NCBI RefSeq assembly: GCF_964204865.1
Contig: NC_135262.1
Location: 10,354,001 to 10,418,000, forward strand
DNA from: Styela clava
Taxonomy: Eukaryota > Chordata > Ascidiacea > Stolidobranchia > Styelidae
Length of the DNA stretch: 64,000 nt
Direction: 5' to 3'
In this document: positions 1 through 64,000 of the stretch, in pieces
Layout of the letters: every line of letters starts with the position of its first letter
How positions within the stretch are numbered: the stretch's first letter is position 1
Notes under the pieces: generated by a model
The model's input: the letters and a program-made list of their open reading frames with translations, nothing else
Told to the model about the DNA's origin: nothing
The model's database searches: none
Position numbers and translations under genes: made by a program

Positions 1-776
1 TTACATATAAAGCTAGGATGTTTCATTGTTTGCCTAAGGAGGTGAACAAACTTTTACTATAGATTATTTCGATTTTCGAATATACACACAGTGTTTCGAA
101 TATACACACAGTGTGTTTGATAACCAATAGAAACTATCAGTATATTTGATGATTTATGAAAAATTCAATAGTGGGATAATGAACAAATGATAATTTTTTA
201 GTTCTAATTCAATCATTTTGAAATAGGAACTCACTAAATATGTATATCACCATGTAAATTTAATATAATTCCTAAATTGATTTCTGTCAAGTCTAAAACG
301 GCAAAGAATTTTTTTTAGCTATTGTAGCTAAATAAAAGTCCAAATAAAATTTGAATAGAAAAGTAAAAAAAAGAGCAAAATTACTGCTTCTGGATGAAGT
401 TGATTTGTGAATGATCCTAAGTTTGCTAATACTCATGAAATGCTTTCAGTATTTCTAAAACAAAAAATTATAATATTCAAAACGAAATTATTTGCAAAAA
501 ATGCTTCACTATCACATGAAAAAGACATTCATAATTCATTGGAATGTGTAATTCACTAAGTGTTACTTTCATATTGGAAAAAGGTAGAAATAACAATGCC
601 ATAATTATAGTCATTGGACAAGCGAAAGAAGGAAAAAAATGCTGATCACTGACCAAAGAAACTGACCTTCAAATAATGAAGAATCAAATGAAAAGGTTAT
701 ACTACAAAAAGTAATGACATTATAAATAACAGTAAATTTTTTTTAGTTTAAAAACCTTTGCCAAAATAATTAAAGC
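1..776. other. AT-rich 3' flank of GBA2, no gene seen
   Basis: No coding region is recognised. The only structure noted is a tandem pair of a 20-bp unit at about 71-113 containing TTCGAATATACACACA. The stretch next to 776 is the 3' flank of the minus-strand GBA2 gene. I did not find a clear AATAAA on the minus strand within the first 150 bases after the stop. Confidence 0.5.
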
Positions 777-3401
777 TTATTCTGAAGCAATGTCATCATT
801 GTCTGTGTTTTCCAGTGCATATTGCATGCCCCATATACTTAATGGGCGCATGTACGCTAGAGATCGGTAATGATTGTGTTTCAAAATCGCTTCTGGTGTT
901 TGAAATGCCATACCAGTCTCTTCCCAAACACTTTTATACATTCCTTGGGCCGTTTTGAAACCTTCTTTCAACATTCCCTTATGAAGCATCGTTGCCGCAA
1001 CAGCATATGTTACCCCAGTCCAAACTTCATCTGACTGAACGCTCGATTGATCAACTTTCCCGTTTGGTCTCATTCCGTTTACTGCGCCCCGTCTTCCATC
1101 AGCAAACAATTCCACATTAAAGTTATAAACTTTTCTCAAGCAGCTAAGAATTTTATCTCCTGGTATGACATCAGCTATTCCCGCAGCAAGTAAATACCAC
1201 TGACCTGCACATTGGTCAGCCATAATGCTGTCACTATGATTGCTGTGTTTATTGCTATCATAATTAAAATATTCACCATTCCATAACTTTTTGTCGTAAG
1301 CCTTGGTGGCTCTTTCTAAAATTTCCTTGTATTTTAAACTATCTTCTTGTCGGTCCAAGATATTTGCTGCCTCGATGGTACATCGCAATGCGGCAATCCA
1401 TAAACCACCGCAATACGCACTTGGACCAGTGACACTCCAACCATCAAAAGTTTGATCTGCGGTTCCACCATTTTCAATAAGACCATCTCCGTCTTTATCA
1501 TGTTTCATGCTCATTTCCATAACTGTCAAACAAACTGGCCACATGTCCTCAAGAAATTTACGATTTTTTGTGATGTGGTAATCTCGAAAAACTTGCAAAA
1601 CAAACTTAGGATTTAAATCTTTCCAAGATGCTGTATCGTGAACAAAATACGCATTAACTCTCGTCCAAGGTTCATCTTCAGGATCCCCAACATCATGTGG
1701 AACCACTCCTGTCGTTTTAACAGGTTTTCTATGACCATCCATTATAAAACGAAATCGTGTATCATCAGCCCTTAGAATACTTGTAGCAATATCATACTGT
1801 AAGCTTAGCTCAAGCTTGGGCCATAATGCAGCAAGAGCTATCGATGCATAAAAATGAACGTCATATGTATTGAACATCCTATATTCTTGGCCTTCAAGAT
1901 ACGCAAATCTTCCAAATTCTTTTAAAATTTCACTGTTTTGGAGATGATCCACATCTGTTTCTTTTGATGCATTGTGCTTATTTATATGATTTGAAATGCT
2001 AATTGATTCTGTATCAGTTTTATCTATTTCAAGCCAAATTGTCCCTCCATCACTGATGTAATACAACTCGTTGAATATGGCAGATTTGTACCACAGTGGT
2101 AAGCGGGAATTTGACAGAATTGGTTCTTGCCATGATCGTATTTTTTCTTCCCAATCTTGATAGTTTTGAAGGGCATACAACGCAATTTTGGGTCCAGCGT
2201 TACCAGATGCACCAAAGAAACGAGTATATCGACGGCGGTGAGAAATTTCCTTTGAACCAAAATATACTATTGGCATATCCCAGGATAAAACAAAATCAAC
2301 ATTTTTTTGAAGAGTTTTTGATTTTACAGTGGTTTCAACAGCAACTGCACAGGCAATAGATTCTCCACGAGAAGTATTTTCACTTATGTCATTTGTAGAA
2401 TCAAAGTGGCCATGTTCATGCAATTCATTCCAAATTGTGGATCCATCTGAAGTTGGGTCAAAAGAAATGCATTTTGAAACTTTCATTTCTGGCTTATCAG
2501 ATGCCGCAACTGTCATTGTGTACGGCATTTTCTCATATGTAAAGTTATGCATAACTACACCACTGCATTTTTTATCATCATCAAATTCTTCATTAAAATG
2601 TCCAGAATGATGTAGTCTTGATTTTTTTGTGCCATTACCATTTTCCATTGTCATAACAATGGATACTTCTAAATCACTTTCAGATTTATTTTCAATACTC
2701 CATGAAAAAACAGCGGCAGGAATACTCGAGTCCTTATATTCATTGGGAATTACAGGAGATACTTGTCTACAGGTTAATACAACTTTATGTTCTGGAATTT
2801 CATATACGGTCCACGCACGCGGATACAAAGCATGATAAAAAGCTTGGGAACCAGGAAACTCCCATTTCCAACTTTTTAGATGTTTCGCTGGGGTACTGTG
2901 AACACTTAAAACTTGTTGATATACAGTGGTTCCATTTTTACGAATACAAACAATAAATTGATTTGCCAATGTAGTTACAAACTCATAAACCCCCGGACGT
3001 AACTGCCATCGACAGAATTCACCCTGCCAGCCACGGTTGATTGACCCGCCCCCGATTCCTCCAAGAGGGACACCATAAATTTGTCGCAGTGGTTGTTGGT
3101 TGAAGAAATCCATGCATGGACGACGGTTAATACGCTTTAATTTACGATGAAATTTGATATAACGGTAAGAGAGTCCCACCAATGCTGGAACCTGGTGTAT
3201 TTTTGGTACAGTCCATGGAGTACGTTTTTCTCTAAATTTATGACTGAGGGCGATTCTCCATCCATATTTGGGAACACCGTCTCCTTGGGATGAACCATTC
3301 CAAGTTGACATGAGTTCATTATCTTCAATTTTTTCATGTTCAATTTCCAGATTTTCTAGGGCTTTCCACCATGTTGGCTCACCCGCCTGCGGTTCTCCCA
3401 T
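777..3401 (-). CDS. GBA2: Non-lysosomal glucosylceramidase (GBA2-like), intronless
   Basis: The 874-codon protein matches bile-acid beta-glucosidase GBA2 (GH116), which hydrolyses glucosylceramide to glucose and ceramide at ER/Golgi and plasma-membrane faces. The N-terminal beta-sandwich domain starts with YGWRIALSHKF (about 46) and contains LRQIYGVPLGGIGGGSINRG (105-124). The alpha/alpha-barrel catalytic domain fills the C-terminal half. Family nucleophile and acid/base residues map to E503 in FAYLEGQEYRMFNTYDVHFY and D653 in ADQTFDGW; their spacing of 150 equals that of human E527/D677. Human GBA2 is 927 aa, and the difference lies mainly in a shorter N-terminus. The start ATG precedes the first conserved block and is the first in frame. 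The gene has no introns, whereas vertebrate GBA2 has many, so this may be a retrocopy that stayed intact or a lineage-specific intron loss. A possible splice acceptor in the 5' UTR (AG about 50 bp upstream of ATG) would leave room for a 5' non-coding or trans-spliced exon. Confidence 0.97.
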   Translation of the reverse strand: MGEPQAGEPTWWKALENLEIEHEKIEDNELMSTWNGSSQGDGVPKYGWRIALSHKFREKRTPWTVPKIHQVPALVGLSYRYIKFHRKLKRINRRPCMDFFNQQPLRQIYGVPLGGIGGGSINRGWQGEFCRWQLRPGVYEFVTTLANQFIVCIRKNGTTVYQQVLSVHSTPAKHLKSWKWEFPGSQAFYHALYPRAWTVYEIPEHKVVLTCRQVSPVIPNEYKDSSIPAAVFSWSIENKSESDLEVSIVMTMENGNGTKKSRLHHSGHFNEEFDDDKKCSGVVMHNFTYEKMPYTMTVAASDKPEMKVSKCISFDPTSDGSTIWNELHEHGHFDSTNDISENTSRGESIACAVAVETTVKSKTLQKNVDFVLSWDMPIVYFGSKEISHRRRYTRFFGASGNAGPKIALYALQNYQDWEEKIRSWQEPILSNSRLPLWYKSAIFNELYYISDGGTIWLEIDKTDTESISISNHINKHNASKETDVDHLQNSEILKEFGRFAYLEGQEYRMFNTYDVHFYASIALAALWPKLELSLQYDIATSILRADDTRFRFIMDGHRKPVKTTGVVPHDVGDPEDEPWTRVNAYFVHDTASWKDLNPKFVLQVFRDYHITKNRKFLEDMWPVCLTVMEMSMKHDKDGDGLIENGGTADQTFDGWSVTGPSAYCGGLWIAALRCTIEAANILDRQEDSLKYKEILERATKAYDKKLWNGEYFNYDSNKHSNHSDSIMADQCAGQWYLLAAGIADVIPGDKILSCLRKVYNFNVELFADGRRGAVNGMRPNGKVDQSSVQSDEVWTGVTYAVAATMLHKGMLKEGFKTAQGMYKSVWEETGMAFQTPEAILKHNHYRSLAYMRPLSIWGMQYALENTDNDDIASE

Positions 3402-3591
3402 TACTCTCGTATTTTTTTTTTATAAACTTTATAAATCTGTATATATTAAACAACTATATTAATAGTGACCTAGAAAACTAACAAAGGCAAAAAGAAAAGT
3501 ACATCATCAAAATAAATTTGCATCAATTAAATTCATAAAATCCTGGATATAGGAATGAACAGCTAAACGTCACAATTGTGTAGTTGAACCA

Positions 3592-3779
3592 GTAAACGGT
3601 TACGGCTTCCTCCACCTTCAAGTCCATGCTTCCGAAAAAATAAAATAACTAACTCATCCCATACCCGACATGGAATGGTAACCGGACGAGAGGCCGTGGT
3701 TCGCCATATGGATAAGCTGTCTTATCGGCTTTCCTCTCCCCCGGGATAAATATGTAAATCCTATCCTATCCTATCCTAA
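3592..3779 (+). mobile_element. 5'-truncated tRNA-derived SINE
   Basis: This matches the 3' two thirds of the full SINE at 5547-5894: the blocks GGTTACGGCTTCCTCCACC, GGTAACCGGACGAGAGGCCG and CTCCCCCGGGATAAATATG occur in the same order. It ends in a TCCTA pentanucleotide tail with more repeats than the full copy. The tRNA-like head with boxes A and B is missing, as expected for a reverse-transcribed, 5'-truncated insertion. Confidence 0.85.
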
Positions 3780-4464
3780 CTATGCCACAATTCAATAAGC
3801 ATATAAATTTAATTGGACTCAACTATCAAGGCGATAAAATCAACACTCACAAACTTCAGAACTTGCAAACCACAGAAATATATTATTGTACAATACGGAC
3901 AAACAATTGTCGTTCGTGGGCCAAAATTAAAGGTTGCGAGACGCACATATTTTTAGAAAGTTAAAAACCAAAGGAATGGCCAATGAATCTCATTTTTTCA
4001 CACAAATCTCAGTTAAAGTACAAGCAGTGGGTGAAGAATGATCATTTGAATATTTTCTGCGTCATTAAACCATTTGCACTCAGCAATCAGCATTAATTTT
4101 TTTACGTTGTGTTGCCATTTGTCTAATTATAATCAATTGTAGGCTCATTAAACGAGTGATTGTGAATTATATTCTTGTTAGGTTATAATATAATTCAGTG
4201 TTTCAAAACAAATTCTGTCACTGACATAAAGAATATATTCATCAATACAGCTGTTTTGTTAATATAATTCAGTGAAGCGCTGCGGGCTGGATTATATTGC
4301 TCCGGGCCGTAGTTTGCCGACTCCTGCCGTACTGTATTCAGGTATTAGGTAGCCTACCAAACTGTATTGAAAAAAGATATATATATTTACTAATTCTTAC
4401 TAAATTATACCGGTACCAGAACCCAAAATTCGTTCCATCCAAATTTCGGATGGTGTAGTCAGGG
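3780..4464. other. Intergenic, with a solo hAT-type terminus
   Basis: No gene is supported. AGTTTGCCGACTCCTG at 4311-4326 is the inverted form of a CAGGAGTCGGCAAACT terminus, typical of hAT elements, but I found no matching left end. The 60-codon ORF around 3782 starts in the SINE tail and has no recognisable content. Confidence 0.4.
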
Positions 4465-5034
4465 GGTCTCGTGTAGTTTCGTACCTAACGTACTTCTAGT
4501 GGGCGTAGCATAACCATTTTTTGATATGTCAACCATAACCCCCATCTGACTACGCCACCAAAAAATTACGTCACTACGACATCACAATCACGTCATAGAG
4601 CTTGCCAAATATACGTACAATCGCCCGAAATGGCATTGGCGCCGACGATAAAGTACTGACTGACGTTATCGATCTCTCTCCTATTGTAATCGTTGTGACG
4701 AGAAAACGAGAGAAATAACTGTTCGATTTCGGGCACTCGTTTGCGCCTCTTGGATGGTAGTTCGTATAGTTTGAAGGGCTCTATCACGTCACTGTGACGT
4801 CGTGTTGACGTCATTTTTGGATGATGTAGTCGGGTGGGGGTTAGGATTGATACGTGAAAAAATTGTCATGCTACGCGCACTAGAAGTATGTTAGGTACGA
4901 AACTACGTGATTGTGATGTCGTAGTGATTTAATTTTTGGATGGCGTAATCAAATGGGGGTTAGGATTGACATATCAAAAAATTGTTATGCTTCGCCCACT
5001 AGAAGTACGTTAGGTACGAAACTACGCGAGATCC
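4465..5034. mobile_element. Foldback MITE with long terminal inverted repeats
   Basis: The left end, GTCTCGTGTAGTTTCG followed by TACCTAACGTACTTCTAGTG, recurs inverted at the right end (…CACTAGAAGTACGTTAGGTA, ending GCGAGATCC). The arms extend well over 100 bp and include CTAACCCCCA and the CACTACGACATCACAATCACG stretch. A further inverted arm ends at about 4911, so the element carries two right arms in tandem (4806-4911 and 4912-5031). There is no coding capacity. Confidence 0.75.
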
Positions 5035-5077
5035 GAAATCGCATCCTACAAAGAACCCGGAAACTGGTAAAACTTAT

Positions 5078-5535
5078 GGGTCTAGTATAGTTTAGTACCA
5101 CAAGTAGGTACCTCCAGTGGGTGTAGCATACCGAATTTTGCATATGTTATTCCTAACCCCCACCTGACTATGCCATCTAAAAATTACGTCACTACGACGT
5201 CACCATCACGTCATATGGCTTGCCAAAGTATAATTACAATCGCCCGAAATGGTATCCGCGCCGCCGATAACAAACTCGCTAACGCCGACGATCTCTCTCC
5301 TATGGTGATCGTTGTGACAAAAAAACGAGAGAAATAGCTTGCTCGATTTCGGGTGATCGTCTGCGCGTTTTGGACGACCATCCGCATACTTCGGTGGGTT
5401 TTATTACGCCACTGTGACGTCCAAATGACGTAATTTTTCGGTGACATAGTCAGGTGGGGGTTAGGATTGACATATACAAAAATTGTTGAGCCAGGCCAAC
5501 TAGAAGTATATGTGGTACTAAACTATACCAGACCC
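5078..5535. mobile_element. Second foldback MITE, related to the neighbour
   Basis: The termini GGGTCTAGTATAGTTTAGTA (left) and GGGTCTGGTATAGTTTAGTA (right, inverted) flank long arms sharing the CTAACCCCCACCTGACTA and AATTACGTCACTACGACGTC blocks with the element at 4465-5034. It is non-coding. The 78-codon minus-strand ORF over 5211-5447 is a product of the inverted arm and is not a gene. Confidence 0.75.
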
Positions 5536-5546
5536 AAACCTATTAC

Positions 5547-5894
5547 CTGGCGCGGCGGTGTGGCTCAACGGGCTAAGCGTTAGGAATACGCTCGCCACCG
5601 CACCTCTAATTACTCTGCGTGGGTTCGCAGGTTCGAATCCCATGCAGGGATGGTTATGTGCGAGAGGATTGCTGGACTCCTCGCCGTCGTTGGGTGGTTC
5701 ACGTAACCGCTGGTCGGTTACGGCTTCCTCCACCACCAAGTCCATGCTTCCGAAAACAAACAATACAGTAAAACTAATCCCATACCCGACTTGGAATGGT
5801 AACCGGACGAGAGGCCGTGTTTCGCCATATGGATACGCCCTCTTAGGCTTTCCTCTCCCCCGGGATAAATATGTAAATCCTATCCTATCCTACC
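5547..5894 (+). mobile_element. Full-length tRNA-derived SINE
   Basis: The head has a Pol III box A (TGGCTCAACGGG, 5561-5572) and a perfect box B (GGTTCGAATCC, 5630-5640), so it derives from a tRNA gene. A tRNA-unrelated body follows (GAGAGGATTGCTGGACTCCT, CGGTTACGGCTTCCTCCACC, CCGGACGAGAGGCCGTG), and the element ends in a CCTAT/TCCTA pentanucleotide tail. This is the only copy in the window with an intact head, so it is the reference for the fragments at 3592, 36273 and 56750. The ORF across it is not a gene. Confidence 0.9.
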
Positions 5895-7170
5895 TCAAAA
5901 ACAAAGAACCGAACTTTCCCTATCGCTGAAAAGGACTGTCGAGAAGGCCACACGGTTCAGGACTTGTGAAGACACGGTACCCTCGGTACGGTACGTTTCT
6001 CCACAAAATTGTGCGTATCAACGTCATTCAATTCCTCGGAGTTCTGGTTGGGGTTGGGTTGCAATCAACAACTAACATGTTTTGACTGAGTAAGAAATAA
6101 ACCACATGTGAAATCGGAAAATCATGTCATTGATTGTAGCCTACTCACATATGCAGCTTTATTGAAGTAATTATGGGACTGGTGGATTTTGCTGTAATTG
6201 GGAAGGAAAATGATCGCTTTGCCTAATGGTTATGGTTAACTCATTTATGTTGTTATTGGGTGATTATTTAGTTGCTAGTGAAAATATTTCCCTCCGGAAC
6301 TAATCGACCATTTGATTAAAAAAACTCATTACTTTAAGATGAAAAAATTTCCTGGGAAGGTATTACTTCCATTTTTAAAATTTCCTCCCAATCCTATGAT
6401 CCCCAATATTTCACACAAAATTTTGGTGTCTCGCACGTCCACCGATATTTTCAACAAACTCTTTGCTATAACGGTTCACAGTACCGATACCGAAGGAAGT
6501 TTCGTGTCTATATATTTGAGCATTACTTTCTTGTTAATCAAGATCGCTCGCGCACTGAAAGAGGTATTGATCATAATGAATTCCATTGAAGATTTGTTTG
6601 GTTACGATTCTTATTGTTAGTCAAGTTGGTCATCGTTTCATTAATTCCCTAAACTGAATTTTAATCATTGTATAGCTTTTTTAAATACTGCTGTTCATAT
6701 TTTCATTAATGCAAAAAGGTCGTTTATAAATTGATATTATTATTATGTGATATCAACATGGCATCTAAAAATGATTGTGCTACTCATTGTTTCTAGAATT
6801 GTAAGTGAAAAGTGGGATAAAAGACACATTTGCTAAATTTAGAGGCGGTTTGAAATTCACAAAATATATTGAAGGATGCTGTATGAGATATAAAAAAAAA
6901 AATTAGCCGATAACGTTACTGAAGCGACAGACGAAGCATGCTATACCAAAGTTAAATTGAATCTGAAAAAAATTAACAAGAACATATATATATAGGCCTT
7001 CAATGAAAATGTCATGGGGAAAATTAAAACTTTTATCAAAAAAATACCCATCAATTGACTTCAATTAGTATACAGGGTGTCTATAAAGTATCTTTATAAT
7101 TTAAAATATGGTATTTAATGGATATTTGATGATGATTTTTTATAACATCGTATCGCATGGCGGTGTAGTC
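5895..7170. other. Intergenic with fragment of a dispersed repeat
   Basis: No gene is recognised. Around 6390-6545 lies the 3' end of a dispersed repeat ending TATATATTTGAGCATTACTT, seen also at 12660, 14370, 18830 and 48815; the 102-codon ORF at 6312-6620 runs through it and is not supported. ACAGGGTGTCTATAAAGTAT at about 7073 resembles one half of a mariner-type hairpin terminus without its partner. Confidence 0.4.
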
Positions 7171-7640
7171 CAGGAGTCCGCAACTACTTTTCAGCGCGAC
7201 CCATTTTTTTTTTTATAATTTCTCGCGACCCAAGCATTTGGTAAACATGTAAATAGTTATCGATTTTAAGTCTATTATTGACACTAGCAATTTTCTTGTA
7301 CAAAATTATCACATAAAATCGTGAATAATAGCGTTTATTATGACTAACGCGAATTATTAGCTTTGTGTTTTGAACACAACATAGAAATTCGACGTTTAAT
7401 TTGGGAGACAGCAACTCGAAGATCTTCTTCTACTTGTAGCCTTGATCTGTATTTGTTTTTTATGTATGAAAACGCAGAAAAGGTCTTTTCACATAATTCC
7501 GAATAATTCAAAATCCAGTAGTTCCGAACGAATGGCAACAGAACATTCATTGCAGCAGCTGATAACTCCGGCCATCAAATGCGATCTTCAACCCGCGATA
7601 ACTTGACAAGTCATCCAATGCTTCAATCAAATCTGATGAT
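7171..7640 (-). pseudogene. hAT transposase C-terminal relic (ZBED/SCAND3-like)
   Basis: Minus-strand reading from 7550 to 7344 gives FSYIKNKYRSRLQVEEDLRV followed by AVSQIKRRISMLCSKHKA, the C-terminal tail typical of ZBED5/SCAND3/FAM200-type hAT transposases after the dimerisation domain. Upstream (7560-7640) a related frame reads SSDLIEALDDLSSYRGLKIA, but the two parts are out of frame, so the gene is broken. The outer end, CAGGAGTCCGCAAC at 7171, looks like a hAT terminus close to the stop codon. The rest of the transposase is absent because the tandem duplication unit starts at about 7653. Confidence 0.6.
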
Positions 7641-7750
7641 AGATGTTGTATATTGATACTGTGAAATGTGGTATTATCCAGTCGTATTGTGTTTTCCGTA
7701 AATATTTATTAAACCACTGCGAAAGATGTTGCGAACACAATTGTCTACGT

Positions 7751-8590
7751 CAGCGTTTCCCAAACTTTTTCAGCCATGGAACACTTACAATTTTGATCTC
7801 ACCTCGCGGAACACCAAAAAATGAAACAGTAAATTGATAGAGAAAACCAGTGTAATGTAGCGGAGTTGCTGAATGCGTCGCGAAAACTAACAGAATTGTG
7901 TTAAACCTACCTAAAATATGATTGAATATTTTACATATTGCATTCATTATAACTGTTTTATTGTTTCCTAGTTTAAATGCTGTGTAAATGAATCAATTCA
8001 TTCATTTTACCATTCTATGACGTTTACTTTTCATTACGTAATGTTTGCCTCTAATGTTACGTCTAATGGCAATAAAAGTACTTTCCGCAATTTCGCGAGC
8101 TGCAGACATGCCGTTTATTTATTTTCTGAATAGAGTTTACCGAAAATGATTAATTTTTTCAGCGTTTCAAAGTAAAACCAGGCAGAGATGGAGGAAGAAC
8201 AGTTGACCCTTTGCCTTTATTCTTCAAACCTACTTGTTTGCCTATAGCAATAAAAAGCATTGCAATAACTTGATAATGAACTTAACAGTCAACAATCTAT
8301 GCCGACGGTTAACGAAAATGCCACTACCTCACCCTGGTTAGTCCGTATTAGAATTTGTCTACAGTTAGTCCACTTTAGGCCGACGATGACGCGATATAGA
8401 ACGGTCAGGGCGACAACTTCACGATTCTTAGATCGCCATGGCGACCATTTTAGACGTATTTAAGATTTCTTTTCAGTCAGTCAGTCAGTCAGTCACGGTA
8501 AACTCCAGTTCCACGGTCCAGTTCCACGGTAAACTTTGAAGACGCTCGCGGAACATTAGTGTTCCGCGTAGAACAGTTTGGGAAGCGCTG
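7751..8590 (+). mobile_element. hAT-type non-autonomous element (family I), copy 1
   Basis: The termini CAGCGTTTCCCAAACT and AGTTTGGGAAGCGCTG are inverted repeats. The 8-bp flanks GTCTACGT (7743-7750) and GTCTACGA (8591-8598) match at 7 of 8 positions and are identical in the duplicated copy at 14689. Sub-terminal GTTCCGCG motifs occur at both ends. There is no transposase ORF. Confidence 0.88.
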
Positions 8591-8784
8591 GTCTACGAAT
8601 GAGAATAATGCAAATTACTAATGCAAACAACTACGTAATGGATGTTTCCCCGACTTTCGATCCCAGCAAAACTCTTCGGCTTTATGCTCTACCATTGTAA
8701 AATTATCGGTACTTATTTCAAGAATGGTTTTTGCGAGTTGGTGCCTATAAACCGGTTTTTACGTTTCAAACTATCATTTTAATT

Positions 8785-10008
8785 CAGGGGTCTCAAACTC
8801 GCGGCCCGCGGGCCAGTTGCGGCCCACAGGATGATAGTTTGTGGCCCCCGCCTTGGTATTAAAGTTTAATTTTAGTACGGCCCGCAAGTCACTCAGCTCA
8901 GTTAGCATGACTAATGCTTTCAATATAACAGCGCTTCCCAAACTGTGTTCCGCTGAACACTAATGTTCCGTGAGCATCTTCCGAGTGTTGCGTGGAAAAG
9001 GAATCAAAAATACAGCTAAATTGGTCGCCATGGCGATCTGAGAATCATGAAGTTGTCCAACTGACCGTTTAAAATCGCGTCAACGTCGGCCTAAAGTGGA
9101 CTAACTAAGTTAGGGTAGTGGCATTTTCGTTAACCGTCAGTTTAGCTTTTTGACTGGTAATTTTATTATCAAATATACGGTACTTCTTTTGGTTTTGTTA
9201 AAGACAAACAAGCAAGTCTAAAGAATAAAGGCAAAAGGTCAACCGTTCTTCCTCCATATCTACCTGGTTTTACTTCGAAATGCTGAAAGTTTGTCGCGCA
9301 TTTTCAACTCGCCACAGCGAAACCATTGGGAACCTCTACATTGCACCGTTTTTCTTTATCAATTTAACCCTTCATTTTTGGTGTTCCGCGAGGTGATATA
9401 AAAAGTGTAAGTGTTCCGTGGCCGAAAAAGGGAAACTCCGTAATATAAAATATAGTCACGTAGGGAAGAAAAAAATATTTTATCATTCACCCCCTGAATG
9501 GAATATGCGGTGCGGTAACCTACCAGTACCATACCTGTAGGCCTGATATTCGATCGCGGGACCGCCTGAAATAATTTTAAAACAGTATGCTATGATTTTT
9601 GACGTCACAATCACTAACGCTTAGTTTTATCTCGATACATTGTAATTTGTAACCATGTTTCCCATGTGGCGAAACATCACTGTCCATCGGCTAATCAGCG
9701 CAACAGTTATTACAAGATGGAATTTTATAATTTCGCAAATCCCTAAACGTGTCGTTGGAAGTGAAGTTTCAGTAAACAGAAAGGTTGGTGATGAGCACAG
9801 ACAATTTTAAAAAACTGGGAAATGCAATATTTCTTTGTTGAGCATAGGAGCATCCCGACATGTTCTATCTGCACAGTTAAAGTTGCAGTGCACAAGGAAT
9901 ATAATTTAAACGAGTTGCCAAGCTTTTATTGAGGAAAACCTGATGCGACCCGGACTCATCCAGACTCTGCATCAGCGGCCCCCAAGTAAATTGAGTTTGA
10001 GACCCCTG
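8785..10008. mobile_element. hAT-type element (family II) absent from copy 2
   Basis: The termini are CAGGGGTCTCAAACTCG and GAGTTTGAGACCCCTG, with GC-rich GCGGCCC sub-terminal motifs. The paralogous position in copy 2 (about 15660) reads through without it, so this is an insertion after duplication, or a precise loss in copy 2. The flanks (TTTTAATT before, TTTCAATA after) do not form a good 8-bp duplication; only about 3 extra bases are present relative to the empty site. Confidence 0.82.
8929..9440 (-). mobile_element. hAT family I copy nested in family II element
   Basis: It starts CAGCGCTTCCCAAACTGTG and ends …GGGAAACTCCG, with flanks CAATATAA (8921-8928) and TAATATAA (9441-9448). Internally it carries in reverse the same blocks as 7751-8590, for example GGTCGCCATGGCGATCTGAG and CGGCCTAAAGTGGACTAAC. 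It is therefore a reversed family I copy that inserted into the family II element. Confidence 0.82.
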
Positions 10009-11507
10009 TTTCAATACATTCAACAACCTTTCATTTAAATGCGCTGTAGATAAGTTTGGCTTAGTCTATCACAGCTATTTCTAGATTAATTTTTGATTAC
10101 TGCATTTAAAATACAACTCCGACAAACAAAAATGATTATTGAGTTATTTGATCAGGACTTATATTCACCAAAACACCACTAAAAACTAACAAATAGTAGG
10201 CCTACGCGAAAACCACCAAAACGAGGTAATATTCACAGCCACGAAAGACTGTCTGAATGGCAAAAGTATCTAAGCGCTCCTGAAACGTTTATTGTTACGT
10301 CAAATTTTGCACTTATGCTGATTGGCCAATGTTACGGCAGTAAATAAAGAAGTGTATACTCGGGGAAACGTCCATAATTATAATCAGAGATTTATAAAGT
10401 TGTTATACATACATACGCTATATTTATGGCGTTTTTTTTTTTCAAAGCGATTCGAAGAAGAAGACCAACAAAAACAAGATTACCAAAAATATGAAAACGA
10501 TCCATATGTCCACTCACGTGTCCAATAATAATAAACAAGAAACGAACACTAATATTTAACTGAGGGGTTTCTTGTAAAGATACAGTATTACTTAGGCTAC
10601 ATAAAGTATTTTTAAGATGAACAAAATTTGCGAAATAACAGGCACAGGCATTGTTTGAATCTGGAGCTCTCATTGTTTGTTTTTGAGGTTGCGGGGAACA
10701 GCACAACAAAAGAATGTTGATCATGAATGATCATTTGACGAATTGAAATTTATCAGTAAAGTGTTCTCACTTTTATACAGTGTACTTACCCAGCCAAGTC
10801 GTGATGTTTGATCAGATGATCAGATATTTGTTTGCTATTCGTAATATACGACACGATGTTCTCTGCAGTAAATAAGTCATTTGTTTACTCATATCGCACG
10901 GAGAAATAGTGAATTGATGGTGAATGCCTGGTCTAGTTTAGAAAGTATTCGAAATTAAAAATTTTCTCCATAAGGTGATCGAGGTTATAGAGAAATAGTT
11001 CATTCAAGATTCAACATAGTACTTTCAGGAAACCATCAACGAGGCGTGTTCCGAAATAGACAAATGGCTAGGATCGCAATCAAAGATGTATATAAGGCGG
11101 CGATTGAGTGGAAGAGACATCGTTCAGAGTTTCAACAATAGTGCGCCTATTATTAAAACGATTTCTATAACTCCTTTGTTTGGAGTGTTATATTGGGAAC
11201 ATCTCGAAAGAAAATTTATAATTGATAATTTGACTAATTAATTATCTATTTTGATCAATAATCTGTTTAACTTATTACACAATATGCTGATAAGACTATG
11301 AAGGTTGTGAAAGGGTTGCATTAGGTAATGATAAAGATAGATAAAAATAATTACTTATTACGCCTATAATTATAAGTAATCTGTTTAGTTCCAGGTCAAT
11401 TGATATTATTTATTATACGAAGAAATTTATCTTGTTATTTTAGCGGTTATTGTTACTAGCAATCTAAAAACGAACTATCACTTGACATAGAATTTCAACT
11501 ATTACTG

Positions 11508-11515
11508 TATATATA
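11508..11515 (+). promoter_or_regulatory. TATA-like box upstream of Cys-rich gene copy 1
   Basis: TATATATA lies 142 bp before the ATG at 11650 and is conserved in copy 2 (17669-17676). A second TATA-like site with a GC-rich flank (GTATATAAGGCGGCG, about 11088) is also conserved in both copies and could serve a longer 5' UTR; an AG acceptor (TTTTTACAG) lies just before the ATG-containing exon. Confidence 0.4.
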
Positions 11516-11649
11516 GACAGCAAGATTCGACACAATAAGCATACATCCGTCAGCCCTCAATTCAGCGAGACATTTTGTTCTTCTTATGTTAATAATTTTT
11601 ACAGTGTTATATCTGGTATTTCAAAAAGAACAGAAATAAAATATACATA

Positions 11650-13655
11650 ATGAACAATAAATTTCTGTTGGCGGCGGTGGCGCTTGTTGTGCTCACATTT
11701 ACCCTCGAAGTCGCCGGAAAAAGAGGAATATGGACTTGTGAATTGTAAAAAATCGTGCGTGAAGAGGAACTGCACCACGTCTAGCAAACCAGCATGCAAA
11801 TTTGAGTGTTTACGTGATTGTGCCAGCAAGGCGTTAGGTAAGTAGCCAAAATAATGATTTTGATTAAAACAAATGTATTGATTTTGGTCATAAAGTGCAA
11901 CGAATTCTAATCGTTTGTGCTATATCTAATATTCGTTGCGGGTAGGAAGTGTCACCAAGTTTGAGGTTTATTTTACGCAGAATATTCCATTACCATACCT
12001 TGAGTTTTATCAATGTAAAAATTTAGTAGACCACACTGAAGACGAGGGGAGAATTTGGGTTGGCGAAGAGGGTTCTAAGCATATGTGTAAACGTACATGC
12101 AAGAAACAATGTGCAAGAAAACCACCAATGTGCAAGCACCGATGTATGGCAAACTGCACCCACCACCGGCACGGTAAGTCAGGAGACTTTTGTGTGTTCT
12201 GTGTCCAATGCTAGGTTAATTATAAATTTTCACATTTGTTTCTCAGGCAACAGTTCGATGATCGCACCAGTCAATCGAAGGAAGTTGGACAACAAAATGA
12301 ATAAAATGAAAGGAGGACTGAGAGTCCTAGTCTTTTGCGTCAGAGAGTGCAAGCCTAACTGTAATGAAACTATTCAGTGCACAGGAAACTGCCTAAAGCG
12401 ATGTGATCACGACGGTGCAGGTATATATATAACATTACCTTTTTGGAAAAGTCACACTTGACTTATTGGACACTAATTAAACCTATGGATCGTTTTGTTG
12501 ATATGTTGTTGTAAATAATCGCCCATCTTCCAACTATTGGACGAATGTCTGTGGAATTTTCAGTGGTTAAAGATTGTTGTTTTCGCTAGAAGGCTTTAAT
12601 TTGTTCCTAAATTCTCATGAGTTCTATAAGATCTGATATTCCATCCAAAATTTGGACTTTGGTGTCCATATATTTGAGCTTTGTCCTCTCGTTTATGATG
12701 CTAATTTCCTATAGCGAATACAACAAATATCTGGAAAGTGAAACATAATAACCCACATTGAGGGCAAATATATAAGTGTACGGTGATCGACCATAATATA
12801 AAACTAGTGAAAGCATTTGTATAGTTTAGATAAAAAAAACTTATGAAGTTTGTATAATTTTTGACAGCGAGAATTTACAAGTGTAAAAAGCGCTGTAAAT
12901 CTGGATTGGAATGCTCGTTTCCCTCCTGCACCGAATGCAAAGTAGCATGTCTCAACAAGGTTAGCGAATGTTGGAGAGCAAGATGCGACCATCTTTGTCA
13001 TCCTGACATGGAGATTGACGTGAATATCGAAGATGCAGATTTGCCTGTGAAACGCAAAGCAAGTAAGTCTTCAAATATTCTTCAGCAATTTTGACTCAGT
13101 CATGGCTGCGTAGTCAGACAGTGATGCGCGTTCATCGGTATCTTTAAGCTATCGGCAATTTGAAATTTGACGTCTCAAGTCAGCGTCAACTTTAAATTGG
13201 AAGAGGGTATTTTTTTTATAAAAATTGAAAAAGTTTGCAAACGGTAAAATTCTTTAAGTCGTCAAATTCTCGTTAATGGGAAATCAAAATCATTTTTTGC
13301 TAGGTCCTGGAGTGTGTGTGAGGTATGGAGTAATTTTTCATATAAAATGTTATCCAGATAACTATTCTAGGACTCAAGTAATCTGCGCGCATGTTTTACA
13401 CGGACATGAAACTGTGTGTATATAGAGCATATTATCCTTTTTTCTACAAATTCTTCAACATGTTATAACTCGGAATAATAAAAATGAGTACCGGATGTAA
13501 ATCTGAAAAGCTTTTATGTATTATTATAAAAATATATTCTCTTCTTTTAAGATAAACATCGTTACAAACCAGCAAAAGCTTGCAAGGTCTGTCGTGCTGA
13601 ATGCGATAGAGATGGAGGAATTGAGGTCGATTCATCGAAAGAAATCGACCATTGA
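11650..13655 (+). pseudogene. Cysteine-rich secreted protein gene, copy 1 (2-bp frameshift)
   Basis: Exons by comparison with copy 2 are 11650-11837, 12030-12173, 12247-12420, 12868-13062 and 13552-13655. Exon 1 is 188 nt against 190 in copy 2: two A bases are missing in AAAGAGGAATATGG at about 11727, just after the signal peptide. The reading frame therefore ends within about ten codons, before any cysteine. All splice sites remain intact. Exon 2 encodes the same residues in both copies, and exons 3 and 4 differ by two residues each. The lesion is thus young, or is an assembly error in an A-rich run. If real, the locus makes only a roughly 32-residue leader product. It is not recognised as any named family; see copy 2 for the domain description. 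Confidence 0.75.
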
Positions 13656-14030
13656 AATAGTGAACTCTTCCAACAAAATGTATAGTTTTTTTTTCTGCAA
13701 AAAAATTGTTCAAAAATATTGTGATTCATATAATTGATAAATTCAATTTGGCCCAATTATGGATACACTTGAGAAGCTAGCAAAATACACTTCAGGGATT
13801 AAATGAAACGCAAAGTACATGAAGAAGGTGGCATTTTTGAGAAAAAAAATGGGAGTTGCAATATTTCTGCATTTCTCAAAATTCTGAAGTACATCGTTTA
13901 ATTTGTCACATTTCCATCAGTACAATGAAAGATACAATATAAGTAGACATTATCAAAATCAGCTCAGCAGTCAATTATGACAAATTTGAGAATCAACTTC
14001 TTACAGAAATTTTTTATGTGTTTGTATATT

Positions 14031-14410
14031 ATTGGACTTGTAGTGGACATAACGATCGTTTCAAAATTTTGTTGTTATTGGTATTATTATTATTTGTCTC
14101 CATCATTTTTTTTTTAAATCGCTTTTCTCTGTGACTACTGGACCAATTGCTTTAAAATTTTCAGTGAGTAAAGATTGATTTTTTTGCCAGAAGGCTATTA
14201 CTTTTATTTATTTCTAAATTTCGCATGAAATCTGATATTTTGTCTAAAATTTCGCTGTATTATTTTTACACTGGCTGTCCGGTTTGATTCTGTAAATTAT
14301 TTCTACGCGAAACTCCGAATTTTTTGTGGGTACTGGTGGCGTCAAAGGTAAATACTGCTTCGCTCTGGTTAACGTGTCCATATATTTGAGCACAGCTCTC
14401 TTGTTATAAT
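14031..14410 (+). repeat. Dispersed repeat R1
   Basis: It starts near TATTGGACTTGTAGTGGACA and ends GTCCATATATTTGAGC followed by CTCTCTTGTT. Parts recur in intron 3 of both Cys-rich gene copies (about 12517-12710 and 18670-18870), at 47279-47500 and at about 48805-48850. Shared internal blocks are TTTCAGTGGTTAAA and CGCCAGAAGGCTATTACTTT. It lies between the two duplication units. No inverted ends or ORF are apparent, so I cannot assign a class. Confidence 0.55.
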
Positions 14411-14688
14411 TATACAATAGTTAGTAAAAAATAAAAATCAATCACAACTCAAGCAGTCCTATTCCACGTATTGGAAGGAAATGTCGCAAAATGTCTGGTC
14501 CGAAAAGTCAGTCATTTGTTTGTTTACTGATCCATAAAAGAAATGAGAAACGTAATTTTTTTTTTCATTACTGAAATTGATACTGTGAAACGTGGTATTA
14601 TCTAGTCGTGTTGTGGCGTTGTGTTGTGTTCTCGAGAAAATATTTATTAAACCACTGCGAAAGATGTGGCGAACACAATTGTCTACGT

Positions 14689-15466
14689 CAGCGTTTCCCA
14701 AACTTTTTCGGCCATGGAACACTTACAATTTTGATCCCGCCTCGCGGAACACCAAAAAATGAAACAGTAAATTGATAGAGAAAACCGGTGTAATGTAGCG
14801 GAGTTGCTGAATGCGTCGCGAAAACTAACAGAATTGTGTTACATATACCTAAAATATAATTGAATATTTTACATATATATTGCATTTATTATATCTGTTT
14901 TATTGTTTCTTAGTTTAAATGCTGTGTATATAAATCCATTCATTTATTTTACCATTCTATGACGTTTACTTTCCATTACGTAATATTTGCCTCTAATGTT
15001 ATGTCTAATGGCAATAAAAGTACTTCCAGCAATTTCGCGATCTGCAGACCTGCCGTTTATTTTTTTTTTTTGAATAGAGTTTACCGAAAATGATTAATTT
15101 TTTCAGCATTTCAAAGTAAAACCAGGCAGAGGTGGAGGAAGAACAGTTGACCCTTTGCCTTTATTCTTTAAACCTACTTGTTTGCCTATAGCAATAAAAA
15201 GCATTGCAATAACTTGATAATGAACTTAACAGTCAACAATCTATGCCGACGGTTAACGAAAATGCCACTACCTCACCCTGGTTAGTCCGTATTAGAATTT
15301 GTCTACAGTTAGTCCACTTTAGGCCGACGATGACGCGATATAGAACGGTCAGGGCGACAACTTCACGATTCTTAGATCGGCATGGCGACCATTTTTTTTC
15401 TACGGAAAACTTTGAAGACGCTCGCGGAACATTAGTGTTCCGCGGAGAACAGTTTGGGAAGCGCTG
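14689..15466 (+). mobile_element. hAT family I element, duplicated copy
   Basis: This is the same insertion as 7751-8590, carried along by the duplication. Here the 8-bp target duplication GTCTACGT is identical on both sides (14681-14688 and 15467-15474), which confirms the element boundaries. It is shorter than copy 1 because a GTCA-rich stretch is missing. Confidence 0.9.
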
Positions 15467-15515
15467 GTCTACGTAGTAGAATAATGCAAATTACTAATGC
15501 AAACAACTACGTAAT

Positions 15516-16498
15516 GAATGTTTCCCCGACTTTCGATCCCAGCAAAACTCTTCGGCTTTATACTCTACCTTTGTAAATTTATCGGTACTTATTTCAAGAA
15601 TGGTTTTTGCGAGTTGGCGCCTATAAACCGGTTTATATGTTTCAAACTATCATTTTAATTCAATACATTCAACAACCTTTCATTTAAATGCGCCGTAGAT
15701 AAGTTTGGCTAGTCTATCACAGCTATGGACCTTTCCCCGAGCATCGACTTCCTTGTTTATTCCGTGACGTTGGCCAATCAGCAAGATGCAAAAAGTGCCG
15801 TAACAATGCCCCCTTTTCGCATCCGCTCAGACAGATTTTCAAGCGTGGTTGTAAACATTACCTCGTTTTCGCATTTTTGAACTCTATTCGTTAGTTTCCA
15901 GTTGTGTTTCGGAAACTTGAATAAAAATCAGATAATTCAATGATCACTCTGTCTTCTTAGGAGTTTTAATTTAATTGCAGTATTAAAAATTAGTGTAGAA
16001 ATAGCTGTGATAGACAAGCCTGAAATTCTTTACCGGTACTTTTAAAAAACAGATTGTTGTGTGCGATGAATCCTAATGATGGTTTGAAACACATACCCCA
16101 TTTTACAGGCGCCAACTCGCAAAAGCACTCCTAAAATAGCCCTGAAAATTCTGCAATGGTAAAGTATAGGAAGAATTTTCCGGGGGTCAAAGGTCGGGGA
16201 AAGGTTCATTTCTAGATTAATTTTTGATTACTGCATTTAAAATACAACTCCGACAAACCAAAATGATTATTGAGTTATTTGATTAGGACTTATATTCACC
16301 AAAACACCACTAAAAACTAGCAAATGGTATGCGAAAACCGCCAAAACGAGGTAATATTCACAACCACGAAAGACTGTCTGAATGGCAAAAGTATCTAAGC
16401 GCTCCTGAAACGTTTATTGTTACGTCAAATTTTGCACTTATGCTGATTGGCCAATGTTACGGAAGTAAATAAAGAAGTGTATACTCGGGGAAACATCC
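15516..16498. mobile_element. Element X, duplicated copy, containing a nested X
   Basis: It begins GAATGTTTCCCCGACTTTCG and ends ACTCGGGGAAACATCC. The same element occurs in copy 1 at 8640-10373. It is split by the reversed copy at 15727-16207. Confidence 0.7.
15727..16207 (-). mobile_element. Element X inserted in reverse inside element X
   Basis: It begins GGACCTTTCCCCGAGCATCG and ends GGTCGGGGAAAGGTTC. It is flanked by AT on both sides, while copy 1 has a single AT at that site (GCTATTTCTAG). Its interior is the inverted counterpart of the surrounding element (for example ATAGCTGTGATAGAC against GTCTATCACAGCTAT). This gives a 481-bp insertion with a 2-bp target duplication. Confidence 0.75.
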
Positions 16499-17668
16499 AT
16501 AAATATAATCAGAGATTTATAAAGTTGTTATACATAAAAACGCTACACTGATGCGATCTCATATTTATGGCGTTTTTTTTTTCAAAGCGATACGAAGAAG
16601 AAGACCAACAAAAACAAGATTACCAAAAATATGAAAACGATCCATATGTCCACTCACGTGTCCAATAATAATAAACAAGAAACGAACACTAATATTTAAC
16701 TGAGGGGTTTCTTGTAAACATACAGTATTACTTAGGCTACATAAAGTATTTTTAAGATAAACAAAATTTGCGAAATAACAGGCACAGGCATTGCTTGAAT
16801 CTGGAGCTCTCATTGTTTGTTTTTGAGGTTGCGGGGCACAGCACAACAAAAGAATGTTGCTAGACTACAGCTCACGCAATTTTTTTACACTTGGACTGGA
16901 CCCAATTCTTGTGAGCTTTATATAGCTAACTGGCGACAGGAATCATGAGTCCGATGCCCGACACATGTGGAATATACTAAAGTCGTAAGAAAATGATCAT
17001 TTGACGAATTGAAATTTATCAGTAAAGTGTTCTCACTTTTATACAGTATACTTACCCAGCCAAGTCGTGATGTTTGATCAGATGATCAGATATTTGTTTG
17101 CTATTCGTAATATACGACACGATGTTCTCTGCAGTAAATAAGTCATTTGTTTACTCATATCAGCGCGGAGAAATAGCGAATTGATGGTGAATGCCTGGTC
17201 TAGTTTAGAAAGTATTCGAAATTAAAAATTTTCTCCATAAGGTGATCGAGGTTATAGAGAAATAGTTCATTCAACATAGTACTTTCAGGGAACCATCAAC
17301 GAGGCGTGTTACGAAATAGACAAATGGCTAGGATCGCAATCAAAGATGTATATAAGGCGGCGATTGAGTGGAAGAGACATCGTTCAGAGTTTCAACAATA
17401 GTGCGCCTATTTTGATCAATAATCTGTTTAACTTATTACACAATATGCTGATAAGACTATGAAGGTTGTGAAAGGGTTGCATTCGGTAATGATAAAGATA
17501 GATAAAAATAATTACTTATTACGCCTATAATTATAAGTAATCTGTTTGGTTCCAGGTCAATTGATACTATCTATCATACGAAGAAATTTATCTTGTTATT
17601 TTAGCGGTTATTATTACTAGCAATCTAGAAACCAACTATCACTTGACGTAGAATTTCAACTATTACTG

Positions 17669-17676
17669 TATATATA
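17669..17676 (+). promoter_or_regulatory. TATA-like box upstream of Cys-rich gene copy 2
   Basis: TATATATA lies 142 bp upstream of the ATG at 17811, the same context and distance as in copy 1. The surrounding 150 bp are nearly identical between copies. Confidence 0.4.
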
Positions 17677-17810
17677 GACAGCAAGATTCGACAATATAAG
17701 CATACATCCGTCAGCCCTCCATTCAGCGAGACATTTTGTTCTTATTATGTTAATAATTTTTACAGTGTTACATCTGGTATTTCAAAAAGAACAGAAATAA
17801 AATATACATA

Positions 17811-19769
17811 ATGAACAATAAATTTCTGTTGGCGGCGGTCGCGCTTGTTGTGCTCACATTTACCCTCGAAGTCGCCGGAAAAAGAGGAAAATATGGACTT
17901 GTGAATTGTAAAAAATCGTGCGTGAAGAGGAACTGCACCACGTCTAGCAAACCAGCATGCAAATTTGAATGTTTACGTGATTGTGCCAGCAAGGCGTTAG
18001 GTAAGTAGCCAAAATAATGATTTTGATTAAAACAAATGTATTGATTTTGGTCATAAATTGCAACGAATTATAATCGTTTGTGCTATATCTAATATTCGTT
18101 GCGGGTAGGAAGTGTCACCAAGTTTGAGGTTTATTTTACGCAGAATATTCCATTACCATACCTTGAGTTTTATCAATGTAAATATTTTGTAGACCACACT
18201 GAAGACGAGGGGAGAATTTGGGTTGGCGAAGAGGGTTCTAAGCATATGTGTAAACGTACATGCAAGAAACAATGTGCAAGAAAACCACCAATGTGCAAGC
18301 ACCGATGTATGGCAAACTGCACCCACCACCGGCACGGTAAGTCAGGAGACTTTTTGTGTGTTCCGTGTCAAATGCTAAGTTAGTTATAAATTTTCACATT
18401 TGTTTCTCAGGCAACAGTTCGATGATCGCACCAGTCAATCGAAGGAAGTTGGACAACGGAATGAATAAAATGAAAGGGGGACTGAGAGTTCCAGTCTTTT
18501 GCGTCAGAGAGTGCAAGCCTAACTGTAATGAGACTATTCAGTGCACAGGAAACTGCCTAAAGCGTTGTGATCACGACGGTGCAGGTATATTAAATTACAC
18601 TTTTGAAACGTCTCTTATTTTATTTATTGAATACGAATTGAACGTTTGTTATTATGCTGTTGTGAATAATCGCCTTTCTTTCAACTATTGGACGAATGTC
18701 TGTGAAATTTTCGGTGGTTAAAGATTGTTGTTGTCGCTAGAACAAGGCTGTCCCCCGCTTTGCGAATTAGGTCGTCAGACACTTTTCCGTAATATTCGCT
18801 TGGCCAACGTTATTGGACTTCCGTGTCCAGATATTTGAGCTTTGCTCTTTCGTTTATGATGCGAATTTCCTATAGCGAATACAGAAAATATCTGGAAAGT
18901 GGGTGAAACATAATAACCCACATTGAAGGCAAGTGTACGGTGATCGACCATAATATAAACCTAGTGAAATTATTCGTATAGTTCAAATAGAAAACTTATG
19001 AAGTTTGTATAAATTTTTGACAGCGAGAATTCACAAGTGTAAAAAGCGCTGTAAATCTGGATTGGAATGCTCGTTTCCCGCCTGCACCGAATGCAAAGTA
19101 GCATGTCTCAACAAGGTTAGCGAATGTTGGAGAGCAAGATGCGACCATCTTTGTCATCCTGACATGGAGATTGACGTGAATATCGAAGATGCAGATTTGC
19201 CTGTGAAACGCAAAGCAAGTAAGTCTTCAAATATTCTTCAGCAATTTTGACTCAGTCATGGCTGCGTAGTCAGACAGTGATGCGCGTTTATCGGTATCTT
19301 TAAGCTATCGGCAATTTGAAATTTGACGTCTCAAGTCAGCATCAACTTTAAATTGGAAGAGGGTATTTTTTTTTATAAAAATTGCAAAGTTTGCTAACAG
19401 TAAAATTCTTTAAGTCGTTAAATTGGTATGTGTGGTATGGTGTAATTTTTCATATAAAATGTTATCCAGATAACTATCCTAGGACTCAAGTAATCTGCGC
19501 GCTTTTTTTTATCACGGACATGAAACTGTTTGTATATAGAGCATATTATCCTTTTTTCTACAAATTCTTCAACATGTTATAACTCGAAATAATAAAAATG
19601 AGTACCGGATGTAAATCTGAAAAGCTTTTATGTATTATTATAAAAATATATTCTCTTCTTTTAAGATAAACATCGTTACAAACCAGCAAAAGCTTGCAAG
19701 GTCTGTCGTGCTGAATGCGATAGAGATGGAGGAATTGAGGTCGATTCATCGAAAGAAATCGACCATTGA
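17811..19769 (+). CDS. Secreted protein with 30 cysteines in exon-sized repeats, copy 2
   Basis: Five exons are 17811-18000, 18193-18336, 18411-18584, 19024-19218 and 19666-19769, giving 268 codons plus stop. Every junction is GT-AG and phase 1. Residues 1-23 form a signal peptide (hydrophobic LLAAVALVVLTF). The rest is basic and has 30 cysteines. Exons 1-3 each encode one six-cysteine unit, C-x3-C-x3/4-C-x5-7-C-x3-C-x3-C (for example CKRTCKKQC…CKHRCMANC). Exon 4 has nine cysteines and exon 5 three. Paired C-x3-C spacing suggests disulfide-stapled helical hairpins. I do not recognise the family; defence, matrix or signalling roles are all possible. Symmetric 1-1 exons fit growth by exon duplication. 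Exon 1 alone ends in an early stop if read through, so ORF callers miss the gene. The next gene in the same orientation is at 21027. Confidence 0.82.
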
Positions 19770-19854
19770 AATATTGAACACTTCCAACGAAATGTATAGC
19801 TTTTGTTGCTGGAAAAAAATTGTTCATAAATATTGTGATTTATATAATTGATAA

Positions 19855-21026
19855 AATATACCTTATCAGTTGAGCGCTCCATTATTGAATTATTTTTCTG
19901 TTTGTATAACCCACCACTGGAATATACTTTTAGTGTAGCTTATCGATTCTTTTTAAAAATATGACAGGTTAATAACCCAATTCATTTATGGTCGGATAAA
20001 CGAACTATGTTTCATTTTATGTAAGATTAACAATTTGATGCTACAGTTAACCCTTTTCAGTTTTGAAAAAAAAATAATGTTTCTAAGGTCTACTTTAAGC
20101 ATACAGTATAATTTCGTGAACAACTTATTGTATATTAAATAATTCTTCATTACAATATCTTTTATGATTTTTTCGAATAAAAATTGATACTAATTGTTGA
20201 AATGTAGCACAAAAATGTAAGTACTTCTACAATTTTTTAGGTCAGCGCCAGGAATAATTGGGCATTACATTAGATTTTTCTGCATATGATATTAAGCAAG
20301 ATTTAAATTCAAGAGTCTATGATTGATGATGGATCATATAATTACGTCATAAAGCAGTTCATTGACAATCAGCTTTCGAAAAACGTTAAACGACAATATG
20401 GATGATAGAAAGCTTCAGTTATCATAATATATTCTCTCTTAAAATTCACCATTGTGTTATTGTAATCAAATACTTGTGATAATTGAAATAAAAGATAGTC
20501 GTGATATTTATCCTCAAATTATGCTTATTTAATCAATGCTTTCCTAAATCGACGCAAAGCGTTAAAAATAAAGTGACATTACCAAATATGTGACATATGT
20601 GGAAACTACATTCATCTGACGCTTGATTACCATAATCGATTTCATATAGTATATCGACAAGTTAGTGGATATGTTTCGGTGACATTATTGACTGGTTGGT
20701 CGTGTAAACAAATCGACTCAAATCATCTTTAGGGTACTTCATATCTTACTAATCGATGTTAATTGATTATCGAATATCGTGTGGGAACAAATACTTTACA
20801 GTCATCTTTTTATATTTGATAGTGAGTAAAACATTTTGTCTGTATTATTTATTTGACAGTATGATTGGCGAACGAGACAAATGATTTGGAGAGACAGAGA
20901 ACAGTAAAAATTCATCATTTTAAGGTATTAAAAGTGGTTAATAATAAATAATGCATTTTTCTAATTATTATTCTCAGAAAATATTTCGGTTCTATTGCTA
21001 GTGGCTATTGTAACACAAAATTTGCA
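19855..21026. other. Spacer and predicted 5' exon boundary of the first GGGW gene
   Basis: There is no coding region up to 20977. A good splice acceptor (TTATTATTCTCAG) ends at 20977, so 20978-21026 is probably 5' UTR of the exon starting the gene at 21027. A similar layout occurs before the gene at 24234. I did not locate the first non-coding exon with confidence. Confidence 0.4.
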
Positions 21027-22658
21027 ATGAAATCGCAATCATGCCTTGTAGATTTTCTATTAGCTCTTATGATCTTCAGTATCAATTTTATGTCAACTTG
21101 TGGTGAAGATGAACCGATGATATATAGGTAAGTATACGTAAGGTCGTATTTAAAACTAAGTAGTGAAATGAATTTATAGGGCGTTTTCTGTTCCTGGAGT
21201 TGCTATGATAATCATATTTTAATTTCGCATTTATAAGTATGATTAACAAATCAACGAAATTTATCTTTTTGAAAGGGAACAAATGTATCGGCAGTCGTAT
21301 TTATAAGTAAAAAATGGTTATTTTAATGAAGTTCATATATGCAATTCCATCTAAAGACTGGATGCTTTTTTTTTTAAAAAGATTGTTCCATTTAACATTT
21401 TTAGACCAGTAAGAAACAATTCCACTGAATTTCATTTTCGTATCCGATATTACTATTCCTTCGAATATCAACCGAGTTTTGTTCAACGAAATTGGTTTGG
21501 ATTTTTATTTTTGCGACTTTATATTTGATTTTTAGACAATCAACCAAAAGGGAAGGAGGGGGCTGGAACGCAAAACCCGTGCATATATCTCATGAGAGTC
21601 AAGGTAAGGAAAAAGAATAGAATTTTCAAAGACATTGGCATATTACATTATTTTCCGATATGCTTTCGTAATATATGAATCTCATTTGACCAAGTCATGT
21701 CTCATGAAATCGTTGCAATTTCAGTCTCTGAATTGGTATAGAACGCTTAATTGAGATCACAAATAGAGACATAAGAGGCGATTTTTTGCGACCTCTCCAT
21801 CAATTAATAAGCGAAGTAATTAAATTCCAAAATTTTGCAAATTGCTTATTTGCAAGTTAGGAATTCAACATAAATAAGTTTGAGAACAACTAATGCTGTG
21901 AGGGAAGATAGGTTTTTTTGTGGTTGATATCGAGCAAATTGCCAGTGAATAGGAAATCCGTTATATGAAACGTTTCATGTTTAACATTGTAATATTCCAG
22001 ATTATGATATTTATTTTTGTCGTGCCAGAAACACTGTGCAAATAAAACAAAAATAGATCAATATATTGATTTTCAAGATATGTGACCTTTCAGGGTTAAA
22101 GGTCACTGGTGTGTGAGAGGCTCACGGTCTACCCCAGCGTATTTGATTTGATCACACGCTCTGTGCTTCTTTATACGTTCTTTCAGGTTTCTATAGTTGT
22201 GTTCTAATCTGACTTTTCCTGTCAACTAATAAGTTGACTGTTATGAATATTGAACGCTGAATAATAAATAATGCATCTTTCATATACGTGCATTAAGTTT
22301 AGGAAGACAACATATAACGCTGCTGGTGAAACAGTCATGTTATATTTCATATCGACATCCTCAATTTCCTGATCCTTGAATATTGAGACATCCATAAACG
22401 AAAAAACATTTTGAAGCACTTTTTCTCAAAAGTCAAATAAGGATTAAAAATTTCGCGAAAAACTGTTCATCGCTATCACATTTAGTTGTATATTTTGGTC
22501 TACATGCGGTGAAAAATGTCGTCGCCAGTGATCTGCTGATTTTTGATAGTATTGTGGGGTGAGGTTAAAATACACTGTAATTTCTAAACCAGTTTTGATG
22601 TATTTCTATTCATTTTCCAGGTGAAACAATCGACATGTTTGATCGGATGGAAAATTGA
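21027..22658 (+). CDS. Secreted GGGW peptide precursor B1
   Basis: Coding exons are 21027-21127, 21536-21603 and 22621-22658, giving 68 codons plus stop, with GT-AG introns in phase 2 and then phase 1. Exon 1 encodes a signal peptide (hydrophobic FLLALMIFSINFMS, probable cleavage near STCG-ED). Exon 2 has RQSTKREGGGWNAKP, the degenerate family motif with K in place of H. Exon 3 ends IDMFDRMEN, matching B2's PSMFDKVEE. The exon 1 length, 101 nt, equals that of A1 and A2. A DR1-like site lies in intron 2. No known family is recognised. There is no polybasic site after the Trp, unlike the A genes, so the mature form is uncertain; cleavage at KR within exon 2 is possible. Confidence 0.72.
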
Positions 22659-24233
22659 TAACGCATAGATTCAGAGTGATTGATCACTGGAAACGGATAT
22701 CATTAAAATAATCAATGTATTAGTGAAAACCTATTTTCAAAGATGATGTGAAACATTATATGATTTCCATACATTTTTCACCAAATTTTAAAATTTTTTA
22801 CTCAGAACATCTTAAAAAAAATACCAAACTTTTTCAAAATCTCGAGTGTGTTTCGTTCTTATTTCAACAGAATTTTCGAGCTGCCTACAAAAACACCGGT
22901 AACTGGTAGGTGCTGTGTGTTGTACACTTAGCATTTAAAATAAAAGAAAGCGATAGAACGAAGGTCATTTCTAAAATTAGTCCCAAGTCTCCAAATGCTC
23001 CAGGCGCTGACATAGAAGTGAAATAATTGAGGGGTCAAGTGTCACCATCCATCATCCGAATAAGTTGTGGGTCGGCAATCAAAGGACACGTACGATATTC
23101 ATTCTTGTTGCAAACGCACCATGACTTCATAATAGGGTTTTGAAACTTAGCCTGTGGTGTCGAACTATAAAAACCTGCTGACTTTTCGTCGTAAGCTGCA
23201 TTATAAAAAAAAACATTCAAACTTTCTGTATATTATTAAGCACCAGTTTCAATTAGCGATAGTACATTTACGACATCTGAAATATTTTGCTCGGAGTGTC
23301 TGTTGTGATGCCATGTTTTAGCATGATTTTATGGGGCGGTAACTCTCTAAGAGTATCCACTTAAATATGAGTGATAGCTTGATTGATGTATCACTGAAAG
23401 CTATAGTGCACTTAAAGTACGAGAAGAGTTCAGGATGGTAAGGTGAATTGAATATTATCGACGTACTTTTATTGTTAAATAATAAAAAAAAGTATATATA
23501 GCTTTTAATACCATCATCGACAATTTTATAGTGACTCGAGTCCTAAATATGACGTGTCGGGTTGTTTTTACATACAAGATTGCCCAAAGCAAGATCACGA
23601 CATCCAAATAGAAAAGTGTCCGATAGGAGAACCGCAATCGACAAGTGACGAACTGGGAGCTAGATTTTCTTTTTGCGCCGAGAGTGTTGTTCTGTATCTG
23701 CATATTGTATTATATATGCGGAATTTATATTCGAAAATAATCGGCCAATGAGCTTTTGCACAGAGTGCAGGATTAGCAATAAGAGAAATTTTGAATATTT
23801 TCATTTTATTCGTTTCATATTCGATTAACTTAGCTATATTTTGCGATTTGCTTATGAAATCTAGTTGAATTCACGCTGTAGTAGTCTTGGGAGGCCCCTC
23901 CCTGACTTATGCTCGCCATAGTTATTCCTCACTTTTTTTACAAGGATTAACCGTTCCATTAAGAAAAAAAATCAAGACTAGCTAAAACCATATACATTTA
24001 GCCTACTCCGGTGAATCATATTGGTGATATTCGACCGAAACAGAGTATTTTATCATGTAAGTCGAAGCGTGATTAGGTCTAAATGAAATATTCAACGAAT
24101 GAATAATGTTTACGCAAATTTGTGCAACGATCCACATATTTCGTTTACTAAATTTATAAATATTGCTTCCATTTTTTTATCATAGTTTGATGCTTTTTAA
24201 ATATAACGAACTGTGAAAACTACTTACTTCAAA

Positions 24234-25142
24234 ATGGGACGTATGATAACCTTCAAAGCTCTTTTGTTGAATATGTTAGTACTTGTTGGGGTAATGGTTC
24301 AACTATCGCTTGCCATAAAAATTGTCGGGTAAGTTTTTTGTAGGAAATTTAAATTGACATATTAAGTATTAGTAATTAGATTCAGTATTTATATATAAAG
24401 CGAATTGTCGACGAGACGACAAAATCCACATATATAACTCAAAATACGTTAAAACAAAGTTCCTGGGATTCGCGACGTCCTCGGTAACGTAGTCTAATCC
24501 GGGTAGATTCATTGTAGAAACTGCCACAAAAATGAAGAGTATCTGTATATGAATTTCAAATATCCCCCCTTTTTCACAGTCTTACAACACATACCGGGAA
24601 CAACGGAGGTGGCTGGAACAATTTCAGAAGCGCCGAATCAGCACCGCAACCAAAAACAGGTAAGATAGTTCGTGTGGGCTATATTAAACATTTTTGCCAA
24701 AATCCATTCAATCTAAGTTGAGTGACATATTCACGCGTCGGGCAATGGAAAATTTCTGACATTTAGTCACTACTATAACGGGATGCGTTGGTGAGAAGTC
24801 TGTCATAAGGTTTTTGTACTCGCCCCTACTCGTTAGATCGTATTTGCGACAAAATAGCTTTGGATGCTTCCTAACCTCTGGCAAAACCTTTAAATCGATA
24901 TTTATTGACAAACATGCGAAATATTCAACTAGCAGGCGCTAAAATGGTAAGTGCCCAGTAAATCTCCCACTGGATTATTTGGACGTCACTAAATAAATGT
25001 TTCACTGCTATACCGCATCTTCATCACATCACATCAGTCTGTGAACCTTTGTATATATACATAGGCCTACATACATTTGATCATAGTTCTCTTGTTTTGT
25101 TCAGATGACGATCCTTCGATGTTCGATAAAGTTGAAGAATAA
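24234..25142 (+). CDS. Secreted GGGW peptide precursor B2
   Basis: Exons are 24234-24328, 24580-24659 and 25105-25142, giving 70 codons plus stop, intron phases 2 and 1. The exon containing the ATG probably starts at 24186, after TTTTTTTATCATAG, 48 bp before the ATG, almost as in B1. The signal peptide is about 1-27 (LLLNMLVLVGVMV, then LSLA). Exon 2 carries LTTHTGNNGGGWNNFRSAES: the TTH and GGGW elements of the family with a longer linker. The last exon is acidic (DDDPSMFDKVEE). AATAAA sits in the 3' flank near 25252. A poly-basic cleavage site is lacking. It is B1's closest relative by motif and last exon, but the signal peptides are diverged, so the duplication is old. Confidence 0.78.
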
Positions 25143-25456
25143 TCCGCAATCTTAAAGACTTTGTTCTTCTATTCTTCTTATAGTGATTGTGCCAACATTT
25201 CATTTACAATCGCGCTGGTTGCACATGCTTATTTTATTTTTTAAATTTCAAAATAAAATTTATTTTCCTGTGTTTTTGTCACTTGATTCCATAAAAAATA
25301 ACAGGAAAATCCTACGGCTCAAACACGTTTTATTTATTATAAGGCTACTATCATTAAATATAGCTTAGTCGGTTTCATCCGTTTAAGTGATGAAATGCGT
25401 TAATTTGAATTTATAATATTATTAACGCTTATTTGTAAGTTGACTATAGTCTAGCC

Positions 25457-28400
25457 CAGGGCTTCCCAAACTAGGGGCCGCGGCCCTGGAAGGGGCCTCG
25501 AAACGAATATTAGGGGCCGCAAAGAGAGCACCAGTTTTACACAAAGTACTATATATATCTATTATACTTTTGCAGACTCTTGATTCGAAATACAATTATT
25601 GAAAATAATGTGAAACAAATATTTCACGATTCCTAATGAACACATCATCATACTGAGTAAATAAGACAGTGTTCTCAATTTTATTTCGAAAATAACATTA
25701 GGGCTTATTTTGGGAATATGTAGAGAATAACGAGATTTTTTTATAATCCAAATATAAATACGGATTTCCATTACCTATAAATAGCACGTCTCCATTCAAA
25801 ATACCTGCTACATATAGATTATTAACCACACTGTAAAAAATATTAAGGGCGATTTACAACCAAACGCGCGGCAGCAGCGATGCCATGCACTTCGTTGTGA
25901 ACACCATATACAACTTCATGTATTGTATCGTTGCAAGCGCTTGTAATTTTACAACCAAATGTATGTACTAGGCAAAAGCAGTGGGTTGGATGTCTCCGAT
26001 TTTTACAGCCATAGCGATGCTAACCTTAACTACAAAAAGAAGTTGTAAAACTAAACAACATCCGCAAAGTAACTCGATTAACCCTCATGCCACCACCCGA
26101 AGAAATGAAATACAATTGAAAAGAAATCACTTTTAATAAAATATGTGATCAAATATCAGCAACGAAATAATATCAAATACACTCGAGAAGTGATCGTCTC
26201 CGCCAGCAAAATAGTTCATTTCATCTCTTCAAATAGGTGGAAACCATCCAAAAGATTCAACATTGCAGTGGCCCCCTGTCACTTTTTGTTGCACTGGCTG
26301 TTTATCTTGGCAATTCGGCTGAAAAAAAATGGCATAGCTGGTATAAAATGTAAACAAGTAGTTGAGTGAGAAGTCAACATATTTACATATGTTATAACTT
26401 GATCTGCTGGGGTAAAATGATTCCATTAGCAAAGTGGTAGATTCATATTATATTCAATGCTCAGAAGAAGTTAACGTTATTATAGGCTATATCATTTTTG
26501 AAGCTCGCAATTATATCATTATCTCTCCAAACAATGAAAATTGTTATATAGAAAGACAAAAAACTATGTTTGAATTTTTTTGTCTATTCATTGCGCAAAA
26601 ATCAACTTAGTGCAAGGAGGCTCACTATATATACAGTAACATGATGCTCATATTTATAAGCAAGGCTTTTTTTATTAAACAGTTAAGTCCATACCATTGC
26701 CATCGAAAAAAGAAACACCAATAGGCTACCAGTTCCTCACCTTTCCAGAAATTCTTTTGTAGTGCTGATACAATGACAGACTTGATAAGGGCCAAATGTG
26801 AATGCCCCAGAGATAAAATGGCAGGATATGTTTGTCCACTTTCGAACTGAAAAGAATTAGCAGATTGAAGATGTATGAAAATGATATAGGCCTAGGCATG
26901 AAAAGTTCATGACTGTCTACTGCAGTAGCTAATCTTGCAGTTTCACTAGAGATGTCTTTCCAGATGCATTTTATTTTAGATTAGTCTAGTTCAAATCTCG
27001 AATCAGTCATTTCAAATCGCAGGGTAACTGAAATTACAATTTTACCAGTCTGCTAATAGGCTACTGTAAATCCTTTTCTGCTTTTTAAGAATTAGGCTAA
27101 CATTGTCTGAAATTTTAAAAAATAAGAGACCTTTCTGCATTGGTGTAGACTACCTTGGTTTAGAACTCCAATAAATAGAATACCGGTAACAAAGATTAAA
27201 CATGAGCAATTAAAAGTAAAATAACAGAATATGGTACAGTAGGCCTACAATAGCTCATTGTCTAAATGCAGGGATGGGACATCTAGTACGGCAATGCTGT
27301 AGTTAACAGGCCAATCCAATTAATGCAAAATTGATTAATAATGACAGATGTGGCATAAATTAACTCACCTTCCAAAACCTGAAGATCTACCGGTAGTCTA
27401 CAAGCACCAATAGTCCAGAGTTTACAACCTAGGTAACGGTATTTCTTTCTCCATACTTTTTGTTTTACAACCTTCAGGCAGCATAGTGTAAAATATACAG
27501 GTTCACACTTTCAAACTAGGCTACTTCAGTTGTTTTCAGAGTCGAACAAAGCCAAGCTGCTTCCTAGCGAAACTGGAATCCGCACTAAACAGCCATTTTG
27601 GCGGGAAAGTACGTCAGGCTTTGGCGGAGTCAGAAAATTCAAATTCAAAATTTGAATCCGTTGCGATCTGAGATATTTCTAAAACTTAGGAGCATTAAGC
27701 AAATAGTTAAATTAAGAAAATATGCCACTCAATTTAAAATTATATTAACCAAAACATTTGCATATACTTTGGTCCGATAAAAGATGTAGCGATACAGCGT
27801 AAAACTACTAGATTCACCAGTAGTTGGAGTCGTGACTGCAAGTAGACCTGTCCGTTTGAGAATGAGTGCTGTCAGTTGAATCACCAGTTTACATGATGCC
27901 TAAAATAAAATATCCTTCCACTCGATATAATATTAAGTGCAATATTAGGATTTTTTTTATCGTAAGCTATAAATTCTATGTCGAGATGACATATGAAGCC
28001 GCAGATTTACGTAGCATTGTATGACTTGCGCCTTATGACGCGAAGCCAAATTTGTATCAGTTTGGAACCAAATTCGTCGCACCAATGTATTTTTTATTGG
28101 CATGCATTTTGCTGATAATATGTGGAAGACTGTCTTCTGAGCTCTATGCTTTTGATTACTACCAAGTGGACTCATTTTAACATAACCGCGAGATAGCTGT
28201 TTTCAGTACAGCCGTTTTTGTAAGTTACGTATAATTCATTGTATATTTAACAACCGTATGTTTGTTTTATGATTATGCAACAGTATATGTAATTTTACAT
28301 CGTACAAGCGGTGAAATTACAACACGATGATGTAAATTTACGTATAAATAGTTGCTCGTTCAAAATACTGCCAAACGATCGTTTTTTTTACAAAGAAATG

Positions 28401-29865
28401 GCTGTAAAATTACAAAAATTTTTACAGTGCATTTAAAAAGTAGAAATTTCCTGAGTACAAATTTCTTGCTATCGACTAGGACTCAGTGGTTCTCGAACTT
28501 CATTGTATTGTGACGCCCTCCAAAAATATGCTCAAGTTACGACTACCGTGAAAATACGTATTGATACCTTTCAATAAAAGACCTTCTTCGCAATGAGTTT
28601 CATATAGAGGAACAAACAAAACATACCGACAGTCAGTGAAATCATATTTAATGAGCCTTGGTAGAAAAGTCTGCTTTTTATAAAAACAAAATCGCAAAGG
28701 CGATAGGAGTCCGCAACGCTTTCTGAACCAAGAAAAATAGTTATTATCTACAGAAAACCGAATTTTCAGAATTAAACTTATTTATTGTAACACCATCACA
28801 GGTAAGATCGATATAATCTTCCCTTTTTTCTGTAAAAGTAGAAGATGTGGGTTGTTTGAAAGGTTCACGAATCACAAAATTTTGCGACGTCCTATAGCAA
28901 AGTTGAAACGACGCACTTCTACGGGATTAGGTAAAAAAAAATGCACTATCGACTAAGTCTTTTTAAAGGGGAGCGCTTATATTAAAATCATTTATAAATT
29001 TCAAGCTTGGTTTTATTTTCGGGGAAACACATTAGAATCACCGCGCTTGCATAACAATGCATATTCTGATCGTAAGACCCGATTTGCGTGTGCTTGCATA
29101 ACAATGCCGGCTTTAAAAATCGTTAAGCTAGCGGTTCCCGAAGGCGATTTGCTAAGTGCGCCTCGAAATATGTTACATATTTTATTTATTCTAAATGTTT
29201 TATTGTTTCTCATTGTTGCAAATGATGTGTATACGGATCAATTTCATTTTACTGTTCTATGTTGTGTACGCTCTGTTACGTCGGGTATCCTACATGCTGC
29301 AATTTCGTAGGCTGCAGTTTATTCATTTGCTGAACATGAGTGATTTTTTTAGCATTTTAAAGAAAAACCAGGCAGAGATAAGAGTACATATTATAAGTAC
29401 ATATTAACGATGACAAAATTGTGTTTTATTATCAGACAGCATATTTTTCGTGTAGGTGCGCCATGAGTTTTTTCCTTGATAATTTGGCGCCACACAAACC
29501 GCTGTCTTATGCTAAGTTTGATCAATAAGAGTGAACAATTCCGGAAAAAGAACCATGCCGCCGGTGGCCAGACATCGTAATTCATCATTTAGGCCTGCAT
29601 AAACAAACATTGAGCCACAAATGGACTTGCTATGCAGCAAAAAGTTTTCGCACCCATTACACTGAAAAATTGAGTAACGTTAATTTGAATAAATATGTGC
29701 TTGTTCTGTAATTGAGTAGGCCTACTAAAAGTTGAGAATTAGCTGTATCAATAAAACATCAAAAATGCATATTCCGAGCTGTTAACATTATTAGCGCGAA
29801 CAAGGGCCGCGGAAAATTTTAATATATTAAAAAGGGCCGCGAGCTCAAAAGTTTGGGAAGCCCTG
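25457..29865. mobile_element. 4.4-kb hAT-type element with perfect 8-bp target duplication
   Basis: The termini CAGGGCTTCCCAAACTAGGG and …AAGTTTGGGAAGCCCTG are inverted repeats with GGGGCCGCG sub-terminal motifs on both ends. The 8-bp target GTCTAGCC is identical at 25449-25456 and 29866-29873. No transposase-sized ORF remains. The right part (about 29190-29400) resembles the hAT family I interior at 7960-8200 (ACCAGGCAGAGAT, TTCGTAGGCTGCAG). A CAGTGGTTCTCGAAC terminus at 28485 suggests other insertions inside. It separates the B and A subfamilies of the peptide cluster. Confidence 0.92.
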
Positions 29866-30561
29866 GTCTAGCCTGTATTAGGAAAGGATTGAATCTCTCG
29901 ACCGAAAATTTTACCCGTTGCTAACATTTATTTAAATTCACAAAGACATGAAAACGTCGGAGAGGGTGTTAGATTTTTTATTTAAAGATTCAAACGGAGT
30001 GATCACATTTAACAGGAATCAGAGTTCCTCGAAATGCGTTCGACGGAGTATTTGAATTCAATATAAAAGTCAGGAAAATCAAATAATAAATAACAACTAA
30101 CAGGAGCAATTATTTTTATTTGCCAAGAACTTCCAATTTGGAAGTTGTCATTCAAACATTGTATAATATTAATATAACATAGTTTTTTCTACTTTAATAT
30201 CAAAACGAGGCATATGGAAATCCCCAAATTAAGAGAAACTAAATGGTAGGATAAAAGCTTATGAAAAGCAGCATTAGTTATTATTTACCTCCAGCTTCAT
30301 TGATTTATCTCAATGTTATATTCATCTGTATTAAAAGTATGATCCGTTTCATGGACCTGTCATTTTCTAATCATTCTTACAACTTATCAAGGTACAAATT
30401 AAATTTTGTATATTGTCAAGAGAGAAATTACCTGCATATTACTTTCAAATGATAGGGATTAATTTATAAATAGATATAATACTATGACGTGCTGCTGACA
30501 ATATGATGATTTTAATATCATTTTTGTAACGAACACAACCTTGTGTTTCTACTCAATTTTG

Positions 30562-30568
30562 TATATAA
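30562..30568 (+). promoter_or_regulatory. TATA box and CAGCTG core of gene A1
   Basis: GTATATAAGGAGCTTTCAGCTGAT-like sequence: TATATAA is followed 8 bp later by CAGCTG (30577-30582). The same pair occurs before A4 (44283 and 44298). Preceding sequence (GAACACAACCTTGTG) is also shared among A1, A3 and A4. A 5' non-coding exon is therefore expected just downstream, with the coding exon beginning after TTTCAG at about 31061. Confidence 0.5.
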
Positions 30569-31214
30569 GGAGCTTTCAGCTGATACCCATTTCGATAGGC
30601 TTGTATAGGCAATGTAATGTACGACTGTTTGAGTTGTTCGCTAGACGAGAAAATTTAAATCTGTTTGGAAGTTATTTACTGTTTGAAGTCTGTGGGTAAC
30701 ATGGGCCAGACCCCACCATAAAAGTTTACTTGAAAATAGTATCAAAATACTGAAATCAATCCTTTGGCACCATAAACCGATTTTTTAATTAGTTCACTGA
30801 TTTTTATTTGAATATGTGTTTTAATGTGCTGTGTGTATTCCACTAAATGCTAATATGTCTGTGCCTAATATACTGAAGTCTTCGAGAGCAAGAGCAAAAA
30901 ATTATGTCTTGGTTATTAATTAAGGAGTGAATAAAAAATGGCAAAATACGTCTTGTACTAAATTCGATTCTCGACTTGCTTGGCGTCTATCTGGACACCC
31001 TATTTTATTACGCGTTCCAAGAACTAAGGATAACAGTAATTTCAGTGATTAAAATTTCAGAAGCTGGATGTTAAAAATTATTTCAAAACAGAAAACTCTG
31101 ATTTTAGTTACGGGTTCCATTAAATACATTTATAATTTATTTCAATAAAAAAACTGATTGTGACGTGCTCATATTTTGCTGAAATAAAATAGATAAAAGC
31201 GATATAAATTTATC

Positions 31215-32170
31215 ATGAAGATTACATGTTTAGCGCTGCTTGTGTTTGTGTTTCTTGTGATGATGGATGGGAATTCATTGGTTGCATCAGACTCACAGGC
31301 GACAGGTTACACAGAGTAAGTCTAATGTATTCTTTTTTTTAATTTTAGGTGAAGACATGTATTTTGTCAGTTGGAAATAGATTTCGTCCAAACCACGGCT
31401 CATAAACAGGGTGATTGCGATAGAGCTTAAGCAAACTTGCGTATTTTGATAATAGAGCTTGTCACCAAATACCTGAAGTTCACATGTTTAATTATTTATA
31501 TAGCTCGATTCTTGACTGTTAGTGTTCCCTTGTAATTATGACTTATAAATAAGATAAGAATTTTCCCCAAATCTAACTCATAGTGCGATTCATATTGAAA
31601 ACTCCAGAGCAGACCTTTAGTCGCCTCAGAATATCTTATTCTTCTACAAAATACGGCCTCCCTTGGACTATTATATAGGAATTGAAATAGACTATTAACT
31701 ACCGGTGCTAATAGATATTGAACTCCAGGCCAATCTAATGAATTAGTAATTTGTCTGAATATAGTGTAGGTCCTTGTTTTTGTACAAATTTTTCATTATG
31801 ACAGAGATTTTTCTAGGGATTTTATAATTTTTTTGCACCAACGTGTCTTGTTTTACGAAATTGTATACTCTAACAGCGATTCGGTAGTCTATTCTTGAGG
31901 TTTCTTATTCTAATTCATGATTTCCCGACAGCGGCCAATCGACACATGATGGTGGAGGTGGATCATGGGGAAGAAAGAAGAGATCTTTTGTTGAAGAAAA
32001 TGACTCTGGTATTTATATTACTTATCTTTCGTACCTTGAACCTAAATAACGGATATAAAATCGGTCGAGCATGACGAATATTAAATTATTGTTTGTTTCA
32101 GAATATAAACCACTTTCTTATTCTTGTTATTCTAGATGATGCTTTAACAATCCTCGAACATCTCGGATGA
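31215..32170 (+). CDS. Secreted GGGW peptide precursor A1
   Basis: Exons are 31215-31315, 31932-32008 and 32136-32170, giving 70 codons plus stop, intron phases 2 and 1. Residues 1-25 are a signal peptide (LALLVFVFLVMM … SLVAS). The pro-region DSQATGYTDGQ leads to STHDGGGGSWGRKKRSFVEE. Gly followed by RKKR is the classic signal for convertase cleavage and C-terminal amidation, so a peptide ending …GGGGSW-amide is predicted. The downstream part (SFVEENDSDDALTILEHLG) ends in a bare Gly. No known peptide family is recognised. The splice sites (GA|GTAAGT, TTTCCCGACAG, G|GTATTT, TTATTCTAG) are good. A1 and A2 share a longer 5' UTR than A3 and A4. Function could be hormonal or antimicrobial; the sequence does not decide. 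Confidence 0.85.
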
Positions 32171-34398
32171 TAGAATCACTCAACAATATAGTCCTGAAAA
32201 AACTTTATTTCCATGTCTGTTTTATTTTCTGACTCAGATTTAAATATAGTACGTTGACACTACATTGTATGATTTTGCATTATGTTGAATATTCATTCAT
32301 ATTGGTCAGGTTTTTGTTTCATGCCCAATCAAGAACAGTATTTAGCACGAATTGTGGAACAAAATATTATAATCAGCAAGTGTGTGCTTGATTAATCAAC
32401 AGATCAGAAAATTTCGCATTATAGGCTGATTATGCGGAAAGAGGTTGTTTTCCAACAATGGCGAAATTACCTAAATAGAATAAAAAGGACGAAATGCCAA
32501 AATACTTGGACACAATATTTTTACAATGTAACTTATGCCAACAACTGCTCCGCAAAAAATATCCAGCTTATAATGTTAGCCAATGACTTATTTTTTGAGA
32601 AGCAAGTCAGCTAAACAAATACTTTCACACATATATTCTTATCGATAAGATCAATGAATATTAAATCAGTCATGCTCAGAATCTTTGGTAATGCCCAACG
32701 CCGAAGTCTGCCTCATCTTGATATCAGTGCCAGAAAAACATCCCGAAATTTAATGAGTTAACAACTTAACGTTGTTCAACACTTGACTTCAGAAATGAGA
32801 TGGTAAAGTCAGTGAGATGTCATCGATGGCATAACAATATAAGCGAAGCCACAGGCATTTTCACCTCCTGTAACAAGATTTTAGCATAAAACATCTTAAA
32901 ATTCACTATCAAGCAACTCATGTCATCATGGCTGTAACATTTCTATTGGGAGTACAAGGGCAACATGATTCAATCACCGTCTTCGTCTCTCGCGATCAAC
33001 TAAAATTCTACACATGAGAACAGAAGGAATGGTTAAGGTCAAAGAAACAGTCTTACCATTTGGCCTTCAAACATATGCAATACACAATCACGCTTTTGGG
33101 AATAATCCATACCAAACAAGTCATGCATGACACCCGCCAGCAAACTTTTCTTTCTGCATAGCACACGGACAGAATCAATGCAAACCTCAAACCAATCACA
33201 ACATAAGTAGTCTGTTTGGCGGTTCGAAAACAATCATCCCACGTGGTCAAATCAGAATCTTAGCTCGATTCATAGAAAAAATATAATGTGTAGGAGTACT
33301 TACAGTAATAATAAAAATACATCATCAACAACAACAACAGAGGATCGTCACGCTACTGCGTCCTATATAATCATATCGTACTTTTCCATAATGTCATCAA
33401 GACTGTCATTGTGGTATTCAACGTTATACCTAGTTCTCATTATGACATAAAAAGTCAAAGATTCAGATGGATAAATTCATTGTAGCTAAATTGACTATTA
33501 GAAATGTAGATAAATTTAATATTAATGATGTTTATATCTTTTTTTTTCTCATTTTGAACTGGAAATTTTCCGGATTTGTGACGTCTGTTCGTCTATGCTA
33601 CCTTACTGGCCTACCGTACATGTTTCAGCAAGAAGACAATTTTGCTCGGAATGTGCCAACAGTTAACTGGCTTTATACGTTTTTTTTTTTATTTCTAAAT
33701 AAAGTTCATTTCTTAGTGTTTTTGTTATTTAAATATTAATGATGAAAATAAGTTTACCTAAAATATCTCAATTGAATTATAAAAATGTACTATTATTGAA
33801 TATAACTTGGTTGTTCTTAATTCGTTCAATTGATGAAATGTGTTTATTTAATAAACGAAATGCTCATCCGTAATTTTTCTGAATTTCATTGTCAATTTTG
33901 TCAAGCCATTAATATGAAGCTGTCAGAGGTCAAGTTTATATTTATTGTGTGTTACCACGAAATCAGAAATTTCGAGTTCGCACCTTCTCTATTCAAAGAA
34001 TACGTTAAATGATATATCCTGTATGACATTCTGGAAAAGTTTTCTCTTTAATAAAGAAATGATTAAGAATGATATCAAATTCTATTTGTAAAATAGTTTA
34101 AAATCAGACAATCAAAAACTGATGAAAATAACTGAAAACGAAATCAATGAATAATGTAATCGCTACAAGAGTAACTCTTTCGGTTTGTTTATTTGTCCGC
34201 TTTTGGATTAGAATTTGCTATTCAAATATTATTCCTGTTTCTACATTATTTAGCTCTGAATAAAACATATCAACACCCTGTAATTAAAGTATATTGAATG
34301 AGGGAATAATAGCAATTAAATAGGAGCTTTACTTATAAAATAGATAGCTTCAGCATCATCGATTTGCAAATTATAATATGATTTACTTCGACATTATA
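32171..34398. other. Spacer between A1 and A2 with decayed gene-like remains
   Basis: This stretch repeats, diverged, at about 39603-40800. Possible remnants in order are a TATA-like AAAATATAATG at about 33277 (GATATAAAAAAC in the copy at 39970), a 19-codon hydrophobic ORF at 33389-33448 whose start is lost in the copy, and a 38-nt exon-like block at 33629-33666 after TGTTTCAG. The last matches 40379-40416 in length and stop position and is followed by AATAAA. Without transcripts I treat it as spacer. Confidence 0.35.
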
Positions 34399-34499
34399 CA
34401 GGGTGGTCCAAAAGTAGGTATACACTATACAGTTAATAAAATTATTATATATACAGTAAAATAGTTTAATAACTGTATACCTACTTTTGGGACACCCTG
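34399..34499. mobile_element. 101-bp hairpin MITE (mariner-type ends)
   Basis: The left arm CAGGGTGGTCCAAAAGTAGG and right arm …CCTACTTTTGGGACACCCTG form a near-perfect hairpin flanked by TA on both sides (34397-34398, 34500-34501). The spacer is AT-rich and non-coding. The TA flanks fit a Tc1/mariner-type insertion. It lies in the promoter region of A2, about 350 bp upstream of its probable 5' exon. Confidence 0.8.
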
Positions 34500-35211
34500 T
34501 ATTTATGTGTATAAAAAAATGATCTTTTCCGAAACGTATGATTGTCTTATCATAATTCCGACAACCTTGAGGTACAAAATAAGTTTTGATTCATTTTCTA
34601 TGGAGAAATGAACCTGCGTATTACATTCAAATGTTAGGGATCAATTTATAAAGAGGTATAATAATATGACGAGCTGCATGATCATTTATATATTGAACAC
34701 AATTATAGTCTATTCAATTTAAGTATTTGAAAAGCGTTCAGCTGATATCGAACTGAGAGATGTACGGGTCTTTGGATAGTTCATTCTTCACCACGGTAGG
34801 AATTGGTAGCTACTTGTTGCATCTGTGAAACAGGCTAGAACTAATTTTATCTAATTTAGGGTTTTTAAATTGTTATATTCCATCATAAATACATTTAACA
34901 TTGTTTAGTCAATCGAATCTAATAGTAGAAATCATCCGCTCATTTCTTGCATCTTAAATACTTTTGAAATTGGTTTCTAGAAGATAAATCACTTCTAAGT
35001 TAATCGTCTTTGTAACATTCTTATTTTTAGCCGAACTAAGTGTTAAGTCTGTAGATATCTAACTATTTCAAAACAGAAAACTCTCTTTTTTTGCTACTGG
35101 TATCATTGAACACATTTATAATTTATTTCAATGAAAAAAACATCTGTAGGCTACTTGTTTTTGTGACGTGCTCTCATTTCACCGTAATAAGATAAAAGCA
35201 ATCGAATTAGC

Positions 35212-36074
35212 ATGAAGATTATATCTTTTGCGCTGCTCGTGTTTGTGTTTCTTGTGATGATGGATGAAAATTCATTGGTAGCATCAGACACACAGGCAAC
35301 AGGTAACACAGAGTAAGTCAAGCGTGTTTTCTTTTATTTTAGAATTTTTTTTTTTCGGTGAACACATTTAGTTTATCAATTGGAAATATATTTCGCCAAA
35401 ACCACCGCGCACGAACAGGGTGATTGAAATAGCTCAAGCAGACTTCCGTATTTCGATAGAGCTTGTCCCCAGTTGACCTGCTATTCCTGCAGTTCGTAAG
35501 TTTAATTATTTCAATTAGTAAATTGACACTAACTGAACGTTTACGACTTGACGTTATGTAGCTCGACTGTTACTTTGACATTATAGCTTATAAATTATGC
35601 GATTGCTATCTAAAATCACAAGACAGATCTTTTTTGCCTCTGAAAGTCCTATTTTGATTCTTTTTTGCATAGGAATTAAAATATTAGTTACCGGTACTGA
35701 TATATATTGAACTCCAAGTCGATCTACTAAATTATAAATTGTTCACAATAGAGTGTAGTTCTCTGCTTTTCCACAAGTTGTTCATGCGTTCGGGGAAATT
35801 TTCCTAGAAATTCAATAAAGTTTTTTCACATCTAGCATTCAATCGACACATACTGGTGGAGGTGGATCGTGGGGAAGAAAGAAAAGATCTTTTGTTGAAG
35901 AAAATGACACTGGTATATTTCTTATCTTACATTTTGTATATTGAGCATAAATAACGGATATAAAATCAGTTAAGCATGACGAATATTAAATTATTGTTTG
36001 TTCCAAAATATAAACTATTTCTTATTCTCATTATTTTAGATGATGCCCTACCTATTCTCGAACATCTAGGATGA
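35212..36074 (+). CDS. Secreted GGGW peptide precursor A2
   Basis: Exons are 35212-35312, 35836-35912 and 36040-36074, giving 70 codons plus stop, phases 2 and 1, the same exon lengths as A1. The signal peptide runs to about residue 25 (FALLVFVFLVMM … SLVAS). The core is STHTGGGGSWGRKKRSFVEE and the end is DDALPILEHLG. Compared with A1, exon 2 differs at only three residues (G/I, D/T and S/T), while introns and flanks are more diverged; this suggests constraint on the core. The upstream exon probably ends at ACG|GTAGGA (34795), and the acceptor TTATTTTTAG ends at 35030. The TATA box seen in A1, A3 and A4 is changed here (AAGTATTTGAAAAG), so expression may be weaker. A SINE sits about 200 bp downstream. 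Confidence 0.85.
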
Positions 36075-36272
36075 TAGAAATACTCAACAATATAGTCCTG
36101 AAAAATATTTCGTTTCCATTGATTTTTTCGACTCATATTTATACTGTATATTAGATAATACGTTGACACTGCATTGTATGATTTTACATTATGTTGAATA
36201 TTCATTCATATTGGTCAGGTTTTTGTTTCACGCCCAAGCCCGATCAAGAAAGGGTTTACCACGAATTGTGGA

Positions 36273-36534
36273 TAGGATTTACATATTCATTCCAGGGGAA
36301 AGGAAAGCCGATAAGACGGCTTAACTATATGGCGAACCACGGCCTCTCGTCCATGGGATTAGTTAGTTATTTGTTTTCGAAAGCATGGACTTGATGGTGG
36401 AGGAAGCCGTGACCGACCAGCGGTTAAGTGAACCACCCTACGACGGCGAGGAGTCCAGCAATCCTCTCACACATAACTAACCCGCATGGGATTCGAACCT
36501 GCGAACCCACGCAGAGTAATCAGAGATGCGGTGG
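36273..36534 (-). mobile_element. SINE, reverse orientation, head-truncated
   Basis: Reverse complement of the SINE described at 5547-5894: tail end TAGGATTTACATAT on the left, CATGGGATTCGAACCTGCGA (inverted box B) near the right. It starts within the tRNA-like head, so box A is missing. It interrupts sequence that is continuous downstream of A1, so the insertion postdates the A1-A2 duplication. GTGGA occurs on both sides as a possible short target duplication. Confidence 0.88.
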
Positions 36535-37100
36535 AACATATTAATATAATCTCCAAGTATATGGTTGATTAATCAGGAAATTTCGCTTTATACGCTAATT
36601 ATGCGAAGAGAGGGTAGTTTTGAGCAATGGGGAAATCGATTAATTAGACTGAAAAGATGCTTAAATAACTGGACACAATATTTGAAGAATGTAACTTACG
36701 CAAACAACTGTTTCACACAATAATACCTTAGAATAATAGCTTAGAATGTTAGCCAATAATTTATTTGAGAACTGAGTCAGATAGACAAATAGATTGATAT
36801 TCTTATCGATGAGATCAGTAATGAAACAAGTCGCAATCTGGAATGGAGAGTTTTCAAATGTTTCTGCTATCATGCAACACCTAATATGGTATTTGACGTA
36901 CTATGAGACCCCATTAACAAAAGTTCATAAACACGAAAAACTTGAATTAAATCGGATATTTTGTTACTGGATACTTCAACAATGAGCATTTGTTACAGAA
37001 GTTATAATGCATTGATTCATGACTTTTTGCTTGCACTTACTTTAACGATTTTTATAAAATGTAGCTCCATATTACTCACTTTTCAAGCAATGCAAGTGCA

Positions 37101-37215
37101 AGCATGGACGCTTGCGCCCATGGACATTTGCACCGATGTATATTTGCCCCAGCGGACATTTGCAACCATGTATATTTGCACCAACGGACATTTGTACCCA
37201 TAGACATTACAATTG
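37101..37215 (+). repeat. About 16-bp minisatellite, seven degenerate units
   Basis: Units resemble ATGGACATTTGCACC, alternating with ATGTATATTTGCACC, repeated about seven times with substitutions and 1-2 bp length changes. Overlapping ORFs on both strands with repeated MDICT/PADICNHVYL-like peptides result from the repeat and are not genes. Confidence 0.75.
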
Positions 37216-38321
37216 CACGCACGTACATGTGCATCCACGACGATCCAAGGACATATTTAAACACTAAACGGCATGTAGTGCTTTTATGGTCACTAGATTA
37301 AATTACTGATACAAAACAATCATTTTACATAACATTCATTCCACCAGAATTTACCTCAATGCGAAAAAACTGCGATTGTTTGCCCTCAGAGAGTTTTCGA
37401 AATCGTGGCGAGGCTTCCCTTATAAAATAGATGCTGCTTAGTTAACGCTGTGATACTTCCAACATATACAATTACTACTGAGCAACACTTCAATTCCCAA
37501 TAGAAAATAAAAAAAATTAGTTTCACTAGAGCATAAAATTATTAACTCATATCTTTTTGTTTAAAAAAAAAACAAAAAAAAAAAAAAAAACTGGCGGCTC
37601 AAGAGGATTTTCACACAACCCATAGGTTGTGAACCACTGTCTTGAATAACTAGCACGACATAGATATTTCTATCGCCATGTATAGGATCATAACTTGCAA
37701 TGTGCGTAAAATATCGCGACTGTAACAAAAATTACAGCTCTCAATTTCGAATAAATAATTTATTACTAACACAGTTATTGACTGGTGAAAATTGTTATAT
37801 TTTAAAATAAGTAAAGAACACAGACTCATTACAAAACTGCACGCAATTTATTTGTACGTCTGTCCGTTAACTCAGTTCAGAACAAAAGTCCACCAAAAAG
37901 AAGAAAAGCAACTTACCACTATACCATTGTGACGTTTCAATACAGCACAAGAGCAGATAAATTAAACAAGCTCAAAGTGTAAGTTCAAATATAATATATA
38001 ACAAAAATGACTGTGAGTGCGACTATTCAATGTGTGCGAATGTATTCAGTGCAAAAACTTATGGTGCAAAGTTCTATGCGTGAAAATGTTCATGAGTGCA
38101 ATGAAAAAGGCAAAGTTTAGTCCTCCACTTACCCAAATATTTACAACTAATAGCACAGCATGAGGTATGCGGAATCACGGTTGAAGCATATCGCAAGTAA
38201 AGGCACAGTATAAAATCAATCACAAACATGAAGCAGAAGCACAATATATCCCAAAACACTGATCACAGAACACGAAGCAAGTATGAAGGTAATCGTTAAT
38301 ATTTAATTTCATACCCAACGC
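37216..38321. other. Intergenic, poly(A) run and hAT-like end
   Basis: No gene is recognised. A poly(A) tract with one C interruption spans about 37563-37590, directly followed by CAACCCATAGGTTGTGAACC and ACTG. This resembles a hAT right terminus, but no matching left end was found. Confidence 0.35.
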
Positions 38322-39602
38322 TAGGGTGACCATATTTCCAAACCCGAAAACGAGGACACCTCGTTTGGTAGAACAAAATTTCACATGTGCCTGAGATATA
38401 CATTATATATCTATATTATTATATATCTAGATAATTTAGGATTAAAAATAGAAATAACAATAGACGAAGTAACGACAATGCAATAATGCATTCTCCTTTT
38501 GTCAACGAGCAACTGTAGCCGCAAGTACTACAGGGGTGGCGACTCCTCTACGGCCCATGGGCCGTGGCCACGGCGGCACAATGTACTGGGTCTACTGACA
38601 TAATTTACAGCTAAAATCGAAATTCACCAAATTGCTGAGAACAAGATGAAATGACCTGAAGATAATCGCAGAACAACACGATTTTTACGTGATAAACAAG
38701 TATGCATTTAACCTAGAGATGTGGTTCTAAACTTTTGCGGGTCTGCCAAATCTCAAACGCCATTGTGCTAGCTCCAGTTGAGCCCCATTCAACGGTTGAA
38801 ATTACTGGATTAGGAGCGCAATTAGAACTTCACAATAGAGAAGCTAGTTTTGTGAATGGTTATAGAAAATGATAATTGTGGTGTAACCTTAGATATCAAT
38901 ATGCAGCGTGGAAATAGTCATTGTTGTGTCACAATGATGCTGGTAGCAATAATATTTTGTTGTATAAAAATTGCACTTTTAAGATCGGGAAGATGACACG
39001 ACATCTCAGAAATTTTGTTAGCTCAGTCATTTCTCAAACTGCATTGGAATGTGGATTAAAAAGTTTTTTTTTATAGACTTTTGCAGGAATTGACATAGTC
39101 TACCTTATGACCTAGCGTTATTTTGAGGCCGTCCAGTACGGATGATAATTTAGCAAAGCTCTAATGAAATATTTGTTGCCACAAATGTATTACTTAGTGA
39201 AACTAATAACGTCTTGTACCTATATCAATTTATATACACTTATTTCCTACATTCAACCTGTTCGTAAAACTGAGCTATAATTTTTTAGTAGATTAGAAAT
39301 GAGGTGTTGAGCACGAAATAACTGGTTTGTCATAACAACCTAACTAAGGTATTTCCAACGCTTTTTTGTATTCGAGGTTCATTAAGGTTTTATTGACATA
39401 TCAATGCATTGCTTACTTACTTTTACTTACTAAATTTTTTAACCCATCAAAAAATGTTGAATATGCCGTGAATAAATTTCAAATATTTAATCCCTTGGAA
39501 AAAGGAGGACATTTTGACCTCTTAGAGCGTCCTCGGAGGACATAACATTTTTAACGAAAAAGGAGGACAAATCCTCCAAAAGGAGAACGTATGGTCACCC
39601 TA
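38322..39602. mobile_element. 1.28-kb hAT-type element with TAGGGTGACCATA ends
   Basis: Terminal inverted repeat TAGGGTGACCATA on the left and TATGGTCACCCTA on the right. The flanks CCCAACGC (38314-38321) and TCCAACGC (39603-39610) form an 8-bp target duplication with one mismatch. The paralogous spacer at about 32697 reads GCCCAACGCCGAAGTC without the element, giving a natural empty site. Sub-terminal GAGGACA motifs repeat at both ends. There is no long ORF. Confidence 0.9.
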
Positions 39603-41405
39603 TCCAACGCAGAAGTCTGACCCATCTTGACATCTCAGTATCTCGCGGCAGTCACATTTCAATCGATCAACTGAAATTCTACAATTTACAAACAGAAGGA
39701 ATGGGTATGATCGAAGAAACAGTCTTGCAATTAATTTCCATTTTGCCCTCAAACATATGCAACATACAGCCACGTTCCTGAAAATAATCTATACATACCA
39801 AACCATACGTTACATTCAAACCAGCAAACCATATCTTTCTACATAGTAGGCTACAAAAACAGAATCAATGCGAACCTCAAACCAATCACACCAGAATAAG
39901 TCTGATTGGCGGTTCGAAAACAGTCATCACAGGCTATCGAATCAGAATTTTCAGCTTCGATCGGCGATGATATAAAAAACATAATCAATGTGTGCAAAAG
40001 TACTCCCAGTAACAATAAGAATATGTCATCAACAACAACAGAGGACCGTCATGCTACTGTATTAATAAGAGCATGACATTCTTTCCCGTAGTATCATCAC
40101 AACTTTCATTCTATTCTTCAACGTCACGGAGTTGCCGTTATGAACTCGGTCAGAGATAAAAGATCAAAGATCCGAATAAGTTCAATATAGTACAATTTAA
40201 ATCAATCAACTATTAGGAATCAGATGTATTCGGTATCGATGAAGAATGAGACCGAGTTATCCCCTTGAATGTAGATCCATTTAATAGTAATGATGTTTAC
40301 ATCAGTTTTTCATTTTGAGCCGAAAGTCTTTGGTATTGTGGTCTGTACGTCTATGATACCTTGCTATATATGTTCCAGCAGGAAGACAATTTTGCTCCGG
40401 ATCTGACAACGATTAACTTAAATTGTGGCTTTATGTGTTTTTATTTTTATTTCTGAATAAAATTTATACTTATACTCATGTATTTATTATTTATATGAAG
40501 AGAAAAATAAGCCAACTTGAAAATTCTACACAAAAATGTTATCTCAATTGATTTATAAGTTACTCCTATTGAATATAACTCAATTTTTCTTAATTGGTTT
40601 AATGGAAAAATGTGCTTATTTGAAACTAAATACTCATCCATAAATATTTCTGACTCTCATTTGGTATGAAGTTGTCAAGTTTATGGAATAATAACGTGAA
40701 ATGGACATGTGTGCTACCACAAAATCTGAAACTTTGAGTTATCATCTCTTCTATTTTAAGAAGACGTTCAATGAAGAACCCAATATGACAGTACGGAAAA
40801 GTTTTCTTTCCTAATAAAACAATATTGTCTATTATATGCCATTTACAAAATGCTTTTAGATCAGACAATCAAAAACTGACCAAAATTATTGAAATTGAAA
40901 TCAATAAAATTCGTATGTTATATATATAAAGATTCGTTTGTTCGCCAGATTTTAAATTAGAAGTTGCTTTTTAAACATTATATAAATATATCGAATTTAT
41001 TCCCGTTTCCACATTATTAGATCTAAATGAAGCATACAGTATTGTGTAATTAAAGTATATTGGATGATGGAAAAATAGCCATTAAAAAGCAGCTATACTT
41101 ATTTCAGCATCATCGATTTGCAAATTGTATTATGATGAATTAATCGTTTACTCCAACATTATATTTGTTTGTATCAAAAAAGGATTCGTTTTTACAAACC
41201 AGTCTTTTTCTAATCGTTATTAAAACTGTGAGGTACAAATTAAATTTTTTATAATTTCCAATTGAGAGATGAACCTGCATATTACATTGAAATGCTAGGG
41301 ATTAATTTATAAAAATATATAATAGTATGGTGAGCTTTTGACAACATGATTATTTCCAAATCATTTTTGTATTGAACACAACCTGGTAGTTTTACTCAAT
41401 TTATA
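39603..41405. other. Duplicate of the A1-A2 spacer
   Basis: Diverged copy of 32700-34400 without the hairpin MITE. It includes the exon-like block at 40379-40416 followed by a poly(A) signal (GAATAAAA, about 40455). Reading frames open in the other copy are broken here, so coding function is unlikely. Confidence 0.35.
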
Positions 41406-41413
41406 TATATAAA
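41406..41413 (+). promoter_or_regulatory. TATA box upstream of A3
   Basis: TATATAAA in the promoter block shared with A1 and A4. CATCTG replaces CAGCTG at the downstream position. The predicted 5' exon ends at ACG|GTAGGT (41477), and the next exon begins after ATTATTTTTAG (41831). Confidence 0.45.
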
Positions 41414-41863
41414 CAGCATTCATCTGATATCGAACTGAGAGATGTACGGCTCTTTGAATAGTTCATTCTTTGCTACGGTAGGTTATGTTAGGTATTTGTT
41501 CCTTCTATAAGAGAGGCGATAACATTTAATTCTCCTTAAATCTGGCTATGACAAACGCAGAACCGCACAATAAAGATAAAATATTATCAAAATAGAAAAA
41601 TTCGAGCTTTGACATCAAAATCCAATTTTTAATATCGTTTCTGATTGTATCTAAATGTGTGTTTGCGAATTGTTATATTTCACTTTAAATACATTTAACG
41701 TTGTTTAGTCAATCGAAGATAACAATATAACTGTTTTGGTCATTTCCTACTCCTTAAATAAATTTGGAATGTTTTTTGGAAGATAGAACACTTTTTAGTT
41801 AATTGTCTACTGTCTGTAGTATTATTTTTAGCTGAACTGCGTTTAGAGCGATAAAATCTTACA

Positions 41864-42741
41864 ATGAAGTCTACATATTTTGCGCTGCTCCTGTTTCTCA
41901 TCCTTGTTATGATGAATGAAAATTCAATGGAGCATCTGACGTTCCTCAAGGAGTAGGAGGAGGCAGAGAAGACAAGTAAATCAAATAGATTTCATTTTTA
42001 GTTTGCAAAATTTATTTTAGCGAAGATACAGTTTTTTTTTTAATTCAAAATAATTCGAAAAGACCTCTATTTCTATAAAGCGTGCCATTATGACGTAGAT
42101 CTTCCTCAATATATAGCGCATTGATTCAGAATGCCATTCATATTCAAATCTACAAAACAGACTCCATACGTCTCAAAAACCTATTCGTCTACAAAATGTG
42201 TTATTTCAAACTTTTTATAGAAGTTGGAAAAGACTATAAATACCGGTGCATATAGATACTGAACTCTCCGTCGATCTACTAGATTGGAAAATGATTTTGA
42301 TTTATTTACAATAGAGTATAGATTCTTGCTTTTCTGTAAAACCTCCATTCTGGCAGTCATTTTTCTAGCGGTTTTTCAATAAATATTGGCTTATGTGTCG
42401 CCGATTTACAGCGGTTTGCTAGTCTAGTTATGAGTTTATTGATTCTAATTCATTTCATCACAGTGGTCAATCGACACATAATGGTGGAGGTGGATCATGG
42501 GGAAGAAAGAAACGATCTTTGGTTGAAGAAAACTATCCAGGTGCTTGTTTTTGACTTTTCGAAACTGGAATATGGGTAGCGAATATGAACTTAAATATAT
42601 ATATCTAATATATTATAAACTTGATTAGTATTAAAATAGAAATTTATTAAAGTTCAAAATCGAGTCAGTATATATGGGAATAAAACAGTTTCTTATTTTA
42701 TTTTAGAGGATGACTCACCAGTTCGCGAACATCTTGGATGA
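41864..42741 (+). pseudogene. GGGW peptide precursor A3, 1-bp frameshift in exon 1
   Basis: Exons by comparison with A4 are 41864-41975, 42464-42540 and 42707-42741. Exon 1 is 112 nt and lacks one T relative to A4 (AATGGAGCATCTGAC against AATGGTAGCATCTGAC, at about 41929). The frame therefore shifts at the end of the signal peptide and meets a stop about nine codons later. Exon 2 still encodes STHNGGGGSWGRKKRS, exon 3 is identical to that of A4, and all splice sites are intact, so inactivation is recent or is a sequencing error. An AATAAA lies in the 3' flank (about 42835). Confidence 0.75.
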
Positions 42742-43492
42742 TGAAATCACTCAACAAAATCTCTATAGTTCGCCTCATATTTATTTATTTATATTGATAG
42801 TATGTTCACAATGAATTTTATGCTTTTGCATTATAATAAATATTTATTCATAGTGATCAAGTTTTTGTTTCTTTGTCCAGCCAGGTACAGCACTTTGCAT
42901 GAATCACAAAACCTTAAAGAGTGTCATACATACAAAACTGAGCTTCTACGCCGCAAATGTTATCAACCTATAATGACAGAAAACCTTAACATTGAGTCGC
43001 TGTGATGAACATAAACAGAAAGCCCATTATTTTTTCTACGATTTAATAAACAAGAGAGCGATGCTAAAATATATGTACACGAATTCCAAAACAAAGTACT
43101 TTGCGTAACATACCCACCGATATTTATTAATCTACTAGTTTCGCATGGTGTCAAATTGGAAACGGCGTTTAAAACCCGTGTTCCCGAGAAAAATAAAGGT
43201 ATAGCGAAATTTTGATGAAATATCAGTTTTCATAGGATTCATAGGAAATTTAGAAATAAATAAAAATAATAGCCTATTATCGAAAAATACAATCTTCACC
43301 AACTGAAAATTTCGAAGCAATTGTTTCATTATAAAATGAGAAAAGCGGTTTTTTTCATACCAACTGAGGAAAATATCAACACGATCAACAACAACATAAT
43401 AGCAAAACGATCTGTCGGTCCACTTCGTATCCAATTAGATATTACCAGTATACATACAGTAAGATACTAACGAGTACGTGTCTGAATGAAAC

Positions 43493-43579
43493 ATGAAGAT
43501 TTCGATCGTCTTATTCGTCTCTACTTCCACCTGCATAGGCCGTTTGTCGAGCTTCAAAGCTCTAACCGATCGGCAATAA
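43493..43579 (+). other. Short hydrophobic-start ORF repeated at 49937
   Basis: A 28-codon ORF beginning MKISIVLFVSTSTCIG. The same DNA block recurs at 49937-50035 as a 33-codon ORF beginning MKFSIVFTCIG, with shared upstream sequence (ATACTAACGAGTACGT-like). It could be a leader exon of a further secreted-peptide gene or simply a spacer repeat; both frames close without a clear splice donor. Weak. Confidence 0.2.
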
Positions 43580-44282
43580 ATCCATCTTGCTCAATCAGCA
43601 AACATCATTGTGGTGGTTAAATAAACGATATAAAATTTTTACGTTTTATTTATTTTTTGAATAAAATTTATATCTCCGTGTTTTTGTTATTTAAATATTA
43701 TTATTTAATTAAATTCTATCTGTAAAATGTTTTAAATCAGACAATCAAAAACTGACGGAAATAACTGAAAATGAAATCAATGAATAATGCAATCGCTACA
43801 TGTGTAACTCTTCCGGTTTGTTTATTTGTCCGCTTTTAAATTAGAAGTTGTCATTTTTATCCTTATATAAATATAATAAATTTATTCCTAAATGGAGCAT
43901 AGGAACACCCTGAAATTAAAGTATATTGAATGAAGTAAAAATAATATATAATTAAAAAGCAGCTTTACTTATATCGACCTTCAGCATCATCGATTCGCAA
44001 TTTGTATCATGATGAAATATGATTTACTTTAACATTATATTTATGTTTATCAAGAAAAGGATTCGTTTTACAACCTAGTCTTTTTCTAATCATTCTTACA
44101 ACTGTGAGGTACAAATTAAATTTTGAATCATTTTCTATTGAGAGATAAAGCTGCATATTACATTGAAATAGTAGGGATTAATTTGTACAAACATATGATG
44201 AGTATGACGAGCTGCTGACAACATGATAATTTCCAAATCATTTATGTATTGAACACAACCTGGTAATTTTACGCAATTTATG

Positions 44283-44290
44283 TATATAAA
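44283..44290 (+). promoter_or_regulatory. TATA box and CAGCTG core of A4
   Basis: TATATAAA followed by CAGCTG at 44298-44303, the same arrangement as A1. The predicted first exon is non-coding, ends at ACG|GTAGGT (44354), and joins the coding exon after TCTTATTTTTAG (44713). Confidence 0.5.
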
Positions 44291-44745
44291 CAGCTTTCAG
44301 CTGATATGGAACTGGGAGGTGTACGGTTCTTCGAATAGTTCATTCTTTGTTACGGTAGGTTATGTTAGATATTTGTTCCTTCTATGAGAGAGGCGATAAC
44401 GTTTAATTCTCTTTGAAGTCTGGCTATGACAAAAGCAGAGCCGCGCAGTAGAAATTAACCTAACAATATTCTCAAAATAGGGCACTTTGTGCTTTAACAT
44501 CAAAATCCAATTTCTAATACCGTTTCTGATTGTATCTGAATATGTGTTTTTTTGAACTGTTATATTCCACCTTGGAACATTTAACGATGTTCAGTCAATC
44601 GAAGCTAACAATAAAACTCTTCTGGAAATTTACTACCCCTCAAATAAATTTAGAATGTATTTCTGGAAAATAGAACACTTTTAAGTTAATTGTCTATGTA
44701 GTCTTATTTTTAGCTGAACTGCGTTTAGAGCGATAAAATCTTACA

Positions 44746-45609
44746 ATGAAGACTATATATTTTGCGCTGCTCCTGTTTCTCATCCTTGTTATAATGGATG
44801 AAAATTCAATGGTAGCATCTGACGTTCCTCAAGGAGGAGGAGACAGTGACGAGAAGTAAATCGAATATATTTTATTTTCAGTTTGTAAAATGTACTCCGG
44901 CGACAATACATTTTTTTTTAATTTGAAATAATTTGTTGTTCAAACTGCTGCTCGTGATCAGCGCATTTGCAATAGAATCTTTGAAAAGACTTGTATATTT
45001 CAAATAAAAATAACTGATTGTTTACGAATTGGCGTTTATTCAGCGTGTAATTACGACTTACTGTTTTTTTTAAACATTTCTATAGGAATCGGAAAAACTA
45101 TAAATACCGATGCAATGGGGTACATATAGATACTAAACTCTCTGTCGATCGCAGACTAGCGGATAATTTATTTGCAATAGAGTATAGATTCTTGCTTTTC
45201 TACAAAACTCCTATTCTGGCAGTGATTTTTTTAGCGGTTTTTTGATAATTATTGGCTCCTATGTGTCGTGGATTTACAGCAGTTTGCTAGTGTAGTTATG
45301 AAACTTATTGATTCTAATTCATAATTTCATCACAGTGGTCAATCGACACATAATGGTGGAGGTGGATCGTGGGGAAAAAGGAAAAGATCCTTAGTTGAAG
45401 AAAACTATTCAGGTGCTTTTTATTTGACTTTTTGAAATTTGAATATGGGTAGCGAATATGAACTCAAATATATATCTAATATATTATAAACTTGATTAGA
45501 AGAGAAATTTAATATAAAGTTCAAAATCGAGTCAGTATATATGGCAATAAAACAGTTTCTTATTCTTATTTTAGAGGATGACTCACCAGTTCGCGAACAT
45601 CTTGGATGA
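44746..45609 (+). CDS. Secreted GGGW peptide precursor A4
   Basis: Exons are 44746-44855, 45336-45412 and 45575-45609, giving 73 codons plus stop, phases 2 and 1. The signal peptide is LLLFLILVIMDENSMVAS, with probable cleavage after VAS (about 25). The pro-region DVPQGGGDSDENGQ differs from A1/A2, but the core STHNGGGGSWGKRKRSLVEE is retained. KRKR replaces RKKR, so the polybasic site is conserved in nature while the codons change. The end is EDDSPVREHLG, again with a terminal EHLG. It is an intact sister of A3. The 5' exon, TATA box and splice signals are conserved with A3, and the spacing A3 to A4 (2.9 kb) is the shortest in the cluster. Confidence 0.85.
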
Positions 45610-46920
45610 TGAAATCACTCAACAATATAATCTCTATAGTTCGACTCATATTAATTTATCTGCGATTAAAGTACGTGTACAACGCATTTTATGATTTTTT
45701 ATTATTATAAATATTTATCCATAGTGGTCAAGTTTTTGTTTCTTTGTCTAGCCAAGTACAGCACTTCGCAAAACCTTAATATAAGCAAGCACGCATATTC
45801 CGCTTTCCCTGATTGTGAGCGGTTGTAATATAGCGAAGTAATATGTTATTCCAGTCTGTAATGCTGGTAGCAGAAAGTAACGAACTGGTAACAAGTATTG
45901 TTGAAGTATGAAAACGCTCCAACCTTCTCCGCATCGCTTTGTTATAATTTGCTTGAAACTCAAGACTCCTGGGTTGAGAAACACTGCTTTGGACAAACTA
46001 TTTCGCTCGCTCTTTTCGGCTATGTTAGTAAAATTTGGAATTTAGTCGCAGTACGCAGCATTTTTTTTAAATGTTCATCTAACTAAATAATACAACATTC
46101 AAGCCTAACCACCCTAAATCCTCAACCACTGTAGAACAGTGACATCAGTATTGTAACCAACATTGTGCGCATACGTTCTTTGTATAGTCCAGCGGATAAG
46201 AGGTAAAATCATGCACTTTTGGATGCAAGCATGAAACTTGGCACACATGTACAGTAGCATCCCCTGGTCAATTTTGGATATGGGGCCATCCAAGAAAATA
46301 CCTCGTTGCCATGGAAACGAGGCATCATCCGTATTGCTATTAAAAGAAAATAAACATTACTTTAGGAAAGGATATTTTCAATATAAGTAAACCGATGTGT
46401 ATATAAGAAGTAAAAAATATGATCAGAAGTGCATTTTGACACTTTCCCTTGATAAAAGAATTTATGTTATTGTCATGGATCACAAATTAAGCTACATTTA
46501 CTTTCAAAATGTAATTCCTTTTGTGCTCAATCAACTGCCATCGCCAATGGTATACTTTCGGATTACTGTTATCTTGAAGCTATCATATCGTCATCATATA
46601 TATTGATAAAGATAAATTCATTCTTTTAACTCTGGCATTAGTATCTCAGTCAGATAAAAACGGAAAACTTGCATTACATTCCAGCTCAAACTCGGCTGGA
46701 ATCGTTGATTATTCTAATCTATATCTAACGTCGCCTTATGTCAGTGCTACAAAAAGAAATAAATAGAAAACGATTGAATTAATTATATTTTCCAAAAATA
46801 TATTCCACAAAGACTCCCCAATAACTAGTGGGGGCAATTTTACTATTTAGATATATACTCCTGCACTTTTGGATGCAAGCATGAAACTTGGCATTCATGT
46901 GCAGTAGCAATTTTACAATG
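45610..46920. other. Intergenic, with half of a direct repeat
   Basis: No gene is recognised. The block TGGATGCAAGCATGAAACTT followed by GGCA occurs at about 46221 and again at about 46871, on either side of a 600-bp stretch. The second copy directly abuts the CXC-domain remnant, so these may mark the ends of an old insertion. Confidence 0.4.
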
Positions 46921-47169
46921 TCAGTCGTTATTTCCGCAATCCCCACCACAGAAACATAGTGGTGTACATGCTAAATCAGCACGGAAACATTTGCAGCGAG
47001 CAGCACAACCTCTCTTGCAGCCACAATGAATCAGCCCTGTGCAAATTTTTGCTGCTTCAGGGATAGTCATCCATCTTGGTAAAAATATGTCTCCTACTTT
47101 TTCCCATCCCCATCTCTGTCCATCAGGTAAAGTTTGTGAAACCTCTGTTGCTTTGCTCCAAATAAACAC
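46921..47169 (-). pseudogene. Fragment of a CXC-type cysteine-rich protein, likely transposon-borne
   Basis: The 82-codon reading contains RWGWEKVGDIFLPRWMT, then ICTGLIHCGCKRGCAARCKC, then LACTPLCFCGGDCGNND. The CGCKRGC-x3-CKC … CTPLC-x-C-x3-CGN pattern resembles the tesmin/TSO1-like CXC tails found at the C-terminus of repetitive, retroelement-like proteins in many invertebrates. The N-terminal remainder is missing: upstream sequence in frame is closed by stops. It is probably the 3' end of a truncated element and not a host gene. Confidence 0.5.
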
Positions 47170-50100
47170 ACCTTTAGTGATGAGTAATTGATTAAATATC
47201 TCACAAAAATTCGGCTTTGCATATTATTCATTATTTCTCTGTTAATTACTTTCAACATGTTGCTTTCCAAAATATAAAGTTATTGGACACGTAGTGGACA
47301 GTTTCACTATTATGTTGTTGTTAGAATTTTTCTTCCTGTTGTTGTTGTTACCTTTATAAAAAAAATCGATTGCTTTGAAAATTTCAGTGGTTAAATATTA
47401 TATTTTTCGCCAGAAGGCTATTACTTTTATATATTCCTAAATTTTCTGTGAATCATATGAGAACTGATATTTCATACAAAATTTTGCGGTTTTGAATCCG
47501 CCAAGCGTGACAACGTTTCCGCACATAAGGGAGCTACCTGAAAATCATTTTAAAACGCTCTTTAGAAAAAGACGTTTTACGAAAAAGACACTTCTACTGC
47601 AAGAAATATATTATGTTCTATATTCTCTGCTTTTCCGACAACCATGGCCAATGAACTCAGACTTCTGCATGATGTAACAAATAAAATTTGATCAGCTGTA
47701 GACGGTCGGATGAATCTCACATCTACTGCTCGCTTTTGCGTTGAGTTGGGTAGCCCTTCCTTCGTCTTTTTTAGTTATCAGTAGTTAAGTTATTCTAAGA
47801 CAATGTTAAAAAGCATAAGTAAGCTATTAAGCAATTGTAAATCCTTACCTTGAATAACAGTCTTATTTGAGCACTAGCTCATGAATCGTTGTTAAATAGA
47901 TACCGTACGGTTGCTTCAAGGAAGGCTAGACCTAGAGAGATATGTCATAAATAACGATTTTTTCATGCTTGTATGGGAGGTTTATGACTAATTTAATAAC
48001 AATTCTTGAGTATTCAGCAGACTTATACTCCTATATAGGCTAGAGCATCTTTGATTCAAAAATAATGGCCGTTTGTGTAATGCACGTTTATGAGAAAGAG
48101 GGGAAAGTAACCAATTTTACTGGACATTCCAGACTGTGAGATTGGTCGAGATTCAGTGTAGATGGAGTATAGCATGCGAACACTGCAGGACTGTAGTACA
48201 TCAGATAAAGAAGAAGTCTTTAAGAAAACTGTAACGGTATATAAGAATCATATCAATTGTAAACAGTTTAAATAGGCTTTTCATATTAAAATACATGGCA
48301 TTCTTCTGCACCTGATGAGAATGAGGATTTCGAAAGCAATTAAAAAGCAATTGTTTTTTTCTCAGACATCTGTTGGCGTCAAAAGTCCTGTTTCTATAAA
48401 TATTATTGCTTTTGTTTCAAATACACAACCACATAAACTGAAAAATGACTAATTGAAATATTTCTGTTCACATGTTATGCACACACTGTATTCCTTTTTA
48501 TTTTCTTGACTTTTCCATGTAAATTTCTCAGTGAGAAATAACCGATTTATTTGTTATTTGTACTCACGATGTTCCTGGGGTTATTGATTTTCGAGGAATC
48601 TCTTTATATCCAATTTTGCATTTGGAATTTTGAAGCATGTTTTACAAAAAAAAAATGTGCAACTTTCGTTATTGGGAACAAGCTGTAGTGCGTTCAGTAT
48701 GTGCATTTTCATTCAAAACTAAAGACTTATTCAGTTACCACATGTGCGCTACAAAGTTCACTTCCTGGGCGTTTTTCATGGGGTTCGTCTCACGGCCTAT
48801 TTGTTTTAGATTTCGTGTCCATATATTTGAGCATCTCTCTCTTGTATTTCTGTAGTTATTGGAGTGAACATACATTGATTTAGTCTTTGATGGTGATTAT
48901 GCACGTCTATGTACTTACATGTTTTAATCTTCTCTGCTTCTGTTGGTTTGCACCGTTCGAGAAAAGAATTATAACATCTAGATAATGTATAAAATTAAAA
49001 CCATGCTTAATATTTTCCGTCTTCATTGTTATGTTGTGAAAGGATTCTTTTGTTTATTACAGGCGTGGGAATATCGATAAGATGACTCAATCATGTACCA
49101 CTTCACAAACCACGGACATTCGGTTATCAGCCCTAATTAGTCGCGAGATTAGCCAGGTAAACTAGTTTAAATACGGGGACAGTGATCGGGAGGTTATTAA
49201 TGGCCCTTCGTATATTGCACCAATGGCCGAGTTGTTTGATGTAATTAGACCTACTTACATAACAGATCTTAGGTTTCTGACCTCTCGGAGTAATTCCGAG
49301 AAAAGCACCCTTTGATCAATAACAGAATAGCTAAATTACAAATCAACAAAAATTGTTCCCCAGAATACAAATCTATTTGTAATATCAGAAGTAATAAAAG
49401 TACATAAACAATCTCAATCTTAACTTTGCCAATATTTTTTTTAAGCTGAACCATATAAGTATAAAAACTCGTACTTAGTAGAATACCAATATTTTTAATT
49501 GATTTATCCTTGCAATAAACTGGTAAGACGAGCTACAATATTAGCACGACAAACAAAAACCCACAAATCCTTTAGGTTGAATTATTTAATGAAACGTTCA
49601 CTCGAGAATAATGTTACGAGAATACATTTAGGAACGCTGCAATTCCCATGAATTAATCCAAAATAAACAAACACACAATCCAGAATGTCAAACGAAAAGT
49701 GCTCCAAGTGCTCAAACTAAACGGTGCTAGTTGGTCGTGTAACAGGTTAACATTAATAGGCGAAACGGGCAAGCGACAATTCTTCTGATAACGTCATGAT
49801 AATAGCCATGTTACAGATTTGTTTCGCGGACCCTCCGAAAGAGCTTCACCGACCCCAAAAGGTCCCCAGTTTGGGAACCACTGAATTAACCGTATACATA
49901 TAGAAAAATACTAACCAGTACGTCCATAAATAAAACATGAAGTTTTCGATCGTCTTCACCTGTATAGGCCGTTCGTTGAGCTTCAAATATCCAAAACCTA
50001 TCGGCAATAAATCCATCTTGACCTTGGGGGTGTAATGACGTTGACCGTATTAGTATTTATTTACGCCTTGACTCAATGATAGCCAGAACAAATCACGTGG

Positions 50101-51579
50101 CAAATCTTAACGGTGACATCTTCATTCAAAATCAGAAAACATCATGGGGACCAACTTTGAAAATATAGAATTTGAAAATATAAAAGTTCTAAATTCTAAA
50201 AGAAATATTTTCAATTGCTGAAATTTTAAAAGCAATCTGAACACTCTTCTGAAAAGTTTTTCGTCCTAATAATTTAGCCAAATAATCCACTTTGTGTCTG
50301 ATCACAACGATTTCTTGCAATGATAATTAAACGTCTGATATATTTCTATTATATTTTCATCGACCACACTTAAATAATTGCAGGTTGAAAACAGAAGTTT
50401 CTTTCAAAAAATAACGCGAGACTAACCACTAGGCTAAACATCATAGTTGCATGGAGCAGTAGAAAGCTGGGTCGCTCAATACCAAGGCAGGTGTAAGAAA
50501 TAAGCAAAACCAAGTAACAAACATTTCGGTATATGTTAGAGTGGTTCAACGGGAATAGGAGTGAAACTTACATACCCACGACTTGATCTTTACGTTTTAG
50601 CTCGGGGATGATTATCAAAAAAATATTTGTAATTTGACTGATATTCACATCGAAATTCAGAAGGCTCAGATTTTAGTAAATACGAATAGTAACGTCACTA
50701 CAATTTGGGTATTCAGTAATTGATCAACGTAGAAAGTTAGTTAAATTGATTATTACCCCAGTTCGAACGGAGTCACTTTGCAACTCCAATATGTGAGTCA
50801 ACCCCAATATGAGAGCCACTTGTCTGCACACTCAAGAGATAAGTGGACAGGATAATTTCATGCTAACGAATTCGTTTACATAGTTATTATCAAGTTTATT
50901 TGTTTTAACCAGCAAAATGAATAATAGAAAAATAGAATATTTAATTGCAAATTTTACAAAATGGTCGGCTATATTTTAAGTAAAAATTGTTCAATAACTG
51001 TTCATTGCACCTTTTTATCGGATATTTTCAAGTCCCTAAAAACATTTCTTAGTTGCGACAAAATGACATAGCCTGGGCCACTACGCAAAATACTCCAATT
51101 GTTCAAAATGAAATACAAGATAAAGATATTTCTTAACTTCCATTAGTGCATTTCAAATTTCCATAAATTGGCAACGTCTGTTGGTAAGCTCCTATGTTTA
51201 ATCCCTTGATAACAGTAATGATTCGCTTTGCAAAGACGCTACTTTGATTTGACGATACGGGTGATTTGAATATAATTGCCTACTTGTACTTAATATTATG
51301 AGGAAATTATACACTTATGATAAATAATATACTAATGGAAAACACAGTCTTTGAACTATTATAGTTCGGCTGCTGTCTTTAATCAAATTAAAATAATAGG
51401 ACCGCGAGGAGGATCGATAGATCAGTTATCATAAAGTATAATATAAATTTATTTATGGAATTAGAATACCTAAAGCTAGGTACTGTAATTGTATTTGGTT
51501 TTGTAAATAAACTTCTACTCAAACCAATCATTTATGTTTGAATCGAAATCAAAGTAATACATATATATATAGTATGGAT
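47170..51579. other. Gene-poor stretch with repeat fragments
   Basis: Only repeat remains were noted: the dispersed repeat R1 start at 47279-47500 and its end at about 48805-48850, a hAT-like right end (CAGTTTGGGAACCACTG, about 49868-49884), and the repeated short ORF at 49937-50035. No member of the GGGW family was found by searching for TGGGG after a glycine-codon run. Confidence 0.35.
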
Positions 51580-54500
51580 TTAGGCTTGCACGTAATTTAC
51601 AGATTTACAGAATTACGGAATTATTTCGAGTTACGGAAGGAAACAACAATATGACGGGATTTCCCGCGATCCGGTAAAAATCAGCAATATGACGACGGAA
51701 GAGAAATTGCGAAATGAACCAACGCAACTTCGTCTTTTCGGCATCGGTAAAGCGATTGAGACGGCAGAGAAACAACAATATGACGGGATTTCCCGCGATC
51801 CGGTAAAATTCCTTTGCGGACCGTTGACGGTTGGGAACCACTGTTTTAGAAAACTAAAATCGAATCCAGAATCCTATTCTATTTTTATAGTTACCCGTAT
51901 TTAAATAGTGGGATTTCTCCACCACAATGCATGATTAAAATTTAAAAAAAAAGAAGCTAAATTGTAGCCTAAATGTTTATTGTATAACTATCTTTGTGCA
52001 GTATTTAATTGAAAATGTCCTGATCATTGGATTATATTTAACCAAGGCAACGAGATTTAAGAATTTCGACGATCGTTTTTTTGTTTTTAACAGTTCAATA
52101 TTCTCAATTTAACTACTATCAAATATCAAGTAGGAGCCAGTGTGTTTATTCTGTGCGAGAACCATTTTCAATTACAAAACCTTGATGTTCTGTTACCGGT
52201 TTTATATCAGTCCGGACTTGTCCTTGCTCAATATGTTTTCCACAATGCCTCGCAATATTTCGGCCAAATATGATTAACTGTTTTTACCAAATGCGGCAAC
52301 TTATTTTGATTCTTGAATACCACCGACACTCGACCAAATTTGTGCAATCTCGGCCGATAGGATCGTCGACTTGAGTTAGAAAAATAAGTTAATTTTTTCA
52401 TGAGTGCAAAATATATGTCACAATATGCATTTTTTGCGATATAACTTTGTATTTTCGGAAAAGGCATGTCATATAAGTACGGTATTTAAATTATGCGCAA
52501 ATATTTAATATTTGATCTAAATTTGTCGCAAATAATGTTACAACATTTAGGCCGCGAAATGATTTAATGTAAAATGAAGCATGGTAATCGGAATAACGTC
52601 AATAAGTTGGCATCAATAATTATTATAAAATGCTGACTAGGTAGTAAAGTCGAATAATGTTAAAAACGGTGCAATAACAACGGACGCCGCTTCCAAGACG
52701 TTTCCGTTGAATGAAAACATTCTCGATAGAAACTTGTGCGTGATTGTTTTCATCACTCATCATCGTAACGTGTTGCCGTAAACGCCTTTACGTTTGTGTT
52801 ATTTTCTCTAAAACGAAAATTTTCCACAAATTTGTTCCACGATAACGATGACAATTATTTTATTTTTGTACGCGCACGGAATTGTGAATCTGGTAAATAC
52901 GTTCATCGGCGGCGAGTTTCTAAAGACAACGCAACTTTTTGATTGAAAAGCGGCAATTTAAAATACTGAAAATAAAACCGCAAACAATATAAGTTTTATT
53001 GAGGCCCGCGAAAATGTATAAAACGCTTTTCTAGGCTGTGAAAATCGCAAAATTTCGTGGGCCTACCGTACACATTATGTTTGGTCGGGCGTTTAGAAAC
53101 ATATCGTCACGAATTGAGGGTGGGATTTGCCTGATTATTCATTACTTTAAATTGTCATCGAATATTTTCGTGTTAACATTATACAAGGTTTGCAACGCAA
53201 CTTTTTCCCGGGTTGTGAGGATGTATATAATATAATTAATCTAAAGTATATTCAATCAATTTTATTGTGATGAAATAAATTTTACTCTGAGATGTTACAG
53301 CAGATTTATGGATTTTTCAAACGGTTTTATCTAAAAATAATCAGAGTGTCAGCATTTCGATTGAGCGGAGTCACTGTTAACAAGTAGGCCTACATCTAAA
53401 TATTTGCCGAATTCGCAAAATACGGATCTGAACATTATTTAATCGGGCAGTTTACCACACGTTTTTATTCTTATGATCGCGGATTGCAATGGTATATAAG
53501 AGTGGTGAGGATTTTATTTTGTCGACGCAACCGCAGGTTAAATTGAAGACAATTAAATTATTAAAGCAAGACATTTTAAATATGCCCGTTTCGGTCACGA
53601 ATTGACAGATCGCTGTGGACCGAATAATAATGTTTTTTTTTGACGTAAGAAGAAGCAACCGCGAGTTACGTTGGACACATTAAATTGATATATAAAGATA
53701 TTTTAGAATCTCGTAGTTGTCATGGATTGAATATTTTATGTAACAGGATGATCATTATACGCTGAAAAGACGGCTCTTTTAACGAGCGCGGAATCGCGGT
53801 GGGTGTTACAGGCGGCAATGGGAATTTCCGATTTCGAAAATCCTGGCTGCGCGGCTGGCGGTGGTGGTCATCTATTCTCTATTAATTTATTTCTAATTTC
53901 AAACACAACAATATGTTACACATATTAACAATATGGTTCACATAAATTAATATACAAATATACTGGTAGGTAGTAGAATACTCTAAGCTTGAATATTAGA
54001 ATTTTCAAAGGCATAATGGATTCTCGATTGTTGTTGCTTGTTTCAGTTGCCTGTATTGCCAATAAATTTGATTACTCACAGAAAATACACACAATTATCT
54101 GAATACAAGTAGTATTTTTGTCAATAGACTCGACTATTATCGTAATATCATGGTACCAATGATAGAAAGCGTCAGACAACTCCTTGGCTATCTTTTCATA
54201 TGGTCATTTGTACAAAGTGAATAATTTTAATAAACTGACTGTGTCACAAGTTGCTATTATTTTTTATTGATAGCTATAAACTACCAATTACTTTGTGTAC
54301 ATATACTGTTGGTTTATGGCTTTATTCTGATATTTCTATTGAAGCTTATTTCCTAATTTACTTGGTTTTATTTTAATAAACTAAAACAAAAATATGTTAT
54401 TTTCGATTCTAGAATGTATTCGGAATTCCAGATTCGAAAACATTATTTTAGAATGTATTCGGAATAGTTTAGTATTCGGAAATGGCCATCCCTGTCGTCG

Positions 54501-54906
54501 TGGCATTGATAAATTGGAAACCCGACATTTTTTTTAATACGATTTAAAAAAGTCAACTATCGTTTCATAAATATCCGTATACCAGTGTCCGTAATGATAA
54601 AATTGATCGCATAAAATTGGGACGGTTAATTTGCGAAGGTGATAAAGGAAATCAAAGCTAGCGCAAAAGATAAAAATCAGAATAAAATTAATTTGAATTC
54701 ACTCTTGTCTTAACATCTGTCGCCGGCGTGTAGTACTGCCAGGCATAAAAACCCAAACTCGATGTCCCAATCGAAAATGAAGTGGATTCAATTGGTTGTT
54801 ATGATAGGTTTAAATGTGTGAAAAAATATCGCAATTACGGGGTCATTACGTAATCGATTTGGCCGTAATTACGGAATTGATTTTTATCAATTACGTGCAA
54901 GCCTAG
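51580..54906. mobile_element. 3.3-kb hAT-type element with TAGGCTTGCACGTAATT ends
   Basis: The 17-bp terminal repeat TAGGCTTGCACGTAATT is exact and inverted at both ends. The flanks GTATGGAT (left) and CTATGGAT (right) fit an 8-bp target duplication with one change. The ends continue with ACGGAATTA-type sub-terminal repeats. Inside, AACAACAATATGACGGGATT and following bases occur twice (51643 and 51772). No transposase ORF is present. It lies between A4 and the C gene of the peptide cluster. Confidence 0.85.
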
Positions 54907-55248
54907 CTATGGATAGTAGTAGAAAGTAGGTAGCTTTAATAAATTTCGTCAAAGATTTAAACCGAGATTTACCAAGTTTTGAAAACATTTTTCCTGAAAA
55001 GTCTTAATATAAAACAAACAAAATATATCGGTATGAATGTGAGAATTTGGTAGGTTGCATTACTCTTCATTAAATAAATGACAATGAAAGAATATAAATT
55101 TTGAAATCTTCAACTGCTAACTCAAAGATATTTGTAATAATATATATATTGATAAATAATATTATTAGCTATAATTTTCATTCTTCAAGTTAGATTTATA
55201 ACATTTGGAATCCTCCATTTATATTTCTTATATATATGAGCATCAAAT

Positions 55249-56266
55249 ATGAAGCTTGCTTGGTTTCTAGTTCTCAGCCTTGTGTTCATGGTGGTTTTAA
55301 CGAAAAGATCGTCGATGGCGTTTGCACGAGGAAGTTTTCGTCCAGGGCGCGTAGGGTAAGTAATTTTGTTCGTTTAAGTCAGAGATGGGCAAACTGTATT
55401 CCACAGGGTACATAGGGACCACCAAAGCATATCTGCAGCCCCTTGCTCTGGAAAAAAAGTGTGAACATTCCCTACAATTCATACGAAATTTAGATTTTTT
55501 GTTAAATGAATTGGATTGTTAAAATAATATTAACACTGTATAGCAAATAAGTAATGGTTACAGATTTTGATGATATTTAAGCCCCCTTGTTTAATGTTTA
55601 AACGCAAGAAACCTCTGGTTTAAGTTATTGTTATTTTTCAAGATCTTTGGGGCATCAGGATAATAATTTAATTAACGTGATTTCACGATAGAAAACTAGA
55701 CATCATAATATCATTTGTCCGATTGTGGCTCACAAAAAATATCAGTGACTATTGCCGAAAAAATAACTACACAAAAAGTTACCAGTATGGATTTTCATGC
55801 TTAATTCAAATCATTTCGTTCATTTATGTTTTTTTTGCTGATAATCTATCCATGATAATAAATATAAATCACTACTCTCAAAATTATTATCAAATATTTA
55901 AAATTGAATAAAATGCTTATCGGCAATCCCATTTGATCACAGTCAAACGACACACAGACGTGGAGGAAATTTATGGGGGAATAAAGGACAATTTACCAAC
56001 GAAATCATCGAAACAGGTATAATAACTATATTCGCCAATAATTCTTCAATTTCGATTATATTATGACGTAACTTTGAAATGAATGTTCCCATTCTCTATC
56101 TAATATATATTCCATATTTTTCTATGTATTTAATAGTTTCCGATTTTGAACAAATAAATTGGATATATATATATACTTTTTTTAATTTTAACAAGTTGAA
56201 AACAATGTAGAAATATTTGTTTCCATTTTAGATGACGAAGTACTAATTCCTGACAAGTTTTCGTGA
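55249..56266 (+). CDS. Secreted GGGW-like peptide precursor C (diverged)
   Basis: Exons are 55249-55355, 55943-56016 and 56232-56266, giving 71 codons plus stop, intron phases 2 and 1 as in all other members. The signal peptide is WFLVLSLVFMVVL, with cleavage near SMAFA. Exon 2 carries GQTTHRRGGNLWGNKGQFTN: TTH, glycines, W and G are kept, but the polybasic site after Trp is replaced by NK and an RR precedes the glycines. Exon 3 is DDEVLIPDKFS, 35 nt as in the A genes. The acceptor before the coding exon (TTCATTCTTCAAG) lies about 55-60 bp upstream of the ATG. Homology rests on gene structure plus motif, since overall identity is low. Confidence 0.72.
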
Positions 56267-57899
56267 TGATCCGAATTGTAGCCTACCCCTCGATAACAAT
56301 TACTTGCTTCCATTTTTTTAAACTATATGCTTCATTGTACTTTTTCAATTCATACGAAATTAAACTCATTACCTTATATATATATACTTGCAATTTCTGA
56401 GATAAAAACGGTCCAAGTACATAAGATATAGCTGAGATAACGTGTTTTTTGACCGTATCAATGGAACTTTGCAGTTTGAATTTGCGACCTGAGAACTTTT
56501 GTAGATCAAACAAAAAACCCAAACCAGATCATGCCGCTCGTTCCGGTGATTATAAAAATCACTTTTTTTTGTGACATATTTTGAAAGTGTGAGAAATAAT
56601 GGATGAATAATTCTGATATGCCGTACTCTTGAATCGGTGCAACAAAATCAGAGCCGCGCTACTGGAAAGGTTGGATATTAGGACTGAGGAGTTCGGCACG
56701 TTTTCGCTGAAGTCGCTTATTTTAAGTTAAGATTCACATAAATACTCAGAGGAAATGGAAAGCGGATAAGACGGCCTAATCACATGGCGAACCACGGCCC
56801 CTCGTCCGGCTACCAGTACATGTCGGGTATGGGATTAGTCAGCCAGTTATTTGTTCTAGAATCTAGATGCACTACGAATTCGTCTGAAATCGTCCTACCT
56901 TCATTACCGCACATTTGATAAGAGGAGGCCACAACTTGAAGACTTTTACCCTTGATTATCAAAATTGATTTTTTCGGATTTTGGAGCTGAAGAAGGGGTC
57001 AAACCTTTTACAACCCAAAATCGGGTTCGAAAAAAATCTTAAGCGAGCGGATATTTGCCGCTATACAGCAGTAAAGGAATAGAAATTGGTAAAAATTAAA
57101 AAAAAAATACATGAGCTCAATAGATGTAATGAACCACGAGATCAGCTTTTTAAGCTGAATAAATTTCGAACAAAAGTGAATCAGAACAATTAGGTCTGAG
57201 ATTTTTTGGAGAGTAATCAAAAAATTAACTGCAGACCCTTGTTCTGGTCTAGACAGTTTGCGACAATCGTGCACGAATAGGTTTTTATGTCAATTACACG
57301 TCTGTTCGCCGCATCATAAATAAACTAAATTTCAATATCCACACTGATTTGGTAATCGGGCACGGTTTACAAAAATATTATTATTTACCCTCTCCCAAAC
57401 CCTATGTAGAATAATTTTGGATCTTATTGAGTGAAACAATGCACATTCCACAGATAATTTATTTTTAGCAAGCAGAAATACCATCTCCACTCTTCATTAT
57501 TTAGTGCTACTCACGGAAATGCAAACATATGCAATTACTTTAATATTTATAAAGTCCAAAAGCAAAAAACATATTAGTAAAACATCATGACAACACATAG
57601 TGAGCCGAAAGTTATTTTAATTCTAGTTTCATTGTCGATGGTAGAATCATGGAAAATGTGAACATCAATACTTTCGTCTTTGAGAATCTACTCAAGAGAT
57701 TCATTCCACAGTGCCATTTCACTTATATTCCCAAGCATTTTTAAACGGCTTGAATTTACTCAAACTTAAATGGAAAACTTTCTATATAGCAATACAAAAT
57801 ATAATGGTTGTATTCCCATCAGTAGATGTTCTAAGTGAGATTGCAGTCTATTCGAAAGGTAGAGAAAACATTCAAATTGAAACCTGGCAGGCTCATAAC
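56267..57899. other. Intergenic, with a short SINE fragment
   Basis: Apart from the SINE remnant at 56750-56865, nothing recognisable was seen. The 79- and 88-codon minus-strand ORFs have biased, AT-driven composition and no motif. Confidence 0.35.
56750..56865 (-). mobile_element. SINE fragment, reverse orientation
   Basis: It carries the inverted body blocks AGCGGATAAGACGGCCTAAT, CATGGCGAACCACGGCCCCT and TGTCGGGTATGGGATTAGTC of the SINE at 5547. It lacks both the tRNA-like head and the TCCTA tail. Confidence 0.8.
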
Positions 57900-58295
57900 T
57901 AGGGCTGGGCATTTTCGAATACCTGATGATTTCAGAATCGGATTAAATATTTTTTTCGAATCGAATCTCGAATACCCGGGAGATATTAAATTGTATGTAA
58001 CTTTTTTATTGTATTAGGTCCTCCAGACACATGAATTACTGAAAACATAGAATACATCACTCAGGCAGATTGCTGAGCGTTCACACAATAAAAAACACGT
58101 TTTTATCAATAACTCACTACAGAAAAGAGTCATATGTCCGAATTGCGTTGAAAAAATATGGCTTCAATTAAAAAAATTGAGAAATTCACCTAGTCCTAGA
58201 CCACTGGCGAAAAGAAGAAAAAAAAGATGGCGGCGATTCAAAATTTTGCTCTGAACCGAATAATTTACTATTCGATTCGAAAATGCCCAGCCCTA
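57900..58295. mobile_element. 396-bp hAT MITE with perfect target duplication
   Basis: The ends TAGGGCTGGGCATTTTCGAA and TTCGAAAATGCCCAGCCCTA are exact inverted repeats. The 8-bp target CTCATAAC is identical at 57892-57899 and 58296-58303. ATTCGAATCGAAT-type sub-terminal repeats follow. The perfect target site points to a young insertion. Confidence 0.93.
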
Positions 58296-59826
58296 CTCAT
58301 AACACACAGGTTAAGATTTATTTTCTGAAAGACTGGTATTTAGAAAATGCAACCATACACTTCCCATTAATTTTTATATAGACATGAGAATATTGTGGTA
58401 TTCTTTACAACATAATAACATCAAATAGTATAGCAATTGTTCTCGATGCTGAAGCACAGACAATGAATAGATGTTGCAGCAAGTTTATGAAAATAATTGG
58501 CGAACTGTTCAAATTTGGTATATTCCACATAATGGACTAAACTAAACAAAAGGCAAGGATAGAAATGTTGAACGGTAAGAGTCATTCAATAGATGCTGTG
58601 AAGCAGACAAATACCAATAATTGAAAATCCCTTGTTTCTTACATAAACAGGAGCTTGCTATTTTAACTGGTAATAAATTCAATATAGCCTACTATCCGCG
58701 CAGCAGAAAAATCGCTCATATGATAGAAATATAAGTTTTTGAAGCCTGCGAAGTGAAAAAAAATATACATATGTGAAACTATATTGGAAGCATTGGCTTG
58801 ATATAGAATTGACTCAATTTATATAGCATGCGATTGCCCAGTCTTTCAAATTAATCAATGTCTAGGATAACCAAGCAGAAATAATATGACCTGGTCAGTC
58901 ATGATAAATGCAAGTTTTTTGAACAATTAGTTTTCTAATAATAATTGATTTTTCGGTTCTTCAGAAGTTTGAATCCCAACCGGTACACACATACTATGTT
59001 CAGGTTGTGCGCCATCTTGGTGCGCATACTTCTGGAGGTCCGATTTTTCATTATCATATAGCTCCATATTAATGCATGAATGAAACACTCCAAAAAAATA
59101 TGAGCAGTAGAGGAAATGCCGGACCAAAACTCTATTGAATACTCCATTTTCAGTCGATGACATCACATCATGTTCTCACATTGAATTCACAAGCCTGCAC
59201 TCAAACGTAACTCAAGACAAACAAAATCTGAGTCATAACATCATGTGTATTGTCTGAAACTATGTTTTAATGCATATTAGGGTGGAGTGACCAACTGAAG
59301 ATACCACTCAAAAATCATCTTTCAACTTTCAAACGTATCTCTTTCAACAGAAATTTGAAATTTTTATATTAGAACTGTGACCTCATAAAATGTTATCCAA
59401 TGATAACAAAGACTGCAGAAGTGTCTTATAGCCACAATGCTTTGAAACAGTGGCACACATTTGTCGTAGAAGGGAAAATGTCTTGGAACATGAATCAAGT
59501 TATACCGTAAAAAACTTTTTATAAATATAATAATCAAAAATCAACTTGTTAAATACTGTATTGCTGATTCCATATTCCAATTATGAGCAGAAAGTGCTTG
59601 CAATGCATCACTCTAAAAAAATGTTGAAAAATATGATAAGATTAATATCACTGCACAGTAGCTGGGAATGATCAAGAATTTGGTGGCGACTGGTAGATTC
59701 AGATATTTATTTCGTTGTGCATGAAAAATTGTGACGACACAATTAAAAATATATAATAATAAACGATCAATTTAAATAAAAAGATATTTTTTCCGCAGTT
59801 GACGGGAGTCGCAAGCAGACGGAAGA

Positions 59827-62800
59827 CTACCAAAGTCGTTGTGTCAGTGACACCTTGTTTGCCGATTTCAGAAGTAGATGACATTGAACAACCATCTGCA
59901 TATGGATATCTCAGTGGTATCATTCAATATCACTAATTCACCTAATATAAGAGACAGCTGAGAGGAACAAATTACCAGTTACCTGATTAGATATGATCAT
60001 ACTTTTCTCCCTTGATTCTGTAATCAGTTTTATTTATTGTTTCGTGATTATGGTTATGGAGTCGAAATACTTGGGCTAGCAATATTACAAGAAGCTAAAA
60101 ATTGCACATGAATAACCCCTTTTCCATCATTGACTCCATTAGGGTCGAAAAACATAATTAATAATGAAAATGAATCTTACCTGAAAGAAACCCATTTCCG
60201 TGATTGTACGTATTTGTTTTTCAAAACTTTCCTCTTTTTTCCCTGGTGCTACAATAAAAGTAAATGGAATATTCATAATAGTCCTAGGTAATTGACTTTG
60301 ATTTAGTATAAGCAGATATCTTTTTTGCAGGCTTTTTCAGAATACTGATAGATGAGAGTATTTTGAAAAGAAAAGGTTAGGTAATAAGCCAAGTGATATT
60401 TGTGATTGTGGTTTAACAAAATATTTGATTGCGAAGCAGGTGCGTGCTAAATACAGAAAATTAAAATTAGCCATATTTGATACTTCAATAAACTTCTTTT
60501 AACTTTAGGAATAATTTTATTTGGCAAAATTACCATGTCGAGCAATTGAAGGCTAACAGCATAACAAAACACAACAACTGCAAAAATAGTAAGAATCATT
60601 CAAATAATTCCTGCATTAACGAATACAACCTCATTGAAAGCTATTTACTCCATGCGTTCTTAGTTAAACATGACCATGTCATAGATTTTTAAATTTCATT
60701 ATGTGTTCAGTTTATTCATCAGCTATTGAGTATTATATTTGCTTCGCATCGATTCACGAAGATACACGAAAGTGTAAACGAAAACGAATAATTGATAGAG
60801 TTGGTTGCAAATTGCGCTCAAATAAACCAACTTACCTTTTGCGAAATGTTGCGCCCAATATAATGCTGTTTTATTAAAAATATGTCGATTATCTTTAAAC
60901 TGTTTTGCAACTACCGCATCTTGTGGATCATCTGGTTCTGCAGCCTGCAGTAAAGCTTGTAAGGATAATAAAACTGTTCGTAATGTAAGTGCAGCCGCCC
61001 TGTAATATAAAATTCACAGGATATTATTATTCTGCTTTATCTGCATGCATATACTATCGGCAAAGTAGCTGAGTATTTCGCTGTAGTTCGCTCGGCAGAG
61101 TCGCGCATCTTGCGAAGTGTTGGGAATAGGCTCGCCATCGAACCTCTTGCATGGGTTCATTCACAGTTTCGGATCCTGTAGGGGATACCGGTAATTATGT
61201 GCTGGAGGATTGCTGGACTGCTGCTTGCTGACGTGATTGGTACTCCTGTAGCGTGTGTACCAGGTTAAGGTGAGTGAGGCCATAATTTTATTCCGATTTT
61301 CCTTATTTTAGTTCTATTATGAGTACTGGGACTGTCCGTGTTAGTCAAATGAATTTACCCCCTGCTTATAGGCTTCAGTCCCTTTACACAACTTGATGTT
61401 AAGTGGGCGTACTAAACTAGTTACCTCCATATTGGTACACACACTTCTGGAGCGCCGACGTGATTTACCATATGAAAAAGTCGTCATATCGGTTATCCTG
61501 TGATGGGTCCTCTTCCATCCATCCTCTATTCAATTGGGAAAATATTGCGAATTTTTCTTCACTATCCCTGATGACCCAGACTTTTATTGTCTAACTACAA
61601 CTTTTATTTTTATCATTTGAGCATGTTTTACATTCTACGTACCACTGATCTTTCAAGATATCGAGACATATTGCTCCAGTCACAGAACTAATGTTTGGAT
61701 GCCAAATCTGTGTTAGAAATTTTATCTTCGGTGGATTGAATGGATATGTGTCTGGAATTTTGATATCCAAATCATAAGTTCCACCTTAAAAAAACAATCT
61801 AAATTAGATAAGCTATACAATTTATGAAATACAACATGAACAAAAAAGTCTACAACTACAAGATACTAAAACTGCCTTGGCATTGAGGAGCAATCAGAAT
61901 AACGCCTTCAAAGAACTAAGTATTAGATGTTTCTCAGACTTTTAACCCAAAAATTTCTTTCTATAGGCTACTTTCTCATTGACAAATTTTTCATGCTCAT
62001 TTTTGGATTTATTTTGCGAAATAAGCCACATCTAATGCAGCTTCTATGAGATCGTTTCACTGATTAGCCATTGTGGCAGAAATTAACAAGAAAATTGAAA
62101 TAAGGACACTATTTGTGAGTGTCTCCAATAAGAAATATTACTGATGCTTAAATAAAGCATGTGATTGATAATCTAAATTTGACAAAGGACTATCTCAACA
62201 TTTTGCTAGTGTTTTCAACTACAAAGAAGGGCCCTAATTGTAGAGTTACATTTATATCAAAGCAAATTCCACTTCTGAAAAGTGGAGATATAATACGAAT
62301 AGGTAACTGTGTCAATTATTTTGTGGCAGCTACTGGTATGTAAAAACGAAACATACGAATAGGCAATTTATTTTTATCAATGCACTCTAGAAAATAGACA
62401 TAACAATTGGGTATACCAGCATAAGGTGTTCCTGGTGGGCCTTTTATCTGTCCTCTCAATTCTGTCAGTTTACTTTCACAAGTGATCGTTATAAACAAAT
62501 CTTTCTGTAACACAGATAACAGTTTATATCAAGGGCTGTAAATATTAGAGTTCAAAATGCATTGAATGCTTATTGAATATTGGTACTAATATCCAAAAAG
62601 TGAATAACATATTATGGTATTTTATTCATGCTACAGCATCCTTGCGTTACACGCATACGAATCCACTAGCGTAAAGGCATTGAGAAAGGATTGGGAGTTA
62701 GTCTCGCACACCTCTACTGAGAGTAACATATTCTCTTCTCACAAAATAGCATGTATGTTAGAAAACATTCATTTCTAACTGGGAGTCCCAGCCAACGGCG

Positions 62801-63153
62801 GGTCGTGAAAGGGCTCAATAGAGGATGTGGTGAAATATTTTTCGACACTAACTTATCTTATTAAAACAAAATATCGATCAAATTTGAAAGATTTGGAACC
62901 AGTACTGGAGGAGCCGAGCTTACCATGTTAGATGGAAGTAGAGCCTGACCTACCAGAAATTTTAGTGGTTCCAGCTACCAATCATCTTATCATTTTTCTA
63001 AATTTTGAATTTTAATAATATGGTAAATAAATGGTTGACAGTTATTGGTATTAATTATCCCCTCTACTGCTTCTACTTAAATCATGATTGGCATACCTCA
63101 TCTTCAGCGTCTTTGAGCTCTCTCTTAATCCTCATAACAGCTATGCTGCTCAT
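59827..63153 (-). CDS. UBE2K: Ubiquitin-conjugating enzyme E2 K (E2-25K)
   Basis: Six exons on the minus strand: 63097-63153, 62417-62504, 61643-61784, 60836-60999, 60181-60248 and 59827-59895, giving 195 codons plus stop; human UBE2K has 200. It loads ubiquitin from E1 and builds chains, mainly K48-linked, in the cytosol. The start is [19 protein letters not shown], like the family's N-terminal helix. The UBC fold shows [36 protein letters not shown] and the active-site cysteine C88 in [32 protein letters not shown] then follows, as is typical of this family. The C-terminal UBA domain (exons 5-6, ITEMGFFQ onward) is clearly more diverged than the UBC core. All introns are GT-AG. The last exon choice is the least certain part. 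An unrelated SINE-like repeat lies in intron 3. Confidence 0.93.
61060..61300 (+). mobile_element. Second SINE type with related tRNA-like head, in UBE2K intron 3
   Basis: It shares AATAGGCTCGCCATCGAACC and GAGGATTGCTGGACTGCT with the head and early body of the SINE at 5547, with a degenerate box B (GTTTCGGATCC, 61166-61176) and box A (TAGCTGAGTA, about 61067). The body then differs (GACGTGATTGGTACTCCTGT, GTGTACCAGGTTAAGG). It is antisense to the host gene. Confidence 0.6.
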
Positions 63154-64000
63154 TCCTAAGTTTGGATCTTTATTAAACTTCTATGAAATATAGTTTGCTT
63201 CAAGATAATCACTAAAGAAAATTATCTACTGAAAAATGAAAAAGTGTGGTTCAATTATGTGCGATAAACTCGGACTTTTAACAATATTTTCATAAACCGC
63301 ATAATGCAAAAAGTCAATTACAAAAAACTTAATAAGTCAATTACAAAAAGAACCTCATCAACAAAAAAGACTAATAGTTTGGAACAGTGGTTTCCAACCT
63401 TTTTTCTGTTACCAAACTGTCAGACTCAAAGATCTATTAGACTCTCTTTCAGCCCACATTCTCAATCCTTCTTGTGTGCAAAAAACAAAAAACAGAAGAG
63501 ACACCCTATCCAAATTTTACCGCAATTGCTTATTGGCAATTTTGTTAATAAATCAGTGTCAAAATTTTGAAATAGTAATACCATCGATAATATCACATTG
63601 GCACAAGAGCCAATTTTTTGATGGATGGGAAAAATAAAATTGACTATGACAAGTAAATATCAATACCCCTCAATGAGAACCTAACTAAATGGCCCTTATT
63701 TTCAGTTGCGAGTAGGTAATTAAAAATGAGCTTTTTCGAATACTTGCAACTAATCGAATAAGTTGTCTTGAACCTCATTATTTTAAATAGGTAGAAAACA
63801 ATTTTAAATTGGTCAATAACACAATATTATTATTAATAGTCAACTTCAATGCATTGATAGTAATAAAAGGCTCTCAGAAATAGAAAATACCATAGGTTGC
63901 CAAAGAATACTCCAGACACAAGTTTCGACAATATCACGTTATCACCCCATCTCAATTAATTTTCAAGACCACTCTACTCCCAACGAACACACTTTCCATG
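63154..64000. other. Upstream flank of UBE2K, promoter region not resolved
   Basis: No further exon was recognised. CAGTGGTTTCCAACC at 63385 resembles a hAT left terminus whose right end may lie beyond the window. The 88-codon ORF at 63304-63570 runs over it and has no supporting motif. Confidence 0.35.

Follow-up and report, generated by a model that had tools for sequence, protein, structure and literature searches.

The question raised by this locus is whether seven places in a 64,000-nt stretch of Styela clava DNA (the window) are genuine split genes and what kind of secreted peptide they would encode. All seven three-exon loci (g1-g7) were located at the predicted positions on the + strand (7 ATGs, 21 exons and 14 introns), with an exon 1 of 95-112 nt, an exon 2 of 68-80 nt and an exon 3 of 35 or 38 nt. 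The boundaries were GT...AG in 14 of 14 introns, and in the six intact genes (g1-g4, g6 and g7) the intron phases were 2 and then 1 and the precursors were 68, 70, 70, 70, 73 and 71 aa long. The initial annotation had proposed seven split secreted-peptide genes on this exon and phase plan, one of them broken, and every model was recovered. The broken copy is g5 (41864), which has a frameshift and an in-frame stop within exon 1; its exons 2 and 3 are clean, and exon 3 is identical to that of g6. An upstream block shared by g3-g6 is a possible promoter. The features are listed below with their support in brackets; ranks are among in-phase exon 3 candidates, and C112 is a contig that probably represents the alternate haplotype of the cluster region.

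21027..21127, +, g1 exon 1, signal peptide, phase-2 donor (model; allele on C112)
21536..21603, +, g1 exon 2, core, without a basic site after Trp (model; profile; C112 allele)
22621..22658, +, g1 exon 3, acidic tail (rank 1 of 27 candidates; unchanged in the C112 allele)
24234..24328, +, g2 exon 1, signal peptide (model; C112 allele; alternative in-frame ATG at 24243)
24580..24659, +, g2 exon 2, core, without a basic site after Trp (model; profile; C112 allele)
25105..25142, +, g2 exon 3, acidic tail (rank 1 of 31; unchanged in the C112 allele)
30301..30585, +, possible promoter block upstream of g3, recurring at g4-g6 and carrying a TATA-like box close to its end
31215..31315, +, g3 exon 1, signal peptide (model; C112 allele)
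31932..32008, +, g3 exon 2, core, Trp-Gly-Arg-Lys-Lys-Arg (model; profile; C112 allele; genome-wide pattern)
32136..32170, +, g3 exon 3, acidic tail (rank 1 of 35; not found on C112)
34500..34841, +, same block upstream of g4, its TATA-like box degraded
35212..35312, +, g4 exon 1, signal peptide (model)
35836..35912, +, g4 exon 2, core, Trp-Gly-Arg-Lys-Lys-Arg (model; profile; genome-wide pattern)
36040..36074, +, g4 exon 3, acidic tail (rank 1 of 25)
41159..41523, +, same block upstream of g5
41864..41975, +, g5 exon 1, broken by a frameshift and a stop (model)
42464..42540, +, g5 exon 2, core, Trp-Gly-Arg-Lys-Lys-Arg (model; profile; genome-wide pattern)
42707..42741, +, g5 exon 3, acidic tail (model; identical to g6 exon 3)
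44020..44400, +, same block upstream of g6
44746..44855, +, g6 exon 1, signal peptide (model)
45336..45412, +, g6 exon 2, core, Trp-Gly-Lys-Arg-Lys-Arg (model; profile)
45575..45609, +, g6 exon 3, acidic tail (rank 1 of 35)
55249..55355, +, g7 exon 1, signal peptide (model; ATG ranking)
55943..56016, +, g7 exon 2, core, Trp-Gly without a basic site (model; profile)
56232..56266, +, g7 exon 3, acidic tail (rank 1 of 31)

We analyzed the window in six frames for the pattern [ST]T[HK]x(2-6)GGx(0-2)W and obtained 7 matches; in 200 dinucleotide shuffles the same pattern averaged 0.025 matches and never exceeded 1. Two profiles, one for exon 1 and one for exon 2, made from the same seven copies that they recovered, placed only the seven loci below E 0.1 in a search of the window. 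The chosen exon 3 ranked first among 25-35 in-phase candidates in all six intact genes, with the other genes of the same family serving as the reference. The chosen ATG ranked first by hydrophobic core in 5 of the 6 intact genes, each having just 2-7 candidate ATGs; the choice in g2 tied with the in-frame ATG 9 nt downstream (24243). Signal peptides were predicted solely from the hydrophobic core and the -3/-1 residues: the best 12-residue mean Kyte-Doolittle hydropathy was 2.66-3.46 in all six intact genes, and -3/-1 sites were present.

The comparison with C112 covers g1, g2 and exons 1-2 of g3. Gap bases between the window and C112 numbered 0 in 598 exon sites as against 54 in 2719 intron sites, all 11 covered splice sites were kept, and the frames were intact. 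The differences comprised 10 replacement and 5 silent changes (pN 0.021, pS 0.040), indicating moderate constraint. A tblastn search (E up to 1) of the 3.5 kb of C112 beyond the match did not find exon 3 of g3, suggesting either a shortened allele or a rearranged contig. Among the window copies, the tandem pairs g3/g4 and g5/g6 were closer (71-84% alike by blocks), and g1, g2 and g7 were more diverged. For three pairs of intact close copies dN/dS was 0.26, 0.28 and 0.54, and the silent excess was significant in two of them (one-sided Fisher p of 0.0018, 0.0001 and 0.068), which is clearly purifying selection in 2 of the 3 comparisons; when the test was limited to exons 2 and 3, 3 of the 5 pairs had a significant excess (p of 0.004, 0.003 and 0.007, and not at 0.20 and 0.054). 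Positive selection was unsupported by the range of 0.26-0.54 and by the silent excess in two of three pairs. The close pairs, the diverged copies and the broken copy behind the earlier suggestion of fast birth-and-death evolution are all present, but fast evolution is not supported if positive selection is meant by it. It appears extremely improbable that the loci are non-functional, either relics or chance open frames: the broken g5 and the missing g3 exon 3 on C112 would suit such an origin, but the motif and last-exon statistics argue against chance, as do the frames and splice sites conserved on C112, the dN/dS below 1 and a second cluster on another large contig, C4.

The family numbers ten copies or more, divided between two clusters on separate large contigs, ten being a lower bound obtained with g2, g3 and g9, plus g1 as DNA, as whole-genome queries. 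C4 was found to carry two full genes (g8 and g9) and one exon 2 (g10) on the same plan. The g3 query (E up to 10, 11 candidates) returned g3-g6, the C112 allele and two places on C4, and did not return g1, g2 or g7. The two C4 places had E-values of 0.10 and 0.18, weak taken singly, and lie 8.9 kb apart; by simple arithmetic, the chance of two independent matches that close in 376.6 Mb is ~5 in 100,000. Both can be read as full genes, g8 and g9, which share their phases and a 77-nt exon 2 with g3-g6. Their last exons were picked by eye, that of g9 from 28 unranked alternatives, and the g9 exon has no acidic excess. The g9 query returned exon 2 of g3, g4, g5 and the C112 allele (E 0.02-0.23) and neither g8 nor g10, and the g2 query returned only itself and its allele in the whole genome. 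The pattern Gly-x-Trp-Gly-Arg-Lys-Lys-Arg had 7 matches genome-wide (three each in the window and on C4, and one in the allele), and the reversed pattern, used as a control, had 1. The third C4 match was g10, known from exon 2 alone, which has the right phases and Gln-Thr-Thr at the right place. There was no additional copy in the 6.1 kb between g8 and g9, and the profile found no further core exon within 100 kb on either side of the window; one weak exon-1-like match (L018, E 0.034) in the flanking sequence had no core exon.

All ten copies have Q/L/M-(S/T)-T followed by Trp. The core had been described as (S/T)TH...GGG...W, and the seven motif loci indeed stand far above chance, but the description is too narrow since His is Lys in g1 and missing in g8 and g10 (3 of 10 without His). 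Trp-Gly-(R/K)(K/R)KR occurs in 7 of the 10 copies and is absent from g1, g2 and g7; this site and the second cluster on C4 were both missed by the initial annotation. Initially the idea of a Trp-amide end had little support, coming only from g3-g6, which are close copies of one another; the discovery of the C4 copies strengthened it. A secreted peptide that binds metal through Thr-His and Gly-Trp of its core, as the neighbouring vanabin-like genes might suggest, is highly unlikely. Seven of the ten copies do have His beside Gly and Trp, and the 10 kb upstream of g1 contain vanabin-like genes, but adjoining unrelated genes are weak evidence, and no conserved metal ligand was found, His being replaced in g1, g8 and g10 and the six intact window genes having no Cys beyond the point where the signal peptide is assumed to be cut off. 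We also considered whether the basic site is an ancestral relic in a precursor that is left uncut and serves as a tunic, egg-coat or mucus component. The three copies without the site are in line with this, and glycine-rich sequence would fit a matrix. But the site is common to copies on two contigs that differ almost everywhere outside it, and this explanation seems distinctly unlikely.

No recognisable relative was found in the protein, Pfam, PDB or NCBIfam searches, in agreement with the first impression of an unrecognised family. Against 5.8 billion proteins, the family alignment (174 candidates) and g3 alone (2 candidates) had no match at E<=10; this search needs shared 5-residue words, and distant kin may escape it. 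Pfam gave one chance-level match in only 1 of 6 members (SMIM43, E 0.012), PDB gave nothing better than E 0.45 (to TRPV2 chains), and neither NCBIfam nor the phage records had a match to the family. Rfam (gathering thresholds) and tRNA scans of the window were likewise without a match. Five core strings were not found in a literature text search, and at least one of six Trp-amide ending strings occurred in 105 papers, which, among the matches listed, concerned partly crustacean RPCH and other invertebrate peptides and partly unrelated subjects.

Ascidian linear cationic helical antimicrobial peptides (Ci-MAM, Ci-PAP, styelins and clavanins) likewise come from short secreted precursors, and the Ciona study screened precursors of 50-100 aa (excerpt of PMC7387483). 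The g-family might accordingly comprise styelin- or clavanin-like antimicrobial precursors, with a signal peptide, an active middle and an acidic tail cut at D/DD. The predicted order of signal peptide, core and acidic C-terminal part matches that given for the Ciona peptides, and the cuts in styelins and clavanins fall before D and DD (both in the same excerpt of PMC7387483). In the window, the tail charge was -3 to -5 in all six intact genes, suiting an acidic tail of this type, and D-D or E-D-D opens the last exon in five, g1 being the exception. However, under the assumed cuts the middle-piece charges of the six were -1, +2, -2, -1, -2 and +4, so that the Gly-rich core, mostly neutral or acidic, is cationic in just two and is not a cationic helix. 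Moreover, the Ciona candidates are described in that excerpt as having no basic processing motifs (PMC7387483), whereas 7 of the 10 copies here have a tetrabasic site, and no similarity to the named ascidian peptides was found among 5.8 billion proteins (E<=10) or in Pfam. Botryllin, with 158 aa and a mature-peptide charge of +11.2 (excerpt of PMC9966394), is unlike the 68-73-aa precursors of the family. Halocyamines and related modified peptides are small, occur in tunicate blood cells and are described as tetrapeptides, some with dopa (excerpts of PMC3039461 and PMC10817596), and on that description they differ from the g-family. Taken with the charge data and the basic site, an antimicrobial precursor of the styelin or clavanin kind appears unlikely.

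The best explanation, to which we assign a probability of about 0.58, is that the genes encode orphan tunicate prepropeptides that are secreted, in most members cut at a basic site and amidated, and likely to act as an extracellular signal or in defence. Amidated neuropeptide and peptide-hormone precursors, including those of the Trp-amide AKH/RPCH peptides, consist of a signal peptide, an active segment, Gly plus basic residues and a discarded tail. The g-family has the same predicted order of parts, with Gly and then the polybasic site following the segment in 7 of 10 copies, but it differs in having one acidic segment of 21-25 residues per precursor and, in the searches above, no match to a named family. 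AKH/RPCH-type peptides have their core Gln directly after the signal peptide; under the assumed cuts, 10-14 residues separate the cut from the core Gln/Met in g3, g4, g6, g8 and g9. In every gene read from end to end, an exon for the predicted signal peptide is followed by the core exon and then by a short tail exon that is mostly acidic. The gene structure, the reading frames, the constraint and the Trp-Gly-tetrabasic site in 7 of 10 copies were observed; processing to a Trp-amide peptide is inferred for these seven. The signal peptide would be removed, furin or a proprotein-convertase enzyme would cut after the four basic residues, a carboxypeptidase would trim these, and PAM would turn the exposed Gly into an amide. 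The released product would be an acidic, glycine-containing peptide of 21-25 residues ending in Trp-amide, and the remaining 19-30 residues would be discarded after aiding secretion or keeping the core inactive. The copies without the site (g1, g2 and g7) would work in a different form, in which the cut perhaps falls ahead of the acidic tail. Their lack of the site counts against the explanation, since g1 and g2 keep open frames on C112 as well and a copy can thus be retained without it. Once released, the peptide would most probably function extracellularly, either in signalling or in defence by blood cells; furin has been reported in the morula-cell granules of an ascidian (excerpt of PMC9966394).

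A more specific and tentative possibility is that the two clusters form a new tunicate family of Trp-amide signalling peptides in which some paralogues lost the cleavage site and gained a second, uncut role. If true, this would be a new chordate ligand system with its own receptor. Short split genes such as g1-g10 easily escape gene finders and six-frame peptide searches.

Seven loci on the plus strand (g1-g7 in window order) had been proposed initially as split genes for secreted peptides, and sequence reading, scripted models, a shuffle test and last-exon ranking all bore out these models. At each locus, GT...AG introns separate three exons: one for the signal peptide (95-112 nt), one for the core (68-80 nt) and a last one of 35 or 38 nt. 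Six genes have intron phases 2 then 1 and an open frame, as claimed; the broken copy is g5 (41864), whose exon 1 carries a frameshift and a stop. A regular expression for the core motif matched the six-frame translation of the window seven times, against a mean of 0.025 and a maximum of 1 in 200 dinucleotide shuffles. Profiles of exons 1 and 2, made from the same seven copies, recovered all seven loci and matched no other window site below E 0.1. Since the last exons had been picked by eye, we listed all AG-started, in-phase terminal exons of 20-70 nt lying at most 1.3 kb from the core exon. Ranked by similarity to other family genes (for g3, g4 and g6, to g1, g2 and g7 only), the original choice came first among 25-35 candidates in all six intact genes. 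The chosen ATG gave the most hydrophobic start in five of these six (2-7 candidate ATGs each), while in g2 it tied with a close in-frame ATG.

The family was found to extend beyond the window. When g3 was searched against the whole genome (E up to 10), the matches were g3-g6, the g3 allele on a separate contig (C112) and two weak ones 8.9 kb apart on another large contig, C4 (E 0.10 and 0.18); g1, g2 and g7 were not among them. Both C4 matches can be read as full genes of the same plan, with phases 2 and 1:
g8, contig C4, plus strand: exon 1 of 101 nt, exon 2 of 77 nt, acidic last exon of 65 nt
g9, contig C4, minus strand: exon 1 of 110 nt, exon 2 of 77 nt, last exon of 50 nt with mixed charge
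Their exon 2 is as long as that of g3-g6, and their last exons were picked by eye from 31 and 28 candidates, respectively. A DNA pattern for Gly-x-Trp-Gly-Arg-Lys-Lys-Arg had seven matches genome-wide (reversed control pattern, one): g3, g4, g5, the C112 allele, g8, g9 and a new C4 site, named g10, at which exon 2 alone was read and has the right phases. Using g9 as the query recovered the exons of g9 itself, followed by exon 2 of g3, g4, g5 and C112 (E 0.02-0.23), but neither g8 nor g10; the g2 query matched only itself and its allele. The His of the proposed motif, (S/T)TH…GGG…W, did not hold as a family trait, being Lys in g1 and missing from g8 and g10.

The genome comprises 376.6 Mb in 379 contigs, and the window lies within C17. 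The 22.5-kb contig C112 is 94% identical to window positions 20351-25842 and 28430-32045, lacks the 2.6 kb separating these segments and has a partly different order in its vanabin region. It is probably the other haplotype, left as a separate contig; that it is a duplicate is a less probable alternative. C112 holds g1 and g2 whole and g3 as far as exon 2. Gap bases relative to the window occupied 0 of 598 exon sites and 54 of 2719 intron sites, all 11 covered splice sites were kept, and the differences comprised 10 replacements and 5 silent changes (pN 0.021, pS 0.040). This comparison supports the reading frames and shows only moderate constraint. The match stops just within g3 intron 2, and g3 exon 3 was not found in the remaining 3.5 kb of C112, which could reflect a truncated g3 allele or a rearrangement of the contig.

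Within the window, g3-g6 are tandem copies with a unit of ~2 kb that includes a common upstream block, carrying a TATA-like box in three of the four copies. Exons 2 and 3 are gap-free among them, introns have many gaps, and exon 1 length in g3/g4 is unlike that in g5/g6. The dN/dS values were 0.26 for g3-g4, 0.28 for g3-g6 and 0.54 for g4-g6, comparisons that share branches and are not independent; the silent excess (one-sided Fisher) was significant for the first two (p 0.0018 and 0.0001) but not for g4-g6 (0.068). The coding parts of g1, g2 and g7 had no DNA similarity to other copies at E 0.001. Between g5 (41864-42741) and g6 (44746-45609), intron 2 is 94% alike, exon 3 identical and intron 1 76% alike, which gene conversion at the 3' end could explain. 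The initial interpretation of the cluster, fast birth and death of copies as in immune, venom-like or reproductive peptides, was supported in part, in its tandem, diverged and broken copies rather than in a peptide class.

The neighboring genes were:
777-3419, minus strand: GBA2 (non-lysosomal glucosylceramidase), an open single exon
from 11650 and 17811-19219, plus strand: two Cys-x3-Cys-rich secreted-protein genes in tandem
The best named matches of GBA2 were Ciona intestinalis (60%) and Phallusia and Clavelina (57%). In a tree of 12 proteins hand-picked from 120 listed, with no named stolidobranch among them, the window protein grouped with two transcript proteins (support 100/100), and this group fell outside the clade (100/98) formed by Ciona, Phallusia, Clavelina and two other entries. 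This placement fits a stolidobranch ascidian, the order that we infer. The second Cys-x3-Cys copy, whose four exons were spliced by hand, matched Pfam Vanabin-2 (PF11437, E 2.1e-10; 41.1 bits, cut-off 25); the scan covered this copy, and the first has a frameshift in exon 1. Vanabins are known from phlebobranch ascidians, and the GBA2 tree suggests that Styela clava, a host with vanabin-like genes, is not one. Window 7700-20000 is a tandem duplication of ~6-7 kb in which the listed two-copy repeat families are 95-99% alike. A Cys-rich open frame at 46921-47223 (minus strand), resembling part of a transposable element, gave no Pfam hit at E 1 or below.

Seven of the ten copies (g3-g6 and g8-g10) have Trp-Gly and then four basic residues, which g1, g2 and g7 lack. 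In established secretory biology, such a sequence marks a proprotein-convertase site after an amidation donor. The pieces predicted from five intact genes (g3, g4, g6, g8 and g9) have 21-25 residues, a charge of -2 to -4 and a Trp end. According to a Ciona study, ascidian antimicrobial precursors have the order signal peptide, core and acidic tail, as does our family, and styelins and clavanins are cleaved before D or DD, residues that open the tail in five of the six intact window genes (PMC7387483). The family may therefore be made like these precursors. Unlike ascidian antimicrobial peptides, however, only two of the six intact window genes encode a cationic core, and that study reports no basic processing motif for the Ciona candidates, in contrast to the tetrabasic site here (PMC7387483); the family thus fails one defining antimicrobial feature. 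Botryllin is larger than the family precursors and strongly cationic (PMC9966394). A Ciona neuropeptide atlas, whose peptide list is in its supplement, does not mention the terms amide, Trp or Wamide in its main text (PMC12441681), and a search of 5.8 billion proteins, Pfam, NCBIfam and PDB gave no relatives beyond chance-level matches. The genes are best read as encoding a secreted prepropeptide from which the core would be cut out and released as a Trp-amide, while the C-terminal tail would be discarded. The family is an orphan whose general kind is known.
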